A stretch of 64,000 bases of DNA from Agromyces larvae (lineage in GTDB: Bacteria > Actinomycetota > Actinomycetes > Actinomycetales > Microbacteriaceae). Of this stretch, positions 1 through 64,000 are shown piece by piece. The stretch lies in NCBI RefSeq assembly GCF_022811705.1, contig NZ_CP094528.1, positions 3,162,001 to 3,226,000 on the forward strand, given 5' to 3'. Under the pieces are notes generated by a model, which did no database searches, had not been told where the DNA came from, and saw only the letters and a program-made list of their open reading frames with translations. Positions within the stretch are counted from its first letter, which is position 1; the number at the start of each line of letters is the position of its first letter. A program made the position numbers and the translations under genes.

Positions 1-1
1 C

Positions 2-781
2 CTGTTCTGGGCCGTGCGCGGCGGCGGAGCCGCGATCGGCGTGGCGACCGCGTTCGAGTTCGAGGTCGACGAGGTGGGCGAGGTCGGGTTCGCGCAGCTC
101 GTGTTCGACGCCTCCGACACGGCCGCGTTCCTGCAGGCCTGGGGCGACTGGATCGTCGACTCCCCGCGGGATGTCACGAGCTTCCTGCTCATCGGCGGCT
201 CGCGCCCGGGCCAGCCGCGCTACGCGCAGGTGATGGCGATGGTCGACTCGCCCGACCCCGACACCGTGATCGAGCGGCTGCAGCCGCTGGCGGCCGCAGC
301 GCCCCTGGTGGGGCAGCAGGTGCAGCTCACGACCTACCGCGCGGTCATCTCGAACGCGAGCGACGAGACGCACTCGGCCGAGGGCGAGCCGCTCGCCCGC
401 ACCGCCGTGATCGGGCGCATCACGCCCGAGTTCGCGCGCGACGCCGAGGCGTTCCTCGACTCGGGGGCGACGTACTTCTTCCAGCTGCGCGCGATGGGCG
501 GAGCCGTGCACGACGTATCCGCCGACGCGACCGCGTTCGCGCACCGCGACGCCGAGTTCTCGGTCGCGGCGATGGGCACGCAGGCGAGCCGCACCGACGA
601 GCGCTGGGCCGAGCTCATCGAACCGCACTCGTCGGGCGCGTACGTGAGCTTCGACACGCGACGCGGTGCGGATGCCGCGGCGCGCGCGTACCCGGGCGAC
701 ACCCTCGAGCGCCTGCGTGCCATCAAGGCCGAGGTCGACCCGGCGGGCCTGTTCCGCGACAACGCGGAGGTCGCGCTGTAG
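2..781 (+). CDS. FAD-binding oxidoreductase, berberine-bridge type (5' truncated by window edge)
   Basis: Only the C-terminal 259 residues are present; the frame is open from base 2. It begins with LFWAVRGGG followed by a GVATAFEF segment, the typical end of the FAD-binding (PCMH-type) domain of berberine-bridge-like oxidases. The last ~45 residues match the BBE domain: a YVSF block, an AYPGDTLERLRAIKAEVDP helix and the ending GLFRDN. Family members oxidise alcohols, sugars or alkaloid-like substrates with covalently or non-covalently bound flavin. The flavin-linking residue lies upstream of the window, so attachment and substrate cannot be judged. The gene ends just before a block of dispersed repeats, and nothing follows it in an operon. 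Confidence 0.85.
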   Translation: MFWAVRGGGAAIGVATAFEFEVDEVGEVGFAQLVFDASDTAAFLQAWGDWIVDSPRDVTSFLLIGGSRPGQPRYAQVMAMVDSPDPDTVIERLQPLAAAAPLVGQQVQLTTYRAVISNASDETHSAEGEPLARTAVIGRITPEFARDAEAFLDSGATYFFQLRAMGGAVHDVSADATAFAHRDAEFSVAAMGTQASRTDERWAELIEPHSSGAYVSFDTRRGADAAARAYPGDTLERLRAIKAEVDPAGLFRDNAEVAL

Positions 782-805
782 CGGGTTGCGCGGGTTGAGT
801 GGTGG

Positions 806-1025
806 GTTGAGGAGCGCACGAGGGGGAATCGCCACCTGCTGGTTGAGGAGCGAGCGACGAAGGAGCACGCGTCTCGAAATGCGACGAGGGGAATCGCCAG
901 CCGCTGGTTGAGGAGCGAGCGACGAAGGAGCACGCGTCTCGAAACCCGGTGAGGTGCGCTGGGTGGTGGTCGCGTTGGTTTCGAGACGCGTCCTCGTTGG
1001 CGCTCGGGCGCTCCGCAACCAGCGG
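806..1025. repeat. Block of GGTTGAGGAGCG / CGCGTCTCGAAA repeats
   Basis: Two direct 41-bp copies (839-879 and 904-944) begin CTGGTTGAGGAGCGAGCG and end ACGCGTCTCGAAA. A shorter copy starts near 808. An inverted copy (about 977-1025) starts GGTTTCGAGACGCG and ends AACCAGCGG, so the block can fold on itself. The same repeat returns at 2490-2622. No transposase accompanies it. Confidence 0.8.
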
Positions 1026-1723
1026 AGCAACCAGGATCCCGACCACTACACGAAGTTCTACCCCGCGGCCGTCGAGGTCGTGCAAGCCCTTAGCAGCAGC
1101 GCCGGAGGCGGTTCGTGCAGCGTGGACGGCAACGCCCAGGCGCTGGCCCAAGAGCTTGCGGCCGCGGCCGCCACTGGGCAGCTGCGCGTGCTCGAACCGC
1201 GCTACCTCCGACAGATCGAGGATGTCGCCGCCGGCAAGCCCACGCCAAACTGTGGCATCGACGTCGGCACTCTGCAAATCATGGTGCTGCCTATGGAACG
1301 TGGGACTTTCGCGATGACTTCGTGAACGGCTCTGCCCCGGATGACTTCGCCTCGATCCGTCTCGCGAACAACTCGTCGGGCTGCCTTTCGCTGGGTGCCA
1401 CGTACGTCCACACCTATACGTACGACGGGGCGGCGACCGGCAAGGGCTATCTCTACGATGCGGGAGCGGGAACGAATTCCCCCATCGCCGGGGTTCGCGA
1501 CGGCGTCTCCGGGTTCAAGATGGATGCGGACCATGGCGTGGTGTTGAGCCATCTCCGGAGTCACTACTGCGGTCCGGTGGATCTTTCGGGCATGTTCACC
1601 TACGAGCACAATCAGGACGGCGGCGCCGTCGCCAGCGTTTCCGCCAGCTTCTTCGGTTTCGGCGTGAGCTACTCAGCTCCCTCTTCGACCTTGCAGAAGT
1701 CGTCAGGCATCGTGCAGTTCTAG
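1023..1723 (+). pseudogene. Fused remnants of secreted-protein genes
   Basis: Two reading frames carry protein-like sequence that does not connect. Frame A (to 1323) reads DPDHYTKFYPAAVEVVQAL, later GSCSVDGNAQALAQEL and PNCGIDVGTLQIMVL, resembling a conserved segment of actinobacterial cell-wall-active or hypothetical exported proteins. Frame B takes over at about 1285-1300 (YGTWDFRDDFVNG) and runs to a stop at 1723, ending KSSGIVQF. Frame A has no start of its own because the repeat block runs straight into it at about 1022. This is a 5'-truncated, frame-disrupted gene, or two genes joined by deletion. Function unknown. Confidence 0.5.
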
Positions 1724-1744
1724 CGGGGGAACCATCGGCACTAG

Positions 1745-1990
1745 ATGGTGCAGCGACGCTACCGGCAGATCATGCTGGTAGCGTCGCTGGTCATGCGACG
1801 GATTTCTCTCGTGGTCTTGGGTCTCGGTGCGATCGCTGTGGTGATCATTCTCTTTGACATGACACTCACGCCCGCGGCGAGAACGCTAGTCCTTCTGGGG
1901 TATCTCTCTCTGGCAGGCATTCAGCTAGCGATCCTTAGTCGCGGTCAAACCTCGGATCAAGCACGCGACGAGAATTCGCTGACGCCGTAG
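1745..1990 (+). CDS. Small membrane protein, hypothetical
   Basis: 81 residues. After a basic start (MVQRRYRQ) there are two hydrophobic segments, about residues 18-38 (SLVVLGLGAIAVVIILF) and 46-64 (TLVLLGYLSLAGIQLAIL), then a polar tail. This suggests a two-pass inner-membrane protein with both ends inside. A GGGGGA run at about 1725-1730 could serve as ribosome-binding site for the ATG at 1745, although the spacing is long; ATGs at 1772 and 1793 are alternatives. A hairpin lies 28 bases past the stop. I do not recognise a family. GC content is lower than in neighbouring genes, in keeping with acquired DNA. Confidence 0.5.
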   Translation: MVQRRYRQIMLVASLVMRRISLVVLGLGAIAVVIILFDMTLTPAARTLVLLGYLSLAGIQLAILSRGQTSDQARDENSLTP

Positions 1991-2017
1991 AGTCCAGCGC
2001 GCCGGTACCTCACTGGC

Positions 2018-2056
2018 ACGACGGACGCCTCCGGAAGTCTCCGGGGCGTCCGTCGT
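2018..2056. terminator. Terminator-like hairpin after the small membrane gene
   Basis: Left arm ACGACGGACGCCTCCGGA and right arm TCCGGGGCGTCCGTCGT pair almost completely (one bulged T) around a 4-base loop. It sits downstream of the + gene ending at 1990. There is no U-tract, as usual in high-GC actinobacteria. Confidence 0.55.
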
Positions 2057-2091
2057 GGCCCTCGAGCCGGCGCGCCCGAGCCCATTCACGC

Positions 2092-2127
2092 GAAGACGCC
2101 CCGGAGACCTCCGGAGACGTTCTTCGT
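2092..2127. terminator. Terminator-like hairpin after the RHH gene
   Basis: An imperfect inverted repeat (CGAAGACGCCCCGGA against TCCGGAGACGTTCTTCG) lies just past the stop of the minus-strand RHH gene. Together with the 2018-2056 hairpin it would insulate the two convergent genes. Confidence 0.4.
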
Positions 2128-2134
2128 GGGCCGG

Positions 2135-2362
2135 CTACCGATCGCGGGCGATCAGTGAATCGATGTGACGGGTCAGTAGATCCGTGATCGTCGTGCCTTC
2201 GCGCGCCACGTATGACTTGAGCCAGCGGTGCTTGCACTTCGCCAGGTCAAAGTTCACCCGCTGGGTTTCCTCATCGGCGCCAATCACGGCGCTCAGCGTC
2301 GCCGGCGGCTCGGCCTTCGCTCGGCTCGGTCGGCCGGCGCGCAGTCCTGACGTGTTACTCAT
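2135..2362 (-). CDS. Ribbon-helix-helix protein, partition or antitoxin type
   Basis: 75 residues. After a basic, disordered start (residues 1-33) comes a compact segment, VNFDLAKCKHRWLKSYVARE then GTTITDLLTRHIDSL: a beta strand followed by two helices, the layout of MetJ/Arc/ParG-like DNA-binding proteins. Similar proteins act as plasmid partition accessory factors or antitoxins. No intact parA or toxin neighbour is present; upstream lies only a possible remnant, so this looks like an orphan from a mobile module. The ATG at 2362 is the only sensible start; the ribosome-binding site is weak. The gene is bracketed by the 806-1025 and 2490-2622 repeat blocks. Confidence 0.7.
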   Translation of the reverse strand: MSNTSGLRAGRPSRAKAEPPATLSAVIGADEETQRVNFDLAKCKHRWLKSYVAREGTTITDLLTRHIDSLIARDR

Positions 2363-2390
2363 CTACTCATTCATTCAGTCGCGGCCGCGC

Positions 2391-2470
2391 TCAGGCGGCG
2401 GCCTCGCGCTCGATCTCGCCGAGGATCGCCCGCACGCGCTCGTCATGGCCACGATCTCGTCTTAGCGCGG
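2391..2470 (-). pseudogene. Possible 3' remnant of a gene upstream of the RHH gene
   Basis: On the minus strand an open stretch without a start codon reads GHDERVRAILGEIEREAAA then stop, a plausible amphipathic protein C-terminus. It begins beside the repeat block at 2490 and ends 28 bases before the RHH start. Position suggests the lost partner of the RHH protein, but the sequence is too short to identify. Confidence 0.2.
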
Positions 2471-2489
2471 GGAACGCTGTTTGAGCGGT

Positions 2490-2622
2490 GGGTTGAGGAG
2501 CGCCCGACGAAGTCGGACGCGTCTCGAAACCAGCGCCCGACGAAGGAGCACGCGTCTCGAAACCTCGTGAGGTGCGCTGGGAGGTGATGGGTGCGGGGTC
2601 TCGAGACGCGCTCGACCAGCGG
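2490..2622. repeat. Second GGTTGAGGAGCG / CGCGTCTCGAAA repeat block
   Basis: One direct copy at 2490-2529, a shortened copy at 2530-2561 (CGACGAAGGAGCACGCGTCTCG) missing its left end, and a degenerate inverted copy at 2598-2622 (TCTCGAGACGCG then CGACCAGCGG). Same family as 806-1025. Confidence 0.75.
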
Positions 2623-2629
2623 TGGGTCG

Positions 2630-3646
2630 CTACCGGGCTCGGGCGAACGACACCAGGCGGTCGAAGGCGGCATCGGCGTCGGGGTCGACGACCTGTTCAG
2701 CCGGGTTCGCCTCGAACCACTCGACGATCTCGCGCGCGCCCTCGTCGAAGGTCACCGTCGTCGAGAACGATGGCACGAGCGCCTTCACCTTCGCATTGTC
2801 GAACACCACCGAGTGCGCCTTGTCGCCGACGAGGCCGGGCCCCCACTCGGGTCTGACGGCCGCGATGGTCTCGGATGCCACGTGCACCAGGTCGGCCTCG
2901 ACGTCGAGTGCGTCGGCGAGCCATCCGTAGATCTGATTCCAGGTGGGCGTGTGGTCACCGGTGATGTGGAACGCCTCGCCGATCGCGGCCGGGTGGCCGA
3001 GCAGCCCCGCGAACGCGACGGCGAAGTCGCGGGCGTGGGTGAGCGTCCAGAGGCTGGTGCCGTCGCCGTGCACGACGACCGGCTTGCCGGCGCGCATGCG
3101 CGCGAGGTCGGTCCAGTGCCCCATCGTCGGCAGCAGCGTGCGGTCGTAGGTGTGCGACGGGCGCACGATCGTCGCCGGGAACCCACGGTCGCGGTAGGCG
3201 CCGACGAGCAGGTCTTCGCAGGCGATCTTATCGCGCGAGTACTGCCAGAACGGGTTGCGCAGCGGCGTCGACTCGGTGATCGGCAGGCGGCTCGGCGGCT
3301 TCTGGTACGCCGATGCCGACGAGATGAACACGTACTGCCCGATCCGGCCCTCGAAGCGATCGAGGTCGGCCTGCACGTGGTCGGGCGTGAACGCGAGGAA
3401 CTGGCAGACCACGTCGAAGTCGCGGCCCGTGGCATCCGACCCTGCCTGGCGCAGTGCCGCATCGACCGACGCCGCATCCCGCAGGTCGGCCGTGAGCGCC
3501 CGCATCCCCTCGGGCAGCGGTCGCTTGGCCGACGACCCGCCGCGGTTGAGCACCGTGACGTCGTGACCGGCCTCGATCGCGCGTGCGACGCACGCCGAAC
3601 TGATGACGCCGGTGCCGCCGAGGAAGAGGATGCGCTTGGAGCTCAT
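2630..3646 (-). CDS. NAD-dependent epimerase/dehydratase family protein
   Basis: 338 residues, extended short-chain dehydrogenase fold. The N-terminus MSSKRILFLGGTGVISSACV carries the Rossmann glycine motif (G10-G11-T12-G13), an NxR after strand 2 (LNRGG, residues 33-37), and the catalytic pair Tyr136/Lys140 in YSRDK. After about residue 150 come VRPSHTYD and the substrate-binding region with FHITGDHTPTW. Members act on nucleotide-sugars or related polyols using NAD(P); this subfamily (NAD-epimerase with an FLAFTP segment) is poorly characterised and the substrate cannot be stated. It stands alone, divergent from the large membrane protein gene. Start at 3646 places the glycine motif at the usual distance. 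Confidence 0.85.
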   Translation of the reverse strand: MSSKRILFLGGTGVISSACVARAIEAGHDVTVLNRGGSSAKRPLPEGMRALTADLRDAASVDAALRQAGSDATGRDFDVVCQFLAFTPDHVQADLDRFEGRIGQYVFISSASAYQKPPSRLPITESTPLRNPFWQYSRDKIACEDLLVGAYRDRGFPATIVRPSHTYDRTLLPTMGHWTDLARMRAGKPVVVHGDGTSLWTLTHARDFAVAFAGLLGHPAAIGEAFHITGDHTPTWNQIYGWLADALDVEADLVHVASETIAAVRPEWGPGLVGDKAHSVVFDNAKVKALVPSFSTTVTFDEGAREIVEWFEANPAEQVVDPDADAAFDRLVSFARAR

Positions 3647-3904
3647 GGGTCCATGCTGGCGGATGCCGCCGCGAAGCGGCACCGCCGGACCGGATCGCAC
3701 ACCGGTTACCCCCGTCGGCTCACTCGCCGAGGTGCGCACGGATCTCGTCGTCGGTCGCTCGATGCGACCACTTCGATCGTCGGCCCATCGCGGGGCGCGC
3801 GTCGAGGCGTTGACACGGGGCATCCGGGTCGTCTCCGTCGCGGGCGATCCGTCGCCCCGTCCGCGATCAGCCGCGAGGATGACGACGGGGCCCGCGATCC
3901 CTCC

Positions 3905-3917
3905 TACCCTGCGAGGA
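3905..3917 (+). promoter_or_regulatory. Leaderless -10 element of the large membrane protein gene
   Basis: TACCCT (3905-3910) ends six bases before the ATG at 3917. A TANNNT box at that distance places the transcript start on the A of ATG, as in actinobacterial leaderless mRNAs. No good -35 is visible, and there is no usable Shine-Dalgarno spacing. Confidence 0.4.
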
Positions 3918-6900
3918 TGGCGACCACCTGGAGTGACCTCGCGACCCGGTATCTGCTCTCGACCACGGCGTGCCCTCGGTGCGACGCGGCGCTCACCGCG
4001 AAGGTGTGCGGCCGGTGCGGGGCCGACCTCGACGGTGAGGCGGGCGTCGCGGTCTGGCGCGCCTCGGTCGCCGTCGCCGACGCATTGCGCGAGCGCGACC
4101 ACGCGATCGGCAGGCTGGCCACGGTCGAACTCGCGGATGCTCCGGAGCGCGCCGCGCGGACGGAGGCGCCGGCGGGTGCGGCCGAGGCGGCGGGTGCGGT
4201 GGGTGCGGTGGGTGCGGTGGGTGCGGCGGCGTGGGTCGCCGCTCCCGGTGCCGGCCCGGGTGCGGCTCCGGGCGCTGCGCAACCGGCGCACCCGGCATCG
4301 ACGACGGATGCTGCGCCTCCCGCCCGGGGTTCGGCGCACCCGTCGCCCGGCGGCTCGCCCGTGAGCGTCTCGTCGGTGCTCGCCGTCGCCGGCGCCGCGC
4401 TCGTGGCGACCGCGGCCATCGTGTTCGCGTTCCTCACACCCGATCTGGGATTCGGGGTGCGCACGACCGTGATCGCCGCCGTCACCCTCCTGTTCGGCGT
4501 CGGCGCATGGCTGCTCGACCGGCGCGGCGCGGGGTTCTCGGCCGAGGCGCTCGCCGCGCTCGCCGCGGTGTTCCTCGTGCTCGACGTGCAGGCGCTCGCC
4601 GAGGCGGCACCGACCGGCACGAGCGGCTGGTGGTACGCAGCGGCCGGTACGTCGGTCGCCGCCGCGGCGCTGCTTGGGCTCGGCTGGGCGCTGCGGCTGC
4701 GCGCCTGGTGGTGGTCGGGGCTCGTCGGGTTCGCCCTGGTGCCCGCGTTGCTGGGGTTCGCCGCGGGCGACGTGCTCGGCGGACCGCTGGAGCCGTCGAC
4801 CCGGCCGGTGTGGGCGTGGGCGGTCGGCTTGGCCGGGGCGGCCGCGGCCGCGGTCGCCGCGCGTCGGACGCTTCGCCGGGCGGCGCGGCGGTTCGAGAGC
4901 CCCCTGCGGGGAACCCGCGTCACGCTCGACGTGATGCAGGCGGCGGCCACCGTGTGCGTCGCGCCGCTCATCGCGATCGCCTGGCTGGGCGACGCCCGGG
5001 CAGGGGCCCTCGGCGGGTCGGCGCTCATCGCCGGCCTCGCCCTGCTCGCAGGAGTGTCGGGGGTGCGCGGCGCGATCCGGTTCTGGAGCTGGTCGGCCGG
5101 CGCGCTCGCCGCGGTCGCGGCAGCGCTCGCAGTGTGCGCCCTGCCGGTGCCGACGGTGTGGTTCCTCGCGATCGTGCCGGCCGCGGCCGCAGCCGTCGCC
5201 GCGCTCGCCGGCTGGGTTCCCGCCGGGTGGGCGCTCGTCTCCCGTGCGCAACGATCGGATCCGAACGGATGGCTCGCCGCAGGCGGCGCCCTGCGCGTGC
5301 GCGGTGTCCGGGCGGGAGCGATGACCATCGCGCTCGCGAGCATCCTGCCCGCGCTGGAGGGGCTCGTCGCGACCGCCGGGTCGGCGCTCGTCGCACTCGG
5401 TGCCCGATCCGGCGGGCTGCGAATCACCCAACCCGTCCGGCGTGTCGGATCATCCACCGTCACCGGGCTGCCCGCCGATGCGGGGCTGGCGATGCTGCTC
5501 GGCGTCGCGGCCGTCGCGGTGGGCATCGCGGCACTCGGGTTCGCGGTGCAGCGCGCCGGCGAGGCATCCGCCGCCTTCGCCCGCGGAGCCTTCGCGACGG
5601 CCGGATGGATCGCGGCCGCCGCGGCCACGCTGCTGACCGGATGGACCGGGCTCCTGCCGTGGGGGCAAGCGCTCGTCGGCATCGCGGTCGCACTGGTCGC
5701 GACCGGGCTCGTGCTCGCGAGGCCCGGACGGGCGACCGGCGGCGCGCTCGGCAACGCGTCGGGTGCGATGCGCGCGCCCCTCACCGTGCTCGCCCACCTC
5801 GCCCTCATCACGGCGGCGATGCTGAGCTGGGCCGACCCGGCGACGGTCGTGCCGGTCGGTGCGGGTCTCGCCGCGACGCTGCTCGTCGTCGCCCGCACAC
5901 TGCCGCGAGGCATCCGGCCCGTCCATCTCGCCGTCGCGTACGCGTACGCCCTCGTGCTGCTCGCGACCGCCCTCGGCCGGGCCGGGCTCGACATCCTCGC
6001 GGTCATCAGCCTCACCGCGACCGCCGCGTCGCTGACCGCACTCGTCGTCACCCTGCTGCCGCAGGTCGGCGCACGCGTCTGGCAGGCGGTGCTCGCGGTC
6101 ACGGCCGTACCGTTCGTCATCGGCGTCGCGTCGGTGCTGGTCGAGCGCAGCGGGTGGACGGCGCTGTCGACCGGGGTCACCGTCGTGCTCGCGTTCGCGC
6201 TCGTGCTCACCCGGCGGCCCGGCCTGCACCTGCTCGTGCGCGGTGCCGCCGCGGCGCTCATCGTGCCGGCGCTCGCCGTGGTCGTCGTGAGTCTCGGCGC
6301 CCAACTGCTCGAATCGAGCGGATCGCCCGTCGTGCTTCCCGTCGTCGCGGTGATCGTCGCGCTCGCGCTCGCGACGTCGGCGGCGGGCCAGCGGGTCGTC
6401 ACGGCCCGCGGCCTCACGCCGGCCGCGGCCGCCGACCTGCGCATCTGGTTCGAAGTCGCGACGTTCACGACCGGCGCGATCGCGGTCGTGCTGGCGTACG
6501 TGCGCGAGGCGGCCGGCCTCGGCACCGCCGTCGCCGTGCTCGTCGTGCTCGGATTCGGGGCGGCGGCCGCGCGCGTCGTCGCGGGCCGCCGGTACGGCTG
6601 GTGGATCGCGGCCGCCTGCTGGACGGGTGCGCTCTGGACGGTCTGGGCGATGCTCGGCATCGACGTCGTCGAGCCGTACACGCTGCCGCCGGCCCTCGCG
6701 GCGGCGGTCGTCGCGGCGGTGCTCGTGGCCCGCACGCGGCGCGGCGGCGCCCTGTTCGGCTGGGCGACCGCGGTCGCGCTGGCGCCGTCGCTGCTCGTGC
6801 TGGCGTTCGGTGCGCCGAACACGGGGTTCGGCGACGCGTCGTCCGTCGCGTCCTCCGTCGCGTCCTCCGTCGTGGTCGCGTGGCGCACCTGGGCGCTGCT

Positions 6901-7933
6901 CGCCGCAGCGATCCTGCTCGTCGCGGTCGGTGCGCGCCTCGCGACGGCCGGCCGCTTCGGCGCGTTGCGCACTCCGCTGCTGGTCGGCGGGGGTGCGGCC
7001 GCCACGGCCGGCGCGCTGCAGGCGGTGCGCTGGGGAATCGGCATCGACGCACTGCCCGGATGGTTCGCCGGCACGTCGGGCGGAGCATCCGTGATGGCTC
7101 CGGTGCTGGCGCTCTCGGTCGTGGCCGCCGCCCTCGCCGCGCTCGCGGCGCGGGCACTGCGCACCGGGGTGCCCGCGGAGCATCCGCTCGCCCTCACCCG
7201 ATGGCTCTCCGCGCCCGCGCTGGTGATGCTCGCCGCCGGGCCGATCACCGCCATCCGCCGCGAATGGTTCGCGATCTGGACTCTCTGGGCGCTGATGGCC
7301 GTGCTCCTCGTGCTCGCCGTAGCGACCGTCGCGCGGGCGCGCGGTGCGCGGCCGGTGCTGCCCCCGTTCTGGTTCACGTACGCGCTCGCGTGGGCGGTCG
7401 GCGTCGCCGGATGGAGCGCGCGCGACCTGCGCGTCGAGGCGTTCTCGCTGCCGCTCGGGCTCGCGGTCGTCGCCGCCGGGGTCATCGGGCTGCGGGCCGC
7501 CGGGGCTGCCGGGCTGCGGGCCGCCGGCCCGCTCGCGTCGCCCGTGCGGGCATCGCTGAACTCGTGGCCGCTCGGATTCAGCGGATCGTGGCCCCTGTTG
7601 GCGCCCGGCATCGTGCTCACCCTGCTGCCGTCGGTGCTCGCCACCGGCACCGACCCGCAGCTCTACCGGCCGATCCTGGTGATCGCGCTCGCGCTCGTCG
7701 CGATCCTCGTGGGGTCGTCGCGCCGGCTCGCCGCGCCGTTCGTGCTCGGCCTCGCGGTGCTGCCGCTCGAGAACATCGTCGTGTTCGGCGCCCAGCTCGA
7801 CCGCACCGTCGGCGCGATGCCGTGGTGGATCACCCTCGCGACCGCCGGCGCCGTGCTGCTCGCGATCGCCGCCGGAGCCGAGCGTCGCACGAGCCGCGGC
7901 GGCGTGGCGGCCCGGCTGCGCGAGCTGCGCTGA
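3917..7933 (+). CDS. Very large polytopic membrane protein with N-terminal zinc ribbon (SCO7613 C-terminal-domain type)
   Basis: 1,338 residues. The N-terminus has a zinc ribbon (Cys19-x2-Cys22 and Cys31-x2-Cys34), then a short helical part, then an Ala/Gly/Pro linker (about residues 80-150) containing a GAVGAVGAVG minisatellite. The rest is an almost unbroken run of hydrophobic helices, probably more than 30 membrane spans, with few polar loops. This is the architecture of proteins named after Streptomyces SCO7613; their function is unknown. The ribbon should face the cytoplasm. The start at 3917 gives the ribbon a normal distance from the N-terminus and matches a leaderless promoter. It is monocistronic. 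Its extreme GC3 produces long spurious antisense frames. Confidence 0.85.
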   Translation: MATTWSDLATRYLLSTTACPRCDAALTAKVCGRCGADLDGEAGVAVWRASVAVADALRERDHAIGRLATVELADAPERAARTEAPAGAAEAAGAVGAVGAVGAAAWVAAPGAGPGAAPGAAQPAHPASTTDAAPPARGSAHPSPGGSPVSVSSVLAVAGAALVATAAIVFAFLTPDLGFGVRTTVIAAVTLLFGVGAWLLDRRGAGFSAEALAALAAVFLVLDVQALAEAAPTGTSGWWYAAAGTSVAAAALLGLGWALRLRAWWWSGLVGFALVPALLGFAAGDVLGGPLEPSTRPVWAWAVGLAGAAAAAVAARRTLRRAARRFESPLRGTRVTLDVMQAAATVCVAPLIAIAWLGDARAGALGGSALIAGLALLAGVSGVRGAIRFWSWSAGALAAVAAALAVCALPVPTVWFLAIVPAAAAAVAALAGWVPAGWALVSRAQRSDPNGWLAAGGALRVRGVRAGAMTIALASILPALEGLVATAGSALVALGARSGGLRITQPVRRVGSSTVTGLPADAGLAMLLGVAAVAVGIAALGFAVQRAGEASAAFARGAFATAGWIAAAAATLLTGWTGLLPWGQALVGIAVALVATGLVLARPGRATGGALGNASGAMRAPLTVLAHLALITAAMLSWADPATVVPVGAGLAATLLVVARTLPRGIRPVHLAVAYAYALVLLATALGRAGLDILAVISLTATAASLTALVVTLLPQVGARVWQAVLAVTAVPFVIGVASVLVERSGWTALSTGVTVVLAFALVLTRRPGLHLLVRGAAAALIVPALAVVVVSLGAQLLESSGSPVVLPVVAVIVALALATSAAGQRVVTARGLTPAAAADLRIWFEVATFTTGAIAVVLAYVREAAGLGTAVAVLVVLGFGAAAARVVAGRRYGWWIAAACWTGALWTVWAMLGIDVVEPYTLPPALAAAVVAAVLVARTRRGGALFGWATAVALAPSLLVLAFGAPNTGFGDASSVASSVASSVVVAWRTWALLAAAILLVAVGARLATAGRFGALRTPLLVGGGAAATAGALQAVRWGIGIDALPGWFAGTSGGASVMAPVLALSVVAAALAALAARALRTGVPAEHPLALTRWLSAPALVMLAAGPITAIRREWFAIWTLWALMAVLLVLAVATVARARGARPVLPPFWFTYALAWAVGVAGWSARDLRVEAFSLPLGLAVVAAGVIGLRAAGAAGLRAAGPLASPVRASLNSWPLGFSGSWPLLAPGIVLTLLPSVLATGTDPQLYRPILVIALALVAILVGSSRRLAAPFVLGLAVLPLENIVVFGAQLDRTVGAMPWWITLATAGAVLLAIAAGAERRTSRGGVAARLRELR
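4192..4230 (+). repeat. GGTGCGGTG minisatellite inside the large membrane protein gene
   Basis: About four tandem copies of a 9-base unit, GGTGCGGTG, encode the GAVGAVGAV stretch in the disordered linker. The unit is a multiple of three, so copy changes keep the frame. Confidence 0.7.
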
Positions 7934-7981
7934 GCGCGGGCGCGCCCGCTGCCTGCTGCCTGCTGCCTGCTGCTTCTCGCT

Positions 7982-8069
7982 TGTACGCAATTCAGGTTCG
8001 GAGGTGTGTCGCAGCCGGAATCCGGGCGGCTGACCGCGACACGCCGAGTGCGAACCTGAATTGCGTACA
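7982..8069. repeat. Palindromic element, family P1 (copy 1)
   Basis: Perfect 19-bp terminal inverted repeats (TGTACGCAATTCAGGTTCG and its complement) enclose a 50-bp spacer with inner arms GTGTCGC/GCGACAC. It lies between two + genes. Related copies at 30198-30284 and 50859-50946 share arms and length (87-88 bp). Confidence 0.85.
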
Positions 8070-8118
8070 GGCAGGGCGGGGAGTGCGGGATGTCGGGGGC
8101 GCGTGGTCGAATCGGGGC

Positions 8119-8934
8119 ATGGGATTCGACGGGCGGTTCCTCGGGGTGCAGGCGGCGATGCCGCGGGTCGAGACGGATGCATCGGGGGCGCCCCCGACCG
8201 TCGCGCTCGACTACCTGCACTTCACGGTCGTGCTCGATCCGGTGCGCCGGCTCGCACGCGTGACGGGGGTGAACGTCGACGGCGCGGCCCTGGTCGATCT
8301 TGCGCGCGGCGACGACTGGCGGCTCGACGAACGCATCCCCGCCGACTGGCAGGCCGGGCCCGAGATCTACGTGCGCAACGACCTCGACCGGGGCCATCTC
8401 GTGCGCCGTCGCGACCCGGTGTGGGGGCCGCCGCAGGTCGCCGCGCGGGCGAACGCCGACACGTTCCATTACCCGAACGCGGCGCCCCAGGCGGCCGGGT
8501 TCAACCAGTCAGCCGAGCTGTGGCTCGGGCTCGAAGACCACGTGCTGGCCTTCGCCGACGTCAACGACTTGCGGTTGTCGGTGTTCACGGCGCCGTTCCT
8601 CGAGCCCGACGACCCGCCGTACCGGGGCATCCGCGTGCCGTTGCGCTTCTGGAAGGTGGTCGCGTGGGTGCGCGACGAGGTGCTCGCGACGGCCGGCTTC
8701 GTGCTCGACCAGTCGCCGCTCGTCGACGTCGAGCGCGGCGTCCGGCCCGGAGCATCCGATCGGTCGACCGCGCCCGACCTCGGGCCGTTCCGCACCTTCC
8801 AAGCGCCGGTCGCCGACATCGCCGCGATCGCCGGGCTCGCGATGCCCGGCCTCGTCGCGGCCGATCGGATGCCCCGCACCGTCGCCGCGGCCGGATGGAA
8901 GCGCGTGCGCGAACCCGCCGACCTGCTGCTGTAG
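8119..8934 (+). CDS. DNA/RNA non-specific endonuclease (NUC family)
   Basis: 271 residues. The catalytic DRGH motif is at 90-93 (general base His93), followed by RRRDPVWG, by ANADTFHYPN, and by FNQ with Asn129 as the likely Mg-binding Asn; this order is that of the Serratia-type beta-beta-alpha-metal nucleases. They cleave single- and double-stranded DNA and RNA. No signal peptide or transmembrane segment is visible, so export by the general pathway is unlikely and a cytoplasmic role is possible. No immunity gene is adjacent. The ATG at 8119 is the first in frame after the P1 palindrome; a GGGG run just upstream is too close to be a clear ribosome-binding site. Confidence 0.85.
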   Translation: MGFDGRFLGVQAAMPRVETDASGAPPTVALDYLHFTVVLDPVRRLARVTGVNVDGAALVDLARGDDWRLDERIPADWQAGPEIYVRNDLDRGHLVRRRDPVWGPPQVAARANADTFHYPNAAPQAAGFNQSAELWLGLEDHVLAFADVNDLRLSVFTAPFLEPDDPPYRGIRVPLRFWKVVAWVRDEVLATAGFVLDQSPLVDVERGVRPGASDRSTAPDLGPFRTFQAPVADIAAIAGLAMPGLVAADRMPRTVAAAGWKRVREPADLLL

Positions 8935-8954
8935 CCGCCCCTACCCCGCAGACA

Positions 8955-9012
8955 AGGCACCGAGTTCAGACCGAGATACGTCCGGCGGTGCCGCCGACTG
9001 AAGACGGTGCCT
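8955..9012. repeat. Palindromic element, family P2 (copy 1, degenerate)
   Basis: Imperfect inverted repeat AGGCACCGAGTTCAGA / CTGAAGACGGTGCCT, 58 bp, between convergent genes. Better copies are at 35683-35742 and 59549-59608. It may also act as a terminator for the nuclease gene. Confidence 0.65.
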
Positions 9013-9064
9013 GCAACGGGGCGGTGCCGGGCGGGGTCACTGCTCGGGGCGGTGCCCGGCGGGG

Positions 9065-10030
9065 TCACTGCTCGGGGAGCAGTGCCGCCTCGCCGGGGGC
9101 CGACAGGGTGAGCACTACCGCGCCGACCCGGTCGTGCGCGAGGATGGCGCGCTCGATCTCGTGGAGCACCGCGGCGACATCGTGCTCGGCCGCATCGCCG
9201 GCGAGGTCGATCGCCGCGATGACGAGCACCGACGACGGGCCGAGGAACTCGATGTGCAACCTCGTCACCCGGTCGATGCGAGGGTCGGCGAGTACCTCGC
9301 GCAGCACCGCATCGCGGGCGCGCGGGTCGACCATCACGCCGACGAGGAAGTCGCGGTTGCGCCCGATGAGCAGGATCGCGACGACGCCGAGCAGCACGCC
9401 GACGAGGATCGACCCGATCGCGTCGAACACCGCCGACCCCGTGAGCTGGTGCAGCAGGATGCCGCCGAACGCGAGGGCGAGGCCGATGAGGGCGGCGGCG
9501 TCCTCGAAGAACACCGCGCGCAGAGTCGGATTCGAGCTGTCGACGATGTGCCGCAGCGTGTCGGTGTGGCGCTCACGCGCGTCGTGGCGCGCCTGCCGCA
9601 CCGAACGCAGGAACGACACGCCCTCGAGCAATGCCGAGATGCCGAGCACGGCGTACGCGATGCCGAAGTCGCCGGCCGGTTCGGGGTCGGCGAGTTCCGA
9701 GAAGCCGTGCCAGACCGACACGACCGCGCCGACGGTGAACAGCCCGAACGCGGCGAACATCGACCAGACGTACGCCTCCTTGCCGTAACCGAACGGGTGC
9801 ATGGTGTCGGCGCGCCGCTTCGACCGCCGCTCGGCGACGTAGAGGAACACCTCGTTGCCGGTGTCGGCCCACGAGTGCGCGGTCTCGGCGACCATGGACG
9901 CCGACCCCGTCAGCACGGCCGCGACCGTCTTGGCGATCGCGATGAGCGCATTCGCCGCGAACGCGATCAGCACGGTGATCAGGCTCTCGTTCGGAGCATC
10001 CGTCTTCGTGGTCCCGATGGTTCCCGCCAT
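9065..10030 (-). CDS. Cation diffusion facilitator (CDF) family transporter
   Basis: 321 residues. Membrane segments begin at about residue 16 (SLITVLIAFAANALIAIAK); the second helix carries HSWADTGNE with metal-site residues His52 and Asp56, and a matching FFEDAAALIGLALAFGG helix follows at about 175. The C-terminal ~90 residues form the cytoplasmic regulatory domain (VMVDPRARDAVLREVL). CDF proteins export Zn, Fe, Mn or Co from the cytoplasm in exchange for protons; the metal cannot be deduced. The start at 10030 follows a strong GGGGGCGGGGG purine run; an in-frame ATG 15 codons upstream is less likely. Divergent from the next gene. Confidence 0.88.
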   Translation of the reverse strand: MAGTIGTTKTDAPNESLITVLIAFAANALIAIAKTVAAVLTGSASMVAETAHSWADTGNEVFLYVAERRSKRRADTMHPFGYGKEAYVWSMFAAFGLFTVGAVVSVWHGFSELADPEPAGDFGIAYAVLGISALLEGVSFLRSVRQARHDARERHTDTLRHIVDSSNPTLRAVFFEDAAALIGLALAFGGILLHQLTGSAVFDAIGSILVGVLLGVVAILLIGRNRDFLVGVMVDPRARDAVLREVLADPRIDRVTRLHIEFLGPSSVLVIAAIDLAGDAAEHDVAAVLHEIERAILAHDRVGAVVLTLSAPGEAALLPEQ

Positions 10031-10129
10031 GCCGCCCCCGCCCCCGAGTCTGGCACCGTTCGGCGCGCGGGGCATGCCGCCCCGCTCGGGTGCGGCGTAG
10101 CGTGGGGGCAGCGGCGCGAGGAGGCGACG

Positions 10130-11047
10130 ATGGCGACCATCGGATGGATCGGACTGGGGCACATGGGCGGGCCGATGTCGGCCCATCTCGTCGAGGCGGG
10201 CCACGTGGTGCGCGGGTTCGACCTGGATCCCGCCGCGAACGACCTCGCTGCGGCCGCCGGTGTCATCACGTGCGACAGCATCGGCGACGCCGTCGCGGAG
10301 GCCGACGCCGTGTTCACGTCGCTGCCGCGCAACGAGCACGTGCGCGAGGTCTACGCCGGGGTCGGCGGGATCTGGGCGTCGGCACCCGCGACCGCGCTGC
10401 TGCTGGACACGTCGACCGTCGACGTCGAGACGTCCCGGTGGTGCCACGACGAGTCGGCCGCGCGCGGATTCGCGTTCGTCGACGCGCCGATCTCGGGCGG
10501 CGTGGGCGGAGCGGCATCCGCCTCGCTGACCTTCATGCTCGGCGGCGACCCGGCCGCGGTCGCTGCCGCCCGCCCGCTGGTCGAGCCGATGGCGGGGCAC
10601 GTCTTCGACCTCGGCGGGCCGACGCTGGGGATCGCGGCGAAGCTCGCGAACAACCTGATGTTGTTCGTGTCGCTGCTGGGCGTCGCCGAGGGCGCGGCGC
10701 TCGCCGCCTCGCTCGGGCTCGACGCGCGCCGGTTCTTCGAGGTCGCGTCGGTGTCGTCGGGGGAGTCGTGGCCGCTGCGGACCTGGTACCCCGCGCCCGG
10801 CGTCGTGGAGTCGAGCCCCGCGAATCGCAACTACGCCGCGACGTTCTCGACGGCGCTCGCCGAGAAGGACTTGTCGTTCGCGCTGGCGGCGGGCGAGGCA
10901 TCCGGGCTCGACCTGCCGGCCGCGGCGATCGCGCTCGGCCAGTTCCGCGAGCTCATCGCCGAGGGATACGGCGGGCTCGACTGCAGCCTGGTGGCGAAGC
11001 ATCCGTCGCCGGATGGGAGCGTTGCGGGGTTCGACCCGGGGGCGTGA
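10130..11047 (+). CDS. NAD(P)-dependent oxidoreductase, 3-hydroxyisobutyrate dehydrogenase family
   Basis: 305 residues. The N-terminal Rossmann motif is GWIGLGHMGGPM (residues 5-16), followed by the substrate-loop motif DAPISGGVGGA (118-128) and the catalytic Lys171 in KLANNL. The C-terminal helical domain ends at about 285. Family members oxidise beta-hydroxyacids (3-hydroxyisobutyrate, tartronate semialdehyde, 6-phosphogluconate-like acids). Length and motifs fit the HIBADH/GarR branch; the substrate is uncertain, and no valine-degradation or glycerate genes lie nearby. The ribosome-binding site is GAGGAG at 10117-10122. Confidence 0.85.
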   Translation: MATIGWIGLGHMGGPMSAHLVEAGHVVRGFDLDPAANDLAAAAGVITCDSIGDAVAEADAVFTSLPRNEHVREVYAGVGGIWASAPATALLLDTSTVDVETSRWCHDESAARGFAFVDAPISGGVGGAASASLTFMLGGDPAAVAAARPLVEPMAGHVFDLGGPTLGIAAKLANNLMLFVSLLGVAEGAALAASLGLDARRFFEVASVSSGESWPLRTWYPAPGVVESSPANRNYAATFSTALAEKDLSFALAAGEASGLDLPAAAIALGQFRELIAEGYGGLDCSLVAKHPSPDGSVAGFDPGA

Positions 11048-11070
11048 GGGGCGCCGCTGTCGAGGTCTCG

Positions 11071-11140
11071 CACACCGCTGCGCCACGTCGGCGGGGTCTG
11101 CGCCAGCCCGGGTGGCGCGGAGGGCGGCGAAGTGGCGCAG
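11071..11140. repeat. Family P3 double-hairpin element, left copy flanking the defence island
   Basis: The 63-bp element (11078-11140) has outer arms starting CTGCGCCACGTCGGCG and ending CGAAGTGGCGCAG, with an inner hairpin TGCGCCA/TGGCGC. With seven extra upstream bases (CACACCG) it is identical over 70 bp to 17601-17670. Other 63-bp copies are at 17450-17512, 61119-61181 and 61313-61375. Confidence 0.9.
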
Positions 11141-11156
11141 AGCGCGCCGGGCGAGC

Positions 11157-11429
11157 TCAGCCCGCCTTCTGCCGGCGCGCGGCCACCTCGTCGAAGAGGT
11201 CGAGCGTGAGCCCGTCGAGCAGGTCTCCGGGCGGTACGTCGAGTGCGTCGGCGATCCGCATGAGCGTATGCACGCTCACCATCGCTCGCCCGCTCTCGTA
11301 GCCGCGGATGTTGGACGAGTCGATGCCGCTCTCGACGGCCAGCCAGTCCTGCGTCACTCCCCGCGACGCCCGCGCGGCCGCGATCCGCTTGCCGATATGG
11401 GCAGCTGCGGCTGATGGGACGCGGGGCAT
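11157..11429 (-). CDS. XRE-family helix-turn-helix regulator, possible restriction controller
   Basis: 90 residues. It is almost entirely one Cro/C1-type HTH domain: IGKRIAAARASRGVTQDWLA, then ESGIDSSNIRGYESGRAMVS (recognition helix SSNIRGYE) and TLMRIADALDV, with a short tail DLFDEVAARRQKAG. It is divergent from the methyltransferase gene across about 95 bases. Size and placement resemble controller (C) proteins that time the expression of restriction-modification genes; this is inference. The ATG at 11429 starts just before the domain; an in-frame ATG at 11492 would add 21 residues and cross the shared promoter region. The P3 repeat begins 17 bases past its stop. Confidence 0.8.
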   Translation of the reverse strand: MPRVPSAAAAHIGKRIAAARASRGVTQDWLAVESGIDSSNIRGYESGRAMVSVHTLMRIADALDVPPGDLLDGLTLDLFDEVAARRQKAG

Positions 11430-11524
11430 CCGTCCAGCGTGAACGCGCCCGGTCTCCGGTGCCAGGGTGAGTGACCCCGGGTACAAGTACACTCAGCTCT
11501 GTCCGCACATGGAGGGAGCCGCCG

Positions 11525-12217
11525 GTGGTCGAGGAGCGGTTGGTCAAGTCGCGCCAGCGCGTCGCCGATCACGGCGAGGTGTTCACGCCCCGGTGGCTGG
11601 TCGACGACATGCTCGACCTGGTCAAGGGTGAGACCGAGCGCATCGACTCGCGCTTTCTCGAGCCGGCGTGCGGGTCGGGCAACTTCCTCGTGCCGATCCT
11701 CGAGCGCAAGCTCGCCGCGGTGCAGGCCCGCCACGGGCGCAGTGACTTCGAGAAGCGGCACTACGCCCTGTTCGCGCTGATGTGCGTGTACGGCATCGAA
11801 CTGCTGGCGGACAACGCGGCCGAGTGCCGCGAGAACCTCGCGGGTACTTTCGCCCGGTATCTGAAGGTGGATGCTTCGAGCGAATGGTCGCGCGCGGCCG
11901 CAGCCGTCCTCGCCGCGAACATCGTGCAGGGCGACGCCCTCAAGATGACGGATGCCTCCGGCGAGCCGATCACGTTCCCCGAGTGGGGCTACCTCGGGCG
12001 CGGCAAGTACCAGCGGCGCGACTTCCACTACGCGAACCTCACCCAGCGGGCATCGTTCCAGGGCACGCTCTTCGACGCGTTCGAAGAGCACGAGGTGTTC
12101 ACGCCGGTGCGTACCTACCCGGTGATGACCGTCGCGGAGCTCGACCGTCCGCTGGTTGAGCCTGTCGAAACCGCGCGTCCGCTGGTTGAGCCTGTCGAAA
12201 CCGAGGACGCGCAGTGA
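11525..12217 (+). CDS. Adenine DNA methyltransferase small subunit (SAM-binding motif, no catalytic NPPY)
   Basis: 230 residues. HGEVFTPRWLVDDMLDLV (16-33) is the N-terminal helix block common to Eco57I/type I-like N6-adenine methyltransferases, and EPACGSGNFL (46-55) is SAM-binding motif I. VYGIELLADNAAECRENL is consistent with motif II. No NPPY/DPPY catalytic motif follows. The last ~25 residues (LVEPVETARPLVEPVETEDAQ pattern) are encoded by two tandem 28-bp copies of the dispersed GAGCCTGTCGAA repeat. The GTG start at 11525 has GGAGGG eight bases upstream. Its end overlaps the next gene by GTGA. I infer it works with the downstream protein as a two-part methyltransferase. Confidence 0.75.
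   Translation: MVEERLVKSRQRVADHGEVFTPRWLVDDMLDLVKGETERIDSRFLEPACGSGNFLVPILERKLAAVQARHGRSDFEKRHYALFALMCVYGIELLADNAAECRENLAGTFARYLKVDASSEWSRAAAAVLAANIVQGDALKMTDASGEPITFPEWGYLGRGKYQRRDFHYANLTQRASFQGTLFDAFEEHEVFTPVRTYPVMTVAELDRPLVEPVETARPLVEPVETEDAQ
12146..12203 (+). repeat. Two tandem 28-bp units of the GAGCCTGTCGAA repeat in a gene 3' end
   Basis: The unit CGTCCGCTGGTTGAGCCTG plus TCGAAACCG occurs twice in a row and is translated as the C-terminal tail of the small methyltransferase subunit, leaving the GTGA overlap with the next gene intact. Confidence 0.8.
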
Positions 12218-13881
12218 CCCACAAGGCGTCGTTCGCCCTACGCGTCGGCCACAACCCCGACGTGCTCACCTGTATCGCGAACCTCTCGAGCGACGAAGTG
12301 TTCACCCCGCCCGAGCTCGCCAACCAGATGCTCGACACGCTCGAGCGGGCCTGGGCCGAATCGAACGCCGGGGCGAGCATCTGGGCCGATCCGACGGTCA
12401 CCTTCCTCGATCCGTTCACGAAGTCGGGCGTCTTCCTGCGTGAGATCACTCGCCGACTGACCGACGGGCTCGAATCGCAGATCCCCGACCTGCAGCAGCG
12501 CGTCGACCACATCCTCACCAAACAGGTGTTCGGCATCGGCATCACGCGGCTCACCGCACTGCTCGCGCGCCGCAGCGTGTACTGCTCGAAGGATGCCACG
12601 GGGCCGCACTCGATCGCGAGGAGCTTCGATCGCGACTGGGGAAACATCTGGTTCGAGCGGACCGAACATACGTGGGTCGGACGCAAGCGCGTCTTCCGCG
12701 TGCACCCGACCACCGGTCGTGAGGTTTCGGTGGAACAACGGGGCACCGGGAGATGCAAGTACTGCGGTGCCGGCGGCGGCTACGACCGCGCGGATGTGCT
12801 CGAGACCCACGCCTACGCATTCATCCACACCGACGACATCAAGGCTCGCATCGCCGAGCTGTTCGGAGAAGCCATGCAGTTCGACGTCATCATCGGGAAC
12901 CCGCCATATCAGCTCGATGACGGTGGATACGGCACGAGCGCGGCACCGATCTATCAGCTGTTCGTCGAGAGGGCGCTCGAACTCAACCCGCGGATGGCCA
13001 CTTTCGTCACGCCGTCTCGATGGTTCGCGGGCGGGAAGGGGCTCGAGGCATATCGACGTCGAATGCTCGGCGACCATCGGATGCGCTCGATAGTCGATTT
13101 CCCCAAACTGTACGACGCTTTCCCCGGAGTGAAGATCCGCGGCGGTATCTCGTACTTCCTCTGGGAACGGGAGTACGACGGGCCCTGCACGGTGCAGACG
13201 ATGTGGGATCGCCAAGCGCTCGGTGTACCGGTCGCGCGCTACCTCGACGCATACGACGTACTCGTTCGTAGAAACGAGGCTGTGCCGATTCTGGAGAAGG
13301 TGCGCGCGCGCGGCGAGTCGACTCTCGATGCGCGAGTCTCGAGCCGTAAGCCGTTCGGCCTCCCTACGAACTACACCGGTCGATCGACGCCGGAGAGAAT
13401 GACCGATCCTGTCAAGCTCTTCGCAAATCAGCGCATCGACTGGATCGAGCGAGGAAGCCTGCCGTCGAACGAAGCGTGGGTCGACGGGTGGAAGGTCCTG
13501 ATGACTCGAGTCCAGGGCACGAGCGCTGCCATCGAGACCAAGTTCCTGAGTAAGCCGATCGTGACAGGTCCCGGCACCGCGTGCACTGAGACCTACCTCG
13601 TAGCGGGTTGGTTTCCGACCAGGCCGGAGGCTGAAGCGCTCGCGCAGTACCTCAGCACACGGTTCGTGCGCTTCCTCGTGTCGCTCCGCAAATCCACCCA
13701 GGATGCACCGCGTGCCGTGTACGCCTTCGTACCCGAGGTGCCACTCGATCGCCGCTGGACGGATGAGCAGTTGTACGAACGGTATGGCCTCACGCACGAG
13801 GAGATCGCGTTCATCGAGTCTCAGGTGGCAGCACACGACGACACGCTGTTCGACGAGGATGTCGATGCCGAAACCGATTGA
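12214..13881 (+). CDS. Eco57I-type N6-adenine DNA methyltransferase / restriction subunit
   Basis: 555 residues. DEVFTPPELANQMLDTLERAW (28-48) is followed by DPFTKSGVFL (66-75), in the place of motif I but with the usual G-x-G altered to T-K-S-G. FDVIIGNPPYQLDDGGYG (223-240) carries the catalytic NPPY (229-232) and is followed by APIYQLFVERAL and FVTPSRWF, as in Eco57I-like enzymes. A lone CKYC pair (181-184) precedes NPPY. Residues ~300-480 are a variable, less GC-rich part, probably target recognition. It should methylate adenine; the recognition site is unknown. The GTG start overlaps the previous stop, and the 3' end overlaps the helicase gene by 17 bases, so all three are probably co-translated. 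Confidence 0.82.
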   Translation: MTHKASFALRVGHNPDVLTCIANLSSDEVFTPPELANQMLDTLERAWAESNAGASIWADPTVTFLDPFTKSGVFLREITRRLTDGLESQIPDLQQRVDHILTKQVFGIGITRLTALLARRSVYCSKDATGPHSIARSFDRDWGNIWFERTEHTWVGRKRVFRVHPTTGREVSVEQRGTGRCKYCGAGGGYDRADVLETHAYAFIHTDDIKARIAELFGEAMQFDVIIGNPPYQLDDGGYGTSAAPIYQLFVERALELNPRMATFVTPSRWFAGGKGLEAYRRRMLGDHRMRSIVDFPKLYDAFPGVKIRGGISYFLWEREYDGPCTVQTMWDRQALGVPVARYLDAYDVLVRRNEAVPILEKVRARGESTLDARVSSRKPFGLPTNYTGRSTPERMTDPVKLFANQRIDWIERGSLPSNEAWVDGWKVLMTRVQGTSAAIETKFLSKPIVTGPGTACTETYLVAGWFPTRPEAEALAQYLSTRFVRFLVSLRKSTQDAPRAVYAFVPEVPLDRRWTDEQLYERYGLTHEEIAFIESQVAAHDDTLFDEDVDAETD

Positions 13882-16435
13882 CGCACTCCTCCCCGAGAAG
13901 CCCGCCGCCCGTCTCCGCATCTACGCCTACTCGATCGACGACGATCAACACGCGGGCCGGCTCAAGATCGGGCAGACGACTCAGGACGTGAAGACCCGCA
14001 TTGCCCAGCAGCTCAAGACGGCCGCGATCGAGAACTACACGATCGTGCTCGACGAGCCGGCCGATCGGGACGACGGCAGCGTGTTCCGCGACCACGACGT
14101 GCGAGCGCGGCTCAAGCAGAAGGGCTTCGCCAACCCGACGCTTGAGTGGATGGAATGCACCGTCGACGACGTGCGCACCGCGATCGTCGAGCTGCGCACC
14201 GGCCAGAAGTACGAGGGCACCCACCATGCCGACTTCCCGATGCGCGACGAGCAGCGCGCCGCGGTCGAGAAGACCTACGACTACTTCGAGTCGATCTGGG
14301 CCGAGAACGATGACGCGGTTCCCGAGTTCCTCTGGAACGCGAAGATGCGGTTCGGCAAGACGTTCACGGCGTATCAGCTCGCGAAGAAGCTCGCGGCGAA
14401 GCGCGTGCTCGTCGTCACGTTCAAGCCCGCGGTCGAAGACGCCTGGAAGACCGATCTGCAGTCGCATGTCGACTTCGACGGCTGGCAGTACCTCTCGCGC
14501 GAGACCGGGGGAGACCCCGCTGGCGTCGACCCCGACCGGCCGCTGGTGTTCTTCGGCTCCTTCCAAGACCTCATGGGGCGCGACAAAGCCGGCAACTTCA
14601 AGGCTAAGCACAAGTGGCTCACCGACCTGATGTGGGATCTCGTGATCTTCGATGAGTACCACTTCGGCGCCTGGCGCGACGCCGCCAAAGAGCTCTTCGA
14701 GGGCGAGGACGACAAGGCGCGCAAGAAGGAGACCGAGCTCGAGTTCGGGGCCGACCTCGAGACCTTCGCCGAAGAACTCGAAGAGCGCGGCAGCGACGAA
14801 GACGCGTTCGTGCCGATCAAGGCCCGGTCGTATCTCTACCTCTCGGGCACCCCGTTCAAAGTGCTCAAAGAGGGCCGGTTCATCGAAGAGCAGATCTTCA
14901 ACTGGACCTACTCCGATGAACAGCGCGCGAAGGCGGCATTCGCGGCGAAGCATCCGGCCGGTTCCCTCGACTATCAGCCGAACCCGTACGCGGCCCTTCC
15001 CGAGATGCGGTTGCTCACCTACCAGATGCCCGACGAGCTCATCGCGATCGCGAGCCAGGGGGAGTTCGACGAGTTCGACCTGAACGCGTTCTTCGAGGCG
15101 ACGGTCCCTTCGACAGGCTCAGGGATCCAAGACGCCGAGTTCGTGCACAAGCACGAGGTCCAGAAGTGGCTCGACGTCATTCGCGGAGCGCACTTCGCGA
15201 CCCAGGTCGACGCACTGAAAGCCGGCACCAAGCCGCCCTTTCCATACTCCGACGTGCGACTCTTGCCGTACTTGCAGCATTCGATCTGGATGCTCCCGCG
15301 CACCGCGTCGTGCGCGGCGATGGAGAACCTGCTCGCCGAACCGCAGAACGTGTTCTGGCACGACTATCAGGTTGTGAACGTGTCGGCACCCGGCATCGGT
15401 GTCGGGCTCGATGCGCTTCCGCCGGTGCGCGAGGCGATCGGCAACGGGCACGACACCAAGACGATCACCCTCACCGTCGGCAAGTTGACAACGGGCGTGA
15501 CGGTGCCGCAGTGGTCGTCGATCCTCATGCTGCGCAATCTGCAGGCGCCCGAGACCTACTTCCAGGCCGCGTTCAGAGTGCAGTCGCCGTGGACGATCCG
15601 CAACCCCGAAGGCGACGACCCGAGCCGCGAAGAGATCTTGAAGCCCGTCTGCTTCGTCTTCGACTTCGCTCCGACTCGCGCGCTGCGTCAGATCAGCGAG
15701 TACGGCACGGGCCTCGCGCCCGACGAGCCGAACCCCGAGCGCGCGGTCGAAGAACTCGTGAGCTTCCTGCCGGTGCTCGCGTACGACGGATCGAACATGA
15801 CCCAGGTCGACGCCGCCGGCATCCTCGACATCGCGATGTCGGGCACCTCGGCGACCCTCCTCGCGCGCAAGTGGGAGTCGGCGGTGCTCGTCAATGTCGA
15901 CAACCTCACCCTGAAGAAGATCATGGGCAATCAGGCCGCGATGGATGCGGTCATGAACATCGAGGGGTTCCGCGCGCTCGGGTCGAACGTCTTCGAGACG
16001 GTCGTCAACAAGAGCGAGGCGGTGAAGACGACCAAGAAGGAGAAGGGGGACGACCTCACCCCGACCGAGAAGAAGCAGCTCACGGCCGAGGAGCGAGAGT
16101 ACAAATCCAAGCGCAAGCAGATCCAGGAGAAGCTGATCAAGTTCGCCACCCGGATCCCGGCGTTCATGTATCTCACCGACTTCCGCGAGCACACGCTGAA
16201 AGACGTCATCACGAAGATCGAGCCCGAACTCTTCCAAGCGGTCACAGGACTCACTGTCGAGGATTTCGATCTGCTCGTCTCGCTCGGCGTGTTCAATGCC
16301 GGCCACATGAATCAGGCGGTATTCGCGTTCCGTCGATACGAGGATGCGTCGCTGGAGTACACCGGCATCAAGTCGCAGGTGGATCTGCGCGAGTACGGCC
16401 TCTACGACACGGTGGTCGCCGTGGAGAAGGGCTGA
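13865..16435 (+). CDS. GIY-YIG-like nuclease and DEAD/DEAH helicase restriction protein
   Basis: 856 residues. The N-terminal ~110 residues (IYAYSIDDDQHAGRLKIGQT, then VKTRIAQQL) look like a T5orf172/MUG113 GIY-YIG-type nuclease domain. A superfamily 2 helicase follows: Walker A variant AKMRFGKT (159-166), DEYH box (263-266), SGTPF (327-331), then TVGKLTTGVTVPQW and QAAFRVQSP as motifs V and VI. This is the layout of helicase-linked restriction subunits that translocate or cleave DNA when the partner methyltransferase has not marked it. The ATG at 13865 is chosen over 13859 because GAGG (13855-13858) abuts the earlier one. One copy of the dispersed repeat (about 15107-15123) lies in frame (PSTGSG). 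Confidence 0.85.
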   Translation: MPKPIDALLPEKPAARLRIYAYSIDDDQHAGRLKIGQTTQDVKTRIAQQLKTAAIENYTIVLDEPADRDDGSVFRDHDVRARLKQKGFANPTLEWMECTVDDVRTAIVELRTGQKYEGTHHADFPMRDEQRAAVEKTYDYFESIWAENDDAVPEFLWNAKMRFGKTFTAYQLAKKLAAKRVLVVTFKPAVEDAWKTDLQSHVDFDGWQYLSRETGGDPAGVDPDRPLVFFGSFQDLMGRDKAGNFKAKHKWLTDLMWDLVIFDEYHFGAWRDAAKELFEGEDDKARKKETELEFGADLETFAEELEERGSDEDAFVPIKARSYLYLSGTPFKVLKEGRFIEEQIFNWTYSDEQRAKAAFAAKHPAGSLDYQPNPYAALPEMRLLTYQMPDELIAIASQGEFDEFDLNAFFEATVPSTGSGIQDAEFVHKHEVQKWLDVIRGAHFATQVDALKAGTKPPFPYSDVRLLPYLQHSIWMLPRTASCAAMENLLAEPQNVFWHDYQVVNVSAPGIGVGLDALPPVREAIGNGHDTKTITLTVGKLTTGVTVPQWSSILMLRNLQAPETYFQAAFRVQSPWTIRNPEGDDPSREEILKPVCFVFDFAPTRALRQISEYGTGLAPDEPNPERAVEELVSFLPVLAYDGSNMTQVDAAGILDIAMSGTSATLLARKWESAVLVNVDNLTLKKIMGNQAAMDAVMNIEGFRALGSNVFETVVNKSEAVKTTKKEKGDDLTPTEKKQLTAEEREYKSKRKQIQEKLIKFATRIPAFMYLTDFREHTLKDVITKIEPELFQAVTGLTVEDFDLLVSLGVFNAGHMNQAVFAFRRYEDASLEYTGIKSQVDLREYGLYDTVVAVEKG
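15106..15124 (+). repeat. Single in-frame copy of the TTCGACAGGCTCAGGGA repeat in the helicase gene
   Basis: CCCTTCGACAGGCTCAGGGA sits in the helicase coding sequence and reads PSTGSG between two predicted helices, with no frame disruption. Confidence 0.85.
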
Positions 16436-16547
16436 GCCGCAGCTCGAATCAGCCTCGAGTTCGAGGCTGTGTCGACACGTAGATCCGTGTTTCGTGACGC
16501 GTTGTCACACGGCTTCCTTGTCGTGCCCCTCCAGTAGAGTCGCCCGA

Positions 16548-17252
16548 GTGCGCGCGGTGTATGTGGATGAGTCGGCGAGGGATACTCGGTACTACTTCAT
16601 CGGCGGACTCATCGTGGATGACCGCGCGGCGCGGATGATCGAGGCCGGGTTGGATGGAATAGGCAAGCTCATCGAAGCGAATGTTCCGGGATTCGACCGC
16701 CGGACCGAGTTCCATGCCCACGAGATGTTCCATGGCACGAACCAGTGGGACGGGGTACCAGTGGCGTGGCGAGTCAAGGCCAGCGAGCTCATCGCTAAGA
16801 CGATCGAGCGCTCGAGGGCTGAGTACGTGTTTCGCGGGATCGACCTCGTGCGGCTGCGCACTCGCTACCAGAACCCATATCCCGCGCACCTTCTCACGCT
16901 TGCGCATCTGCTCGACGAGATCGATTCACGGATGGAGCGGGTGCATGACGAAATGGCCATCGTGCTTGCCGATGACCATCACAGTGCGACGAACAGCCGA
17001 AGAAACCTCGTCGACTTCAAGATCCGCCGAGTGCCCGGCTATACGCAGCGAAAGCTCGGCAATCTCGTCGACACGATCTACTTCGGCCCCTCGCACGCCA
17101 GCAGGCTGCTGCAAGCGGCGGACCTCGCTACGTACTTTCTCAACCGCGATCGGACGATCGTTGAGGAGGATCCGCGATCCCGCGCTGCGGTCGGCCGTAT
17201 CACCGCTCGCATCAGAAGTGTGACGGTCTCGGAATACGTCTGGCAGCCATAG
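16548..17252 (+). CDS. DUF3800 domain protein
   Basis: 234 residues. RAVYVDESARDTRYYFIGGL at the N-terminus holds the conserved YVDES signature of DUF3800; EFHAHEM, VLADDHH and LLQAADLATYFLNR are the other conserved blocks, suggesting an RNase H-like nuclease fold with acidic residues Asp7 and Glu8 and the later Asp residues. DUF3800 genes are common in defence islands next to restriction systems, and this one follows the helicase by 112 bases on the same strand. TAGAGT (16535-16540) seven bases before the GTG suggests its own leaderless promoter. A strong hairpin follows the stop. The role in defence is inferred from context. Confidence 0.82.
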   Translation: MRAVYVDESARDTRYYFIGGLIVDDRAARMIEAGLDGIGKLIEANVPGFDRRTEFHAHEMFHGTNQWDGVPVAWRVKASELIAKTIERSRAEYVFRGIDLVRLRTRYQNPYPAHLLTLAHLLDEIDSRMERVHDEMAIVLADDHHSATNSRRNLVDFKIRRVPGYTQRKLGNLVDTIYFGPSHASRLLQAADLATYFLNRDRTIVEEDPRSRAAVGRITARIRSVTVSEYVWQP

Positions 17253-17258
17253 AAACAC

Positions 17259-17282
17259 AACACCCCGCCAGGGCGGGGTGTT
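17259..17282 (+). terminator. Strong hairpin terminator closing the defence island
   Basis: Perfect 11-bp arms AACACCCCGCC / GGCGGGGTGTT around AG, seven bases after the DUF3800 stop. The last bases of the right arm give a short U pair. Confidence 0.8.
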
Positions 17283-17449
17283 GGCTAGGTGCGGGAGGCC
17301 TGTGGCGTCCTGCGTTCCCGATTCTAGCCGCAACGGATGACATCCGGCTGGATCCCTCACAGGATCTTCGACCCCGCTGCGCCGCCGCGATCACGTCGGT
17401 GAGTCGGTCGCGCAGCGATCGCACGATCTCTCGGCGCGGCCGCCCGCGG

Positions 17450-17512
17450 CTGCGCTAGTACGGCGGGGTCTGCGCCAGCCGGAGTGGCGCGACGGACGCC
17501 GAAGTGGCGCGG
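17450..17512. repeat. Family P3 element, diverged copy
   Basis: Same 63-bp length, starting CTGCGCTAGTACGGCGGGG and ending CGAAGTGGCGCGG. The right arm is conserved and the left arm has decayed. Confidence 0.7.
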
Positions 17513-17600
17513 GGAAGGCGGGCCGGCGGCGACGGTGACCGCGATCGCGTGAGTCGGCGGGGATGCGGGTCGGCTGTAGCGCGCTCGCACGGGCGGCGTT

Positions 17601-17670
17601 CACACCGCTGCGCCACGTCGGCGGGGTCTGCGCCAGCCCGGGTGGCGCGGAGGGCGGCGAAGTGGCGCAG
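17601..17670. repeat. Family P3 element, right copy flanking the defence island
   Basis: Identical over 70 bp to 11071-11140 and in the same orientation, about 6.5 kb away. Confidence 0.95.
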
Positions 17671-17792
17671 CGGAGATGGTGGGGTGGGCGGTCCCGCCAG
17701 CAGCACGCGCGCCCGCGCGCCCGCGCGCCCGCGACCTCGCGAGCGGGCGGGTCGGGCCGTAGGCTCGGAGCGGGTGGAATTCGGAGGTGCGC

Positions 17793-18443
17793 ATGCCCTG
17801 GTGGTTCGCGCGCAGGCGCGGCAAGCGATTCAAGCCGTTCGACCGCAACGCGCTGCCCGAGGTCGTGCCCTCGCCGATCGAGGACATGATCGAGGAGGGC
17901 GTGCTGCTCGCCGAGGCATCCGGTCGCATGGCCCTCACGAACCGGTTCATCGTGCAGGCGCTGCGCGGCGACGAACCCTGGAGCGACGACCGCGCGGTCG
18001 CGGCGGCGCGCGAAGTGCTGCGCGAGCTCGTGCACGAGGCCGATGAGACCGCCGAGCATTCCGCGGCCGAGCGCGATGCCGCCGCGAGCCGCGACGGAGT
18101 GGGCAAGCACCAGCACGACTACCACCGCGGCGACACCATGAACCTGCGCCGCCGCGAGAAGGTGTACGCGGCGGTCGCCAAGGCGCTCTGGACGAAGCGC
18201 GAGGATCCCGAGTACCTGCGCGACCTCGCCGTGCGGGCCCGCGACGCGGCGTGGGAGCAGATCGGCGAGGTCATCGAGCAGCGACTCGATCGCGAGTGGC
18301 CCGATATCCCGATCGATGCCGAGTACGAACTCGCCCGCCCGCAGCGGATGCGCGAGCTCGCCGACGACCTCGACCTCGCGGTGCGCCGCGCTGAGGAGCG
18401 GCGCGAAGAGCTCGAGAACCCGTTCGCCAACTACTGGGGCTGA
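17793..18443 (+). CDS. Conserved hypothetical cytoplasmic protein
   Basis: 216 residues, no signal peptide or membrane segment. It starts with MPWWFARRRGKRFKPFDRN, then a helical region LPEVVPSPIEDMIEEGVLLAEASGR, a His/Asp-rich stretch KHQHDYHRGD (~105-114) and a strongly charged helical C-terminus ending NPFANYWG. I do not recognise a characterised family. GGAGG at 17783-17787 is five bases before the ATG, which decides this start over the GTG at 17787. The gene is alone between the P3 repeats and the P6 palindrome. Confidence 0.75.
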   Translation: MPWWFARRRGKRFKPFDRNALPEVVPSPIEDMIEEGVLLAEASGRMALTNRFIVQALRGDEPWSDDRAVAAAREVLRELVHEADETAEHSAAERDAAASRDGVGKHQHDYHRGDTMNLRRREKVYAAVAKALWTKREDPEYLRDLAVRARDAAWEQIGEVIEQRLDREWPDIPIDAEYELARPQRMRELADDLDLAVRRAEERREELENPFANYWG

Positions 18444-18511
18444 TCGCCGCGGTCGTCCGCGGACGGGTCCGACGCGGGGGCTCCGGCGATCGGACGCGGG
18501 TACTCCGGCGA

Positions 18512-18563
18512 TCGGACGCGATTCGGCTGCCATCGGTCGGATGCCGCGCCGAATCGCGTCCGA
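18512..18563. repeat. Palindromic element, P6 type
   Basis: Perfect 16-bp arms (TCGGACGCGATTCGGC and its complement) around a 20-bp spacer, between two + genes. It could serve as terminator for the upstream gene. Confidence 0.85.
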
Positions 18564-18630
18564 ACGATGAACAGGCGGCGTCGAGGCGGCGTCGATACGG
18601 CGTCGCCGGGCTCGAAGTTCGCATGTGCGG

Positions 18631-18660
18631 TTGTAAATATGTCAGAACCTAGTAACGTGA
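18631..18660 (+). promoter_or_regulatory. Promoter and putative IolR operator of the sugar operon
   Basis: TTGTAA (18631-18636) and TAACGT (18653-18658), 16 bases apart, form a promoter about 50 bases upstream of the first gene. Between them TGTCAGAACC (18640-18649) matches 8 of 10 positions of the Corynebacterium IolR consensus as I recall it (KGWCHTRACA). The region is AT-rich for this genome. See also 29379-29391 and 35652-35668. Confidence 0.5.
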
Positions 18661-18706
18661 CACGCGGGCTCGCAGGGTAGCGGGCCGACCCGTCGAGAGG
18701 ACCTCC

Positions 18707-19618
18707 GTGATCCGACTTGCGAATGCGCCTGTCAGCTATGGCGTCTTCGGTCTGTCCCGGCCCGACCTCGTGCCGCTGCCCGATGGCGAGCAGCTCGCCG
18801 CATGGGTCGCCGAGGCCGGCTACGAGGGCATCGATCTCGGGCCGATCGGCCTGCTGGGCGACGCCGACTCGATCGCGGCGAACCTCGGCGCCCACCGGCT
18901 CGGGCTGGCCGGGGGATGGGTCGACTTGCCGTTCGGTGCGGGCGACGATGCCGCGTTCGAGGCATCCCTCGAGGGGCTCGACGCGGCGCTCGCGATCTTC
19001 CGCGCCGCGGCCGAAGCCGATCCCGAGCGCGCGCCGAAGCCCACGATCGCCGACTCGGGTTCGGCCGAGCGCAACGCGCGGCCGGGCGGCGGCGCGGATC
19101 TCGAGCTGTCGGATGCCGCGTGGCGGCGTTTCGCCGATCGAGTTGCCGTCGTGGCGGCGCGCGTGCGCGCCGCGGGCCTGGAGCCCACGTTCCACCACCA
19201 CGCGTGCACCTATGTCGAGACCCCGCACGAGATCGAGCGCTTCCTCGCCGACACCGACGTCGACCTGACCTTCGACACCGGGCACCTGCTCATCGGCGGC
19301 GGCGACCCGGTGGCCGACTTCGGCCGGTGGCGGTCGCGCATCAACCATGTGCACCTGAAGGACGCCGACCGGTCGGTGCTCGAGCGTGCGGCCGGCTCCG
19401 CCGACCCGCTGCACGAGGTGTGGGAGCAGCGCATGTTCGTGCGCCTCGGCGACGGCGATCTCGCGGTCGACCGCATCGTCGACGAGATCGTCGCGTCGGG
19501 GTTCGACGGATGGCTCGTGGTCGAGCAGGACGTCATCCTGCAGGATGCGGCCGACGTCGACCGCGCCCGCCAGGACCAGATCGACAACCGCGAGCGCCTG
19601 CGTCGGTGGTTCGCATGA
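18707..19618 (+). CDS. Sugar phosphate isomerase/epimerase family TIM barrel, inosose dehydratase (IolE)-like
   Basis: 303 residues, xylose-isomerase-like AP-endonuclease-2 fold. NAPVSYGVF (residues 6-14) is the first strand; GYEGIDLGPIG, TFHHHACTYVETPHE and LTFDTGHLLIGGGDP carry the metal ligands (His, Glu, Asp), and NHVHLKD and VVEQDVIL complete the barrel. This set resembles IolE-type inosose dehydratases, which remove water from 2-keto-myo-inositol. IolH/IolI-like isomerases are the alternative. It is the first gene of an eight-gene operon and the iolC/B/D genes are 12 kb away. The GTG start follows GAGAGGA (18695-18701). Confidence 0.72.
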   Translation: MIRLANAPVSYGVFGLSRPDLVPLPDGEQLAAWVAEAGYEGIDLGPIGLLGDADSIAANLGAHRLGLAGGWVDLPFGAGDDAAFEASLEGLDAALAIFRAAAEADPERAPKPTIADSGSAERNARPGGGADLELSDAAWRRFADRVAVVAARVRAAGLEPTFHHHACTYVETPHEIERFLADTDVDLTFDTGHLLIGGGDPVADFGRWRSRINHVHLKDADRSVLERAAGSADPLHEVWEQRMFVRLGDGDLAVDRIVDEIVASGFDGWLVVEQDVILQDAADVDRARQDQIDNRERLRRWFA

Positions 19619-20832
19619 GCGGAACGTCGCAGACCGGGGCACCGCGGGTCGCGATCGCCGTCATCGGGCTCGGCGGCATCAGCCAGAGCGTGCACCTGCC
19701 GCTCATCCGCCGCAACCGCGACCTGGTCGAGCTCACGGCCGTGGTCGACCTCTCGGCGGGTCGCGCGGCCGAGTTCGCCCGCGAAGCGGGCGAGGGAGTG
19801 CAGGGGTTCTCGTCGCTCGACGCGCTCCTCGCGGCCCGGGACGCCGGCGACGTGCGGGTCGACGGCGCGGTGCTGGCGACCTCGGGCTCGCACGCCGGCG
19901 ATGTGGGCCGGCTGCTCGATGCGGGCATCCGCGTGCTCGCCGAGAAGCCGCTCGCCTTCTCGCTCGGCGAGATCGAGGAGCTCGAGGCATCCGCCGCCCG
20001 TCGCGGAGCCGACCTCGCCGCCGAGCTGCGCGTCGGCTACATGAAGGAGTACGACCCGGCGACCCGCGCGGCCGCCGACCTGCTCGCCGGCGTCGAGCTG
20101 CGCGCGGTCACCGTGGAGGTGCTGCACCCGGCCGACGGCGCGCAGCTGGCGTTCGCGCGCCTGGCCCCGCCGCCGACGGACATCCCCGGCGACGTGGCAT
20201 CCGAGCTCGCCGACCGCACCGCCGCCATCGTCGAGCGCGCGATCGGCGCAGCACCCGACCCCCTGCCCAAGCTGTACACGAACGTCGTGCTGGGTTCGGT
20301 CATCCACGACATCGCGCTGCTGCGCCGCCTCGTCGGCGGCATCGGCACGGTCGAGCGCGCGCAGCAGTGGGGCGGATTCCCCGGCTCGCTGTCGCTCGGC
20401 GGCCGCCTCGCCGCGCACGCCGACGTGCCGTGGTCGATCGACTGGCACTTCATCCCCGACTATCCCGAGTACCGCGAGACCGTCACCTTCCACCACGCGA
20501 CCGGCACGGTGTCGCTGCGCTTCGCCGTGCCGTACGTGCTCAACGCGCCCACCGTGCTCACCGTCGCCGAGCGGGCCGAACCGCTCGGCAGCCGCCGGTC
20601 CGAGACCGAGTGGATGCAGGAGGAGGCGTTCGAGCACGAGCTGCGCTCGTTCGCGGCGCTCGTCGCGGGGCATCCGGGGGCTCCGGGCAGTGCGTCGTCA
20701 GCGGCCGAGGCTGCCGACGATCTGCGGGTCGGCCAGCGGATGCTCCGCCGCCTCGCCGACTCGATGGGCGCGCCGATCGCGGCGGAGAGCGAAGCCGCGA
20801 CCGACCGCGAGAGCCCGCCGACCCACCCCTGA
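19615..20832 (+). CDS. Gfo/Idh/MocA family oxidoreductase, possible inositol dehydrogenase
   Basis: 405 residues. The Rossmann motif is AVIGLGGISQSVHLP (residues 15-29), followed by the AEKPLAF motif (about 118-124) that places the catalytic Lys of this family. A C-terminal alpha/beta domain follows. Family members oxidise a sugar or inositol hydroxyl with NAD(P). The ATGA overlap with the IolE-like gene suggests consecutive steps: oxidation of inositol (or an inositol-containing product) to the keto form, then dehydration. The substrate is inferred from context. It is somewhat longer than typical IolG, with an extended, acidic C-terminus. Confidence 0.8.
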   Translation: MSGTSQTGAPRVAIAVIGLGGISQSVHLPLIRRNRDLVELTAVVDLSAGRAAEFAREAGEGVQGFSSLDALLAARDAGDVRVDGAVLATSGSHAGDVGRLLDAGIRVLAEKPLAFSLGEIEELEASAARRGADLAAELRVGYMKEYDPATRAAADLLAGVELRAVTVEVLHPADGAQLAFARLAPPPTDIPGDVASELADRTAAIVERAIGAAPDPLPKLYTNVVLGSVIHDIALLRRLVGGIGTVERAQQWGGFPGSLSLGGRLAAHADVPWSIDWHFIPDYPEYRETVTFHHATGTVSLRFAVPYVLNAPTVLTVAERAEPLGSRRSETEWMQEEAFEHELRSFAALVAGHPGAPGSASSAAEAADDLRVGQRMLRRLADSMGAPIAAESEAATDRESPPTHP

Positions 20833-20906
20833 CACCACGACCGCACCACACCACCAGCACCACGTCGGCCCCATCCGGGCCGGTCGCACCGAGAGAGAGG
20901 TCGAAG

Positions 20907-22307
20907 ATGATCCACCAGAGGCGAACCACCGCCGCGCTGGCGCTCACGGCGGCAGGAGCACTCCTGCTCGCGGGCTGCTCGAGTGCCGAGCCCGAAACCA
21001 CCGACGACGGGCCGGTCACGCTCACCATCACCACCAACGCCATCACCGGCGGCAAGAACGCGGCCGAGGCCGACTGGATCGCCGACTGGGTGATCCCCGA
21101 GTTCGAGGCCGCGATGGAGGCGGACGGCAAGGACGTCACCGTTCAGTTCGAGCCGCAGGGCGTCGACGACGAGAACTACAAGACGAAGATCGCCCTCGAC
21201 CTGCAGTCGGGCGAGGGTGCCGACATCATCGGCATGGACGGCATCTGGGTCGGCGAGTTCGCCGAGGCCGGGTACATCAAGCCCCTCGCCGAGGTCGGCG
21301 GCGACGCCGTCGACGGCTGGGACGGCTGGGACCAGATCCCCGACGCCGTGCAGTCGGCGCTGTCGTTCGACGGTGAGCGGTACGGCGTGCCGCAGGGCGC
21401 CGACGGCCGGGTGCTCTACTACAACAAGGCGCTGTTCGAGCAGGCGGGCCTGCCCGCCGACTGGCAGCCCGAGAGCTGGGCCGACGTGCTCGACGCGGCG
21501 CGCGAACTGAAGAAGCTCGACGGGGTCACCCCGATCCAGCTGAACGCGGGCACCGCGATGGGCGAGGCCACCACGATGCAGGGGCTGCTGCCGATGCTCG
21601 TGGGCACCGGCGAGCAGGTCTACGAGGACGGCAAGTGGGTCGGCGACACCGACGGCCTGCGCGACGTGCTCGACCTGTACAAGACGATCTACATCGACGA
21701 GGGCCTCGGCGACGCCGTGCTCCAGCAGGAGGCCGCGGGTCGCGACACCTCGTTCCAGCTCTTCGCGGCGAACCAGATCGGCATCCTGCTCGAGGGCGAC
21801 TACTTCTGGCGGAGCGTCATCAACCCCGCCGAGGGCGTGGGCACCGCGCCGATGGCCGACCGCGACACCGTCGTCGGTTACACGAAGATCCCCGCGAAGG
21901 AGCCCGGCTCGGGCATCAAGGACCAGGACTTCGTGTCGATGTCGGGCGGCACGGGCCGTGTCCTCAACCCGAACAGCGACCACCCCGAACTGGCCTGGGA
22001 GCTGCTCGCGTTCATGAACTCGGCCGACGCATTCGAGGCCCGCAACGCGGGCACGCTCTCGATCACGCCCCGAACCGATGTCAACGACAAGATGCTCGCC
22101 GACGACCCGATGCTCACGTTCGTGAGCGAAGAGGTGCTGCCGATCACCGCGTACCGTCCGCCGCTCGCCGCGTACCCGCAGGTTTCGACGGCGCTGCAGC
22201 AGGCGTCGCTCGACGTGGTGTCGGGCACCAGTGTGGACGATGCCCTGGCCGACTACGTCGACTCGCTCAGCGACATCGTCGGGGATGACGCGATCTCGGG
22301 CAACTGA
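20907..22307 (+). CDS. Carbohydrate ABC transporter substrate-binding lipoprotein
   Basis: 466 residues. A lipoprotein signal peptide ends in LLLAGC (Cys24 lipidated); a family 1 solute-binding fold follows, with AFxxA-like helices, YYNKALFEQAGLP and the hinge-proximal GDYFWRSVINP. It sits outside the membrane and delivers the ligand to the two permeases. The spacing of 74 bases from the previous gene and the absence of a visible terminator keep it in the same transcript. The ribosome-binding site is GAGAGAGG (20891-20898). CUT1-type systems import oligosaccharides and glycosides, so a mannosyl-polyol ligand is possible but not shown. Confidence 0.9.
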   Translation: MIHQRRTTAALALTAAGALLLAGCSSAEPETTDDGPVTLTITTNAITGGKNAAEADWIADWVIPEFEAAMEADGKDVTVQFEPQGVDDENYKTKIALDLQSGEGADIIGMDGIWVGEFAEAGYIKPLAEVGGDAVDGWDGWDQIPDAVQSALSFDGERYGVPQGADGRVLYYNKALFEQAGLPADWQPESWADVLDAARELKKLDGVTPIQLNAGTAMGEATTMQGLLPMLVGTGEQVYEDGKWVGDTDGLRDVLDLYKTIYIDEGLGDAVLQQEAAGRDTSFQLFAANQIGILLEGDYFWRSVINPAEGVGTAPMADRDTVVGYTKIPAKEPGSGIKDQDFVSMSGGTGRVLNPNSDHPELAWELLAFMNSADAFEARNAGTLSITPRTDVNDKMLADDPMLTFVSEEVLPITAYRPPLAAYPQVSTALQQASLDVVSGTSVDDALADYVDSLSDIVGDDAISGN

Positions 22308-23254
22308 TGACGACGAGCACCACCATGCCGCCGGCGGGGAGCGCGACTGCTCCCCGCCGGCGGCGGGCCGACGACGTCGCCGGTCTCGGCACCCTGCGTG
22401 CCGGGCTGTTCGTCGCGCCCGGGTTGATCCTGATCGGCGTGTTCCTGCTCTTCCCGGCCCTGTGGACCATCTGGCTGGGCATGACCGACTACCGGTTGAC
22501 GGGCCTGCAGGCCGCGTCGCCCGAGTTCGTCGGCCTCGACAACTACATCGACGCGCTCACCGACGGCGACTTCTGGAACTCGCTCTGGCTCACCCTGATC
22601 TTCGTGATCGGGTCGGGCATCATCGGCCAGACGCTCATCGGCTTCGGACTGGCCTGGTCGATCCGCGACCTGCGCGGCTGGGCGAAGGGGCTCATCGAGG
22701 GCCTCGTGCTCGCAGCCTGGGTGATCCCGGCGTCGGTGGCGTCGTTCCTGTGGCTCGCGCTGCTCGACCGGCGGTCGGGCACGGTCAACGAGCTGTTCGG
22801 CATCCAGGGCACCGCGTGGCTGATCGACCACCCGATGGAGGCGATCATCCTCTTCAACATCTGGGTCGGCACCGCGTTCTCGATGCAGTTGTTCTCGTCG
22901 GCGCTGAGCGCCGTGCCGCCCACGCAGATCGAGAGCGCCAAGATGGTCGGCGCGTCGCAGTGGCAGCAGCTGCGCGACGTGATCGTGCCGAACATCAAGG
23001 GGCACATCCTCACGAACACGCTGCTCATCACGCTGTGGACGTTCAACACGTTCACGCCGTACCTCGTCACCGCGGGCGGACCGAACGGCAAGACCGAGAT
23101 CCTGTCGGTGTACATCTACAAGACGGCCATCCCGGGCGGGCAGCTCGGCATGGGCGCGGCGATCTCGCTCATCATGCTGCTGATCAACCTGGTGATCGCG
23201 CTCGGCTACGTGCGCGTCGCGCAGGGCCGCCGGCAGGGAAGGAGGAAGCGATGA
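22307..23254 (+). CDS. Carbohydrate ABC transporter permease (MalF/UgpA type)
   Basis: 315 residues. A polar cytoplasmic N-terminus is followed by about six membrane helices, starting with LFVAPGLILIGVFLLFPAL. The EAA loop ESAKMVGASQWQQLRDVIVP, about 80 residues from the C-terminus, docks onto the ATPase. The start overlaps the upstream stop by one base (TGATG), so it is translationally coupled to the binding protein. Together with the next gene it forms the membrane channel. Confidence 0.9.
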   Translation: MTTSTTMPPAGSATAPRRRRADDVAGLGTLRAGLFVAPGLILIGVFLLFPALWTIWLGMTDYRLTGLQAASPEFVGLDNYIDALTDGDFWNSLWLTLIFVIGSGIIGQTLIGFGLAWSIRDLRGWAKGLIEGLVLAAWVIPASVASFLWLALLDRRSGTVNELFGIQGTAWLIDHPMEAIILFNIWVGTAFSMQLFSSALSAVPPTQIESAKMVGASQWQQLRDVIVPNIKGHILTNTLLITLWTFNTFTPYLVTAGGPNGKTEILSVYIYKTAIPGGQLGMGAAISLIMLLINLVIALGYVRVAQGRRQGRRKR

Positions 23255-24108
23255 GCGCGACCCCGGTCCGCACGGTCGCCCGGAACCGCAGCGTGCGGTA
23301 CTTCGTCTCCCGGGTGCTCTTCACCGTCGTCATCACGTTCGTCGGGCTGGCGTTCGCGCTGCCGATGGTGTGGCTGGTGCTGGCGCCGTTCGACGCGACT
23401 CCGACGCTCTCGCTCGAGTGGCCCGACTGGACGCTCGACAACTTCGCCCGGCTCGCCGAGAACCCGTACGCGCTGCGCTCGATCGGCAACTCGCTGCTGC
23501 TGGGCGTCGGCACGATGCTGATCGTCATCGTGCTGGGTGCGCTCGCGGCGTACGCGATGAGCCGTATCCGCATCCCGGGCCGCGACGGCATCCTCTACGG
23601 GCTGCTGCTGCTCTCGTCGATCGTGACGGGCACCGCGGCGATGGTGCCGACGTTCCAGATCATCACGCAGCTCGGGTTGATCAACAACTACGTCGGCGTG
23701 CTGCTGGTGCTGGCCGGCGGCATCCTGCCGACCGTGATCTTCATCCTGAAGGACTTCATGGATTCGATCCCGAAGTCGTACGAGGAGTCGGCGCGGCTCT
23801 ACGGTGCGGGGCCGTTCCGCATTCTGCGCGACGTGGTGGCGCCGATCGCCCGGCCGGGGCTCGCGTTCATCGCGATCTGGACGATCGTGCAGGTGTGGAG
23901 CAACTTCCTGGTGCCGTTCATCCTGCTGCGCAGCCCCGACCTGCAGCCGGCGGCGGTGCTGATGTACACCTTCTACACCGAGAGCGGCCAGGCCGACCTG
24001 CGCCTCATCTCGACGTTCGCCCTGCTGTTCTCGCTGCCGGTGCTCGTGATCTACTTCGTCGTCAACCGACGTTTCGGTTTCCGCTTCCATGGAGGTATCA
24101 AGTCCTGA
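23251..24108 (+). CDS. Carbohydrate ABC transporter permease (MalG/UgpE type)
   Basis: 285 residues, six predicted membrane helices, first VLFTVVITFVGLAFALPMVW. The EAA motif is EESARLYGAGPFRILRDVV (about 185-205), and the C-terminus ends HGGIKS as usual in MalG-like subunits. It has an ATGA overlap with the first permease, and GGAGG at 23240-23244 supports the start. Confidence 0.9.
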   Translation: MSATPVRTVARNRSVRYFVSRVLFTVVITFVGLAFALPMVWLVLAPFDATPTLSLEWPDWTLDNFARLAENPYALRSIGNSLLLGVGTMLIVIVLGALAAYAMSRIRIPGRDGILYGLLLLSSIVTGTAAMVPTFQIITQLGLINNYVGVLLVLAGGILPTVIFILKDFMDSIPKSYEESARLYGAGPFRILRDVVAPIARPGLAFIAIWTIVQVWSNFLVPFILLRSPDLQPAAVLMYTFYTESGQADLRLISTFALLFSLPVLVIYFVVNRRFGFRFHGGIKS

Positions 24109-25184
24109 TGGCCGGCATCACCGCCACCCAACTCGTCAAGGAGTACCCCGGCGGGGTTCGCGGCGTCGACGAGGTCGACGTCGAGATCCGCGACGGCGAG
24201 TTCTTCGCCCTGCTCGGCCCGTCGGGCTGCGGCAAGACCACCCTGCTGCGCTCGATCGCTGGGCTCGAGGCGATCACGGGGGGCACCCTCGTGATCGGCG
24301 ACCGGGATGTCACGAACGCCGAGCCCGGCGTGCGCGGCGTCGCGATGGTCTTCCAGGACTACGCGCTCTTCCCCCACATGGATGTCGCGGACAACATCGC
24401 GTACCCGCTGCGGATCAAGCGCGTGAAGCGCGACGAACGCCGGGCGAAGGCCACCGAGGTCGCCGACGGGCTGAGCCTGCAGGGGCTCACCGAGCGCCGG
24501 CCCGGTCAGCTCTCGGGCGGGCAGCAGCAGCGCGTCGCGCTCGCGCGCGCGGTCGCCACCCGGCCCGACGTGCTGCTGCTCGACGAGCCGCTGTCGAACC
24601 TCGACGCCCGGCTGCGACTCGAGGCGCGCACCTTCCTGAAGGAGCTGCAGCGCGACCTCGGCGTGACGACGGTGTTCGTCACACACGACCAGGCCGAGGC
24701 GCTCGCGCTCGCCGACCGCATCGCGGTCATGAAGCAGGGCAAGCTGCAGCAGATCGGCACGCCGCGCGAGGTGTTCCAGCGGCCGAACAACACGTTCGTG
24801 GCCGGGTTCATCGGCTCGAACCCGATGAACCTGGTGCCGGCGCGTGTCGTGGGCGGCGCGGTCGATGTGAACGGCACGCGCGTGCCGTTGCCGCCCGACG
24901 CCGAGGGTGCGGTGACCGAAGGCCAGCGGGTGATCTGGGGCGTGCGCCCCGAGTACCTGCGCTGGTCGGCGACCGAGGAGCCGGGCGCGATCGCCGCCGA
25001 GGTGAGCGTGGTCGAGAACCTGGGTGCGAGCCTGCTCGTGGCCGCCCACGCGGGCGAGCATCGCATCCAGGTGGTCGTGCCCGAGGACACCGAACTCGAG
25101 CCCGGGTCGGCCGGATGGCTCGTGCCGCAGACGGCGAAGACGCTGCTCTTCGACGCCGAGTCGACGGAGCGCATCGGCCGATGA
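24108..25184 (+). CDS. Carbohydrate ABC transporter ATP-binding protein (MsmK/UgpC type)
   Basis: 358 residues. Walker A GPSGCGKT (37-44), Q-loop FQDYALF (82-88), signature LSGGQQQR (135-142), Walker B LLLLDEP (to 161) and switch His in VFVTHD. The C-terminal ~110 residues form a TOBE/OB-fold regulatory part. Many actinobacterial CUT1 operons lack an ATPase and share a global MsmK; here a dedicated one is encoded, with TGATG coupling to the permease. It powers import of the operon's substrate. Confidence 0.92.
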   Translation: MAGITATQLVKEYPGGVRGVDEVDVEIRDGEFFALLGPSGCGKTTLLRSIAGLEAITGGTLVIGDRDVTNAEPGVRGVAMVFQDYALFPHMDVADNIAYPLRIKRVKRDERRAKATEVADGLSLQGLTERRPGQLSGGQQQRVALARAVATRPDVLLLDEPLSNLDARLRLEARTFLKELQRDLGVTTVFVTHDQAEALALADRIAVMKQGKLQQIGTPREVFQRPNNTFVAGFIGSNPMNLVPARVVGGAVDVNGTRVPLPPDAEGAVTEGQRVIWGVRPEYLRWSATEEPGAIAAEVSVVENLGASLLVAAHAGEHRIQVVVPEDTELEPGSAGWLVPQTAKTLLFDAESTERIGR

Positions 25185-26437
25185 GCGTGATCCGCGAGCG
25201 CATCCGGGTGACACCCGAGCTGCAGAACGACGACCGCTACCACGAGGTGCCGTTCGAGGTGCCCCCTGGCACGCCCTCGATCGAGGTGTCGATCGACTTC
25301 GACGGCTCGGTCGCCGGCATCGACCTCGGCTGCGAGGGCGCGGCCGGATGGCGCGGCTGGTCGGGCGGGGCGCGCACCGACTACGTCATCGAGGCGGATG
25401 CCGCGACCCCCGGGTATCTTCCCGGCGCCCCCGAGCCGGGGATCTGGAAGGTCGTGCTGGGCTTGCACCGCGTTCCGGCGGCGGGCGTCGACGTGGATGT
25501 CACGATCAGCCTGCCGGCGACCAGGCCGGCGCCCCGGCCCGAGGCGGTGCCGCCGGTCGCGCGCACCGTGCGCGGCAGCGACCGCGGGCTGCCGGCGGAG
25601 CCGGGGCTCACCTGGTTCGCGGGCGACTTCCACGGGCACACGGTGCACTCCGACGGGCGGCTGCCCATCGGCGGGCTCGCGACGCTGGGCGTGGCATCCG
25701 GTCTCGACTTCCTCGCCGTGACCGACCACAACACCGTGAGCCATCATGCCCACCTGGCCGCGGAGGGCGCGACGCACGGGATCACGCTGCTGCCGGGCCA
25801 GGAGGTCACCACCCACCTCGGGCACGCGAACGCCTTCGGTGACATCGGATGGATCGACTTCCGTCGGCCCGCCCAGCACTGGGTCGACGAGGTCGAGCGT
25901 CGCGGTGGCATCCTGAGCATCAACCACCCGATCTCGGGCGACTGCTCGTGGGTGCACCGCCTCGAGCGCCGGCCCGCCGCCGTCGAACTCTGGCACGCCA
26001 CCTGGTACCTCGAGCTCATCTCGACGGCGCCGTTCGCGTGGTTCCGCACCTGGCCGCAGGGGGCGACGCTGCTGGGCGGCAGCGACTTCCACCTGCCCGA
26101 GGAGCCGCAGCGCCCGGGCACGCCGACGACGTGGGTGGCCGCGGAGGACGACTCGGCCGAGGCGATCCTCGAGGGCGTGCGGCTCGGCCGCACGGCGGTG
26201 ACCGGCGCGGCCGAGCTGGTCGACGGCGTCGGCGTGCCGCAGCTCATGGCCGCGCCCGCGCTGGTGCGCGTCGGCGACGAGCTCGTCGCGGTCGACGCCG
26301 ACGGGCTGATCCTCGTCGACGGTGCCGGCCGGCGACGGATGGTCCGCGGCGCACGCGCCGGATTCACCCTCGACCGCGCCGACGGCCCCTTCCACCTCGC
26401 CGACTCGGATCGGCGCATCCTCGCCCTCAGCGCCTGA
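25181..26437 (+). CDS. CehA/McbA-like PHP-domain metallohydrolase
   Basis: 418 residues. The first ~135 residues form a beta-rich, non-catalytic domain; the PHP domain begins at about 144 with GDFHGHTVHSDG (His151, His153, His156), then TDHN (181-184), GQEVTTH, NHP and GGSDFH, a complete set of metal ligands. PHP proteins hydrolyse phosphoesters or, in CehA/McbA, carbamate-type esters, using a polynuclear metal centre. There is no signal peptide, so it acts on imported material. It overlaps the ATPase gene by ATGA and precedes the mannosidase, which suggests it removes a phosphate or ester group from the imported compound; that is inference. Confidence 0.82.
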   Translation: MSVIRERIRVTPELQNDDRYHEVPFEVPPGTPSIEVSIDFDGSVAGIDLGCEGAAGWRGWSGGARTDYVIEADAATPGYLPGAPEPGIWKVVLGLHRVPAAGVDVDVTISLPATRPAPRPEAVPPVARTVRGSDRGLPAEPGLTWFAGDFHGHTVHSDGRLPIGGLATLGVASGLDFLAVTDHNTVSHHAHLAAEGATHGITLLPGQEVTTHLGHANAFGDIGWIDFRRPAQHWVDEVERRGGILSINHPISGDCSWVHRLERRPAAVELWHATWYLELISTAPFAWFRTWPQGATLLGGSDFHLPEEPQRPGTPTTWVAAEDDSAEAILEGVRLGRTAVTGAAELVDGVGVPQLMAAPALVRVGDELVAVDADGLILVDGAGRRRMVRGARAGFTLDRADGPFHLADSDRRILALSA

Positions 26438-26450
26438 CGGAGCATCCGCA

Positions 26451-29327
26451 ATGACCCAGCCGACCAACCCGACCGCCGACTCCACGCGAAAGACCGAGGA
26501 ACCGACGATGCCCGCACCCGACGAACTCGTGATCGTGCCGCACACCCACTGGGATCGCGAGTGGTACGAGCCGCACGACGTGTTCCGCCTGCGGCTCGTC
26601 CACATGCTCGACCGGCTGTTCACCACGCTCGAGCGGAATCCCGACTATCGGTTCACGCTCGACGGACAGGCCGCCGCGGTCGACGACTACCTCGAGATCC
26701 GTCCCGAGCAGCGTGACCGGGTCGCGGCGGCGGTCGAACGCGGGCAGCTCGCGATCGGGCCGTTCCTGATCCTGCTCGACGAGTTCCTCTGCGACGGCGA
26801 GACCATCGTGCGCAACCTCGAGCTCGGTCTGAAGTCGAGCCGTCGCATCGGCCCCGAGATGCGGGTCGGGTACCTGCCCGACATGTTCGGGCACGCCGCG
26901 CAGATGCCGCAGCTGCTGCGCGGGTTCGGCATCCGGCACGCGGCACTCTGGCGCGGCGTGCCCGCGCGCGTCGACCGGCACGCGTTCGCCTGGCGCTCGC
27001 CCGACGGGTCGGTCGTGCGCACCGAGTATCTGCTCGACGGGTACGGCAACGCGCTCGACCTGTTCGCGCTGCCCGGTCAGCTCGAACAGCTCGTCGCCGA
27101 GTATGGGCGGTCGATCGCGAGTTGGTACGGCAGCGACCCCATTCTCGGCATGCTCGGCACCGACCACAGCGCCCCTCCCGCCGATCTGATCGAGGTCGTC
27201 GGCGCCGCGACGGATGCCGGCATCTCGACTCGGCTGTCGGTCGACACGATCGAGGGGTACGTGCGCCGGGTCGCGCCCGAGTGGGATGCCGGCGACGACG
27301 CCGCGCTCGACGGATGGCCCGCCGTCGACGGCGAGCTGCGCTCGCACGCACGCGGCAACCTGCTGCCCGGCGTCTTCTCGATCCGCACGAACCTGAAGCG
27401 TGCGATGGCCGACGCCGAGCGCCGGCTCTCGGTCGCTGAACGGCTCGACGCCGCATTCGGCGCCGACGATCACCGCGCGTTCTTCGACACCGCGTGGTAC
27501 CGCCTGGTGGAGTCCACCGCCCACGACTCGGTGACCGGCTGCGGGGTCGACACCACGGCCGACGAGGTCGAGAACCGGCTCGCGACCGCGGCGCATGTCG
27601 CGCGCGGCGTCGTGCTGCGCACCATGGAGCGGCTCGCGGCCGCGGTGCCGCCCGAGCGGTTCGTCGTCGCCAACCCCGCCGGGTTCGCGCGTCGCGCCCA
27701 CGTCGAGGTGCGGCTCGACGACCCCGCGCGACGCGAGCTCGGCTCGGGCGTGCAGCTGCTCGACGGGTTCCCCGAGGTGCTGGGCGACGAGGTGATGCGG
27801 ACCTCCGACCTGCGCCGGCTGCTCGCCCGCATCCACGGGCGCGAGCTGTTCGGTCAGCTCATCAACGACTGGCGGTTCACCGACGAGGGCCTGCGGTTCG
27901 ACGTCGCCGAGGCGCCGGTCGGCGACTTCGACCTCGCCGCGTTCGTCGCCGAACTCGAACGACGCATCGCGAGCGACCCCGACGACGCCCGCACCTGGCG
28001 GGTCGAGATCATCGCGGCGCCGCGGCGGCGGGCGATCGTCGGGGTCGATGTCGGCGGGCTCGCCGCGGTCGAGGTCGACCCCGCGACGGCGAGCTCGCTC
28101 GGGCATGCGGGTGGCGACGTCGTGCGGGTCGGCGCCGACGGGCGGACGCTCGCGAACGCGTCGCTCTCGGTCGTCGTCGGCGAGACCGGCTCGGTGCGCA
28201 TCGAGACGGTGGGCGGGGCGGGCGGCGAGCGCACCGTGCTCGACGACGTGCTGCGACTCGTCGACGAGGGCGACCGCGGCGACTCGTACAACTACGGCCC
28301 GATGGCGGCCGGCACCGTCGTCGACACCCCCGACGCGGTCGAGATCACGGTGCTCGAGTCGGGGCCGATTCGCGGCCGGGTACTCGTGCGGCGGCGCTAC
28401 ACCCTGCCCGCCTCGATCGATGCGACCGACCCCGACCGCCGCGCTGCGGCGCCGGTGCCGCTCGACGTCGACACCGTGCTCGAGCTGCGCGAGGGCGAGC
28501 CGATGCTGCGGGTCGCGGTCGAGTTCACGAACCTCGCCGCCGACCACCGCCTGCGGCTGCTCGTACCGACCGGTGCGAGCGACCTGCCGACCTCGGCGGC
28601 GGCCGGCCAGTACGCGGTGACCGAGCGCGGGCGATCCGGTGAGGGCGGCTGGGGCGAGTTCCCCCTGCCGACGTTCCCGGCCGCCCGGTTCGCCGCGGCC
28701 GGGGCGGCGACCCTCCTCGTCACGAAGCACTCCGAGTACGAGCTCGTCGCCGACGAGGCATCCGGCCAGGACGCCCTGGCCCTCACCCTCGTGCGCTCGG
28801 TGGGCCTCATGAGCGTGAACATCCATCCCCTTCGCGACGAGCCCGCCGGAGCGCAGTTCCCGGTGCCCGGCGCGCAGTACCTCGGCGCGCGCGTGCGCAC
28901 CGAACTCGCGGTGCTGCCGTCGCCCGACGGCTGGGCTGCGGCCGACGCACCGCGCTGGGCCGAGCTGCTGCGCAGCGAGCCCGAGGTCGCGCGCGGTACG
29001 CGCGGCGGCCCGGCGGTGGTCGGCGGCGTCGCGGGCGCGGGCGGTGCGGCCGACGCGGCAGGGCTTCCGGATGTCTCGGTGCTCGAGGTCGGCGGATCGG
29101 TCGTGCTCGAGTCGTATCGGTGGGTCGAGGGCGGTGTGCTCGAGGCCCGCTTCGTGAACTACGGCGCCTCGCCCGCGCGGCTCGCCGCCGTGGCATCCGG
29201 AATCTGGGATCGCACCGACCTGACCGGGCGCGTCATCGAGCGTGATGTGGATCTCACCGGGTTCATGATGGGTCCGGCGCGGATCGAGACGTTCCGGAGC
29301 CGCGGGAGCGCCCCAGATCGGGGGTGA
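26451..29327 (+). CDS. Alpha-mannosidase, glycoside hydrolase family 38
   Basis: 958 residues. VPHTHWDREWY (about 30-39) is the hallmark GH38 start with zinc-binding His, and YLPDMFGHAAQMPQLL (about 141-156) contains the likely nucleophile Asp144. HDSVTGCGVDTT carries another zinc-site His near residue 360. Beta-sandwich domains fill the C-terminal half. GH38 enzymes release terminal alpha-mannose with retention. No signal peptide, so it is cytoplasmic and acts after import. I report the ATG at 26451 (GGAG eight bases upstream); the in-frame ATG at 26508 has an even better GAGGA and starts nearer the conserved domain. It is the last gene of the operon. Confidence 0.9.
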   Translation: MTQPTNPTADSTRKTEEPTMPAPDELVIVPHTHWDREWYEPHDVFRLRLVHMLDRLFTTLERNPDYRFTLDGQAAAVDDYLEIRPEQRDRVAAAVERGQLAIGPFLILLDEFLCDGETIVRNLELGLKSSRRIGPEMRVGYLPDMFGHAAQMPQLLRGFGIRHAALWRGVPARVDRHAFAWRSPDGSVVRTEYLLDGYGNALDLFALPGQLEQLVAEYGRSIASWYGSDPILGMLGTDHSAPPADLIEVVGAATDAGISTRLSVDTIEGYVRRVAPEWDAGDDAALDGWPAVDGELRSHARGNLLPGVFSIRTNLKRAMADAERRLSVAERLDAAFGADDHRAFFDTAWYRLVESTAHDSVTGCGVDTTADEVENRLATAAHVARGVVLRTMERLAAAVPPERFVVANPAGFARRAHVEVRLDDPARRELGSGVQLLDGFPEVLGDEVMRTSDLRRLLARIHGRELFGQLINDWRFTDEGLRFDVAEAPVGDFDLAAFVAELERRIASDPDDARTWRVEIIAAPRRRAIVGVDVGGLAAVEVDPATASSLGHAGGDVVRVGADGRTLANASLSVVVGETGSVRIETVGGAGGERTVLDDVLRLVDEGDRGDSYNYGPMAAGTVVDTPDAVEITVLESGPIRGRVLVRRRYTLPASIDATDPDRRAAAPVPLDVDTVLELREGEPMLRVAVEFTNLAADHRLRLLVPTGASDLPTSAAAGQYAVTERGRSGEGGWGEFPLPTFPAARFAAAGAATLLVTKHSEYELVADEASGQDALALTLVRSVGLMSVNIHPLRDEPAGAQFPVPGAQYLGARVRTELAVLPSPDGWAAADAPRWAELLRSEPEVARGTRGGPAVVGGVAGAGGAADAAGLPDVSVLEVGGSVVLESYRWVEGGVLEARFVNYGASPARLAAVASGIWDRTDLTGRVIERDVDLTGFMMGPARIETFRSRGSAPDRG

Positions 29328-29378
29328 GCGCGGTGCCGCGGTGCACCGCGGCACGTCCACCCGTCTACTGTCACCACA

Positions 29379-29391
29379 TTCGGACATTCTG
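29379..29391. promoter_or_regulatory. Putative IolR operator in front of the regulator gene
   Basis: TTCGGACATTCTG, directly upstream of the GGAGG of the regulator gene, matches the minus-strand reading of the iolC promoter site (TTAGGACATTCTG) at 12 of 13 positions. A site overlapping the translation initiation region suggests autoregulation. Confidence 0.45.
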
Positions 29392-29399
29392 GAGGCCAC

Positions 29400-30164
29400 A
29401 TGGCACAGCTCCCCGAGCAGCGGCTCCCCGTCGAGCTGTTCCTCGACCTCGACCGCTCGGGCCCGGTGCCGCTGTACTACCAGGTGGCGCAGCGCCTCGA
29501 GCAGGCGATCCGCGACGAGACCCTGCCGGCCGGTGCGCGCCTCGAGAACGAGGTCGCGCTCGCGAGCCGGCTGGGGCTGTCGCGGCCGACGATCCGCCGG
29601 GCCATCCAAGACCTCGTCGACCAGGGTCTGCTCGTGCGGCGCCGCGGCATCGGCACCCAGGTCGTGCACGGACGCGTCACCCGCAACGTCGAGCTGACCA
29701 GCCTCTACGAAGACCTCGAACGCGCCGGGCAGGAGCCGACGACCACCGTGCTCGACGTCGCGTCCGCGACCGCCGACGAGCGGGTCGCCGAGGCCCTGGG
29801 CGTGCCGGTCGGCAGCCCGACGCTGCACATCCGCCGCCTGCGGTTCGCCGACGGCGTGCCGCTCGCGATCCTCGACAACGTGCTGCCCGCCGCCTACGCC
29901 GACCTCGAGCGCGACGACCTCGAACGGCACGGGCTGTACCAACTGCTGCGCGCCCGAGGCGTCACGATGCGCGTCGCCAAACAGCGCATCGGCGCACGCG
30001 CCGCGACCGCGCAGGAGGCCGACCTGCTCGACCTGCGCCGCGGCGCGGCGATCCTCACGATGTCGCGCACCGCGTTCGACAACGCCGGCGTGGCCGTCGA
30101 GTACGGCCAGCACTGCTACCGCCCCGACCGGTACGCGTTCGAGGTGACGCTGGTGGAGCGCTAG
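29400..30164 (+). CDS. iolR: GntR-family regulator, HutC subfamily, probable inositol regulator
   Basis: 254 residues. The winged helix-turn-helix spans about 20-90 (ENEVALASRLGLSRPTIRRA is the HTH, GLLVRRRGIGTQVV the wing), followed by a UTRA ligand-binding domain (about 100-250) with LHIRRLRFADGVPLAI and FDNAGVAVEYGQHCYRPDRY. The wing and the opening PVPLYYQVAQRLEQAI resemble C. glutamicum IolR as I remember it. It sits between the sugar operon and the inositol operon, and TGTC-type sites occur at both promoters and its own. Repression relieved by an inositol intermediate is the expected mode. The symbol is by analogy, not by search. Confidence 0.75.
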   Translation: MAQLPEQRLPVELFLDLDRSGPVPLYYQVAQRLEQAIRDETLPAGARLENEVALASRLGLSRPTIRRAIQDLVDQGLLVRRRGIGTQVVHGRVTRNVELTSLYEDLERAGQEPTTTVLDVASATADERVAEALGVPVGSPTLHIRRLRFADGVPLAILDNVLPAAYADLERDDLERHGLYQLLRARGVTMRVAKQRIGARAATAQEADLLDLRRGAAILTMSRTAFDNAGVAVEYGQHCYRPDRYAFEVTLVER

Positions 30165-30197
30165 CGGTCTCCGGCACCCGACCCCGCCCTCCCCGAT

Positions 30198-30284
30198 GTA
30201 CGCAATTCAGGAGCGCACCGGCGTGTCGTGGCATCCGCTCGGCGTGTCGCGGCGACACGCCGACTCCCGACCTGAATTGCGTAC
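30198..30284. repeat. Palindromic element, family P1 (copy 2)
   Basis: Arms GTACGCAATTCAGG / CCTGAATTGCGTAC, 87 bp, with inner GGCGTGTCG / CGACACGCC arms. It lies 33 bases past the regulator stop. Confidence 0.85.
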
Positions 30285-30293
30285 CGTTCTCAC

Positions 30294-30432
30294 GTGCACG
30301 ACCTGCTCTGGGAGCGTCCGGCCGAAGGTCGCCACGTCTCGGCGGGCCAGCGGCCCGACCGAGTTCCTCGGGGTCGACTATCCGGGCGACGAGGAGTACA
30401 TCCACACCCTCGACGAGTACCTCGCCCGCTAG
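30294..30432 (+). pseudogene. Small ORF with an apparent frameshift
   Basis: From the GTG at 30294 the frame reads MHDLLWERPAEGRHVSAGQRP; dropping one base near 30358 continues as TEFLGVDYPGDEEYIHTLDE then YLAR and stop. Both halves look like real protein and neither alone makes sense, so a ~45-residue gene seems to carry a one-base insertion. Its 5' end touches the P1 palindrome. No family recognised. Confidence 0.3.
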
Positions 30433-30474
30433 CGAGCAGAGGGGCGCGCGCGGCGCGCGGCGCGACCACCGGGG

Positions 30475-32388
30475 TCACCCCAGCAGCGGCCGTTGCCGAC
30501 CCCGCTCCTGGTCGTACCGCTCGCGCGCCGCGCGCGCGTTGTCGAGCTCTGCGACCTCGGCCGGCGGCACCTCCCACCAGCCCTCGCCGTCGGGCGCGTC
30601 GGGCAGCGGGTCGACCTCGACGTGGATGACGGTCGAGGTCACCGAGCGCTTCGCGGCTCGCACGGCCTCGGCGAGGCGGGCGGCCACATCGGGGCCGGGG
30701 GCGACATCGATCACGTCGACGCCGTAGCTGCGGGCGTTCGCCGCGAGGTCGATGGCGGGCGGCTCGGCCGCGCGCAGATCGGGCGCGGTCGGGTCGACCT
30801 GTCCGTACCAGGTGCCGAACCGGTCGGTGCCGACGCTCTCCGACAGCCGGCCGATCGACGCGTAGCCGTGGTTCTGCACGATGACGACGATGAGTTTGAT
30901 GCCCTCGGCGACCGCGGTCACGAGCTCGGAGTGCAGCATGAGGTACGAGCCGTCGCCGACGAGCACGATCACGTCGCGGTCGTCTCCGGCGGCGAGCAGC
31001 CCGCGCTTCGCTCCGAGCCCGCCGGCGATCTCGTACCCCATCGTCGAGAAGGCGTACTCGACGTGGTAGCCGAGCGGGTCGCGCACCCGCCACAGCTTGT
31101 GCAGATCGCCGGGCAGGGAGCCGGCGGCCTGCACGAGCACATCACGGGCATCGGATGCCTCGTGCACGGCGCCGATCACCTCGGCCTGCGTCGGCAGTTC
31201 GCGCCCGGTCGGGGCGAGGGCGGCGTCGACGGTTGCGTTCCACGTGGAACGCTCGCGGTCGATGTGCTCGGCGTACGCAGAGGCGACCCGGTACCGCGAC
31301 AGACCCTCGGCGAACGCGTCCAGCGCTTCGCGGGCGTCGGCGAGCACCGGCAGGCGGCTGCCGTGCTTGAACGCGTCGACCGCGGCGACGTTGACGTTCA
31401 CGAATCGCACCTCGGGATGCCGGAACGCCGTGCGGCTCGCGGTCGTGAAGTCGCTCCATCGGGTTCCGATGCCGATCACGACGTCGGCGTCGGCCGCGAG
31501 CCGGTTCGCTGCGGTCGACCCGGTGGCGCCGATGCCGCCGAGGTACTGCGGGTGATCCCACGGCAGGGCGCCGCCGCCGGCCTGGGTGGTCGCGACCGGG
31601 ATGCCGGTCTGCTCGGCGAATCGGGCGAGCACCGCTTCGGCGCCCGAGTAGAGCACGCCGCCGCCGGCGACGATGAGCGGATGCTCCGCCGCAGCGATCG
31701 CAGCCAGCGCACGGTCGAGCTGCCCACGCTGGGGGAGCGGCCGTGACAGGTGCCAGTCGCGTTCGGCGAGGAACTCGACCGGCACGTCGAGCGCCTCGGC
31801 CTGCACGTCCTCAGGCAGCGCGATGGTGACCGCGCCGGTGTCGGCGGGATCGGTCAGCACCCGCATCGCGCCGAGCGCGATCGAGAAGAGCTGCTCGGGC
31901 CGGTCGACGCGGTCGAAGAACCGCGAGAGCGGACGGAACGCGTCGGTCACCTGGATGCCCGGATCGTGCGGATGCTCCAGCCCCTGCAGCACCGGGTCGG
32001 CGCTGCGCGAGGCGAACACGTCACTGGGCAGCAGCAGCGCCGGCAGTCGGTTCGACGTCGCGAGGGCGGCCCCGGTCAGCATGTTCGCCGAGCCCGGCCC
32101 CACCGACGCCGTGGTCGCGAGCGTCGCCAGCCGCCGATGCATCCGCGCGAACCCGACCGCCTGGTGCACCAGCGCCTGCTCGTTGCGTCCCTGCCGGAAC
32201 GGCAGCAGGCCCGGCTCCAGCAGGTGCGCCTGCCGCAGCGCCTGACCGAGCCCCGCGACGTTGCCGTGGCCGAAGATGCCGAGCACGCCCGGCACGGTGC
32301 GTTCGCGGTGGTCGCCGTCGACCGTGTACTGGTTGGCGAGGAACGCCACCAGCGCCTGCGCGACGGTCATGCGGCGGGTGCGGGTCAT
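30475..32388 (-). CDS. iolD: 3D-(3,5/4)-trihydroxycyclohexane-1,2-dione hydrolase
   Basis: 637 residues, thiamine-diphosphate enzyme of the acetolactate synthase fold. FRQGRNEQALVHQAVGFA near the N-terminus holds the cofactor-activating Glu; the TPP/Mg motif is GDGSY (from 478) through N506-H507. The size equals that of other IolD proteins. It hydrolyses the ring of trihydroxycyclohexanedione to 5-deoxy-glucuronate, the ring-opening step of inositol catabolism. The start overlaps the iolB stop (ATGA). Its order after iolB in the operon and the complete set of cofactor residues make this a confident call. Confidence 0.93.
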   Translation of the reverse strand: MTRTRRMTVAQALVAFLANQYTVDGDHRERTVPGVLGIFGHGNVAGLGQALRQAHLLEPGLLPFRQGRNEQALVHQAVGFARMHRRLATLATTASVGPGSANMLTGAALATSNRLPALLLPSDVFASRSADPVLQGLEHPHDPGIQVTDAFRPLSRFFDRVDRPEQLFSIALGAMRVLTDPADTGAVTIALPEDVQAEALDVPVEFLAERDWHLSRPLPQRGQLDRALAAIAAAEHPLIVAGGGVLYSGAEAVLARFAEQTGIPVATTQAGGGALPWDHPQYLGGIGATGSTAANRLAADADVVIGIGTRWSDFTTASRTAFRHPEVRFVNVNVAAVDAFKHGSRLPVLADAREALDAFAEGLSRYRVASAYAEHIDRERSTWNATVDAALAPTGRELPTQAEVIGAVHEASDARDVLVQAAGSLPGDLHKLWRVRDPLGYHVEYAFSTMGYEIAGGLGAKRGLLAAGDDRDVIVLVGDGSYLMLHSELVTAVAEGIKLIVVIVQNHGYASIGRLSESVGTDRFGTWYGQVDPTAPDLRAAEPPAIDLAANARSYGVDVIDVAPGPDVAARLAEAVRAAKRSVTSTVIHVEVDPLPDAPDGEGWWEVPPAEVAELDNARAARERYDQERGRQRPLLG

Positions 32389-33665
32389 CCGTTGTTCCCT
32401 TCGTCCTCCGAGCTCGCTGAGCTGGTCGAAGCGGGCCCTTCGACAGGCTCAGGGACCTTGTCGCTCGCTGAGCTTGTCGAAGCGGGCCGTTCCCCTTCGA
32501 CAGGCTCAGGGACCTTGTCGCTCGCTGAGCTGGTCGAAGCGGGCGCTTCCCCTTCGACAGGCTCAGGGACCTTGTTGCTCGCTGAGCTTGTCGAAGCGAG
32601 CCGTTCCCCTTCGACAGGCTCAGGGGGCCCTTCCCCTTCGACGGGCTCAGGGACCTTGTCGCTCGCTGAGCTTGTCGAAGCGAGCCGTTCCCCTTCGACA
32701 GGCTCAGCGAGCCCTTCCCCTTCGACAGGCTCAGGGGGCCCTTCGACGGCCACCCCGTACGGCAGCCGCGGGTCGATGCCCTGCGCGGGCCAGTCGTCGC
32801 GGATCCACGCCTGCGTCGGGTCGTCGCTGATCAACCAGGCACGCTCGGCGCCCGGGCCGGCCATCACGTTCAGGTAGTACAGGTCGGCGCCGGGCGCCGC
32901 GGCGGCCGGCCCGTGGTACCCGAACGGCACGAGCGCGACGTCGCCGGTGCGCACGAGCGCCCGCGTCTCGATCTCGCCGGCCGGCGACGACGAGGTCGCG
33001 AAGAAGCCGGCCGGGTCGGCATCGCTCCGAGGCATCCGGCCGCGCTCGACCGCCGTCGCGAACCAGTAGATCTCTTCGAGCCGGGTCTCGCGCCCGGGCA
33101 GCTCCTCGTCGTGCTTGTGCGCCGGATGGCTCGACCAGCACCCGGCCGGAGTGATCACCTCGCACGCGATGATGCGGTCGGCGGCCAGCACGCCGGGCGT
33201 GCCGAAGTTGTGCACCTGACGGCTGGATGCTCCGCCGCCGCGCAGTTCGACCGGCACGTCGGCGGCGGCGATGCGACGCAGCGGATGCCGCGTGGTCGCG
33301 CGCGCCTCGGCGACCGCGACGGTGCCCGTGCCGGTGAGGGTCGCCGCCGTGCCGATCGGCAGGTAGCAGGTGTCGGTCGGGCCGTCGAAGACGGAGGCGC
33401 GGCCGACGAGCTCGATCGTGCCGCCGTCGCCGTCGCCGTCGCCGCCTCCCTCGCCGCCCTCGACCGCGACCGTGCACGACCCGGCCAGCGGGATCACGAT
33501 CCGTTCCACCGGCCGGGCGTCGAGCGTGAGCCGTTGCCCGCCGTCCAGCCGGCCGACGCGCAGGCCCGTCCACCGCCACCCGTCGATGCGGTCGTCCACC
33601 ACCACATCCCAGCCGTCGCGTGCGAGCGCGCCGCGCGGGTGGAACCACTCGTTCAGCCGGGCCAT
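32385..33665 (-). CDS. iolB: 5-deoxy-glucuronate isomerase with a repeat-encoded C-terminal tail
   Basis: 426 residues, of which the first ~305 form the bicupin IolB fold: NEWFHPRG start, FGTPGVLAADRII, and the metal region SSHPAHKHDEELP followed by EEIYWF. It converts 5-deoxy-glucuronate to 2-deoxy-5-keto-gluconate. Normal IolB ends shortly after WIRDDWPAQGIDPR (here ~296-305). The remaining ~120 residues are an alternation of seven EPVEG and five ASTSSAS units translated from an array of dispersed repeats at 32410-32760. The tail is probably disordered, and the ATGA junction with iolD is preserved. A poly-Gly/Asp loop (GGEGGGDGDGDGG) at about 69-81 is also unusual. Confidence 0.92.
   Translation of the reverse strand: MARLNEWFHPRGALARDGWDVVVDDRIDGWRWTGLRVGRLDGGQRLTLDARPVERIVIPLAGSCTVAVEGGEGGGDGDGDGGTIELVGRASVFDGPTDTCYLPIGTAATLTGTGTVAVAEARATTRHPLRRIAAADVPVELRGGGASSRQVHNFGTPGVLAADRIIACEVITPAGCWSSHPAHKHDEELPGRETRLEEIYWFATAVERGRMPRSDADPAGFFATSSSPAGEIETRALVRTGDVALVPFGYHGPAAAAPGADLYYLNVMAGPGAERAWLISDDPTQAWIRDDWPAQGIDPRLPYGVAVEGPPEPVEGEGLAEPVEGERLASTSSASDKVPEPVEGEGPPEPVEGERLASTSSASNKVPEPVEGEAPASTSSASDKVPEPVEGERPASTSSASDKVPEPVEGPASTSSASSEDEGNNG
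32410..32757. repeat. Array of 12 alternating TTCGACAGGCTCAG / CTGAGCTTGTCGAA repeats in the iolB 3' end
   Basis: Seven cores of the type CCTTCGACAGGCTCAGGG and five of the type CGCTGAGCTTGTCGAAGCG, mostly alternating with a period near 56-60 bases, plus a partial core at about 32741. Neighbouring opposite cores can pair into hairpins. All are in frame with iolB. Confidence 0.9.
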
Positions 33666-34585
33666 CAGCGCGCCTCCGCGATCGCCGGCCGCACCATCCT
33701 GGCGGCCTGGTCGACCGCCGCGGCCACGTCGCCGCCGGGCGGCGCGAGCAGGTTGCGGCCGACCACAAGCCCGCGCACCCCGGGCAGCGAGAGCGCGTGC
33801 TCCCAGCTGGAGTACGCGGCATCCGGGTCGTCGGCGCGGTCGCCGCCGAGCAGCAGGGTGGGCAGGGTGGTCGCGGCCATCACCCGTTCCATGTCGGGAA
33901 CGACGGGCAGCTTCATCCAGCTGTACGCCGACGAGGTGCCGAGCGCCGCGGCGATGCCGACGGCGGTGATGACGGCGTCGGCGGTGAGGTCGTTCTCGAC
34001 GACTCCGTTCCGGGTGCGGCTCATGAAGGGCTCGAGCATGATCGGCAGCTCCGCCGCGGCCGCCGCGCTGACCGCTGCGGCCGTCGCCTCCAGGGTGACC
34101 ACGGTCGCCGGGTCGCGCAGGTCGATGCGCAGCAGGCACTTCGCGACGTCGAGGCGGTCGCGCACGATCGCGGGCACGTCGTACGCCGTGTACCGGTCGT
34201 CGAGTTCGAAGACGGCGCCGCGCAGCCCGCCGCGGTTCATCGACCCGGCGACCACCTTGCCGTCGAGCACGCCGAGCAGCGCGAGATCGTCGATCACGTC
34301 GGGGGTGCCGAGCACGCCGTCGACGCCGGGGCGGCTGAGTGCGAGCGCCAGCCGGTCGAGCATGCGGATGCGGTCGGCCATCGCCATCGGGTCGTCGCCG
34401 ATGCCGAGCGCCCCGCGCGCCGGGTGATCGGCGGCGATGAGGAAGAGCCGCCCGTCGTCGCCGAGCAGCGGGCGCCGGGTGCGCGCGGTGTGCGCGGCGG
34501 CGATCGCGGCGGGCTCGGAGGCCCGGATGCGGCGCACCTCGGCGTAGCGGTCGGGATGGAGGAACCAGTCGTCAGTGCTCGGCAT
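33665..34585 (-). CDS. Cgl0159-family (beta/alpha)8-fold aldolase-like protein
   Basis: 306 residues. FLIAADHPARGALGIG (about 48-63) is the first conserved strand; LLRIDLRDP, LPIMLEPFMSRTRNG, AYSWMKLPVVPDMERVM (with the likely Schiff-base Lys) and LLLGGDRADDP follow the class I aldolase layout. Proteins named after C. glutamicum Cgl0159 are found inside iol operons, often annotated as deoxyribose-phosphate aldolase-like. Here it lies between iolC and iolB where iolJ would be expected, so cleavage of 2-deoxy-5-keto-gluconate-6-phosphate is a reasonable inference. It shares one base with iolB (TGATG) and overlaps iolC by 14 bases. Confidence 0.8.
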   Translation of the reverse strand: MPSTDDWFLHPDRYAEVRRIRASEPAAIAAAHTARTRRPLLGDDGRLFLIAADHPARGALGIGDDPMAMADRIRMLDRLALALSRPGVDGVLGTPDVIDDLALLGVLDGKVVAGSMNRGGLRGAVFELDDRYTAYDVPAIVRDRLDVAKCLLRIDLRDPATVVTLEATAAAVSAAAAAELPIMLEPFMSRTRNGVVENDLTADAVITAVGIAAALGTSSAYSWMKLPVVPDMERVMAATTLPTLLLGGDRADDPDAAYSSWEHALSLPGVRGLVVGRNLLAPPGGDVAAAVDQAARMVRPAIAEAR

Positions 34586-35606
34586 CGGTGCCCCCGGTCG
34601 TGGTCGCAGTGGTCGCGGCGGCGGCGTCGACCGCGGCGGCGGCGGCGTTGCGGTCGCCGCGTTCGGCGATGAAGCCGTCGACCTCGGCCGTCGACGGCAT
34701 GGCCGTCGAGCATTCCAGGCGGGTCGCGACGATCGCGCCCGCCGCGTTCGCGAACCGGATGATGCGCTCGAGCGGCCACCCCGCGAGGAGCCCGTGGCAG
34801 AGCGCCCCGCCGAAGCCGTCGCCCGCGCCGAGCCCGTTCACCACGTCGACCGGCATCGCGGGGGAGTGCACGGTCTCGTCGCGGGTCGCGGCCAGCACGC
34901 CGTCGGGGCCGAGCTTCACGACCGCGAGCTCGATGCCGCGGTCGAGGAGCGCTCGCGCGGCGCGCTCGGGGTCGCGTTCGCCGGTCGCGACCTCGCACTC
35001 CTCGAGGTTGCCGACGGTGACGGTCACGCGGTCGAGGGCGCGGTGGACCTCGCGCCGCGCGGCGTCGATCGACGACCAGAACATCGGCCGGTAGTCGAGG
35101 TCGAGCACGGTGAGCGGGCGACGTTCGCGGATCTCCCATGCCCGGTGGTGGGCGGCGCGACTGGGTTCCTCGCTGAGCCCGGTCACCGTCGACCAGTGGA
35201 TGCGCGCGGTGCGCACGGCTTCGACCGGCACCTCGTCGGGCGTGATCTCGAGGTCGGGCGCCTTCGGGCGCCGGTAGAAGGTGAGCGGGAAGCGGTCGGG
35301 CGGGAACACCTCGCAGAACGTGATCGGCGTCAGTTGGTCATCGGATGTCCCGACGAACGCCGCGCTCACGCCCAGCCGTTCGAGCTCGCGGCGGAGGAAC
35401 CGGCCGAACGCATCGGCGCCGGTGCGGGTGAAGATCGCCGATCGGCGACCGTGACGGGCGGCGGCGACCGCGACGTTCGCGGCGCTGCCGCCGAGCGAGC
35501 GCGTGAACGTCTCCACCTCGTCGAGCGTGTGCTCGAGCTGGAGCGGATAGAGGTCGATGCCGATCCGGCCCATCGTGAGCACGTCCAGCGCTGCTGAGGT
35601 CGTCAT
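34572..35606 (-). CDS. iolC: 5-dehydro-2-deoxygluconokinase, PfkB family
   Basis: 344 residues. The N-terminal DVLTMGRIGIDLYPLQ and SLGGSAANVAVAAARHG are PfkB signature 1; NGLGAGDGFGGAL (257-269) is signature 2 with catalytic Asp263. FYRRPKAPDLEI and HWSTVTGLSEEPSR are typical of IolC. It phosphorylates 2-deoxy-5-keto-gluconate. It is the first gene of the operon, with about 45 bases between the predicted operator and the ATG. The C-terminal ~20 residues are Ala/Thr-rich low complexity. Confidence 0.93.
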   Translation of the reverse strand: MTTSAALDVLTMGRIGIDLYPLQLEHTLDEVETFTRSLGGSAANVAVAAARHGRRSAIFTRTGADAFGRFLRRELERLGVSAAFVGTSDDQLTPITFCEVFPPDRFPLTFYRRPKAPDLEITPDEVPVEAVRTARIHWSTVTGLSEEPSRAAHHRAWEIRERRPLTVLDLDYRPMFWSSIDAARREVHRALDRVTVTVGNLEECEVATGERDPERAARALLDRGIELAVVKLGPDGVLAATRDETVHSPAMPVDVVNGLGAGDGFGGALCHGLLAGWPLERIIRFANAAGAIVATRLECSTAMPSTAEVDGFIAERGDRNAAAAAVDAAAATTATTTGGTDAEH

Positions 35607-35639
35607 ACGTCGACGTGCACTCCCTCGTCTCGTCGCGTG

Positions 35640-35682
35640 GGTGCCAGTTTACACAGAATGTCCTAACAAACTATCCCCGAAC
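35640..35682 (-). promoter_or_regulatory. Promoter and IolR-type operator of the iolC operon
   Basis: On the plus strand TGTCCTAACA (35659-35668) fits the IolR consensus KGWCHTRACA at all ten positions, as I recall that consensus. It lies in an AT-rich island (35648-35675) that includes, on the minus strand, TAAACT as a possible -10. It is about 45 bases from the iolC start. Confidence 0.55.
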
Positions 35683-35742
35683 CAGGCACTGTGTTCAGAC
35701 GACGGCGACGCCGACGCTGCCGCCGTCTGAACACGGTGCCTG
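35683..35742. repeat. Palindromic element, family P2 (copy 2)
   Basis: CAGGCACTGTGTTCAGAC / GTCTGAACACGGTGCCTG, 18-bp arms with one mismatch, 60 bp in all, between iolC and the S9 peptidase gene. Confidence 0.85.
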
Positions 35743-35749
35743 TCGTGCG

Positions 35750-35813
35750 GGCTACGCACTACCCCGGCTACGCACTACCCCGGCTGCGCACTACCCCGGC
35801 TACGCACTACCCC
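35750..35813. repeat. Four tandem 16-bp units
   Basis: GGCTACGCACTACCCC occurs four times in a row (the third has GGCTGCG). It stops against the stop codon of the S9 peptidase gene (cta at 35816-35818). Confidence 0.9.
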
Positions 35814-35815
35814 GG

Positions 35816-38080
35816 CTACTCGCCGCTCGGGTGCGCGCCCGCCCGGTCGATCGCCCACGCCAGGCCGAAGGCGCGCTCGCGCCACGCCGCGTACCGTCCC
35901 GAGACCCCGCCGTGCCCGGCCGCCATCTCGACCTTGAGCAGCGCGTCGGCACCGCACTCGCGCAGCCGGGCGACCCACTTCGCCGGCTCGACGTACAGCA
36001 CGCGAGTGTCGTTCAACGAGGTGATGGCGAGGATCGGCGGGTAGTGGCTACCGGCGTCGGCGGCGTGCACGTTCTCGTACGGCGAGTACGACTTCATGTA
36101 CGAGTAGACGTCTGCGTCGTCGAGCGGGTTGCCCCACTCGTCCCACTCGATCACGGTGAGCGGCAGGTCGGGGTCGAGGATCGAGGTGAGCGGGTCGACG
36201 AACGGCACCTCGGCGAGGATCCCCGAGAACAGGCGCGGCGCGAGGTTCGCGACGGCGCCCATCAGCAGCCCTCCGGCCGACCCGCCCTGGGCGACGAGCC
36301 GGTCGGGCGCGGACACGTCGAGCTCGATGAGCCGTTCGGCGCACGCGATGAAGTCGGTGAAGGTGTGCTTCTTGTGCAGCTTCTTGCCGTCCTCGTACCA
36401 GAGCCGACCGAGCTCGCCGCCGCCGCGCACGTGCGCCACCGCGTAGACCACGCCCCGGTCGAGCAGCGAGAGCCGCGGGATCGAGAACGACGGGTCGATC
36501 GAGTACTCGTACGACCCGTAGCCGTAGAGCAGGGTCGGCGCGGGGACGCCCGGTTCGACGAGGTCGGTGCGGTAGACCAGCGAGATCGGCACGCGCGTGC
36601 CGTCGGGTGCGACCGCCCACTCGCGTCGCTGCGTGTACCGGGCGGGGTCGTAGTCGCCGAGCACCGGTTGCTGCTTGCGCACGATGCGCTCGCCGTTCGC
36701 CACCACGACGTCGATCACGGTCGTGGGCGTCGCGAAGCTCGTGTACCCGATGCGCAGGGTCGGCTGCTGCCAATCGGGGTTGGCGCCCACGCCGACCGCG
36801 AAGAGTTCCTCGTCGAACGACAGCTCGTGCAGGGTGTCGTCGGGCGCTCGCTTCGACGGGCTCAGCGCGCCGTCCGATCCCTGCGGGGGCACCTTCGCGA
36901 TCGCGACGCGCGGCAGCCCGTCGCGCCGGTACTCGAGCGCGACGAAGTCGCGGAACGCGTCCACGCCCTCGATCCTGACCGCGGGATCGTGGGGGAGGAG
37001 CATCCGCCTGGGCCCCTGCGGGTCGTCCGCCGCGACCGAGACGAGCTCGAAATTCTCCGCACCGTCGTTGTGGGTGATGAGCAGCCGGTCGCGGCCGCCC
37101 GCGACGACGTGCTCGACGTCGTATTCGACGCCCTCCTTGCGCGGCCAGACCACCTCGAAGGTGCCGTCGGGCGTCGAGGCATCCAGGAGCCGCGTCTCGC
37201 TGGTGATGTTCGAGCCGGCCTCGATGAGCAGGTACTTGCGCGAGCGAGTGAGCCCGACGCCCAGCCAGAATCGCTCGTCGGGCTCGTGGAAGACCACGAC
37301 ATCGTCGGATGCCTCGGTGCCGACCTCGTGGCGGTGGATCGTGTCGGGGCGCCAGGACTCGTCGACGGTCGCATAGAAGACGTACCGCCCGCTCGGGTCG
37401 AAGATCGCGCCGCCCGCGGTGCCGGGGATCTCGTCGGCGTACTCCCGCCCCGACTCGTCGATGGAGCGCAGCCGCAGCGTGTACCGCTCGTCGCCCTCGA
37501 CGTCGACGCCGTACAGCAGCGTCGATCCGTCGGCCGAGACGTCGAAGCTGCCGAGCGCGTAGAACTCGTGCCCCTCGGCCTCGACGTTGTCGTCGAGCAG
37601 CACCTGCTCGCCCTCCGGCGATCCCCCGCCCGCCGAGCCCGCTGAGCCCGTCGAGCTCGCTGAGCCCGTCGAGCTCGCTGAGCCCGTCGAGCTCGCTGAG
37701 CCCGTCGAAGCGAGCGGCCCCCCTCCGACAGGCTCAGGGAGCTCCGGAGGCTCCCAGTCATCCACCCCGCGAACCGGCACCCGGCAGTGGATGCCGTACT
37801 GCAGCCCCTCGACCGTGCGCGTGTAGTACCACCAGTCGCCCTCGCGCGTCGGCACCGAGAGGTCGGTCTCTTTCGTGCGGTGTCTGATCTCCTCGAACAC
37901 CTGCTCGCGCAGCACGCCGAGGTGTTCGGTGCGCGCCATCGTGTAGGCGTTCTCGGCGTGCAGATGGGCCACGACCTCGGGGGAGTCCTTCTCGCGCAGC
38001 CACTCGTAGTCGTCGATGAACCGGTCGCCGTGGTGCTCGCGAACGGTCGGCCGTTTGGGCGTGACGGGCGGGGTGAGCAT
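35816..38080 (-). CDS. S9 family oligopeptidase (oligopeptidase B-like) with a repeat insertion
   Basis: 754 residues. An N-terminal beta-propeller (to about 450) is followed by an alpha/beta-hydrolase domain. LLYGYGSYEYSIDPSFS and AHVRGGGELGRLWYEDGK are typical of prolyl-oligopeptidase/PtrB; the catalytic triad is Ser601 (GGSAGG), Asp691 (LNDTRV) and His723 (AGHGG). It cleaves short peptides, after basic residues in PtrB, in the cytoplasm. Two signs of the dispersed repeat: a Ser/Thr/Gly-Ala stretch of about 30 residues (ASTGSASSTGSA type, 37630-37735) in a propeller loop, and one core at 36849-36866. The RBS and start at 38080 fit the family's N-terminus. Confidence 0.9.
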   Translation of the reverse strand: MLTPPVTPKRPTVREHHGDRFIDDYEWLREKDSPEVVAHLHAENAYTMARTEHLGVLREQVFEEIRHRTKETDLSVPTREGDWWYYTRTVEGLQYGIHCRVPVRGVDDWEPPELPEPVGGGPLASTGSASSTGSASSTGSASSTGSAGSAGGGSPEGEQVLLDDNVEAEGHEFYALGSFDVSADGSTLLYGVDVEGDERYTLRLRSIDESGREYADEIPGTAGGAIFDPSGRYVFYATVDESWRPDTIHRHEVGTEASDDVVVFHEPDERFWLGVGLTRSRKYLLIEAGSNITSETRLLDASTPDGTFEVVWPRKEGVEYDVEHVVAGGRDRLLITHNDGAENFELVSVAADDPQGPRRMLLPHDPAVRIEGVDAFRDFVALEYRRDGLPRVAIAKVPPQGSDGALSPSKRAPDDTLHELSFDEELFAVGVGANPDWQQPTLRIGYTSFATPTTVIDVVVANGERIVRKQQPVLGDYDPARYTQRREWAVAPDGTRVPISLVYRTDLVEPGVPAPTLLYGYGSYEYSIDPSFSIPRLSLLDRGVVYAVAHVRGGGELGRLWYEDGKKLHKKHTFTDFIACAERLIELDVSAPDRLVAQGGSAGGLLMGAVANLAPRLFSGILAEVPFVDPLTSILDPDLPLTVIEWDEWGNPLDDADVYSYMKSYSPYENVHAADAGSHYPPILAITSLNDTRVLYVEPAKWVARLRECGADALLKVEMAAGHGGVSGRYAAWRERAFGLAWAIDRAGAHPSGE
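37630..37740. repeat. 18-bp tandem GCTGAGCCCGTCGAGCTC units inside the S9 peptidase gene
   Basis: Four to five direct copies of GCTGAGCCCGTCGAGCTC, with one inverted TCCGACAGGCTCAGGGA core at the end, in frame in the propeller region. Confidence 0.85.
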
Positions 38081-38233
38081 TCCCCCACGCTACGCGCTCA
38101 CCCGCCCGACTGCGCTGCTCCGCGGGTTCCTGCACGAGTGCTCGACCGGATGCTGCAGCCGGCGCCGCGGGAGGGGCCGGGCGATCGGGTCGTCGCGCCG
38201 GAGGATCGGGTTTGCGGCGGTGCTGCGACGGAG

Positions 38234-38252
38234 TAAGGTAAGCCTTCGCTAA
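38234..38252. promoter_or_regulatory. DtxR/IdeR-type iron box
   Basis: TAAGGTAAGCCTTCGCTAA resembles the 19-bp DtxR/IdeR box TTAGGTTAGGCTAACCTAA, conserving the GGT, AGSCT and CTAA parts. It lies 27 bases upstream of the FTR1 start, as expected for iron-dependent repression of the efe operon. Confidence 0.65.
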
Positions 38253-38279
38253 TCCCCACTCGCTGACCCCGGGACATCC

Positions 38280-39305
38280 GTGCTCGCCACCTACCTGATC
38301 GGCCTCCGCGAAGGCCTGGAAGCCGGCCTCATCGTCGGCATCCTCGTCGCCTATCTCGGCAAGCTCGGCCGGCGCGACCTGCTCGGCCGGCTGTGGGTGG
38401 GCATCGGCCTGGCGATCGCGGTCTCGCTCGGCGTCGGCGCGATCCTCACCTGGGGGCCGTACGCGCTGACGTTCCAGGCGCAGGAGATCCTCGGCGGCGT
38501 CCTCTCGATCGTCGCGGTCGCGATGGTCACCTGGATGATCTTCTGGATGGGCAACCACGGCGCGAGCCTGTCGCGCGAGCTTCGGGGCCAGGTGGATGCC
38601 GCGATCGATCGTTCGTGGTTCGCGATCGTGCTGCTCGGGGCGCTGAGCGTCGGCCGCGAGGGCGTCGAGACGGCCCTGTTCGTGTGGGCGAACGTCGCCG
38701 GCGGCAGTGAGCCGATGCTCGCCACGCTCGGCGCGGTTCTCGGCATCGCGACCGCGATCGTGATCTCGTGGGGCCTCTCGAAGGGGCTCGTGCGGTTCAA
38801 CCTGTCGGTGTTCTTCACCTGGACCGGTCTGTTCCTCGTCGTCGTCGCCGCGGGTGTGCTCGCCTACGGGATCGGCGATCTGCAGGAGGCATCCGTCATC
38901 CCCGGCTGGGGCGCACCCGCCTGGAGCCTGACCGGCATCGTGCAGCCCGGCAGCGTGCTCGACACCGTGCTCGGCGGCATCTTCAACTTCACGCCCGAGC
39001 CCACCTGGGCCCAGGTGATCGGCTGGATCGCGTACGTCGCGATCACCCTCTCGCTCTACCTCGGGATGCTGCGGCGCCGCAGCCGCTCGGCGGTGCTGCC
39101 CCCTTCGACAGGCTCAGGGAGCGACCGCGTCTCGCTCCCTTCGACAGGCTCAGGGAGCGATCCCGGCTCAGGGGGCGACCGCGTCTCGCTCCCTTCGACG
39201 GGCTCAGGGAGCGACCCCGTCTCAGGGGGCGACCGCGTCTCGCTCGCTGAGCCTGTCGAAGCGAGCCCCCACCTCACCCCCACACGAACCCAGGAGCACA
39301 CATGA
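38280..39305 (+). CDS. efeU: FTR1/EfeU iron permease with a repeat-encoded tail
   Basis: 341 residues. Seven predicted membrane helices; REGLEAGLIVG (residues 9-19) and GREGVETALF (about 121-130) are the two iron-conducting RExxE motifs. The native protein should end near residue 270 (LSLYLGMLRRR). The remaining ~70 residues (PSTGSGSDRVSL-type) come from three forward and one reverse copy of the dispersed repeat and lie in the cytoplasm or outside as a disordered tail. GTG start at the first RExxE-proximal position. Its stop overlaps efeO by ATGA. It imports iron oxidised or released by EfeB with EfeO. Confidence 0.9.
   Translation: MLATYLIGLREGLEAGLIVGILVAYLGKLGRRDLLGRLWVGIGLAIAVSLGVGAILTWGPYALTFQAQEILGGVLSIVAVAMVTWMIFWMGNHGASLSRELRGQVDAAIDRSWFAIVLLGALSVGREGVETALFVWANVAGGSEPMLATLGAVLGIATAIVISWGLSKGLVRFNLSVFFTWTGLFLVVVAAGVLAYGIGDLQEASVIPGWGAPAWSLTGIVQPGSVLDTVLGGIFNFTPEPTWAQVIGWIAYVAITLSLYLGMLRRRSRSAVLPPSTGSGSDRVSLPSTGSGSDPGSGGDRVSLPSTGSGSDPVSGGDRVSLAEPVEASPHLTPTRTQEHT
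39103..39268. repeat. TTCGACAGGCTCAGGGA array in the efeU 3' end
   Basis: Three forward cores (about 39104, 39139, 39191) and one reverse core (about 39246, GCTGAGCCTGTCGAAGCG) with spacers GCGACCGCGTCTCGCTCC. All in frame. Confidence 0.88.
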
Positions 39306-40510
39306 CCCGCCGCACCCTCGTGGCATCCGGCGCCGCCGTGACCGCACTCGCCCTCGTGCTGACCGGCTGCGTCGCGAAGAGCGACCTCGCCGACGCGATC
39401 ACGGTCGACATCACCGACGACGGATGCGCCGTCGCCACGTCGACCGCGGCAGCCGGCGCCGTCACGTTCTCGCTCGCGAACAACGGCACCGACGTGAACG
39501 AGTTCGAGATCCTCGCCGACGACCAGCTCCGCATCGTCGGCGAGAAGGAGAACGTGACACCCGGGCAGACCGTCGACTTCACGGCGCAGCTCGAGCCGGG
39601 CACCTACTACACGGCGTGCAAGTTCCAGCAGGTCGGGGCGCCGGTCGGCCTCGCCGAGTTCACCGTCACCGGCGAGGCATCCGCCGTCTCGGCCGACGAG
39701 CAGAAGCTCGCCGACCAGGCCGTGACCGAGTACCTCGCCTACGTGCGCTCGCAGGTGAGCGAGCTGCTGCCGCAGGTCGAGGCGTTCGCCGCCGCCTACG
39801 CGGCCGGCGACGACGACACCGCGCGGTCGCTGTTCGCGACGACCCGCGTCTCGTACGAGCGCATCGAGCCGACCGCCGAGGCGTTCGGCGACCTCGACCC
39901 GAAGATCGACTACCGCGAGGTCGACGCCGTCGCCGAGGGTCTCGACTGGACCGGCTTCCACCGCATCGAGAAGGACCTCTGGGCCCCGCAGCCGGGCGAC
40001 CTCAACTCCGACGGGCAGGATGCGCTCGCCGACTGGGCGCCGTCGACCCCCGAGCAGCGGCAGACCTTCGCCGACGGTTTGGTGGCGGATGTCACGGAGC
40101 TGCACGATCTCGTCACCGACCCGTCGTTCACGGTCTCGCTCGCCGACATCTCGAACGGCGCGATCGGCCTGCTCGACGAGGTCGCCAGCGGCAAGATCAC
40201 CGGCGAAGAGGACTGGTGGAGCGGCACCGACCTCACCGACTTCGCCGCCAACGTGCAGGGCGCGGGCGTCGCGTTCGGCGCGGTCAAGGCGCTCGCCGAG
40301 TCGAAGGGCGACGCCGGCGCCGCGCTCTCCGCGGAGATCGAGGACGAGTTCGCCGCGCTCGAGGCGGCGCTCGCCGAGTACGGCTCGATCGACGCCGGGT
40401 TCGTCGACTACGCGACGCTGACCGACGCCGACAAGAAGTCGCTCTCGGACGCGGTCAATGCGCTCGCCGAACCGCTCTCGCAGTTGACCGCGACGGTGCT
40501 CGGCGTCTGA
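39302..40510 (+). CDS. efeO: Iron uptake lipoprotein EfeO (cupredoxin plus M75 domain)
   Basis: 402 residues. The lipoprotein signal ends LVLTGC (Cys23). Residues ~30-125 form a cupredoxin-like domain, and ~135-400 the helical M75 peptidase-like domain with the metal motif HRIE (His220-x2-Glu223). It binds ferric or ferrous iron outside the membrane and passes it to EfeU. The ATG overlaps the efeU stop, so it is coupled. Standard length for the two-domain form. Confidence 0.93.
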   Translation: MTRRTLVASGAAVTALALVLTGCVAKSDLADAITVDITDDGCAVATSTAAAGAVTFSLANNGTDVNEFEILADDQLRIVGEKENVTPGQTVDFTAQLEPGTYYTACKFQQVGAPVGLAEFTVTGEASAVSADEQKLADQAVTEYLAYVRSQVSELLPQVEAFAAAYAAGDDDTARSLFATTRVSYERIEPTAEAFGDLDPKIDYREVDAVAEGLDWTGFHRIEKDLWAPQPGDLNSDGQDALADWAPSTPEQRQTFADGLVADVTELHDLVTDPSFTVSLADISNGAIGLLDEVASGKITGEEDWWSGTDLTDFAANVQGAGVAFGAVKALAESKGDAGAALSAEIEDEFAALEAALAEYGSIDAGFVDYATLTDADKKSLSDAVNALAEPLSQLTATVLGV

Positions 40511-40511
40511 C

Positions 40512-41807
40512 ATGCGGGGTGGGGACGGGGGCGGGCCGGAGGGGGGCGGCGTCAGCCGCCGCCAGTTGCTCGGGCTCTTCGGCGCCGGCGCGGCGGGCGC
40601 CGCGGTCGGCGCCGCCGGCGGAGCATCCGTCGCCACCGCCCTCGCGAACGCGGCCGGCGCACCCGACCCGGCGCGCGCCTACGCCTTCCACGGCGCGCAC
40701 CAGGCCGGCATCACCACACCCGCGCAGGACCGCCTGCACTTCGCCGCCTTCGACACCGACCCGAGCCTCGACCGCGACGGGCTCATCGGCCTTCTGACCG
40801 ACTGGACGAACGCAGCCGCACGCCTCACGCAGGGCCTCGAGGTGGAGGAGGGCGGCGCGGTCGGCGGCAGCGACTACGCGCCGCCCGCCGACACCGGCGA
40901 GGCGCAGGGGCTCCCGGCCTCGGGTCTCACGATCACGTTCGGGTTCGGTCCCGGCGTGTTCGGCGCCGGCGACGGGGCATCCGACCGGTTCGGGCTCGCC
41001 GCCCGACGCCCGCCGCTGCTGGAGCCGCTGCCGCGCTTCCAGGGCGACGCGCTCGTGCCCGAGCTGACCGGCGGCGACCTGTGCATCCAGGCCTGCGCCG
41101 ACGACCCGCAGGTCGCGGTGCACGCGATCCGCAACCTGAGCCGCATCGCGTTCGGGCGGGCGACGCTGCGCTGGTCGCAGCTCGGATTCGGCCGCACCTC
41201 GTCGACGTCGACCGCGCAGGCGACGCCGCGCAACCTGTTCGGCTTCAAGGACGGCACCGCGAACGTGAAGTCCGAAGAGCAGGCGGCCGTCGACGAGCAC
41301 GTGTGGGTCGCGGCATCCGATGAACCGTCCTGGCTGGCCGGGGGCTCCTACCTGGTGGCCCGCCGCATCCGCATGATCATCGAGAACTGGGATCGGGTGC
41401 AGCTCGGCGAGCAGGAGCAGCTCGTCGGCCGCTCGAAGGGCGCCGGCGCGCCGCTGTCGGGCGGCACCGAGTTCACCGAGCCCGACTTCGCAGCCGAAGG
41501 CCCGACGGGTGCACCGCTCATCGCACCGACCGCGCACGTCGCGCTCGCGCACCCGAGCGCGAACGGCGGCACGCGCATGCTGCGCCGCGGGTACAACTTC
41601 GTCGACGGCAACGACGAGCTCGGCCGCCTCGACGCCGGCCTGTTCTTCCTCTCGTACCAGCGCTCGCCGCAGCAGTTCATCGACGTGCAGCGCTCGCTCG
41701 CCGCCGACGGGCTGAACGAGTACCTCAAGCACGTCGGCTCGGCGGTCTTCGCCGTTCCCGGCGGCATCGCCGAGGGCGAGTTCGTCGGCCAGGCGCTGTT
41801 CGCCTGA
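40512..41807 (+). CDS. efeB: Deferrochelatase/peroxidase EfeB (DyP type)
   Basis: 431 residues. Tat signal SRRQLLGLFGAGAAGAAVG (from residue 15) sends the folded haem protein across the membrane. GFKDG (244-248) is the DyP-family GxxDG motif, and His342 in AHVALAHP is the likely proximal haem ligand. It oxidises ferrous iron or extracts iron from haem, supplying EfeUO. Its start is two bases after the efeO stop, so it completes the operon. The first 14 residues are Gly-rich; a GTG at residue 14 would also leave an intact Tat motif. Confidence 0.92.
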   Translation: MRGGDGGGPEGGGVSRRQLLGLFGAGAAGAAVGAAGGASVATALANAAGAPDPARAYAFHGAHQAGITTPAQDRLHFAAFDTDPSLDRDGLIGLLTDWTNAAARLTQGLEVEEGGAVGGSDYAPPADTGEAQGLPASGLTITFGFGPGVFGAGDGASDRFGLAARRPPLLEPLPRFQGDALVPELTGGDLCIQACADDPQVAVHAIRNLSRIAFGRATLRWSQLGFGRTSSTSTAQATPRNLFGFKDGTANVKSEEQAAVDEHVWVAASDEPSWLAGGSYLVARRIRMIIENWDRVQLGEQEQLVGRSKGAGAPLSGGTEFTEPDFAAEGPTGAPLIAPTAHVALAHPSANGGTRMLRRGYNFVDGNDELGRLDAGLFFLSYQRSPQQFIDVQRSLAADGLNEYLKHVGSAVFAVPGGIAEGEFVGQALFA

Positions 41808-41901
41808 GCCGGCGCGCGCTGCCGCGGTCCGCCGGCGCGCGCGGTCGCCCGCCGCCCTCGCGCACACGCCGTCGGCACGTTCGACCGGCCGATGCAGCCC
41901 G

Positions 41902-42294
41902 CTACGGCGTCTCGACCACCGCCCACCGGTCGTCGCCGAGCCACTGCAGGGTGCCGGTCACCCGGCGGCCGTCGAGCCTCGCGGTGAACTCGACGTCGCT
42001 CGGCGTCGTACTGCCGAGGATGCCGGTGCTGCCGGCGAACGTCGGATCCTCGTATCCCAGCTCGACCAGCGCGTCGCGGCGCTGCGCCTGATCCCACGTG
42101 CCGCTCAGGAACGCCAGCAGTCCGACGAGCGCGAGCCCGCCGCCGACGAGGGCGACGATGCCGATGTCGCGGGCCCACCGCACCTCGCGCAGCACGCCGA
42201 CGAAGACGAGCACCGCTCCGGTCGCCATCGCGATGGCGGGGAACAGGAGCGGCCACGGATGCCACGGCTCGAGGGTGATGACGACGTCGTTCAC
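41902..42294 (-). CDS. Small membrane protein, hypothetical
   Basis: 130 residues. Two hydrophobic segments, LLFPAIAMATGAVLVFVGVL (~16-35) and IGIVALVGGGLALVGLLAFL (~44-63), precede a soluble beta-rich domain (VEFTARLDGRRVTGTLQWLG). Resembles short DUF3592-like proteins in plan, but I cannot assign it. The GTG start overlaps the stop of the LysM lipoprotein gene (GTGA), so the two are co-expressed. Confidence 0.7.
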   Translation of the reverse strand: MNDVVITLEPWHPWPLLFPAIAMATGAVLVFVGVLREVRWARDIGIVALVGGGLALVGLLAFLSGTWDQAQRRDALVELGYEDPTFAGSTGILGSTTPSDVEFTARLDGRRVTGTLQWLGDDRWAVVETP

Positions 42295-42776
42295 CCCAGT
42301 CCGACCCGCTGCCAATCGAGGTTGATCCTGTCGCCGATGTACACCGTCTCGCCGAAGTCGTGGATCTGCGGGTTCATGCGCAGTAGCTGCTGCTGCGGCA
42401 GATCGAACCGCTGGGCGATGTCGAAGAAGCTGTCGCCCTCGACGACCGTGTACATCGCCGGCATGCCGTTCCCGTCGGTCTCGGCGGGGCCGTTCGCGCC
42501 GGGCACGGGGCCGTTGTCGTACGCCGGCCCCGGCTCGTAGACGGGCGCGGGTGCGTTCGGCACGGGCGCGGGAGCGGGTGCGGGCTCGGGTTCGGCGACG
42601 GGGGGCGGCGTGGTGACGACGGGCGTCGGGGTGGGCTTCGGCGGCGGAGCGGTGACGGTCACCATCACGGTCTCCGCTGGGGGTTCGCCGGGCGCGGCGC
42701 AACCGGCGAGCAGCGGGAGGACGACCACGGATGCCACGAGCGGCCGGACCGATCGTGCGGCGCCTCGTCGTGACAT
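42291..42776 (-). CDS. LysM-domain lipoprotein
   Basis: 161 residues. The signal peptide ends LLAGC (Cys26 region). A Pro/Ala/Val-rich linker (~40-100), then one C-terminal LysM domain: YTVVEGDSFFDIAQRFDLP and QQLLRMNPQI. LysM binds GlcNAc in peptidoglycan, so this anchors in the membrane and reaches into the wall. Followed by the overlapping small membrane protein gene; the two may form a wall-associated pair. Confidence 0.85.
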   Translation of the reverse strand: MSRRGAARSVRPLVASVVVLPLLAGCAAPGEPPAETVMVTVTAPPPKPTPTPVVTTPPPVAEPEPAPAPAPVPNAPAPVYEPGPAYDNGPVPGANGPAETDGNGMPAMYTVVEGDSFFDIAQRFDLPQQQLLRMNPQIHDFGETVYIGDRINLDWQRVGLG

Positions 42777-42811
42777 CCGACCTCCTTCTCGTACCCCCGA
42801 CAGCGGCCAGC

Positions 42812-44329
42812 CTAAAGGGCCTCCGGCCCCGCGTCGAGGGACGCTCGCACGACGTCGCGGACGCGCCCGAGCGCCTCGACGAGCTGCGCGTCGCCGACCG
42901 CGGCATAGCCGATGACCAGCCCGTCGCGGGTGCCCGGCAGGTCGGGGTCGAACGCGTAGGCCGACAGGCGGGCGACCGCGACGCCCTCGGCCGCGAGCGT
43001 CTGCGACACGCGCTCCGCGTGCGCGGCCGCCGTCCGGCCGCGCGCCGGCTCGAACTCGAGCACCGCGTGCAGCCCCCCGGCGAGGGCGGTGAGCCGGGTG
43101 CCGGGCACTGCTCCGAGGGCGTCGATCACGAGCCGGCGCCGATGCGAGTAGTCGCGCCGGGCCGTCGCGATGTGCCGCCGCAGCGCGCCGGACTCGACGA
43201 GCGCGGCCATCGCGACCTGCATCGGCCCGGCCACCGGCGTGGCGATGTCGATGCGCACCGCCTCCACGGCGGCGCGCAGCGCCGGGTCGGCGGGCAGCAC
43301 GAGGTGCCCGAACCGCAGCCAGGGCGTGAGCACCTTGGAGAGGCTGCCGACCAGCACGACCCGTTCGGCGTCGAGCGACGCGAGGGCCGGAAACGGTGCA
43401 CCGGTGTGCCGGAACTCGCTGTCGTAGTCGTCCTCGATCACGACGGCGTCGTGCGCGCGCGCCCAGTCGAGCACGGCGAACCGATCGGCGACCGGCAGTC
43501 GCCCGCCGAGGGGGTACTGGTGGCTCGGCGTGACCATGACGGCGTCGAGCCGGCCGAGGGTGCCGAGCGCGGCGACGTCGAGCCCGTCGACCCCGACGGG
43601 CACCGGCACGACGGTCGCGCCGTGCCGCACGAGCGCGGCACGTGCGCCGGGGTATCCGGGGTCTTCGACGGCGATCCGCGGTGGGCGGCCGAGCCGCTCG
43701 TGCAGCGCGAGGGCGAGCAGGCCGAGCCCTTCGCTCGTGCCGCCGGTGATGACGACGTCGTCGCCCGTGCAGGTGATGCCGCGCGCCTGGCGCAGGTGGT
43801 CGGCGAGGCGGTCGCGCAGGGCGGGCAGGCCGAAGGGCGGCGGTGCGTCGGAGGGCACGACGGATGCCGCGGCGGCACGCCAGGCCGCGCGCCACGCCCG
43901 CTCGTCGAGGCGCGCCGTCGAGGGCCGACCGGGCGTGAGGTCGATGCGCGGTGCGTCGGGATCGGGGGACCCGGGGAGGGTGGGCGGGCCGCCGGGCCTC
44001 GGGACGGGTCCGGCTCCGCCGGGCGCTTCTCGACCTGGGGGCGAGGCTCCGCCGGGCGCTTCTCGACCTGCGGGCGCGGAGGGCACCGCGGCGACCCGCG
44101 TCGCCGCGCCCTGCCGTTGCTCGAGGTATCCCTCGCCGGCGAGCTGGTCGTAGGCGGCGACGATCGACGAGCGCGAGACGCCGAGCTCGGCCGCGAGCGC
44201 CCGGGTCGAGGGCACCGGGTCGCCCGGCAGCATGGCTCCGGTGAGGATGCCGCGCCGCACGGCCGCGACGAGCTGCCCGACGATGGGGCGCCCGCGGTCG
44301 AGGGCGATCGAGAGCAGTGGTCCGTCCAT
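42812..44329 (-). CDS. MocR-family PLP-dependent transcriptional regulator
   Basis: 505 residues. N-terminal GntR-type winged helix (about 5-75: LVAAVRRGILTGAMLPGDPV, STRALAAELGVSRSSIVAAY), a Pro/Gly-rich linker, then an aminotransferase class I fold with HQYPLGG, IEDDYDSEF and the PLP Lys in GSLSKVLTPWLR. MocR/PdxR proteins sense vitamin B6 or an amino compound. It precedes the MFS gene only in position: both are read leftward, separated by a terminator. ATG 44329 chosen because the ATG at 44347 overlaps a TATGGT -10 box. Confidence 0.88.
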   Translation of the reverse strand: MDGPLLSIALDRGRPIVGQLVAAVRRGILTGAMLPGDPVPSTRALAAELGVSRSSIVAAYDQLAGEGYLEQRQGAATRVAAVPSAPAGREAPGGASPPGREAPGGAGPVPRPGGPPTLPGSPDPDAPRIDLTPGRPSTARLDERAWRAAWRAAAASVVPSDAPPPFGLPALRDRLADHLRQARGITCTGDDVVITGGTSEGLGLLALALHERLGRPPRIAVEDPGYPGARAALVRHGATVVPVPVGVDGLDVAALGTLGRLDAVMVTPSHQYPLGGRLPVADRFAVLDWARAHDAVVIEDDYDSEFRHTGAPFPALASLDAERVVLVGSLSKVLTPWLRFGHLVLPADPALRAAVEAVRIDIATPVAGPMQVAMAALVESGALRRHIATARRDYSHRRRLVIDALGAVPGTRLTALAGGLHAVLEFEPARGRTAAAHAERVSQTLAAEGVAVARLSAYAFDPDLPGTRDGLVIGYAAVGDAQLVEALGRVRDVVRASLDAGPEAL

Positions 44330-44351
44330 GTGCGTGTGCCGCACCATACCA

Positions 44352-44387
44352 GTGGGAGCCGGCGCCCGGACGGGCACCGGCTCCCAC
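44352..44387 (-). terminator. Hairpin terminator of the MHS transporter gene
   Basis: 17-bp arms with one mismatch (GTGGGAGCCGGCGCCCG / CGGGCACCGGCTCCCAC) around GA, 13 bases past the transporter stop and upstream of the MocR gene. Confidence 0.8.
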
Positions 44388-44400
44388 CGCGGGAACGTGC

Positions 44401-45720
44401 TCAGTCGTTCAGGTCGACGCCCTTCGGCTCCTTCACGAGCGAGACGCCGACGAGCGACACCACGGCGGCGACGGCGATGTAGACGCCGATCGTCCACGAG
44501 GCGTGGAAGGTGTTCATGAGCGCCTCGGCGATCATCGGGGCGAACGCGCCGCCGAGGATCGCGCCGAGCGCGTACCCGATGGAGACCCCCGAGTACCGCA
44601 CCTTCGCGGGGAACATCTCGGCGTAGAGCGCGGCCTGCGGGCCGTACGAGAGCCCGAGGCCGAAGGTCATCACGAACAGCGCGACGAAGTACCAGACGAT
44701 GTCCGCCGTGTCGATGAGGAACCACATCGGGATCGCCCACAGCGCGAGGAAGAGGTATCCGATCTGGAACGTGCGCACCCGGCCGAGGCGGTCGGAGATG
44801 GCGCCGCCCCACAGCGTGAAGACGAGCCATCCGAACGAGGCGAGGGTGGTGGCCAGCAGCACCGTCGGGCGGTCCATGCCGAGCGCGGCGACCGCGTAGG
44901 TCGCGAAGTAGGCGATGAGGAGGTAGCCGGCTGCGTTGTTCGCGATGAAGATGACGGCGGTGAGCACGACCTGCTTGGTGTGGTGCTTGAACAGCTGGCC
45001 GAGCGGCGCCGAGGACTCCTTCTTGCGGCGCTGCAGCTCCTGGAAGACGGGGCTCTCCTCGACCGAGCGGCGGATCAGGTAGCCGACGAGGATGAGCACG
45101 ATCGACAGCAGGAACGGCACGCGCCAGCCCCACGCGAGGAAGTCCTCGGGGCTCATCGACGAGGTGAGGATCCACAGCGTGAAGGTCGCGAGGATCATGC
45201 CCACGGGAACGCCGATCTGCGGGTACGCGCCGAAGAAGCCGCGCCGTCCCTTGGGTGCGTGCTCGACGGCCATGAGGGCCGCGCCGCCCCACTCGCCGCC
45301 GGCCGAGAAGCCCTGCAGGATGCGCAGGAACACGAGCAGCAGCGGTGCCGCGATACCGATCTGCGCGTAGGTGGGCAGCAGGCCGATGAGCGAGGTGGAC
45401 AGACCCATCAGCACGAGCGTGAAGACCAGCATGCGCTTGCGGCCGAACTTGTCGCCGAGGTGGCCGGCCACGACGGCGCCGAGCGGGCGGAACAGGAACG
45501 AGATGCCGATCGTCGCGAACGAGATGATCTGCGCGAGCCCCGCGTTCGCCTCGGCGAGCGGTGCCAGGAACAGCGGCGCCAGCACGACGCCGGCGGCCTG
45601 CGCGTAGATGAAGAAGTCGTACCACTCGATCGAGGTGCCGACGAGGGTCGACGCGAGGACCTTGCGTTCTTCGCGTCTGATCTGGGCTGGAGACAGCTCG
45701 AGCTGTGTCGTCGTTGACAT
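44401..45720 (-). CDS. MFS transporter, metabolite:H+ symporter (MHS) family
   Basis: 439 residues, 12 predicted membrane helices. TSIEWYDFFIYAQAAG at helix 1 and LGDKFGRKRML (loop 2-3) followed by LQGFSAGGEWGG (helix 4) are MHS hallmarks, as in ShiA, ProP and CitA. Substrate is a carboxylate, betaine or shikimate-like compound and cannot be specified. Start at 45720 is supported by GGAG upstream. Its promoter region contains a TetR-like palindrome (45770-45789). Confidence 0.9.
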   Translation of the reverse strand: MSTTTQLELSPAQIRREERKVLASTLVGTSIEWYDFFIYAQAAGVVLAPLFLAPLAEANAGLAQIISFATIGISFLFRPLGAVVAGHLGDKFGRKRMLVFTLVLMGLSTSLIGLLPTYAQIGIAAPLLLVFLRILQGFSAGGEWGGAALMAVEHAPKGRRGFFGAYPQIGVPVGMILATFTLWILTSSMSPEDFLAWGWRVPFLLSIVLILVGYLIRRSVEESPVFQELQRRKKESSAPLGQLFKHHTKQVVLTAVIFIANNAAGYLLIAYFATYAVAALGMDRPTVLLATTLASFGWLVFTLWGGAISDRLGRVRTFQIGYLFLALWAIPMWFLIDTADIVWYFVALFVMTFGLGLSYGPQAALYAEMFPAKVRYSGVSIGYALGAILGGAFAPMIAEALMNTFHASWTIGVYIAVAAVVSLVGVSLVKEPKGVDLND

Positions 45721-45769
45721 AGGGGGAACTCCATTGTTCAGGTCGTGACCGTGGGGTGGGGCAACTTTA

Positions 45770-45789
45770 CTGACCGATTGTTCGGTCAG
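45770..45789. promoter_or_regulatory. TetR-type operator palindrome
   Basis: Perfect inverted repeat CTGACCGA-TTGT-TCGGTCAG in the 184-bp region between the MHS transporter and the PPOX-fold gene. The TGACCG/CGGTCA half-sites are typical of TetR-family operators. No TetR gene is adjacent; the nearest is at 51119. Confidence 0.6.
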
Positions 45790-45904
45790 GCGGCCAACTG
45801 TACCGAACATGCCCCCGGCTGCGAAAGAGCCCGGATGACTGGACTGGATGAATATGGCAGAACTGGTCTCCCGATCCGACCAGTGAACGTCGAAGCTGAG
45901 ACGC

Positions 45905-46576
45905 ATGACCCTCACAAACGACGCCCCCGCCCGTCGCGTCCGTCGCCTCGCCGACCGCCAGGTGACCGACCGCGACGCCCTGTACCGCCTGCTCGACGAC
46001 CAGCTCGTCGGCCACCTCGCCGCCGTCGCCGACGGCATGCCGATCGTGGTGCCCATGGCGTACGCGCGCGTCGGCGACGACCTGCTGCTGCACGGCTCGA
46101 CCGGCGGCGGGTTCGCGCTGCGCGCGGTCGAGACCCGCGCACCGGTCGCGTTCGCCGTCACCTCGCTCGACGGGGTCGTCGTCGCCCGCTCGCTCTACGA
46201 CAGCTCGATGAACTACCGCAGCGCCGTCGCCTACGGCACGCTCGAACCCGTCGACGACCCGACCGCCGCGCTCGATGCGCTCGCCGACCGGCTCATCCCC
46301 GGTCGCGGAGCCGAGGTGCGGGCGAACACCCGACGCGAGGTCGCCGGCACGCGCGTGCTGCGCCTCGCCCTCGACGACGTCGTGATGAAGGCACGCGCCG
46401 GCGGCCCGAGCGAAGCACCCGACGACGGCGAGGACCGCTCGGTCTGGGCCGGAGTCGTGCCGCTCGCCCCCGCCTGGGGTGAGCCCGTGGCATCCGAGCT
46501 GACCCCCGAGCAGACCCCGATGCCCGAATCGGTGGTAGCGCTGATGCGATCCCGCGCGCGGCTGCCCACGCTGTGA
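45905..46576 (+). CDS. Pyridoxamine 5'-phosphate oxidase-fold flavin-binding protein
   Basis: 223 residues. VGHLAAVADGMPIVVPMAYARVG (34-57), LLLHGSTGGGF and a SMNYRSAVAYGTLEPV block fit the split-barrel flavin-nucleotide-binding family (PNPOx-like, formerly DUF447/FMN-binding). Such proteins bind FMN or F420; activity unknown. A -35/-10 pair is not obvious, but the region upstream contains the TetR-like palindrome shared with the divergent transporter. Confidence 0.82.
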   Translation: MTLTNDAPARRVRRLADRQVTDRDALYRLLDDQLVGHLAAVADGMPIVVPMAYARVGDDLLLHGSTGGGFALRAVETRAPVAFAVTSLDGVVVARSLYDSSMNYRSAVAYGTLEPVDDPTAALDALADRLIPGRGAEVRANTRREVAGTRVLRLALDDVVMKARAGGPSEAPDDGEDRSVWAGVVPLAPAWGEPVASELTPEQTPMPESVVALMRSRARLPTL

Positions 46577-46618
46577 GAGGCCCGAACACCCCCTCGCGAC
46601 CGGAAAGGAGGAACCGAC

Positions 46619-46735
46619 ATGTTCGCAGCGATCTTCGCGATCGTCGTCGCCGCGCTCGCCGCGTCGGCGGTCGTCGCCACCGCGGTGCAGCTCCGCCGCG
46701 ACGGCTACCGTGCCGACCCGGTGCGGTTCGCCTGA
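46619..46735 (+). CDS. 38-residue membrane peptide
   Basis: A short gene behind an excellent GGAAAGGAGG (46601-46610). It starts MFAAIFAIVVAALAASAVV, one membrane span, and ends RRDGYRADPVRFA. Spacing of 42 bases from the PPOX gene suggests the same transcript. Function unknown. Confidence 0.65.
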   Translation: MFAAIFAIVVAALAASAVVATAVQLRRDGYRADPVRFA

Positions 46736-46859
46736 GGCGACGGCTTAGGCGAGGTGCAGGCTCTCGCCCGAGCATCCGCCCGAAATAGGGCGATCACCCG
46801 ATGGGGGAGAGGTGCCTTAGCGAGAACGCTGGAAGCACCCAGTCACCCCAGGAGGAACC

Positions 46860-47042
46860 ATGTACCACACCAGCGATCTCATGGTGCTGCATCTGCACGA
46901 GTCGCTCCTCGAGCGCAGCGAACGCGAGCTCGAGATCCGTCGGCGCATCGCCGAGCGCGACGAGGAGGAGGGCGGCGCCGCCGGCCGCGGCGCCCTCCGG
47001 CACCGTCGCGCACACCGCGTGCCGCGGCTCGCGCTGCGGTGA
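46860..47042 (+). CDS. 60-residue charged small protein
   Basis: Strong AGGAGG (46850-46855) before ATG. The first 37 residues (MYHTSDLMVLHLHESLLERS, then ERELEIRRRIAERDEEE) form an amphipathic helix-forming, highly charged stretch; the rest is Gly/Arg-rich. No family recognised; the ribosome-binding site and composition support a real gene. Confidence 0.6.
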   Translation: MYHTSDLMVLHLHESLLERSERELEIRRRIAERDEEEGGAAGRGALRHRRAHRVPRLALR

Positions 47043-47244
47043 GCGGCCCCGGTCGCGCCGCGAGCGCGACGGGCGCCGTGAAGGCGGCGGGTCGCGCAGC
47101 GAGCGCGACGGGTCGCGCCGCGAGCAAGCCCGGTCGCGTCGATGCGGGGGTGGGATGGCACAGACGATGACGGATGCCTCGCCGGCGCGTTCGCTCGCGG
47201 CGGACCCCGGATCCGGTGTCGGTGGGGCGTGGCACGATGAGTGC
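47043..47244. other. Non-coding leader with GGTCGCGCCGCGAGCGCGACGG repeats
   Basis: Three imperfect copies of a palindromic unit GTCGCGC-cg-GCGAGCGCGAC lie between about 47050 and 47125. In-frame ATGs at 47158 and 47167 could extend the next gene upstream but lack a ribosome-binding site. Confidence 0.5.
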
Positions 47245-50200
47245 GTGACGACATCGGTGTCGAGTCCCGAGATGGTGGGCCGGCAGGCCGATCTCGCGTG
47301 GCTCGAAGGTCTGCTCGACGAGGCGCGGCAGAGCGCCCCGCGCACCGGCGTGCTCGGCGGCGAGGCGGGCATCGGCAAGACCAGGCTGATCGCCGAGTTC
47401 ACGCGCCGGCTCGGCGACGATGTCCGCGTGCTGGCGGGGCAGTGCGTCGATCTCGGCGAGGTCGCCGCACCCTATGCGCCCGTGAAGTCGGCGCTGCGCG
47501 CACTCGTCGCCGACGTGGGCGCCGACGCCGTGCTCGACGCGGTCGGGCCGGGGCGGGCGGCGTTCGTCGCCCTGCTCCCCGAACTCGCCGGTTCCGGGGC
47601 ATCCGTCGAAGCGAGCCCGGCCGGCACGCCGATCGCGGGCGGGCCCGAAGCAACCGGCCGCCTGCACGAGGCGATCGCCGTGCTGCTCGAGACGATCTCG
47701 CGCGAGCGCACGACGGTGCTCATCATCGAAGACCTGCACTGGGTCGACGCGGCCACGCTGGCGCTGCTGCGGTTCCTCATGCGGGCGCTCACGTCGAGCC
47801 GGGTGCTCATCGTGCTCACCTATCGCAGTGAAGACATCGGTCGCGGCCACCCGGTGCGCGGGTTCCTCACCGAGATCGAGCGCGACCGTTGGGTCGACCG
47901 CCGTGAGCTGTCGCGCCTCACCCGCGCCCAGGTGCGCAGACTCGCCCGCGTGCTGCTGGCCGACGAGCCCGGGGCGGCGATGGTCGAGAGCGTGTACGGC
48001 CGCAGCGAGGGCGTGCCGTTCTTCGTCGAAGAGCTCATCGGCATCGGCCGCGACTGCGGCGACGCTGCCGAACTTCCCGACACCCTCCGCGACCTGCTGC
48101 TCGCCCGCTACGAGGGGCTCAGCGAGTCGACCCAGTCGCTGCTGCGACTCGTCTCCACCGGCGGCGTGCGGGTGCCGCATGCCCTGCTCGAAGACGTGTT
48201 CCCGGGCACCCCCGACGAGCTCGATCGCGCCGCCCGTGACGCGGTCGTCGGGGGTGTGCTCACCGTCGACGGCGAGCAGTACGCGTTCCGCCACGCCCTG
48301 GTGCGCGAGGCGATCCTCGCCGATCTGCTTCCGGGCGAGCGCGCGCGGTTCCACGCCGCCTACGCCGAGGCGTACGAGCGGGTGTCCGCGGCGGGTGTCC
48401 GTCGGCTCGCGGCTGAGATCTCGTTCCACTGGCTCGGGGCGCACAACGCCGCGAAGGCGTTCCCCGCGACCGTCCAGGCGATGCGCGAGGCGCGCGCTTC
48501 GGCGGCGTACGCGACGGCCGCGCAGCTCGGCGAGCGGGCTCTCTCGCTGTGGGACGTCGTGCCCGACCCGGCCGCCGCGGCCCGCATGGACAAGATCGAG
48601 CTCATGGGCCGCACGACCACGTACCTGCGCAACGCCGGCGAGAGCGAACGCGCGCTCGCCCTCGTGAAGGCGGCGATCGCCGAGTGCCCCGACGACAACG
48701 CGCGGCTCGCCCGGCTGCTGCGCGACCAGGCGCTCGTGCTCGCGAGCCTCGGGCGCGAGGGGGCGATCCCGTTGCTGCGCGAAGCGCTGGCGCGCCTCGC
48801 CTCGATCCCGTCGCCCGACTTCGAGACGTCGAGGTTGCGGGCGTCGGTCATGACCGCGCTCGCCGGTCGGCTGATGATCGCCGGGCAGGTCGACGAGGCG
48901 ATCGACATCGCCGAGGCCGCCCATGCGCTCGCGATCGAGTTCGACTCCGATCGGTCGGCATCCGTCGCCTACAACGTCGCCTCGGTCAGCCGCCTCTCGC
49001 GCGGCGAGGTCGAGGTGGGGCTCGCCGGTCTCGAAGAGGCGCGTCGGCTCGCGCACGGCGACGGCGCCGCGCTGCTGCGGTACTGGGTCAATGCGAGCGA
49101 TGCACGCTACCTCGTCGGAGACCACCGCTCCGCGGTAGAGCACGCCGAGCAGGGGCTCGAGCGGGCCCGGGCTCAGGGGCTGGAACGGAGCTCGGGCGTG
49201 ATCCTCGCGTCGAACGCCGTCGACCCGCTCCACGCGCTGGGCGAATGGCAGCGTGCCGACGAGCTCATCTCGCGCGCGCTCGCGCTCGACCCGCCCGGGT
49301 CGTTCCGGGTGTACCTGCTGCGTGCTCGCATCTGGGCGCGGCTCTGGCGCGGCGACCCCGAGGGCGCGGCCGACGAGTTCCGCAGGGTGCGGGCGGTGAT
49401 GACCCCCATCATGGCGGTCGAAGCGCAGACGCGGCTCGGCGTGGGCCGGCTCATCGCCGAACTCGCGCTCGAATCGGGCGACCTCGGCGATGCGCTCGAC
49501 GCGGTCCGCATCCTCCTCGACGAACCGGCACACCACCATCTCGGGTACGTGCTGCCGTTCCTCTGGACTTCGGCACGGCTGGTCGCGGCCGCCCGGCGCG
49601 ATCCCGTCGGCGCCGAGCCGGCCGGCCTCGACGGCCCCGCGCTCGTCGACCTCGAACGGCAGATCCGCGAACGGCTCGCCGGCGTCGCCATCTGGCCGAC
49701 CTTTCCGGTGTGGGCGCCGTTCGTCGAGGCCGAACTCGTGGCGCCCGGCGCACCCGACGCCGTCGACGCGTGGCGCACGGCCGTCGACGCGGCGGCGCAT
49801 CCGGCCGCCCTCGGCTACCTCGACGGCTACGCGCGGCTGCGGCTCGGCGAGGCCGCGCTCGCCACCGGCGACCGCCAGCTCGCGCGCACCGAGCTGCGCG
49901 CCGCTCGGGCGGCCGCAGAGACGGGCGGCGTGGGGCTGGTCGTACGGCTCGTCGACCAGGTCGCGACCGCCGCCGGGCTCTCGGTCGCCGCGGGCGCCGC
50001 CGCCGACGAGGCATCCGCCCCCGCCGAACCGCCCCGCTCGCCCGCGGCCCGCACGGCCTCCGGGCCCCCCGGGGTGGAGGGCGGCGCCGCGCCCGCCGAT
50101 CCCGTGCTCGACGACCTCACCGCCCGCGAACGGCAGGTGCTCGGGCTCATCGCCGAGGGGCTCAGCAACCGCCAGATCGGCGAGCGGCTGTACATCAGCG

Positions 50201-50295
50201 GCAAGACGGCGAGCGTGCACGTGTCGGCGATCCTGCGAAAGCTCGGAGCATCCAGCCGAACCGAGGCCGCCCTGCGGGCCCGGGCGGTACGGTAA
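47245..50295 (+). CDS. LuxR-family regulator with N-terminal AAA ATPase (LAL type)
   Basis: 1,016 residues. MVGRQADLAWLEGLL leads into a STAND-type ATPase: Walker A GGEAGIGKT (39-46) and Walker B TVLIIEDLHWVD (about 150-161). Repeated helical hairpins (~420-880) form a TPR-like sensor. The C-terminal ~65 residues are a LuxR HTH (LTARERQVLGLIAEGLSNRQ, then ASVHVSAILRKL). Such LAL regulators activate catabolic or secondary-metabolite genes. Target unknown. GTG at 47245 chosen for its distance to the VGR box; CACGAT six bases upstream may be a leaderless -10. Confidence 0.88.
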   Translation: MTTSVSSPEMVGRQADLAWLEGLLDEARQSAPRTGVLGGEAGIGKTRLIAEFTRRLGDDVRVLAGQCVDLGEVAAPYAPVKSALRALVADVGADAVLDAVGPGRAAFVALLPELAGSGASVEASPAGTPIAGGPEATGRLHEAIAVLLETISRERTTVLIIEDLHWVDAATLALLRFLMRALTSSRVLIVLTYRSEDIGRGHPVRGFLTEIERDRWVDRRELSRLTRAQVRRLARVLLADEPGAAMVESVYGRSEGVPFFVEELIGIGRDCGDAAELPDTLRDLLLARYEGLSESTQSLLRLVSTGGVRVPHALLEDVFPGTPDELDRAARDAVVGGVLTVDGEQYAFRHALVREAILADLLPGERARFHAAYAEAYERVSAAGVRRLAAEISFHWLGAHNAAKAFPATVQAMREARASAAYATAAQLGERALSLWDVVPDPAAAARMDKIELMGRTTTYLRNAGESERALALVKAAIAECPDDNARLARLLRDQALVLASLGREGAIPLLREALARLASIPSPDFETSRLRASVMTALAGRLMIAGQVDEAIDIAEAAHALAIEFDSDRSASVAYNVASVSRLSRGEVEVGLAGLEEARRLAHGDGAALLRYWVNASDARYLVGDHRSAVEHAEQGLERARAQGLERSSGVILASNAVDPLHALGEWQRADELISRALALDPPGSFRVYLLRARIWARLWRGDPEGAADEFRRVRAVMTPIMAVEAQTRLGVGRLIAELALESGDLGDALDAVRILLDEPAHHHLGYVLPFLWTSARLVAAARRDPVGAEPAGLDGPALVDLERQIRERLAGVAIWPTFPVWAPFVEAELVAPGAPDAVDAWRTAVDAAAHPAALGYLDGYARLRLGEAALATGDRQLARTELRAARAAAETGGVGLVVRLVDQVATAAGLSVAAGAAADEASAPAEPPRSPAARTASGPPGVEGGAAPADPVLDDLTARERQVLGLIAEGLSNRQIGERLYISGKTASVHVSAILRKLGASSRTEAALRARAVR

Positions 50296-50300
50296 CCCTC

Positions 50301-50795
50301 GTGACCACCTCGACCCTGCTCGACGAGATCCCCTTCCGCACGATGGACGGCGGCACCGCGTCGCTCGCCGACTACGCCGGCCGCGCCGTGCTCATCGTCA
50401 ACGTCGCCTCCCGCTGCGGGCTCGCCCCGCAGTACGAGAAGCTCGAAGCGTTGCAGCAGCAGTTCGGCGACCGCGGGCTGACCGTGATCGGCTTCCCGTC
50501 GAACCAGTTCCTGCAGGAGCTCTCGTCGAACGAGGCGATCAAGCAGTACTGCTCGACCACCTGGGGCATCACCTTCCCGGTCGTCGACCGGGTGCGGGTC
50601 AACGGGCGCAAGGAGCATCCGCTCTACACCGAACTGAAGAAGACGCCCGACGCCGACGGCAAGGCCGGCCGGGTCAGCTGGAACTTCGAGAAGTTCCTCG
50701 TCGCTCCCGACCGCACGGTGCAGCGGTTCCGCCCGCACACCGAGCCCGACGACCCCCGCGTCGTCGCCGCGATCGAGGCCGCCCTGCCCGCGTAA
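50301..50795 (+). CDS. Glutathione peroxidase-family thiol peroxidase
   Basis: 164 residues. VNVASRCGLAPQY holds peroxidatic Cys39; GFPSNQF carries the catalytic Gln and WNFEKFL the Trp and Asn. A second Cys (KQYCSTTWG, about 85) could resolve the sulfenate, as in thioredoxin-dependent forms. Actinobacteria use mycothiol rather than glutathione, so a thioredoxin reductant is likely. It starts five bases after the LuxR gene; TACGGT (50288-50293) seven bases before GTG suggests also a leaderless promoter. Confidence 0.88.
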   Translation: MTTSTLLDEIPFRTMDGGTASLADYAGRAVLIVNVASRCGLAPQYEKLEALQQQFGDRGLTVIGFPSNQFLQELSSNEAIKQYCSTTWGITFPVVDRVRVNGRKEHPLYTELKKTPDADGKAGRVSWNFEKFLVAPDRTVQRFRPHTEPDDPRVVAAIEAALPA

Positions 50796-50858
50796 CCGCC
50801 CGCGCGCCCCAGCCACCCCGTGCACCGGCACTGCAGCACCGGGATGCAGCGCTCGCGA

Positions 50859-50946
50859 TGTAGCGAATTCAGGTACGGAGGTGTGTCGCACCCTGTTTTC
50901 CGCCCGATCAGGCCGACACGCCGTGCGCGAACCTGAATTGCGTACA
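50859..50946. repeat. Palindromic element, family P1 (copy 3)
   Basis: Left arm TGTAGCGAATTCAGG is slightly decayed, right arm CCTGAATTGCGTACA is intact; 88 bp. Its right end leads directly into a 17-bp tandem array. Confidence 0.82.
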
Positions 50947-51050
50947 AGCCTGAATTGCGCGCAAGCCCGAGTTGCGTGCAAGCCCGAGGTGCGTGCAAGC
51001 CCGAGGTGCTTGCGGGCCCGAGGTGCGTGCAAGCCCGAGCGGCGTGCGCC
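50932..51050. repeat. Seven 17-bp tandem units derived from the P1 end
   Basis: Units change stepwise from CCTGAATTGCGTACAAG through CCTGAATTGCGCGCAAG and CCCGAGGTGCGTGCAAG to CCCGAGCGGCGTGCGCC, exactly 17 bases each. The stretch 50796-51118 holds no gene besides this and the P1 copy. Confidence 0.85.
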
Positions 51051-51118
51051 GTGCGCGCGGCGGGCGGGCGTGATCGGGGGCCGGTAGCGTAGTCGCGACC
51101 CCCGAGGAGCACCCCCGC

Positions 51119-51787
51119 ATGAAACCCGGCCCACGCCGCAGCGTCAGCCAGTCCGACCTGGTCGGCGCCGCGTTCGAACTCCTCGAGCAGAAGGGCTTCG
51201 CGGCGGTCTCGGTACGAGGCGTCGCCGCCTCGCTCGGCCTCACCCCGACCGCGATGTACACGTACTTCCCGTCGAAGCAGGCCTTGCTGGCCGCCATGGT
51301 CGAGGAGCTCTTGGCCGGCGTCACCGGCCAGGACGGCCCGGCGGATGCTCCGCCCGCCGCCGCCGCGCGCGGCCTCCTCGTCGACACGGCCCTCGCACTG
51401 CGGGCGCGCCTGCGAGACCACCCCGGTGCGATCGCACTGATGACGAGCGGCCCGCTCGACGGGGCGCAGGCGCTCGGCCTGGCCGAGCGGCTCGGCGAGG
51501 CGTTCGCCGTCGCGGGTGCATCGGACCCCGATGACGCGGCGCGCGCCGCCCACGCGCTGCTCGCGCTGGTGCTCGGCCAGGTCGCGCTCGAGACGGCGTG
51601 GGGCGCGGCATCCGAGACCGATTCAGCTGCGCTCTGGTCGGATGCTCCGCCGCATCCGATCACCGAAGCCGGCGCCGCGCTCGGCTTGCGCGAGGGCGCC
51701 GAGGCCGAGTTCCGCCGGGCGCTCGAACGCGTCGTCGACGCTTGGGCGCCGACGCACCTCGCCCCCGACCTGGGCCCGAACTCGTGA
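51119..51787 (+). CDS. TetR/AcrR-family transcriptional regulator
   Basis: 222 residues. The N-terminal HTH covers SQSDLVGAAFELLEQKGFAA, then SVRGVAASLGLTPTAMYTYF (recognition helix TAMYTYF) and KQALLAAMVEELL. The C-terminal ligand domain is TetR_C-like and Ala-rich. It is coupled by GTGA to a GNAT acetyltransferase. The 45770 palindrome is a possible but distant target. Start preceded by GAGGAG. Confidence 0.88.
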   Translation: MKPGPRRSVSQSDLVGAAFELLEQKGFAAVSVRGVAASLGLTPTAMYTYFPSKQALLAAMVEELLAGVTGQDGPADAPPAAAARGLLVDTALALRARLRDHPGAIALMTSGPLDGAQALGLAERLGEAFAVAGASDPDDAARAAHALLALVLGQVALETAWGAASETDSAALWSDAPPHPITEAGAALGLREGAEAEFRRALERVVDAWAPTHLAPDLGPNS

Positions 51788-52305
51788 CCCGCTTCATCGT
51801 GCGCGACGCGACCGTCGCCGACGCGCCCGGCGTCGCACAGGCCCACTGGGACAGCCACCAGACGACCTACGTGGAGCCGGGCCTCGTGCGCCGCGATCGG
51901 GTCGAGGGCTGGTCGATGCGCAACCGGGTGCTGGTCTGGACGGCGAACGCCGCCATCTCGGAGGGGATCTATCCGCCGCCAGACGGGTTCCACCGGATGT
52001 CGCTGCACGTGGCGGTCGACGACGACGGGCGCGTCGTCGGGTTCGCGTGCACCTCGATCGACGCCGAACCCGACGGGCCGCGTCCGCTTCAGCTCGAGGC
52101 GCTGTATCTGCTCGAGGAGTTCCACGGCACGGGTGCGGGGCAGGCGTTGCTCGACGCCGCGCTCGGCGACCGGCCCGCCTACCTCTGGGCACTCGACGTC
52201 AACCCGCGCGCGCACGCGTTCTACCGGCGCAACGGGTTCGAGCTCGACGGCACGACGAAGTTCGACGACGACTGGCAGATCACCGAGGTGCGGTTCGTGC
52301 GCTGA
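51784..52305 (+). CDS. GNAT family N-acetyltransferase
   Basis: 173 residues. LQLEALYLLEEFHGTGAGQALL (about 98-120) is the acetyl-CoA-binding strand and Q/RxxGxG/A loop (here HGTGAG), and LDVNPRAHAFYRRNGFELDG is the C-terminal motif B. It acetylates an amine of unknown identity. The GTG start overlaps the TetR stop (GTGA). Confidence 0.87.
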   Translation: MTRFIVRDATVADAPGVAQAHWDSHQTTYVEPGLVRRDRVEGWSMRNRVLVWTANAAISEGIYPPPDGFHRMSLHVAVDDDGRVVGFACTSIDAEPDGPRPLQLEALYLLEEFHGTGAGQALLDAALGDRPAYLWALDVNPRAHAFYRRNGFELDGTTKFDDDWQITEVRFVR

Positions 52306-52352
52306 CCTGCACTCCCCACCCGCCTGCACTCCCCACCCGCCCCGCGCATACG

Positions 52353-52416
52353 TTTCGCGGATCAGGAAGAACGGAAGGGTTCCGGCGTGTCGGCACATTT
52401 TTCCTGATCCGCGAAA
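52353..52416. repeat. Palindromic element, P4 type
   Basis: Perfect 16-bp arms TTTCGCGGATCAGGAA and complement around a 32-bp spacer containing GGCGTGTCGG, between convergent genes (GNAT + and PepT -). It may double as a bidirectional terminator. Confidence 0.85.
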
Positions 52417-52498
52417 GGGGGCAGGGAGTCACTGACGCGGGTGCCGGGGGGCGGGCACGGAGCATCCGGCGACCAGCAGGCGAGCGGGCGACGTCGCG

Positions 52499-53803
52499 TC
52501 AGCGCGTCGCGTCGCGGAACCCCGGGGTCGTCCACACCTCGGCGAGCCGCACGACGGTCGCGGCGGCGGCCGCCATCTCCTGTACGGACGCCCACTCACG
52601 CACCGAGTGGAACTCGTGTCCGCCGGTGAAGAGGTTCGGCGTCGGCAGGCCCATCGCGCTCAGCTGCGAGCCATCCGTTCCGCCGCGCACGGAGGTGCGC
52701 AACGGCTCGAGCCCCTCCGCGCGGATCGCGCGCTCGGCCGCGTCCGAGACCAGCGGGAACCGCTCGATGTGGCTGTGCATGTTGGGGTACTGCGGCGTGA
52801 TCTCGACAGTCGCGCGGGCACGCGGCTCGCGCGCGACGACCTCGTCGACGGTGCGGCGCAGCACCTCACCGTGCTCGGCGAGCTTCGCGTCGTCGAAATC
52901 GCGCAGGATGGCCCGGATCGTCGTGCGCGCGGCCGCCCCGCGCACCTCGAACACGTGGATGAAGCCGTCGCGGCCGTCGGTGCGTTCGGGGGTGCGGTCG
53001 GCCGGCAGCGCGGCGATCACCTCGGCGGCGAGCCGGGTCGAATTGACGAGCTTGCCCGTCGCGAAGCCGGGGTGCACGTCGTGGCCCTCGATCGTCACGG
53101 TGGCCATCGAAGCCGAGAACGTCTCGTCCTGCAGCTCGCCGAGCTCCGACCCGTCGACGGTGTACGCGCACAGCGCGCCGAACCCCTCGACGTCGAACTT
53201 GCGGGTGCCGAAGCCGATCTCCTCGTCGGGCGTGAACGCGAGGCGCAGCGTGGGTCGCGGCAGTTCGGGGTGGTCGAGCAGGTGCGCGACGGCGGTCAGG
53301 ATCGCCGCGACCCCGGCTTTGTCGTCGGCGCCGAGCAGGGTGTCGCCCGAGCTCGTGACGAGGTCGTGGCCGACATGGGCGCTCAGATCGGGCATGCCGG
53401 CGGGGTCCAGCCGCGTGCCGCCGCGCGGCAGTTCGATGACCCCGCCGTCGTAGGCGCGGTGCACGATCGGCTCCACCCCGTCGCCGGGGGCGTCGGGGCT
53501 GGTGTCGACGTGCGCGATGAGTCCGATCACGGGCACCGGCCCGTCGGCCGGGTCGATCGTGGCGGGCAGCGTCGCATACACGTACCCGTGCTCGTCGAGG
53601 CGGGCGTCGTCGAGGCCGAGCGCGAGCAGGTCGTCGACGAGCACCCGCTGCAGGTCGAGCTGGCGGGCCGAACTCGGCTGCGCGTCGCTGTCGCGGTCGG
53701 ATTGGGTGCCCACCCGGACGTAGCGATCGAAGCGGGCGAGCAGGCCGGGCGCGAGCGACTCGGCGAGCGGAGACGTGTACGGCGCAGGCGACGGTGCTGG
53801 CAT
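52499..53803 (-). CDS. pepT: Peptidase T (tripeptide aminopeptidase)
   Basis: 434 residues. M20 metallopeptidase: IAHVDTSPDAPG (zinc His and Asp), GADDKAGVAAIL (bridging Asp), FTPDEEIGFG (catalytic Glu pair), HDVHPG in the dimerisation domain, and RGGTDGSQLSAMG and GGHEFHS near the C-terminus. It removes the N-terminal residue of tripeptides in the cytoplasm. The N-terminal extension is a Pro/Ser/Ala-rich stretch of about 18 residues, so a later start is possible. Confidence 0.92.
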   Translation of the reverse strand: MPAPSPAPYTSPLAESLAPGLLARFDRYVRVGTQSDRDSDAQPSSARQLDLQRVLVDDLLALGLDDARLDEHGYVYATLPATIDPADGPVPVIGLIAHVDTSPDAPGDGVEPIVHRAYDGGVIELPRGGTRLDPAGMPDLSAHVGHDLVTSSGDTLLGADDKAGVAAILTAVAHLLDHPELPRPTLRLAFTPDEEIGFGTRKFDVEGFGALCAYTVDGSELGELQDETFSASMATVTIEGHDVHPGFATGKLVNSTRLAAEVIAALPADRTPERTDGRDGFIHVFEVRGAAARTTIRAILRDFDDAKLAEHGEVLRRTVDEVVAREPRARATVEITPQYPNMHSHIERFPLVSDAAERAIRAEGLEPLRTSVRGGTDGSQLSAMGLPTPNLFTGGHEFHSVREWASVQEMAAAAATVVRLAEVWTTPGFRDATR

Positions 53804-53850
53804 CGCCCCAGCCTGCCACAGCGGGTGGGCGAACCGGGGACCGGATGCGA

Positions 53851-53882
53851 CGAGGCGCCGACCCCGAAGGGCCGGCGCCTCG
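53851..53882 (-). terminator. Terminator hairpin of the M6 protease gene
   Basis: 10-bp arms CGAGGCGCCG / CGGCGCCTCG, 24 bases past the protease stop, between two minus-strand genes. Confidence 0.6.
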
Positions 53883-53906
53883 CGCTGGTGCCGGTGGGAC
53901 TCCCGT

Positions 53907-56798
53907 TCAGCCCGCGCGCGGCGGGGTGATCGAGATCACGGCGGACGTGTTGTTCTTGCCCGCCTTCTTCACCTTCACCACGGTGCCGTAGCCGACGCCG
54001 TCATCGGCCGGGTTGCCGGTGCCGAGCGGCGTGGCCACCCCGATGTCGAGCCCGAACAGCTCGGGGATCAGGTTGCCGTTCGCGTCGACGATGCGCGTCG
54101 AGTAGGGCGCGTTGCCCACCGACGGCACCACGACCGACCCGTCCACGAACCGGTAGTACAGGTCGCTTCCGGTGACCGGCAGCAGGTCGGGACGGTACTC
54201 GAGTCCCGGGTACCAGCCCTGGTCGTCGGTGAACGTGCTCACCGCTGCCAGTGCGGGGACCTTCGTGCAGTACTCCGTGTAGTTCACGTCGGTGATGCAC
54301 TCCTGGAAGGGGTACGTCTTCGACAGACCGAACGCCACGTTCGACGACTGCGCGCGCGACGGCATGTTGTTCAGCGCCGAGGTGTCCACATCGGCCGAGG
54401 CGCCGGTGCGGCGCAGCGGGTCGAAGTGGCTGTCGACGAGCAGCAGGCCGCCCTTGGCGCCCTCGCTCGGCAGCGAGGTCAGGTTGTTGCGCACCATGTT
54501 CGAGTTGCCGTACGTGGTGTCGCGGTACCAGACCAGCGCGCCGGGGGCGTTGTACTTGATCTTGTCGACCTTCCACGCGCCCTCATCGTCCTGGTAGACG
54601 GTGTCGTACGCGTACTGCAGGCCCTGGTCGAACCCGTCGAAGTTCCGCCACTCGACCAGGTAGTACTGCGCCCTGATCGACGTGCCGGTGTCCTTGCGCC
54701 AGCCCGGGCCGGTCGTGGTCGCCCACGAGGCGACCTCGTTGACCCAGCCGTTGTCGTCGGCACCCTCGACGTCATCGCTCCAGAGGACGTTGCCGTCCCC
54801 GTCGACGAGCGAGAAGTCGTCGGCGAACCAGTTGCGCTCCTGGTAGGCGGCGTCCGTCGCCATCCGGAGCCGGACGCTCACGTCCTGACCGGCGAGCTCG
54901 GACAGGTCGATGTACTGGTGCGCCCAGCCGCCCGACGATCCGGTGATCCCGTGCGACCGCTGGAACCAGCCGCGCAGGTTGCCGTTCGGGTCGGGGTACG
55001 AGTCGGGGGTGGTGGCGAGCGACCCGTCCTCGTTGTAGACGGGCACGTCGGTCCAGTTGGCGCCGGCGTCGGTCGACACCTCGACGAAGCCGAAGTCCCA
55101 GTCGGATTCGATGAAGTAGTCGTTCCACATCCAGAACTTCGAGCCCTCGGGGACGACGCCGAGCGACCGGCTGAGCCGGATGTCGCCGTAGTCCTGGTCG
55201 GCACCCGTGTACCACATGTTCTCGCCCGAGTGCGGATCCGTGATGTGCACCACCTTGTCGGGCAGGTTGATCTTCACGCCGTCCTCGGTGTTCTTCAGCG
55301 GGCGCGAGTTCTGCCCGACCGTGACGTCACGCGGAGCATCCCCGGGGTTGACCTCGACCGGGTCGACCCAGCCGAGCACCCACTTGTCCCAGAGGCCCAT
55401 GTGGGTCGGCATCGACTGGAAGATCGGGCCCGAGTGCGAACCGGAGTTCATGAGGTCCCAGAAGTCGATGTCGCTGTTGCCGGCGTTCGACGTGTCGTAC
55501 AGGTCGGGCAGGCCGAGGTCGTGGCCGTACTCGTGTGCGAACACCCCGACGCCCGAGTCCTCGGGCTGCACGATGTAGTTCGACAGCTTGAGGTTCGTGC
55601 CGGGGATGTCGGCACCGCCGGGCACCGCCGACGAGTGCGCCCAGATCGCGTACGTGCCCTCGTCGCCGCCGCCGCCGGACTTGTCGGCACCGGCGTGCAC
55701 GAGCACGACGTGGTCGATCACGCCGTCGGGCTCCCACAGGTTGCCGTCGCCGTCGCGGTCGCCCTGGTCCTCGAGGTCGTAGTCGGCCCACGGGAAGTTC
55801 GGCTGCGCCTGCGCGAGCGCCGCGACCGCGTCGATCGCGAGCTGGCCGGGGCCGAGCGGGTTGTCGGGGTGGCCCTGCATGTCCTGCATCGGGCCGGCCT
55901 CGTACTCGCCGTCCTCGTTCAGGTGGCAGACGGTCGCGCCGTAGTACGCCTCGGAGTGCGGCACCGTGATCCACGGCGTCGCCGCACCGGTCACGGTGTA
56001 GGCGCCGTGCGACATCTCCTCGTACATGTTCTTCATCGTGAAGCCCGAGATGTCGATGCCCTTCCTGCCGTCAGGGCCCTTGAGGTCCTTGCGGACCCGC
56101 TCGGTGATGCCCTTCGACGAGTAGAGGAGCTTGTTGTAGTAGTCCGACGAGAAGTCGGGCACCCACATCGAGTTGTTGTCGGCACGCGCGAGGGTCGCCG
56201 GGTCGGGCAGGTTGTTGTGCAACGGGCCGCTCTGCACGTTGCCGGGCATGCAGGTCGTCGCACCGAACTCGGTGGGCACCTGCAGGTCGGTGAAGTCGTC
56301 CTGCGCGCCGGGGTCGAACTCGACGAGGATCGTCAGGAGCTTCGCCTCCTGGGTCACCTCGGCCTGCTTGTAGTCGGGCTTCTTCTGGAACAGCGACTTC
56401 AGCTTGTCCCAGATCGACTTCAGCTTCTTGAGGATCGACTCGCGGATCTCCTTCGGGCTCTTGCCGGTCTCGAGCGCCTTCGCCTCGGCCTTGGCGAGCC
56501 CTTCGGCGGCGACCGGGTTGCCCTGGGAGAACTTCTTGTCGATCTCCTCTGCGGTGGTGATGGCCGTCGCCTGCTTCTGGCCGGCGTCATCGCCGACGGC
56601 GACATCGTCGAGGAACGCCTGCTCGACGCGGGGCTCGACGTAGTTCATGTAGTACTCGTCATCGCCGATGACGGGTGCCGATGGCGGTGCCGCGCTCGCC
56701 GGGGCCACGCCCGCGGTCGCCAAGCCGGCAGCCACGAGCGCGATCACGGGAAGCGTCGCGACCACGCGCGTACGCGCGCGAGTGCTTCTTCCAGACAT
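53907..56798 (-). CDS. Secreted immune inhibitor A-like metalloprotease (family M6)
   Basis: 963 residues. Signal peptide 1-~37 ends ASA-A. A charged helical pro-region (~40-130, rich in Lys/Asp) precedes TILVEFDPG, and the zinc motif HEYGHDLGLPDLYD is at about 455. MNSGSHSG completes the active site. Repeated Asp/Asn-rich loops (DRDGDGNLWEPDG) suggest calcium binding, and two C-terminal beta-sandwich domains follow, including VSTDAGANW. InhA proteases degrade host antimicrobial or matrix proteins. GGAGGGA upstream of the ATG at 56798. Confidence 0.9.
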   Translation of the reverse strand: MSGRSTRARTRVVATLPVIALVAAGLATAGVAPASAAPPSAPVIGDDEYYMNYVEPRVEQAFLDDVAVGDDAGQKQATAITTAEEIDKKFSQGNPVAAEGLAKAEAKALETGKSPKEIRESILKKLKSIWDKLKSLFQKKPDYKQAEVTQEAKLLTILVEFDPGAQDDFTDLQVPTEFGATTCMPGNVQSGPLHNNLPDPATLARADNNSMWVPDFSSDYYNKLLYSSKGITERVRKDLKGPDGRKGIDISGFTMKNMYEEMSHGAYTVTGAATPWITVPHSEAYYGATVCHLNEDGEYEAGPMQDMQGHPDNPLGPGQLAIDAVAALAQAQPNFPWADYDLEDQGDRDGDGNLWEPDGVIDHVVLVHAGADKSGGGGDEGTYAIWAHSSAVPGGADIPGTNLKLSNYIVQPEDSGVGVFAHEYGHDLGLPDLYDTSNAGNSDIDFWDLMNSGSHSGPIFQSMPTHMGLWDKWVLGWVDPVEVNPGDAPRDVTVGQNSRPLKNTEDGVKINLPDKVVHITDPHSGENMWYTGADQDYGDIRLSRSLGVVPEGSKFWMWNDYFIESDWDFGFVEVSTDAGANWTDVPVYNEDGSLATTPDSYPDPNGNLRGWFQRSHGITGSSGGWAHQYIDLSELAGQDVSVRLRMATDAAYQERNWFADDFSLVDGDGNVLWSDDVEGADDNGWVNEVASWATTTGPGWRKDTGTSIRAQYYLVEWRNFDGFDQGLQYAYDTVYQDDEGAWKVDKIKYNAPGALVWYRDTTYGNSNMVRNNLTSLPSEGAKGGLLLVDSHFDPLRRTGASADVDTSALNNMPSRAQSSNVAFGLSKTYPFQECITDVNYTEYCTKVPALAAVSTFTDDQGWYPGLEYRPDLLPVTGSDLYYRFVDGSVVVPSVGNAPYSTRIVDANGNLIPELFGLDIGVATPLGTGNPADDGVGYGTVVKVKKAGKNNTSAVISITPPRAG

Positions 56799-57014
56799 GC
56801 ATCTCCCTCCGGGTACGGCGTCGGGGATCTCCGAGCCGTACGAACGACGTCCGCCTGGTGGACGGACGATGGTGGAATCCTGCACCCTGACCCCCGTTCG
56901 GGGGAAGAGGGTTCGACGAGATCGGTCGATTCTCGGACGCATGGCGCGCCCGTCGCGCGCGCGATACGCTGGCGAGCGGAGCACTGCTGGGGGGCGGTGC
57001 GATCGGGGGATCGG

Positions 57015-57422
57015 ATGTTTCGACGCAGGCGTGCGTCCGTGCTGGTCGCGGCGATCGGGGTGGCCGGGGCACTCGCGTTCTCGGGCTGCGCCGCAGGCGC
57101 CGGAGACGAGACTGCCGAGCCGACGGACGGCGACGTGCTGCCGCCGATCATGGTGCAGCTCGACGAGGTCGACGGCACGACGGTCGAGGTGCCGCTCGAC
57201 AACGTGATCGTGCTGCAGGGCGACGACGAGACCTACACGGCGTGGGAGGCCGACATCGCCGACGAGTCGGTGGCGGAGTTCACGCCGGGTCGCGACGACG
57301 GTTCGGCGAGCTTCGATCCGGGCATCACGCCCCTGAAGGTCGGCTCGACCGAGGTCACGCTCGACAACTCCGAGACCGGCGACAGCGTGACGTTCACCGT
57401 CGACGTCGTCGAGGCGGGCTGA
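57015..57422 (+). CDS. Small secreted lipoprotein
   Basis: 135 residues. Basic start MFRRRRASVLVAAIGVAGAL and lipobox FSGC (Cys25). The mature part is acidic, beta-rich and Ig-like in pattern (VEVPLDNVIVLQGD, TPLKVGSTEVTLDN, GDSVTFTVDVVEAG). Divergent from the M6 protease gene. No function assigned. Confidence 0.78.
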   Translation: MFRRRRASVLVAAIGVAGALAFSGCAAGAGDETAEPTDGDVLPPIMVQLDEVDGTTVEVPLDNVIVLQGDDETYTAWEADIADESVAEFTPGRDDGSASFDPGITPLKVGSTEVTLDNSETGDSVTFTVDVVEAG

Positions 57423-57495
57423 CGCCGACCTCGCGCCGGGTCACCGGATCTCGAGAGGCGTCCGACTCCGTCGGGTCCTCGGCGAGCGGGTGAGG

Positions 57496-58197
57496 CTACC
57501 CGACGAGCAGGCCGCGCAGCTGGTCGGCCGAGTGCACGACCGCGAGGGCGTCGCCGGCCTCTTCGGGTGAGCCGTAGCCCCACTCGACGAGGATCGTCGG
57601 CACGCCGTTCGCGAGCGCACCGAGCGTGTCGTAGCCGCGGTCGCCGACCATCACCGCGTGCGCGGTGTCGATGCCCTCGGTCTGCAGCCGGCGCAGCGCT
57701 TCGGCGACCACGTCGGCCTTGGTGCTGCGCACCTCGTCCTCGCTCGCGCCGGCGATGACGTCGAAGTACTGCGCGAGACCGGCGTGCTCGAGCACGGCGG
57801 TCGCCATCGACTCGGGCTTCGAGGTCGCGAGCGCGATCGGGATGCCCGCGCGGTGCACGAGCTCGATCACGCCGGCGACGCCCGGGAAGACGGGGGAGCG
57901 CAGCAGGTGCCGATCGTAGTGGTCGCGGTAGACGTTCAGCGCCTCCCACGCCTCGGCGTCGGCGAAGCCGGCCGTCATGCGGAGGCTGTCGAGCAGGGGT
58001 GGGCCGACGTACGAGCGCAGCGTGTCGTCGTCGGGCACGGGAAGACCGAGCGACTCGAACATGTGCGCCAGCGACGCGGTGATGTCGGAGGCGGAGTCGA
58101 CGATGGTGCCGTCGAGGTCGAAGAGGACGGCCGACCATGTGCGCGTCGGGGCAGCGCTGGCCGGCGGGGTGGTCAGGGTGCGGGTCACGCGTGCCAT
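57496..58197 (-). CDS. HAD-family phosphatase (phosphoglycolate phosphatase-like)
   Basis: 233 residues. LFDLDGTIVDS (motif I, Asp nucleophile at ~26), ALATSKPES (motif II, Thr/Ser), and MVGDRGYDTLGA (motif III/IV). Cap domain between. It hydrolyses small phosphate esters; phosphoglycolate is the common assumption. Start at the GTG/ATG leading MARVTRTLTT leaves about 20 extra residues before the domain, so a later start is possible. Confidence 0.87.
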   Translation of the reverse strand: MARVTRTLTTPPASAAPTRTWSAVLFDLDGTIVDSASDITASLAHMFESLGLPVPDDDTLRSYVGPPLLDSLRMTAGFADAEAWEALNVYRDHYDRHLLRSPVFPGVAGVIELVHRAGIPIALATSKPESMATAVLEHAGLAQYFDVIAGASEDEVRSTKADVVAEALRRLQTEGIDTAHAVMVGDRGYDTLGALANGVPTILVEWGYGSPEEAGDALAVVHSADQLRGLLVG

Positions 58198-58234
58198 CCT
58201 ATGGGCCGCGGCTGCGAGGGACTCTCAGGTCTGC

Positions 58235-58930
58235 TCAGAACAGGCTCGGATGCCCGCTGTCGACCCCGCGCATCGCGTCGTAGTCGAGCACGACGCATCG
58301 GATGCCCCGGTCCTCCGCGAGGGTGCGGGCCTGGGGTTTGATCTCCTGCGCGGCGAATACGCCGGTCACCGGCGCGAGGCGCGGGTCGCGGTTCATCAGT
58401 TCGAGGTACCGGGTGAGCTGTTCGACGCCGTCGATGTCGCCGCGACGCTTCAGCTCCACGGCCACCGAGCCGCCCGAGGCATCCGTGGCCAGGATGTCGA
58501 CCGGACCGATCGCCGTCATGTACTCGCGGCGCACCAGCCGGTAGCCGTCGCCGAGCAACTCGATCTGCTCGGCGAGCAGCCGCTGCAGATGCGCTTCGAC
58601 GCCGTCCTTCACGAGGCCCGGGTCGACGCCGAGCTCGTGCGCCGAGTCGTGCAGCACCTCGTGGATCGAGACGATCAGCCGGTCGGCGGTCTTCTTGTGC
58701 GTGACCGTCCACACCTCGATCACGCCGGCGCCGCGCTGATCGTCGTCGGGCTCGGACGCCTCGAGCGTGCACGGCGGGCTCATCCAGTTCAGCGGCTTGT
58801 AGCTGCCGCCGTCGCTGTGCACCAGCAGCGAGCCGTCGCCCTTCACCATGAGCAGGCGGGTCGCGAGCGGCAGGTGCGCCGAAAGCCTTCCGGCGTAGTC
58901 GACGGAGCAGCGGGCGATGACGAGACGCAC
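58235..58930 (-). CDS. nucS: Mismatch-specific endonuclease NucS
   Basis: 231 residues. N-terminal DNA-binding/dimer domain ([20 protein letters not shown]), then the PD-(D/E)XK nuclease with Asp145 (GPVDILATD), Glu159 and Lys161 (AVELKRRG). The final residues SLF resemble the beta-clamp-contact tail. NucS replaces MutSL in Actinobacteria. GTG at 58930 with TACACT six bases upstream indicates a leaderless mRNA. Confidence 0.92.
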
Positions 58931-58936
58931 CGTACG

Positions 58937-58942
58937 AGTGTA
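58937..58942 (-). promoter_or_regulatory. Leaderless -10 box of nucS
   Basis: TACACT on the minus strand ends six bases before the GTG start, exactly the spacing that puts +1 at the start codon. Confidence 0.5.
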
Positions 58943-58970
58943 CGTTGGGCGGCGACGGGGGGAGTCCGCG

Positions 58971-59534
58971 ATGGGCGCGCTGCTGTACTCGATCTCGATC
59001 TCGCTCGACGGCTACGTCTGCGACGAGCACGGGAACTTCGACTGGGGGGCGCCGACCGAAGAAGAGCACGCGTTCATCAACGATCGCCTGCGTGGGCTCG
59101 GCACCTTCGTGTTCGGCCGCCGACTCTACGAGACGATGCGCGTCTGGGAGACGCTCGATCTGCAGGGGCAGTCACCGGCGGTCGCCGAGTTCGCGGCCCT
59201 GTGGCACGACACCGACAAGATCGTCTGCTCGACGACGCTCGGCGACTCCGACATCACCACCGCGCGGACGCGTCTCGTACGCCGCCTCGGCGTCGATGAC
59301 CTGCGTGCGTTGGCCGAGGCATCCGACCGGGATGTCGAGGTGGGCGGGCCCACGCTCGCGGCCGACGCCATCCGCGCGGGCGCGGTCGACCGCATCTCGT
59401 TCTACATCCTGCCGGTGGTCGTCGGAGGCGGAACGCGGGCGCTGCCTGACCGCGCCCGACTCGACCTCGAGTTGACCGAGGAGCACCGGTTCCCGAGCGG
59501 GAAGGTGTTCGTGTCGTACCTGGTACGTCGCTGA
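58971..59534 (+). CDS. Dihydrofolate reductase/RibD C-terminal-domain family protein
   Basis: 187 residues. [20 protein letters not shown] opening, [31 protein letters not shown] and [13 protein letters not shown] are the conserved blocks of bacterial RibD_C/DHFR-like reductases. Probably NADPH-dependent; substrate unknown. Start at 58971 is supported by GGGGGGAG upstream. Divergent from nucS. Confidence 0.88.
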
Positions 59535-59548
59535 GTCCGCCCCCGTCG

Positions 59549-59608
59549 CAGGCACTCTGTTCATACGCAGGCACGTTCGGCGGCACCGTGATCTGAACAC
59601 GGTGCCTG
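59549..59608. repeat. Palindromic element, family P2 (copy 3)
   Basis: CAGGCACTCTGTTCAT / TCTGAACACGGTGCCTG, 60 bp, followed by two more CAACACGGTGCCTG-like half units to 59640. Lies between convergent genes. Confidence 0.82.
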
Positions 59609-59654
59609 CAACACGGTGCCTGCAACGGGGTGCCTGCAACGGGGTGAGGTCGGG

Positions 59655-60944
59655 TCAGCGCCGCCCCGTGCGCTCCCGCACCGCGGGCGCGGCGAGGCCG
59701 GCCACCACGAGCAGCCCGAGCAGCACCAGCAGCGCGTTCAGGATGCCGAAATGCTCGCCGAGGAACCCGAGCACCGGCGGCCCCACCAGGAACGCGCAGT
59801 AGCCGATCATCGCCACGGCCGACACGCGCGCGGCCGACTCGGCGCGGTCGGGCACGTCGGCGGCGGCCGACATGCCGACCGGGAACCCCAGCGAACAGCC
59901 GGCGCCCCAGAGGATGGTGCCGACGACCAGCATCCACGGCTCGGTGCCGAAGATGAACAGGGCGAGCCCGCCAGCGCCGACCGCCGCGAGCACCCGGATC
60001 ACCGGCACCCGCCCGAACCGGTCGAGCACCGGCCCGCCGAGCACCCGCGACGCGGTCATCGCCACGGTGAACACGGTGAAGACCGCGGCCGCCGTCGTGG
60101 CATCCAGGTGGTGGCCGTCGACGACGGCGAGGGCGATCCAGTCGTTCGCGCTGCCCTCGGCGAACGACATGCCGAGCATGACCAGGCCGATGAGCCACAG
60201 TCGCAGATCGCCCCACACCCGCAGGCTCGCGCGCAGGCGCTCGCCGAACGTGCGGCGCGGCTGCGCGGCATCCGGTTCGCCATCGCCCTCGGGCGCATCG
60301 CCCAGCTCGGTGCGCACCGGAACGAAGCGCACCGCGATCACGACACCGATCGCGATGGCGATCGCGACCGCCAGCAGGTGCGGGAACACCGCGATCGACA
60401 GCGCGGATGCCCCGGCCGCGACGGCCGCGCCCGCGACCGTGCCGAAGCTGAAGAACGCGTGCATGAGCGGCATCACGGTGCGGCCGATCTCACGTTCGGC
60501 CTCGGCGCCCGAGACGTTCATGATCACATCGACGGCGCCGTTGCCGAACCCGAACAGCGCGAGGCCGACCACGACGAGCGGGATGGACGGCACGATCGAA
60601 CTGCCGATGCCGACCGACACCAGCCCGACCGACACGACCATGAGGGTCGAGGCCATGCCGATGCGCGGCCCGAAGCGAGCGAGCACGATGGGGGCGGCGA
60701 CCAGGCCGCCGATCGACGCGATCGACCCCGCGAGGATGACGAGCCCGACGCCCTGGGTCGACAGCTCGTTGAAGTCGCGCACGGCGGGGATGCGCGCGAC
60801 CCAGCTCGCCATGCTGAGCCCGCTGAGGAAGAAGACCGCGAACACGGCGTTGCGCCACGCGCGCAGCTCGCGCGTGGGGCGGGGCGGGCGGGCGCCGGGG
60901 TCGGTCACGTCCTTAACGGTATCGACGGATGCCTCGTGCGCCAT
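59655..60944 (-). CDS. MFS transporter (YbjJ-like)
   Basis: 429 residues, 12 predicted spans. [20 protein letters not shown] (helix 1), FGPRIGM and [17 protein letters not shown] (helix 4-5), then [12 protein letters not shown] after the central loop (~205-230). This layout fits YbjJ-type exporters of unknown substrate. Twin palindromic operators lie 50-80 bases upstream. Start at ATG 60944. Confidence 0.88.
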
Positions 60945-60996
60945 CGCGGTGCTCTCCTCGGGGTGTCCCGGGCCTCAGGGGGCCGGGAAGACGTTC

Positions 60997-61025
60997 TCGA
61001 ATCGATTCGACTCGAATCGATTCGA
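60997..61025. promoter_or_regulatory. Twin 14-bp palindromic operators upstream of the MFS gene
   Basis: TCGAATCGATTCGA occurs twice (60997-61010 and 61012-61025) with one C between. Each is a perfect palindrome, giving a 15-bp period and likely two repressor dimers on adjacent faces. No regulator gene adjoins. Confidence 0.65.
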
Positions 61026-61118
61026 GAGTAGCGGTCGGGGGCGCGCCGCGCAACCGCACGCGGCGCCGCGGGCCCCACCCCTGCCGCCGTTCCGTGCCGC
61101 GCAGGCCCAGCCCCGCCG

Positions 61119-61181
61119 CTGCGCCACTTCGGCGCCCTGCGCGCCACTCCAACTGGCGCACACCGCGCCGAAGTGGCGCAG
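61119..61181. repeat. Family P3 element
   Basis: 63 bp, CTGCGCCACTTCGGCG at one end and CGCCGAAGTGGCGCAG at the other, a perfect 16-bp pair. The inner hairpin differs from the 11078 copy. Confidence 0.88.
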
Positions 61182-61312
61182 TGCCGGGAGGTGGATGCGG
61201 GCATGCGCTGACTCGCCCCCGGCCGACTCCACCCCCGGCCGACTCTGCCCGCGGTCGGCTCTGCCCGCGCAGAACTCCGCCCGCGGCCGACTCCCCGCGA
61301 CGCAGCCCTCGG

Positions 61313-61375
61313 CTGCGCCAGTTCGGCGCCCTGCGCGCCACCCCACCTGGCGCAGACCGCGCGGAGGTGGCGCAG
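61313..61375. repeat. Family P3 element
   Basis: 63 bp, diverged from the 61119 copy at a few arm positions (CTGCGCCAGTTCGGCG, GAGGTGGCGCAG). Confidence 0.85.
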
Positions 61376-61510
61376 CCCCGGGAGGCGGACCCGGGCAGCC
61401 ACCACCTCTCCACCCGCGCCGATACGATGGCTGAGTCATCCGGCGCACCCACCGGACCATCGCATGAGCCGCCGCACCCAGTGGCTCGTGCACCAGCACA
61501 CGAGGTATCG

Positions 61511-62554
61511 ATGAAGGCCCTCTTCAAAGCCGCGCCCGGCGCGGGATTCGAGTTCGTCGACCGGCCCGAGCCGGTCACCGGCCCCGCCGACGTGAAGATC
61601 CGGGTGCTGCGCACCGGCATCTGCGGCACCGACCTGCACATCGACTCCTGGGACGACTGGGCCGCGTCGACCATCGCCGCGCCCCTCATCCCGGGCCACG
61701 AGTTCTCGGGTGAGGTCGTCGAGGTCGGCCCGCTCGTGCACGACGTCGCCGTGGGCGATCTGGTGTCGGGCGAGGGTCACATCGTCTGCGGCATGTGCCG
61801 CAACTGCCGCGCCGGCCGGCGGCAGATGTGCATCCGCACGCTCGGGGTCGGCGTGCAGCGCGACGGCGCGTTCGCCGAGTACATCGTGATCCCGGGCGAG
61901 AACGTGTGGGTGCATCACTCCCCGGTGGACCCCGAGGTCGGCGCGATCTTCGACCCGTTCGGCAACGCCGTGCACACGGCGCTCGCCTTCTCGGTCGTCG
62001 GCGAGGACGTGCTCGTCACCGGGTGCGGCCCCATCGGGCTCATGTCGATCGCGGTCGCCCGTCACGTGGGTGCGCGGTTCATCGTCGCCACGGATGTCTC
62101 GGAGGCGCGCCTGCGGCTCGCCCTCGAGATGGGCGCGGACGCGGTCGTGGATGTCTCGACCGAGCGCGTGCGCGAGGTGCAGCCGCGACTCGGCATGCGC
62201 GAGGGCTTCGACGTCGGGTTCGAGATGAGCGGGTCGGCGAAGGCGCTGCCCGAGATGATCGAGAACATGAACCACGGGGGGCGCATCGCGCTGCTCGGCC
62301 TGCCGAGCGAGGGGTTCGCGGTCGACTGGGGCAAGGTCGTGACCCACATGCTCACGATGAAGGGCATCTACGGGCGCGAGATGTTCGAGACCTGGAACTC
62401 GATGTCGGCGATGCTGCAGACCAGCGACGTGCTGCGCGAGCGCGTGGCATCCATCATCTCCGAGCGCTACCCGGCGCGTGAGTGGCGGGCCGCGTTCGAC
62501 GCCGCGCACTCGGCCGGGGTCGGCAAGATCATCCTCGACTGGACGGAGGTCTAG
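61511..62554 (+). CDS. tdh: L-threonine 3-dehydrogenase
   Basis: 347 residues, zinc-dependent MDR fold. Catalytic zinc ligands Cys38 (ICGTDLH), His63 and Glu64 (GHEFSGEV); structural zinc Cys93, Cys96, Cys99, Cys107. NAD site [12 protein letters not shown] (about 176-187). It oxidises threonine to 2-amino-3-ketobutyrate. The ATG at 61511 has GAGG seven bases upstream; an upstream in-frame ATG at 61427 lies inside the -10 box TACGAT. The kbl gene follows after three bases, confirming the assignment. Confidence 0.93.
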
Positions 62555-62556
62555 GC

Positions 62557-63756
62557 ATGTACGGAACCGTGCAGGCGCAACTGCGCGCCGAACTCGACGA
62601 GATCGAGGCGGCGGGGCTCACCAAGCGCGAGCGGGGCATCGAGGGGCCGCAGTCGTCGGAGGTGTCGGTCGCCGGCGTCGAGGTGCTGAACTTCTGCGCG
62701 AACAACTACCTCGGCCTCGCCGACGACCCGCGCATCGTCGCCGCCGCGCACCGCGGTCTCGACGAGTGGGGGTACGGCATGGCGAGCGTGCGCTTCATCT
62801 GCGGAACGCAGACCCAGCACCTCGAGCTCGAGCGCCGGGTCGCCGAGTTCCTCGGGTACGACGACGCGATCCTGTTCTCGTCGTGCTTCGATGCGAACGG
62901 CGGCGTGTTCGAGGTGCTGTTCGGCCCCGACGACGCGATCATCTCCGACGAGCTGAACCACGCGTCGATCATCGACGGCATCCGGCTGTCGAAGGCGCGC
63001 CGGTACCGGTACCGCAACCGGGACCTCGCCGACCTCGAGGCGCAGCTCGTCTCGGCGGCCGGCGCCCGGCGCCGCGTCATCGTGACCGACGGCGTCTTCT
63101 CGATGGACGGGTACTACGCTCCGCTCGCCGAGATCTGCGACCTCGCCGAGCGCTACGACGCGCTGGTGTTCGTCGACGATTCGCACGCCGTCGGCTTCGT
63201 GGGGCCGAACGGGCGCGGCACGCCCGAACTGCTCGGCGTCGAGGGGCGAGTCGACATCACGACCGGAACGTTCGGCAAAGCACTCGGCGGAGCATCCGGA
63301 GGGTACGTGGCCGCCCGACAGGAGATCGTCGACCTGCTGCGGCAGCGCGCCCGGCCCTATCTCTTCTCGAACACCCTCGCGCCCGCGATCGTCGCCGGAA
63401 CCCTGCAGGCGCTCTCGCTCCTGGCCGAATCGGGGGAGCTGCGCGTGCGGCTGGAGTCGAACGCGGCGTTGTTCCGCTCGCTCATGACCGACGCGGGCTT
63501 CGACCTGCTGCCCGGGTCGCACGCGATCGTGCCGGTGATGTTCGGCGACGCGGCGCTCACTGCCCGCATCGCCGACGCGCTGCAGGAGCGCGGGGTGTAC
63601 GTGACGGCGTTCTCGTTCCCGGTGGTGCCGCGGGGGGCGGCGCGGATCCGGGTGCAGCTCTCGGCCGCGCATTCGGAGGATGAGATCCGCCGCTGCGTCG
63701 CCGCGTTCGTCGCCGCGCGGGACGCGGTGGCCGACCCTTCACCGGTCGCCGACTGA
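62557..63756 (+). CDS. kbl: Glycine C-acetyltransferase (2-amino-3-ketobutyrate CoA ligase)
   Basis: 399 residues, fold-type I PLP enzyme. [16 protein letters not shown] start, [27 protein letters not shown], and PLP Lys241 in [11 protein letters not shown]. It converts 2-amino-3-ketobutyrate and CoA to glycine and acetyl-CoA. GGAGG at 62545-62549 sits inside the end of tdh, and the two are co-transcribed. Confidence 0.94.
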
Positions 63757-63760
63757 GGAT

Positions 63761-63860
63761 GCTCCGACATGTCGGTTCGCCGAGCCGGCACGCCGAGCCG
63801 ACACGCCGAACCGGGTGCGACTCGACGGCGCGTCGCGGCAGGTGCCCGACATTTCGGAGC
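63761..63860. repeat. Palindromic element, P5 type
   Basis: Outer arms GCTCCGACATGTCGG / CCGACATTTCGGAGC (one mismatch), 100 bp, spacer with GCCGACACGCCG. Between convergent kbl and SDR genes. Confidence 0.82.
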
Positions 63861-63886
63861 GAGCGAGGGACGGGATGGGGCAGGCG

Positions 63887-64000
63887 TCAGCGCCCGCGCT
63901 CCCCGACGCGCGCGGCGACCGACGGCGGCGCGAGCTTCGTGAGCCCGACGAGCACCCGATAGCGCAGCGACGGCACTGATACGGCTTTGCCGCGGGCGAC
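63887..64000 (-). CDS. Short-chain dehydrogenase C-terminus (truncated by window edge)
   Basis: The minus strand is open from the window end to a TGA at 63887-63889. It reads VARGKAVSVPSLRYRVLVGL, then TKLAPPSVAARVGERGR. The ARGKAVSVPSLRY pattern is the C-terminal segment of certain SDR-family NAD(P)-dependent oxidoreductases. The catalytic region is outside the window. Confidence 0.6.
   Translation of the reverse strand, partial: VARGKAVSVPSLRYRVLVGLTKLAPPSVAARVGERGR

Follow-up and report, generated by a model that had tools for sequence, protein, structure and literature searches.

A conserved actinobacterial locus in Agromyces larvae with a possible role in the use of mannosylated inositol compounds

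Actinobacteria, fungi and plants make inositol glycolipids that are common in soil, and among the literature matches listed no bacterial route for the uptake and breakdown of their head groups was described. Whether such a route may be encoded in Agromyces larvae is the question raised by two facing operons at 18707-35606 of the window, the 64,000-nt stretch of DNA that was analysed (contig NZ_CP094528.1, positions 3,162,001-3,226,000, forward strand; coordinates below are those of the window). The plus-strand operon encodes an importer, a PHP metallohydrolase, a GH38 mannosidase, IolE and a Gfo/Idh/MocA dehydrogenase (Gfo), and the minus-strand operon carries iolC, a Cgl0159-type aldolase, iolB and iolD. 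The original prediction had read this gene set as a single pathway; the set itself was borne out by Pfam and NCBIfam family matches, and the frames of all genes named are open at or very near these positions:

18640-18649, plus strand: candidate operator TGTCAGAACC, an imperfect palindrome before iolE (motif scan)
18707-19618, plus strand: IolE-type inosose dehydratase (AP_endonuc_2; TIGR04379 131 of 290 bits, below cut-off)
19615-20832, plus strand: divergent Gfo/Idh/MocA dehydrogenase, candidate IolG replacement (GFO_IDH_MocA match)
20907-22307, plus strand: solute-binding lipoprotein (SBP) of a CUT1 ABC importer (SBP_bac_1; lipoprotein-like N-terminus by eye)
22307-23254, plus strand: ABC permease 1 (family match)
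23251-24108, plus strand: ABC permease 2 (family match)
24108-25184, plus strand: dedicated MalK/UgpC-type ATPase (family match)
25181-26437, plus strand: CehA/McbA-type PHP metallohydrolase (NF038032 131 bits, cut-off 80)
26451-29327, plus strand: GH38 alpha-mannosidase (start at 26451 or 26508; GH38 Pfam models)
29369-29378, unstranded: candidate operator TGTCACCACA before the GntR regulator (motif scan)
29400-30164, plus strand: GntR/UTRA regulator, IolR-like (GntR and UTRA matches)
30475-32388, minus strand: iolD (TIGR04377 798 bits, cut-off 715)
32385-33665, minus strand: iolB, C-terminal tail repeat-encoded (TIGR04378 205.5 bits, cut-off 205)
33665-34585, minus strand: Cgl0159-type aldolase (PF22649 398 bits, cut-off 27)
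34572-35606, minus strand: iolC, 5-dehydro-2-deoxygluconokinase (TIGR04382 368 bits, cut-off 300)
35659-35668, unstranded: candidate operator TGTTAGGACA before iolC (motif scan)

A myo-inositol catabolic cluster is defined by the presence of at least three of iolB, iolC, iolD and iolE in one cluster (PMC9430895), and IolD, IolB and IolC lie here in one cluster, each above its NCBIfam cut-off. With the iolGEDBC clusters surveyed there the locus has in common IolD, IolB, IolC, the Cgl0159-type aldolase, IolE and a GntR regulator, whereas it adds the CUT1 importer, the PHP metallohydrolase and the GH38 mannosidase, and has a divergent Gfo in a genome without an IolG over cut-off (TIGR04380, best score in the genome 124.9 of 355 bits; about 40 bits for Gfo itself). 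The IolE protein groups in a tree with IolEs of ordinary iol clusters, its nearest solved chains are IolE, and the conserved IolE motifs are kept across 16 aligned sequences. The idea that it is unusual because of its low TIGR04379 score was dropped, since an ordinary IolE of the same family, encoded beside an above-cut-off IolG at locus L096, scores just 139 bits; the model is therefore narrow. Because rows from Gfo-linked and from Gfo-free loci fall together in one IolE clade, the product of Gfo is probably the normal IolE substrate.

The importer is conserved in its SBP (57-87% identity across 35 relatives), whose nearest solved relatives, a "family 1" SBP (5ci5) followed by sugar, maltose and acarbose binding proteins, have little bearing on the ligand. 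UgpBAEC importer models were not reached, the best NCBIfam match of the ATPase being UgpC (399 of 432 bits) and the SBP scoring 23 of 411 bits on UgpB. The locus resembles UgpBAEC systems with a GDPD in pairing a CUT1 importer with a possible phosphodiester-opening enzyme of the cytosol, and differs from them in the sub-cut-off UgpC score, in the PHP protein that replaces GDPD, and in the attached mannosidase and iol genes. The PHP protein shares with CehA/McbA metallohydrolases the NCBIfam domain model and an invariant set of residues (H151, H153, D158, H183, E208, H215, H249, D302 and H304, in 31 of 31 sequences), which we take to be the PHP ligand set; unlike those relatives, it is surrounded by a sugar importer and a mannosidase. 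The N-terminal and middle domains of the GH38 protein exceed the gathering scores of both Pfam models, and six catalytic residues checked, presumably including the catalytic Asp and the metal His/Asp, are kept in 38 of 38 loci. These features are common to the MngB/SpGH38-type enzymes, from which the protein differs by falling short of the mannosylglycerate hydrolase equivalog (PRK09819, 304 of 1138 bits) and by a genomic setting of inositol, not glycerate. No signal peptide was seen by eye in the PHP or GH38 proteins. Passages of a paper on plant GH38 enzymes (PMC12248283) draw no link to inositol lipids.

The co-occurrence in relatives on which the original prediction depended was found when 80 GH38 loci were fetched and their flanks scored at threshold for SBP, PHP, IolE, Gfo, iolC and iolD. 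SBP and PHP were present in 33 of the 80 loci and IolE with Gfo in 28, and iolC or iolD lay in the flanks of 17 of the 35 loci in either class (Agromyces, Microbacterium, Actinotalea, an Actinomycetales MAG and Jiangella); a Nonomuraea locus has a divergent iol operon, and an iol operon is present in genome G079. The set recurs in several genera and families and in at least five gene orders, so its grouping is more than chance. IolD over cut-off was found in 22 of 25 genomes with such loci vs 121 of 296 class-wide. The remaining 45 GH38 loci, a few of which end at contig ends (e.g. L158), held none of IolE, Gfo, PHP and SBP at threshold, and GH38 alone was accordingly dropped as a marker; five of them that were inspected have a different importer beside GH38. 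GH38 relatives at E<=1e-60 occurred in only 6 of the 249 genomes of the family sample. Nor does the PHP protein mark the system as a whole, since its relatives in genomes G227 and G194 lie by eye in an MFS-YdjC-PHP operon (YdjC and MFS_2 by Pfam at locus L047); those in G031 and G126 have no further gene in common with the A. larvae locus.

The GntR regulator, encoded 72 bases after the GH38 gene and preceded by its own candidate operator, is 61-79% identical to GntRs at other iol genes and IolEs of the family, a range that leaves out one locus with an unrelated GntR (29%), in keeping with the IolR-like regulator originally proposed. The ten bases TGTCAGAACC upstream of IolE are identical in 6 of the 6 Agromyces sequences listed, and two perfect copies of TGTN4ACA lie between the divergent operons in Nonomuraea. 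Because the operator motifs were chosen by eye from the same promoters, their counts are descriptive: TGTN4ACA was found within 150 bp upstream of GntR in 32/36 cases, of iolC in 27/38 and of iolE in 18/57, where chance would give about 1 in each case, and none (0/308) was found before nine other genes. The pattern by itself is not specific, the window containing 6 TGTN4ACA, 2 of them at this locus; the exact operator pattern occurs 2 times in the window vs 0.26 expected (a number reached by 5 of 100 shuffles), and a one-mismatch scan found 3 vs 8.2 expected. Since the palindrome stands before iolC and the regulator, and in fewer cases before iolE, it is likely that both operons are co-regulated, which agrees, as far as the motif shows, with the original expectation.

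The single-system reading is thus well supported by parts that co-occur across genera and families, a candidate operator in common and closely related GntR proteins. We consider it somewhat probable that the locus is dedicated to inositol-glycoside utilisation, in which a mannosylated (glycero)phospho-inositol would be imported, its mannose removed and the inositol fed into the known pathway. The cargo of the CUT1 importer would be a small inositol compound carrying mannose, and most likely a (glycero)phospho-inositol mannoside, for example the head group left by deacylation of an actinobacterial phosphatidylinositol mannoside or that of a fungal mannosyl-inositol sphingolipid. In the cytosol, alpha-mannose would be cleaved off by GH38, and the part attached through phosphate or an ester by PHP; Gfo, in place of IolG, would oxidise the freed inositol to inosose, IolE would dehydrate it, and IolD, IolB, IolC and the Cgl0159-type aldolase would complete the known pathway, GntR presumably repressing both operons via the TGTN4ACA operator. 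The sequence itself shows which genes are present, that they are conserved and linked, that catalytic residues are kept and that a motif is shared; the substrate, the order of steps, the Gfo product, the cytosolic place and the repression are what we infer. Counted in favour of this pathway were gene content, linkage, the IolD frequencies, the operator, the IolE clade, the G227 locus described below and the kept catalytic residues; the nonspecificity of TGTN4ACA and the rarity of GH38 relatives in the family were counted against it. A more specific version is tentative, and we would sooner doubt it than adopt it: a dedicated salvage pathway, widely conserved in actinobacteria, for phospho-inositol head groups that bear mannose and are of the phosphatidylinositol-mannoside or the fungal mannosyl-inositol sphingolipid type, where IolE and Gfo may act on still-substituted inositol, coupling glycoside or ester removal to breakdown by oxidation and elimination.

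Another interpretation concerns the Gfo step. Oxidative glycoside-cleaving pairs consist of a DgpA-type dehydrogenase and a TIM-barrel partner, DgpA having a glycoside-oxidising role, and DgpA is the best PDB sequence match of Gfo, whose Foldseek list includes KijD10, NAD-dependent glycoside hydrolases and DgpA. Compared with two IolGs, Gfo carries an insert and lacks the Asp found four residues before the active-site His, where it has Gly227, invariant in 27 sequences. The loss of this Asp and the DgpA match were counted against the proposed pathway, as were further weak Gfo paralogues of the A. larvae genome (12 matches, best 125 bits), which could make the inosose instead. Gfo might then oxidise the inositol ring, or a sugar, with the substituent attached, and IolE would expel the substituent by beta-elimination, so that cleavage would be oxidative and not purely hydrolytic. 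We regard this as unlikely, although an IolG match at E<=1e-60 in 10 of 16 IolD-bearing genomes with Gfo and IolE in the locus (Jiangella, A. israelii and Sanguibacter among them) would make the pair spare if it handled free inositol only, and two Actinomyces (G256 and G257) keep it, together with importer, PHP and GH38, without IolD or IolB over cut-off. The locus shares with DgpA-type pairs a Gfo dehydrogenase adjoining an AP_endonuc_2 TIM-barrel protein, whereas here that protein is IolE, GH38 is present and the iol pathway is attached. The kept IolE motifs and the mixed IolE clade argue against oxidative elimination, as does genome G227, where a Gfo relative (46%) belongs to an iol operon. 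Close to it are an importer and a fusion of GDPD with inositol monophosphatase, from which free inositol should result. Neither G227 nor A. larvae has an IolG match at E<=1e-60, and iol genes with Gfo occur without such a match in 11 of 30 genomes searched.

A phenotype report touches on both readings. Actinotalea subterranea, which has the full gene set (locus L159), is reported as negative in API tests for inositol use or acid from inositol, and as negative for alpha-mannosidase in API ZYM (PMC8878594). An importer serving a conjugate would lead one to expect no use of free inositol, which fits the proposed pathway and does not prove it. The negatives could also arise if the system was not induced or if no transporter for free inositol is present, or else from an idle system or another substrate; they were counted on both sides of the proposed pathway, and the inositol result is in line with oxidative elimination as well.

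Rather less probable still is that two neighbours with only a regulator in common are seen here, an importer for alpha-mannosides in general, together with GH38 and PHP, standing beside an inositol operon. Importer, PHP and GH38 occur without IolE and Gfo in the flanks at 7 of 33 loci, and do so in Martelella; the three also occur without IolD or IolB over cut-off in genome G270, as in the two Actinomyces. In nine alphaproteobacterial loci examined, importer and PHP accompany a DUF5054 protein, with an IolE-like gene in only two, and rhizobial relatives are mostly without IolE and Gfo. These 7 loci, the DUF5054 loci and the genomes lacking IolD and IolB were all counted against the proposed pathway. 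Against mere neighbourhood, IolE and Gfo stay with GH38, PHP and importer in the various gene orders, IolE-like genes follow PHP in two Sinorhizobium, and iol genes lie in the flanks in several families, with an operator in common. In a further reading, which is very improbable, the substrate would be a glycosyl-cyclitol lacking phosphate, or else the head group of a plant glycosyl-inositol sphingolipid, and PHP would cleave a carboxylic or other ester and not a phosphodiester. For it, the CehA/McbA name derives from ester and carbamate hydrolases and two PHP relatives lie, as noted, in an MFS-YdjC-PHP operon; against it, the closest folds among solved structures are PHP "predicted phosphoesterases", and in G227 the comparable iol locus encodes a phosphodiesterase-phosphatase fusion.

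A search of titles and abstracts, mostly outside subscription journals, gave among the matches listed no published description of a locus of this kind, in agreement with the original view that no system of this composition has been characterised; the conserved locus is apparently uncharacterised. It is a compact gene set in culturable genera with one testable substrate prediction. If the pathway is correct, it would give functions to one subfamily each of PHP and GH38 proteins for which the literature search found no substrate, and would explain a possible way of inositol oxidation in genomes that have iolD and no recognisable iolG.

Family assignments by Pfam and NCBIfam established that the predicted gene set is present at 18707-35606 of the window, whose close named relatives are Agromyces and whose host genome is complete (4.0 Mb, single contig).

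Genes of the locus (window coordinates; assignments by Pfam/NCBIfam)
18707-19618, + strand, iolE
19615-20832, + strand, gfo, a divergent Gfo/Idh/MocA dehydrogenase (Gfo)
20907-22307, + strand, solute-binding protein (SBP) of a CUT1 ABC importer
ending at 25184, + strand, two permeases, then the ATPase
25181-26437, + strand, CehA/McbA-type PHP metallohydrolase (PHP)
26451 or 26508 to 29327, + strand, GH38 alpha-mannosidase
29400-30164, + strand, GntR/UTRA regulator (GntR)
35606 down to 30475, - strand, operon of iolC, Cgl0159-type aldolase, iolB and iolD

Neighboring genes of the + strand operon mostly overlap or nearly touch, with gaps of ~75 bases before the SBP and before the regulator. IolD, IolB and IolC passed the curated NCBIfam cut-offs; IolE and Gfo scored under the IolE and IolG cut-offs, respectively, and a search of the whole genome found these two cut-offs exceeded nowhere. 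In a separate stretch of the same genome (G000:C1:1749000-1771000; L051, L052), the IolG and IolE models match several times, to Gfo and AP_endonuc_2-type proteins, and ABC permeases are also present. Palindromic repeats of the TTCGACAAGCTCAGCGAGC type form the C-terminal tail of iolB (32412-32744) and also lie within the 3' end of efeU (39104-39260), whose product extends 80 residues beyond the family match; the repeats seem to be read into both proteins. The latter gene belongs to an EfeU-EfeO-Dyp peroxidase iron uptake operon (38280-41807) close to the iol locus.

Within the Microbacteriaceae, an IolE match at E<=1e-20 was found in 57 of the 249 genomes sampled, Gfo at E<=1e-40 in 10 and GH38 at E<=1e-60 in 6. 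The 25 loci fetched for IolE matches of 47-56% identity (L090-L114) had IolB, IolC, IolD or the aldolase nearby in 16 cases. In L096, L097 and L099 an IolG-like protein follows IolE by eye, and the one scored, that of L096, exceeded the IolG cut-off (376 vs 355 bits). G079, whose locus proteins are 88-100% identical to those of the window, and G240 share the window arrangement, in which Gfo stands in for IolG and importer, PHP and GH38 are added; at the thresholds used, IolD, IolE, Gfo and GH38 were not found in the congeneric G142 and G194. A 5.5 kb contig of G114 (L094, 1-5503) carries an operon of order IolE-Gfo-GH38 with a divergent GH2 enzyme.

Beyond the family, contigs were scanned with an alignment of four GH38s, two of them partial, the best 80 of 134 relatives were taken as loci, and the presence of each protein was judged by set bit thresholds. 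SBP and PHP occurred together in 33 of these 80 loci, 26 of them also with IolE and Gfo, a pair found in 28 of the 80; the expected co-occurrence of the gene set in relatives thus holds, with orders that vary across genera.

Gene orders (E, IolE; G, Gfo; S, SBP; P, permease; A, ATPase; H, PHP; M, GH38)
E-G-S-P-P-A-H-M: Agromyces, Microbacterium
E-G-S-P-P-A-M-H: Actinomyces
S-P-P-A-H-M-E-G: Actinotalea
E-G-M facing H-A-P-P-S: Jiangella, Arthrobacter
S-P-P-A-H-E-G-M: Paenarthrobacter, Nonomuraea (in Nonomuraea, divergent from iolC-aldolase-iolB-iolD)

IolC or IolD lay in the flanks of 17 of the 35 loci having SBP+PHP or IolE+Gfo, and near 7 of the remaining 45, in which no IolE, Gfo, PHP or SBP reached threshold. 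Five loci (L171, L176, L182, L193, L217) present a second GH38 setting with a different ABC importer; at least three of them also have, by eye, a GH2-like enzyme; in Planotetraspora (L176, L178) a GH38 of this setting is followed by the importer-PHP-GH38 set. In L047 and L048, PHP relatives (54-56% identical) belong to a different operon, the other members being a YdjC-type protein and an MFS transporter.

Whole-genome searches covered 25 of these 35 loci; the remaining 10, from Agromyces and Microbacterium, all have IolC and IolD in the locus. IolD exceeded its cut-off in 22 of the 25 genomes vs 121 of 296 sampled across the class (Fisher p ~4e-6, uncorrected for kinship and with some genomes shared by the class sample). 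The three genomes with neither IolD nor IolB over cut-off are all Actinomyces; IolE+Gfo are present in G256 and G257 and absent from the locus of G270.

A search of plasmids with the SBP returned 22 records, 21 of them alphaproteobacterial, at 44-45% identity among the matches listed. All nine of the alphaproteobacterial loci examined (Rhizobiaceae and Martelella; L271, L272, L274-L280) have the permeases, ATPase and PHP, and a DUF5054 protein, with a weak GH38 N-terminal match under the gathering score, divergent from the SBP; a LacI regulator is annotated in all three annotated records. Sinorhizobium L275 and L279 add an IolE-like gene and a Gfo-like gene, the latter matched in L275 and seen by eye in L279; L275 reaches 130 bits on the IolE model and 103 bits on the IolG model. 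A Martelella plasmid locus adds GH38. Because these loci keep importer and PHP, and only two have an IolE-like gene, importer plus PHP forms a core, with IolE, Gfo and iol genes as frequent but not obligatory partners.

As far as a shared motif can tell, the predicted co-regulation is likely. The 150 bp preceding GntR contain the palindrome TGTN4ACA, a candidate GntR operator, in 32 of 36 sequences (L121-L123 being second copies of others); it was likewise found before iolC in 27 of 38 and before iolE in 18 of 57 (~1 expected in each case), and in none of 308 stretches upstream of SBP, Gfo, PHP, GH38, IolD, OpB, aldolase, permease 1 and ATPase (3.6 expected); these counts are only descriptive, since the motif was chosen by eye. 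The window has copies at 29369 and 35659 and a near match, TGTCAGAACC, at 18640, and in Nonomuraea the region separating the divergent operons holds two perfect copies, TGTCATGACA. With six copies in the whole 64,000 nt, the core by itself is not specific.

When G000, G079, G240, G114 and G227 were added to the 25, IolG matched at E<=1e-60 in 16 of the resulting 30 genomes and exceeded its cut-off in 6. Of the 14 others, 11 carry IolD or IolB or show an iol cluster, and all 11 have Gfo (G000, G079, G240, G249, G250, G252, G254, G264, G267, G227 and G114). At the same threshold IolG was present in all six IolD-bearing genomes without Gfo in the locus (G261, G265, G266, G269, G271, G273) and in 10 of the 16 with Gfo+IolE in the locus. 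In a tree of 66 IolE rows, 23 family rows from Gfo-less loci form one clade among 33 Gfo-linked rows, and the Gfo label needs 3 changes, where shuffled labels average 22. This position of the Gfo-less rows suggests that Gfo delivers the normal IolE substrate. Against that reading, the PDB sequence closest to Gfo is DgpA, and Gfo has Gly227 in 27 of 27 sequences where two IolGs have the catalytic Asp, four residues before the active-site His. In the Foldseek list for Gfo, ketoreductases and 1,5-anhydrofructose reductase stand beside inositol dehydrogenases and glycoside-oxidizing enzymes. In G227, whose IolD matched in two pieces, the iol operon includes a Gfo relative (46% identical) and is followed by GntR, an ABC importer and a glycerophosphodiester phosphodiesterase-inositol monophosphatase fusion (L092, 4504-18128), plausibly a glycerophosphoinositol utilization locus that would yield free inositol.

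Six catalytic and metal-ligand residues from the GH38 motifs HxHxD, PD and AHD are retained in 38 of 38 loci, and the closest solved chains are GH38 enzymes (3lvt, 2wyh). PHP ligand residues are unchanged across 31 aligned sequences, and the AlphaFold2 model (mean pLDDT 95) has as top folds the PHP "predicted phosphoesterases" 3e38 and 2anu. By eye, no signal peptide was seen on GH38 or PHP and the SBP has a lipobox-like LLLAGC, so hydrolysis would most likely be cytosolic, following import. SBP identity is 57-87% in 35 relatives, with L220 (30%) the single outlier, a conservation that fits one ligand common to the relatives.

A survey found iol clusters in 41% of 789 Microbacteriaceae species (PMC9430895); "mannosid" is absent from its main text. 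Among titles and abstract openings on inositol catabolism together with GH38, alpha-mannosidase, mannosyl-inositol, glycerophosphoinositol or glycosyl-inositol sphingolipids, none listed describes a locus of this kind. L159 comes from Actinotalea subterranea HO-Ch2, which carries the full gene set without an IolG match at E<=1e-60. In the description of this strain (PMC8878594), API tests gave no acid from or oxidation of inositol and were negative for alpha-mannosidase, which fits an importer for a conjugate and not for free inositol; an idle or different system would look alike.

The composite system is real and conserved, and probably co-regulated. It likely handles an inositol compound that, as GH38 is present, bears alpha-mannose; that it also carries a phosphodiester is conjecture, based on the PHP fold and on the comparison with G227. 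We rate the locus as a variant of the inositol-catabolic cluster, the new part of which is its conserved front end.
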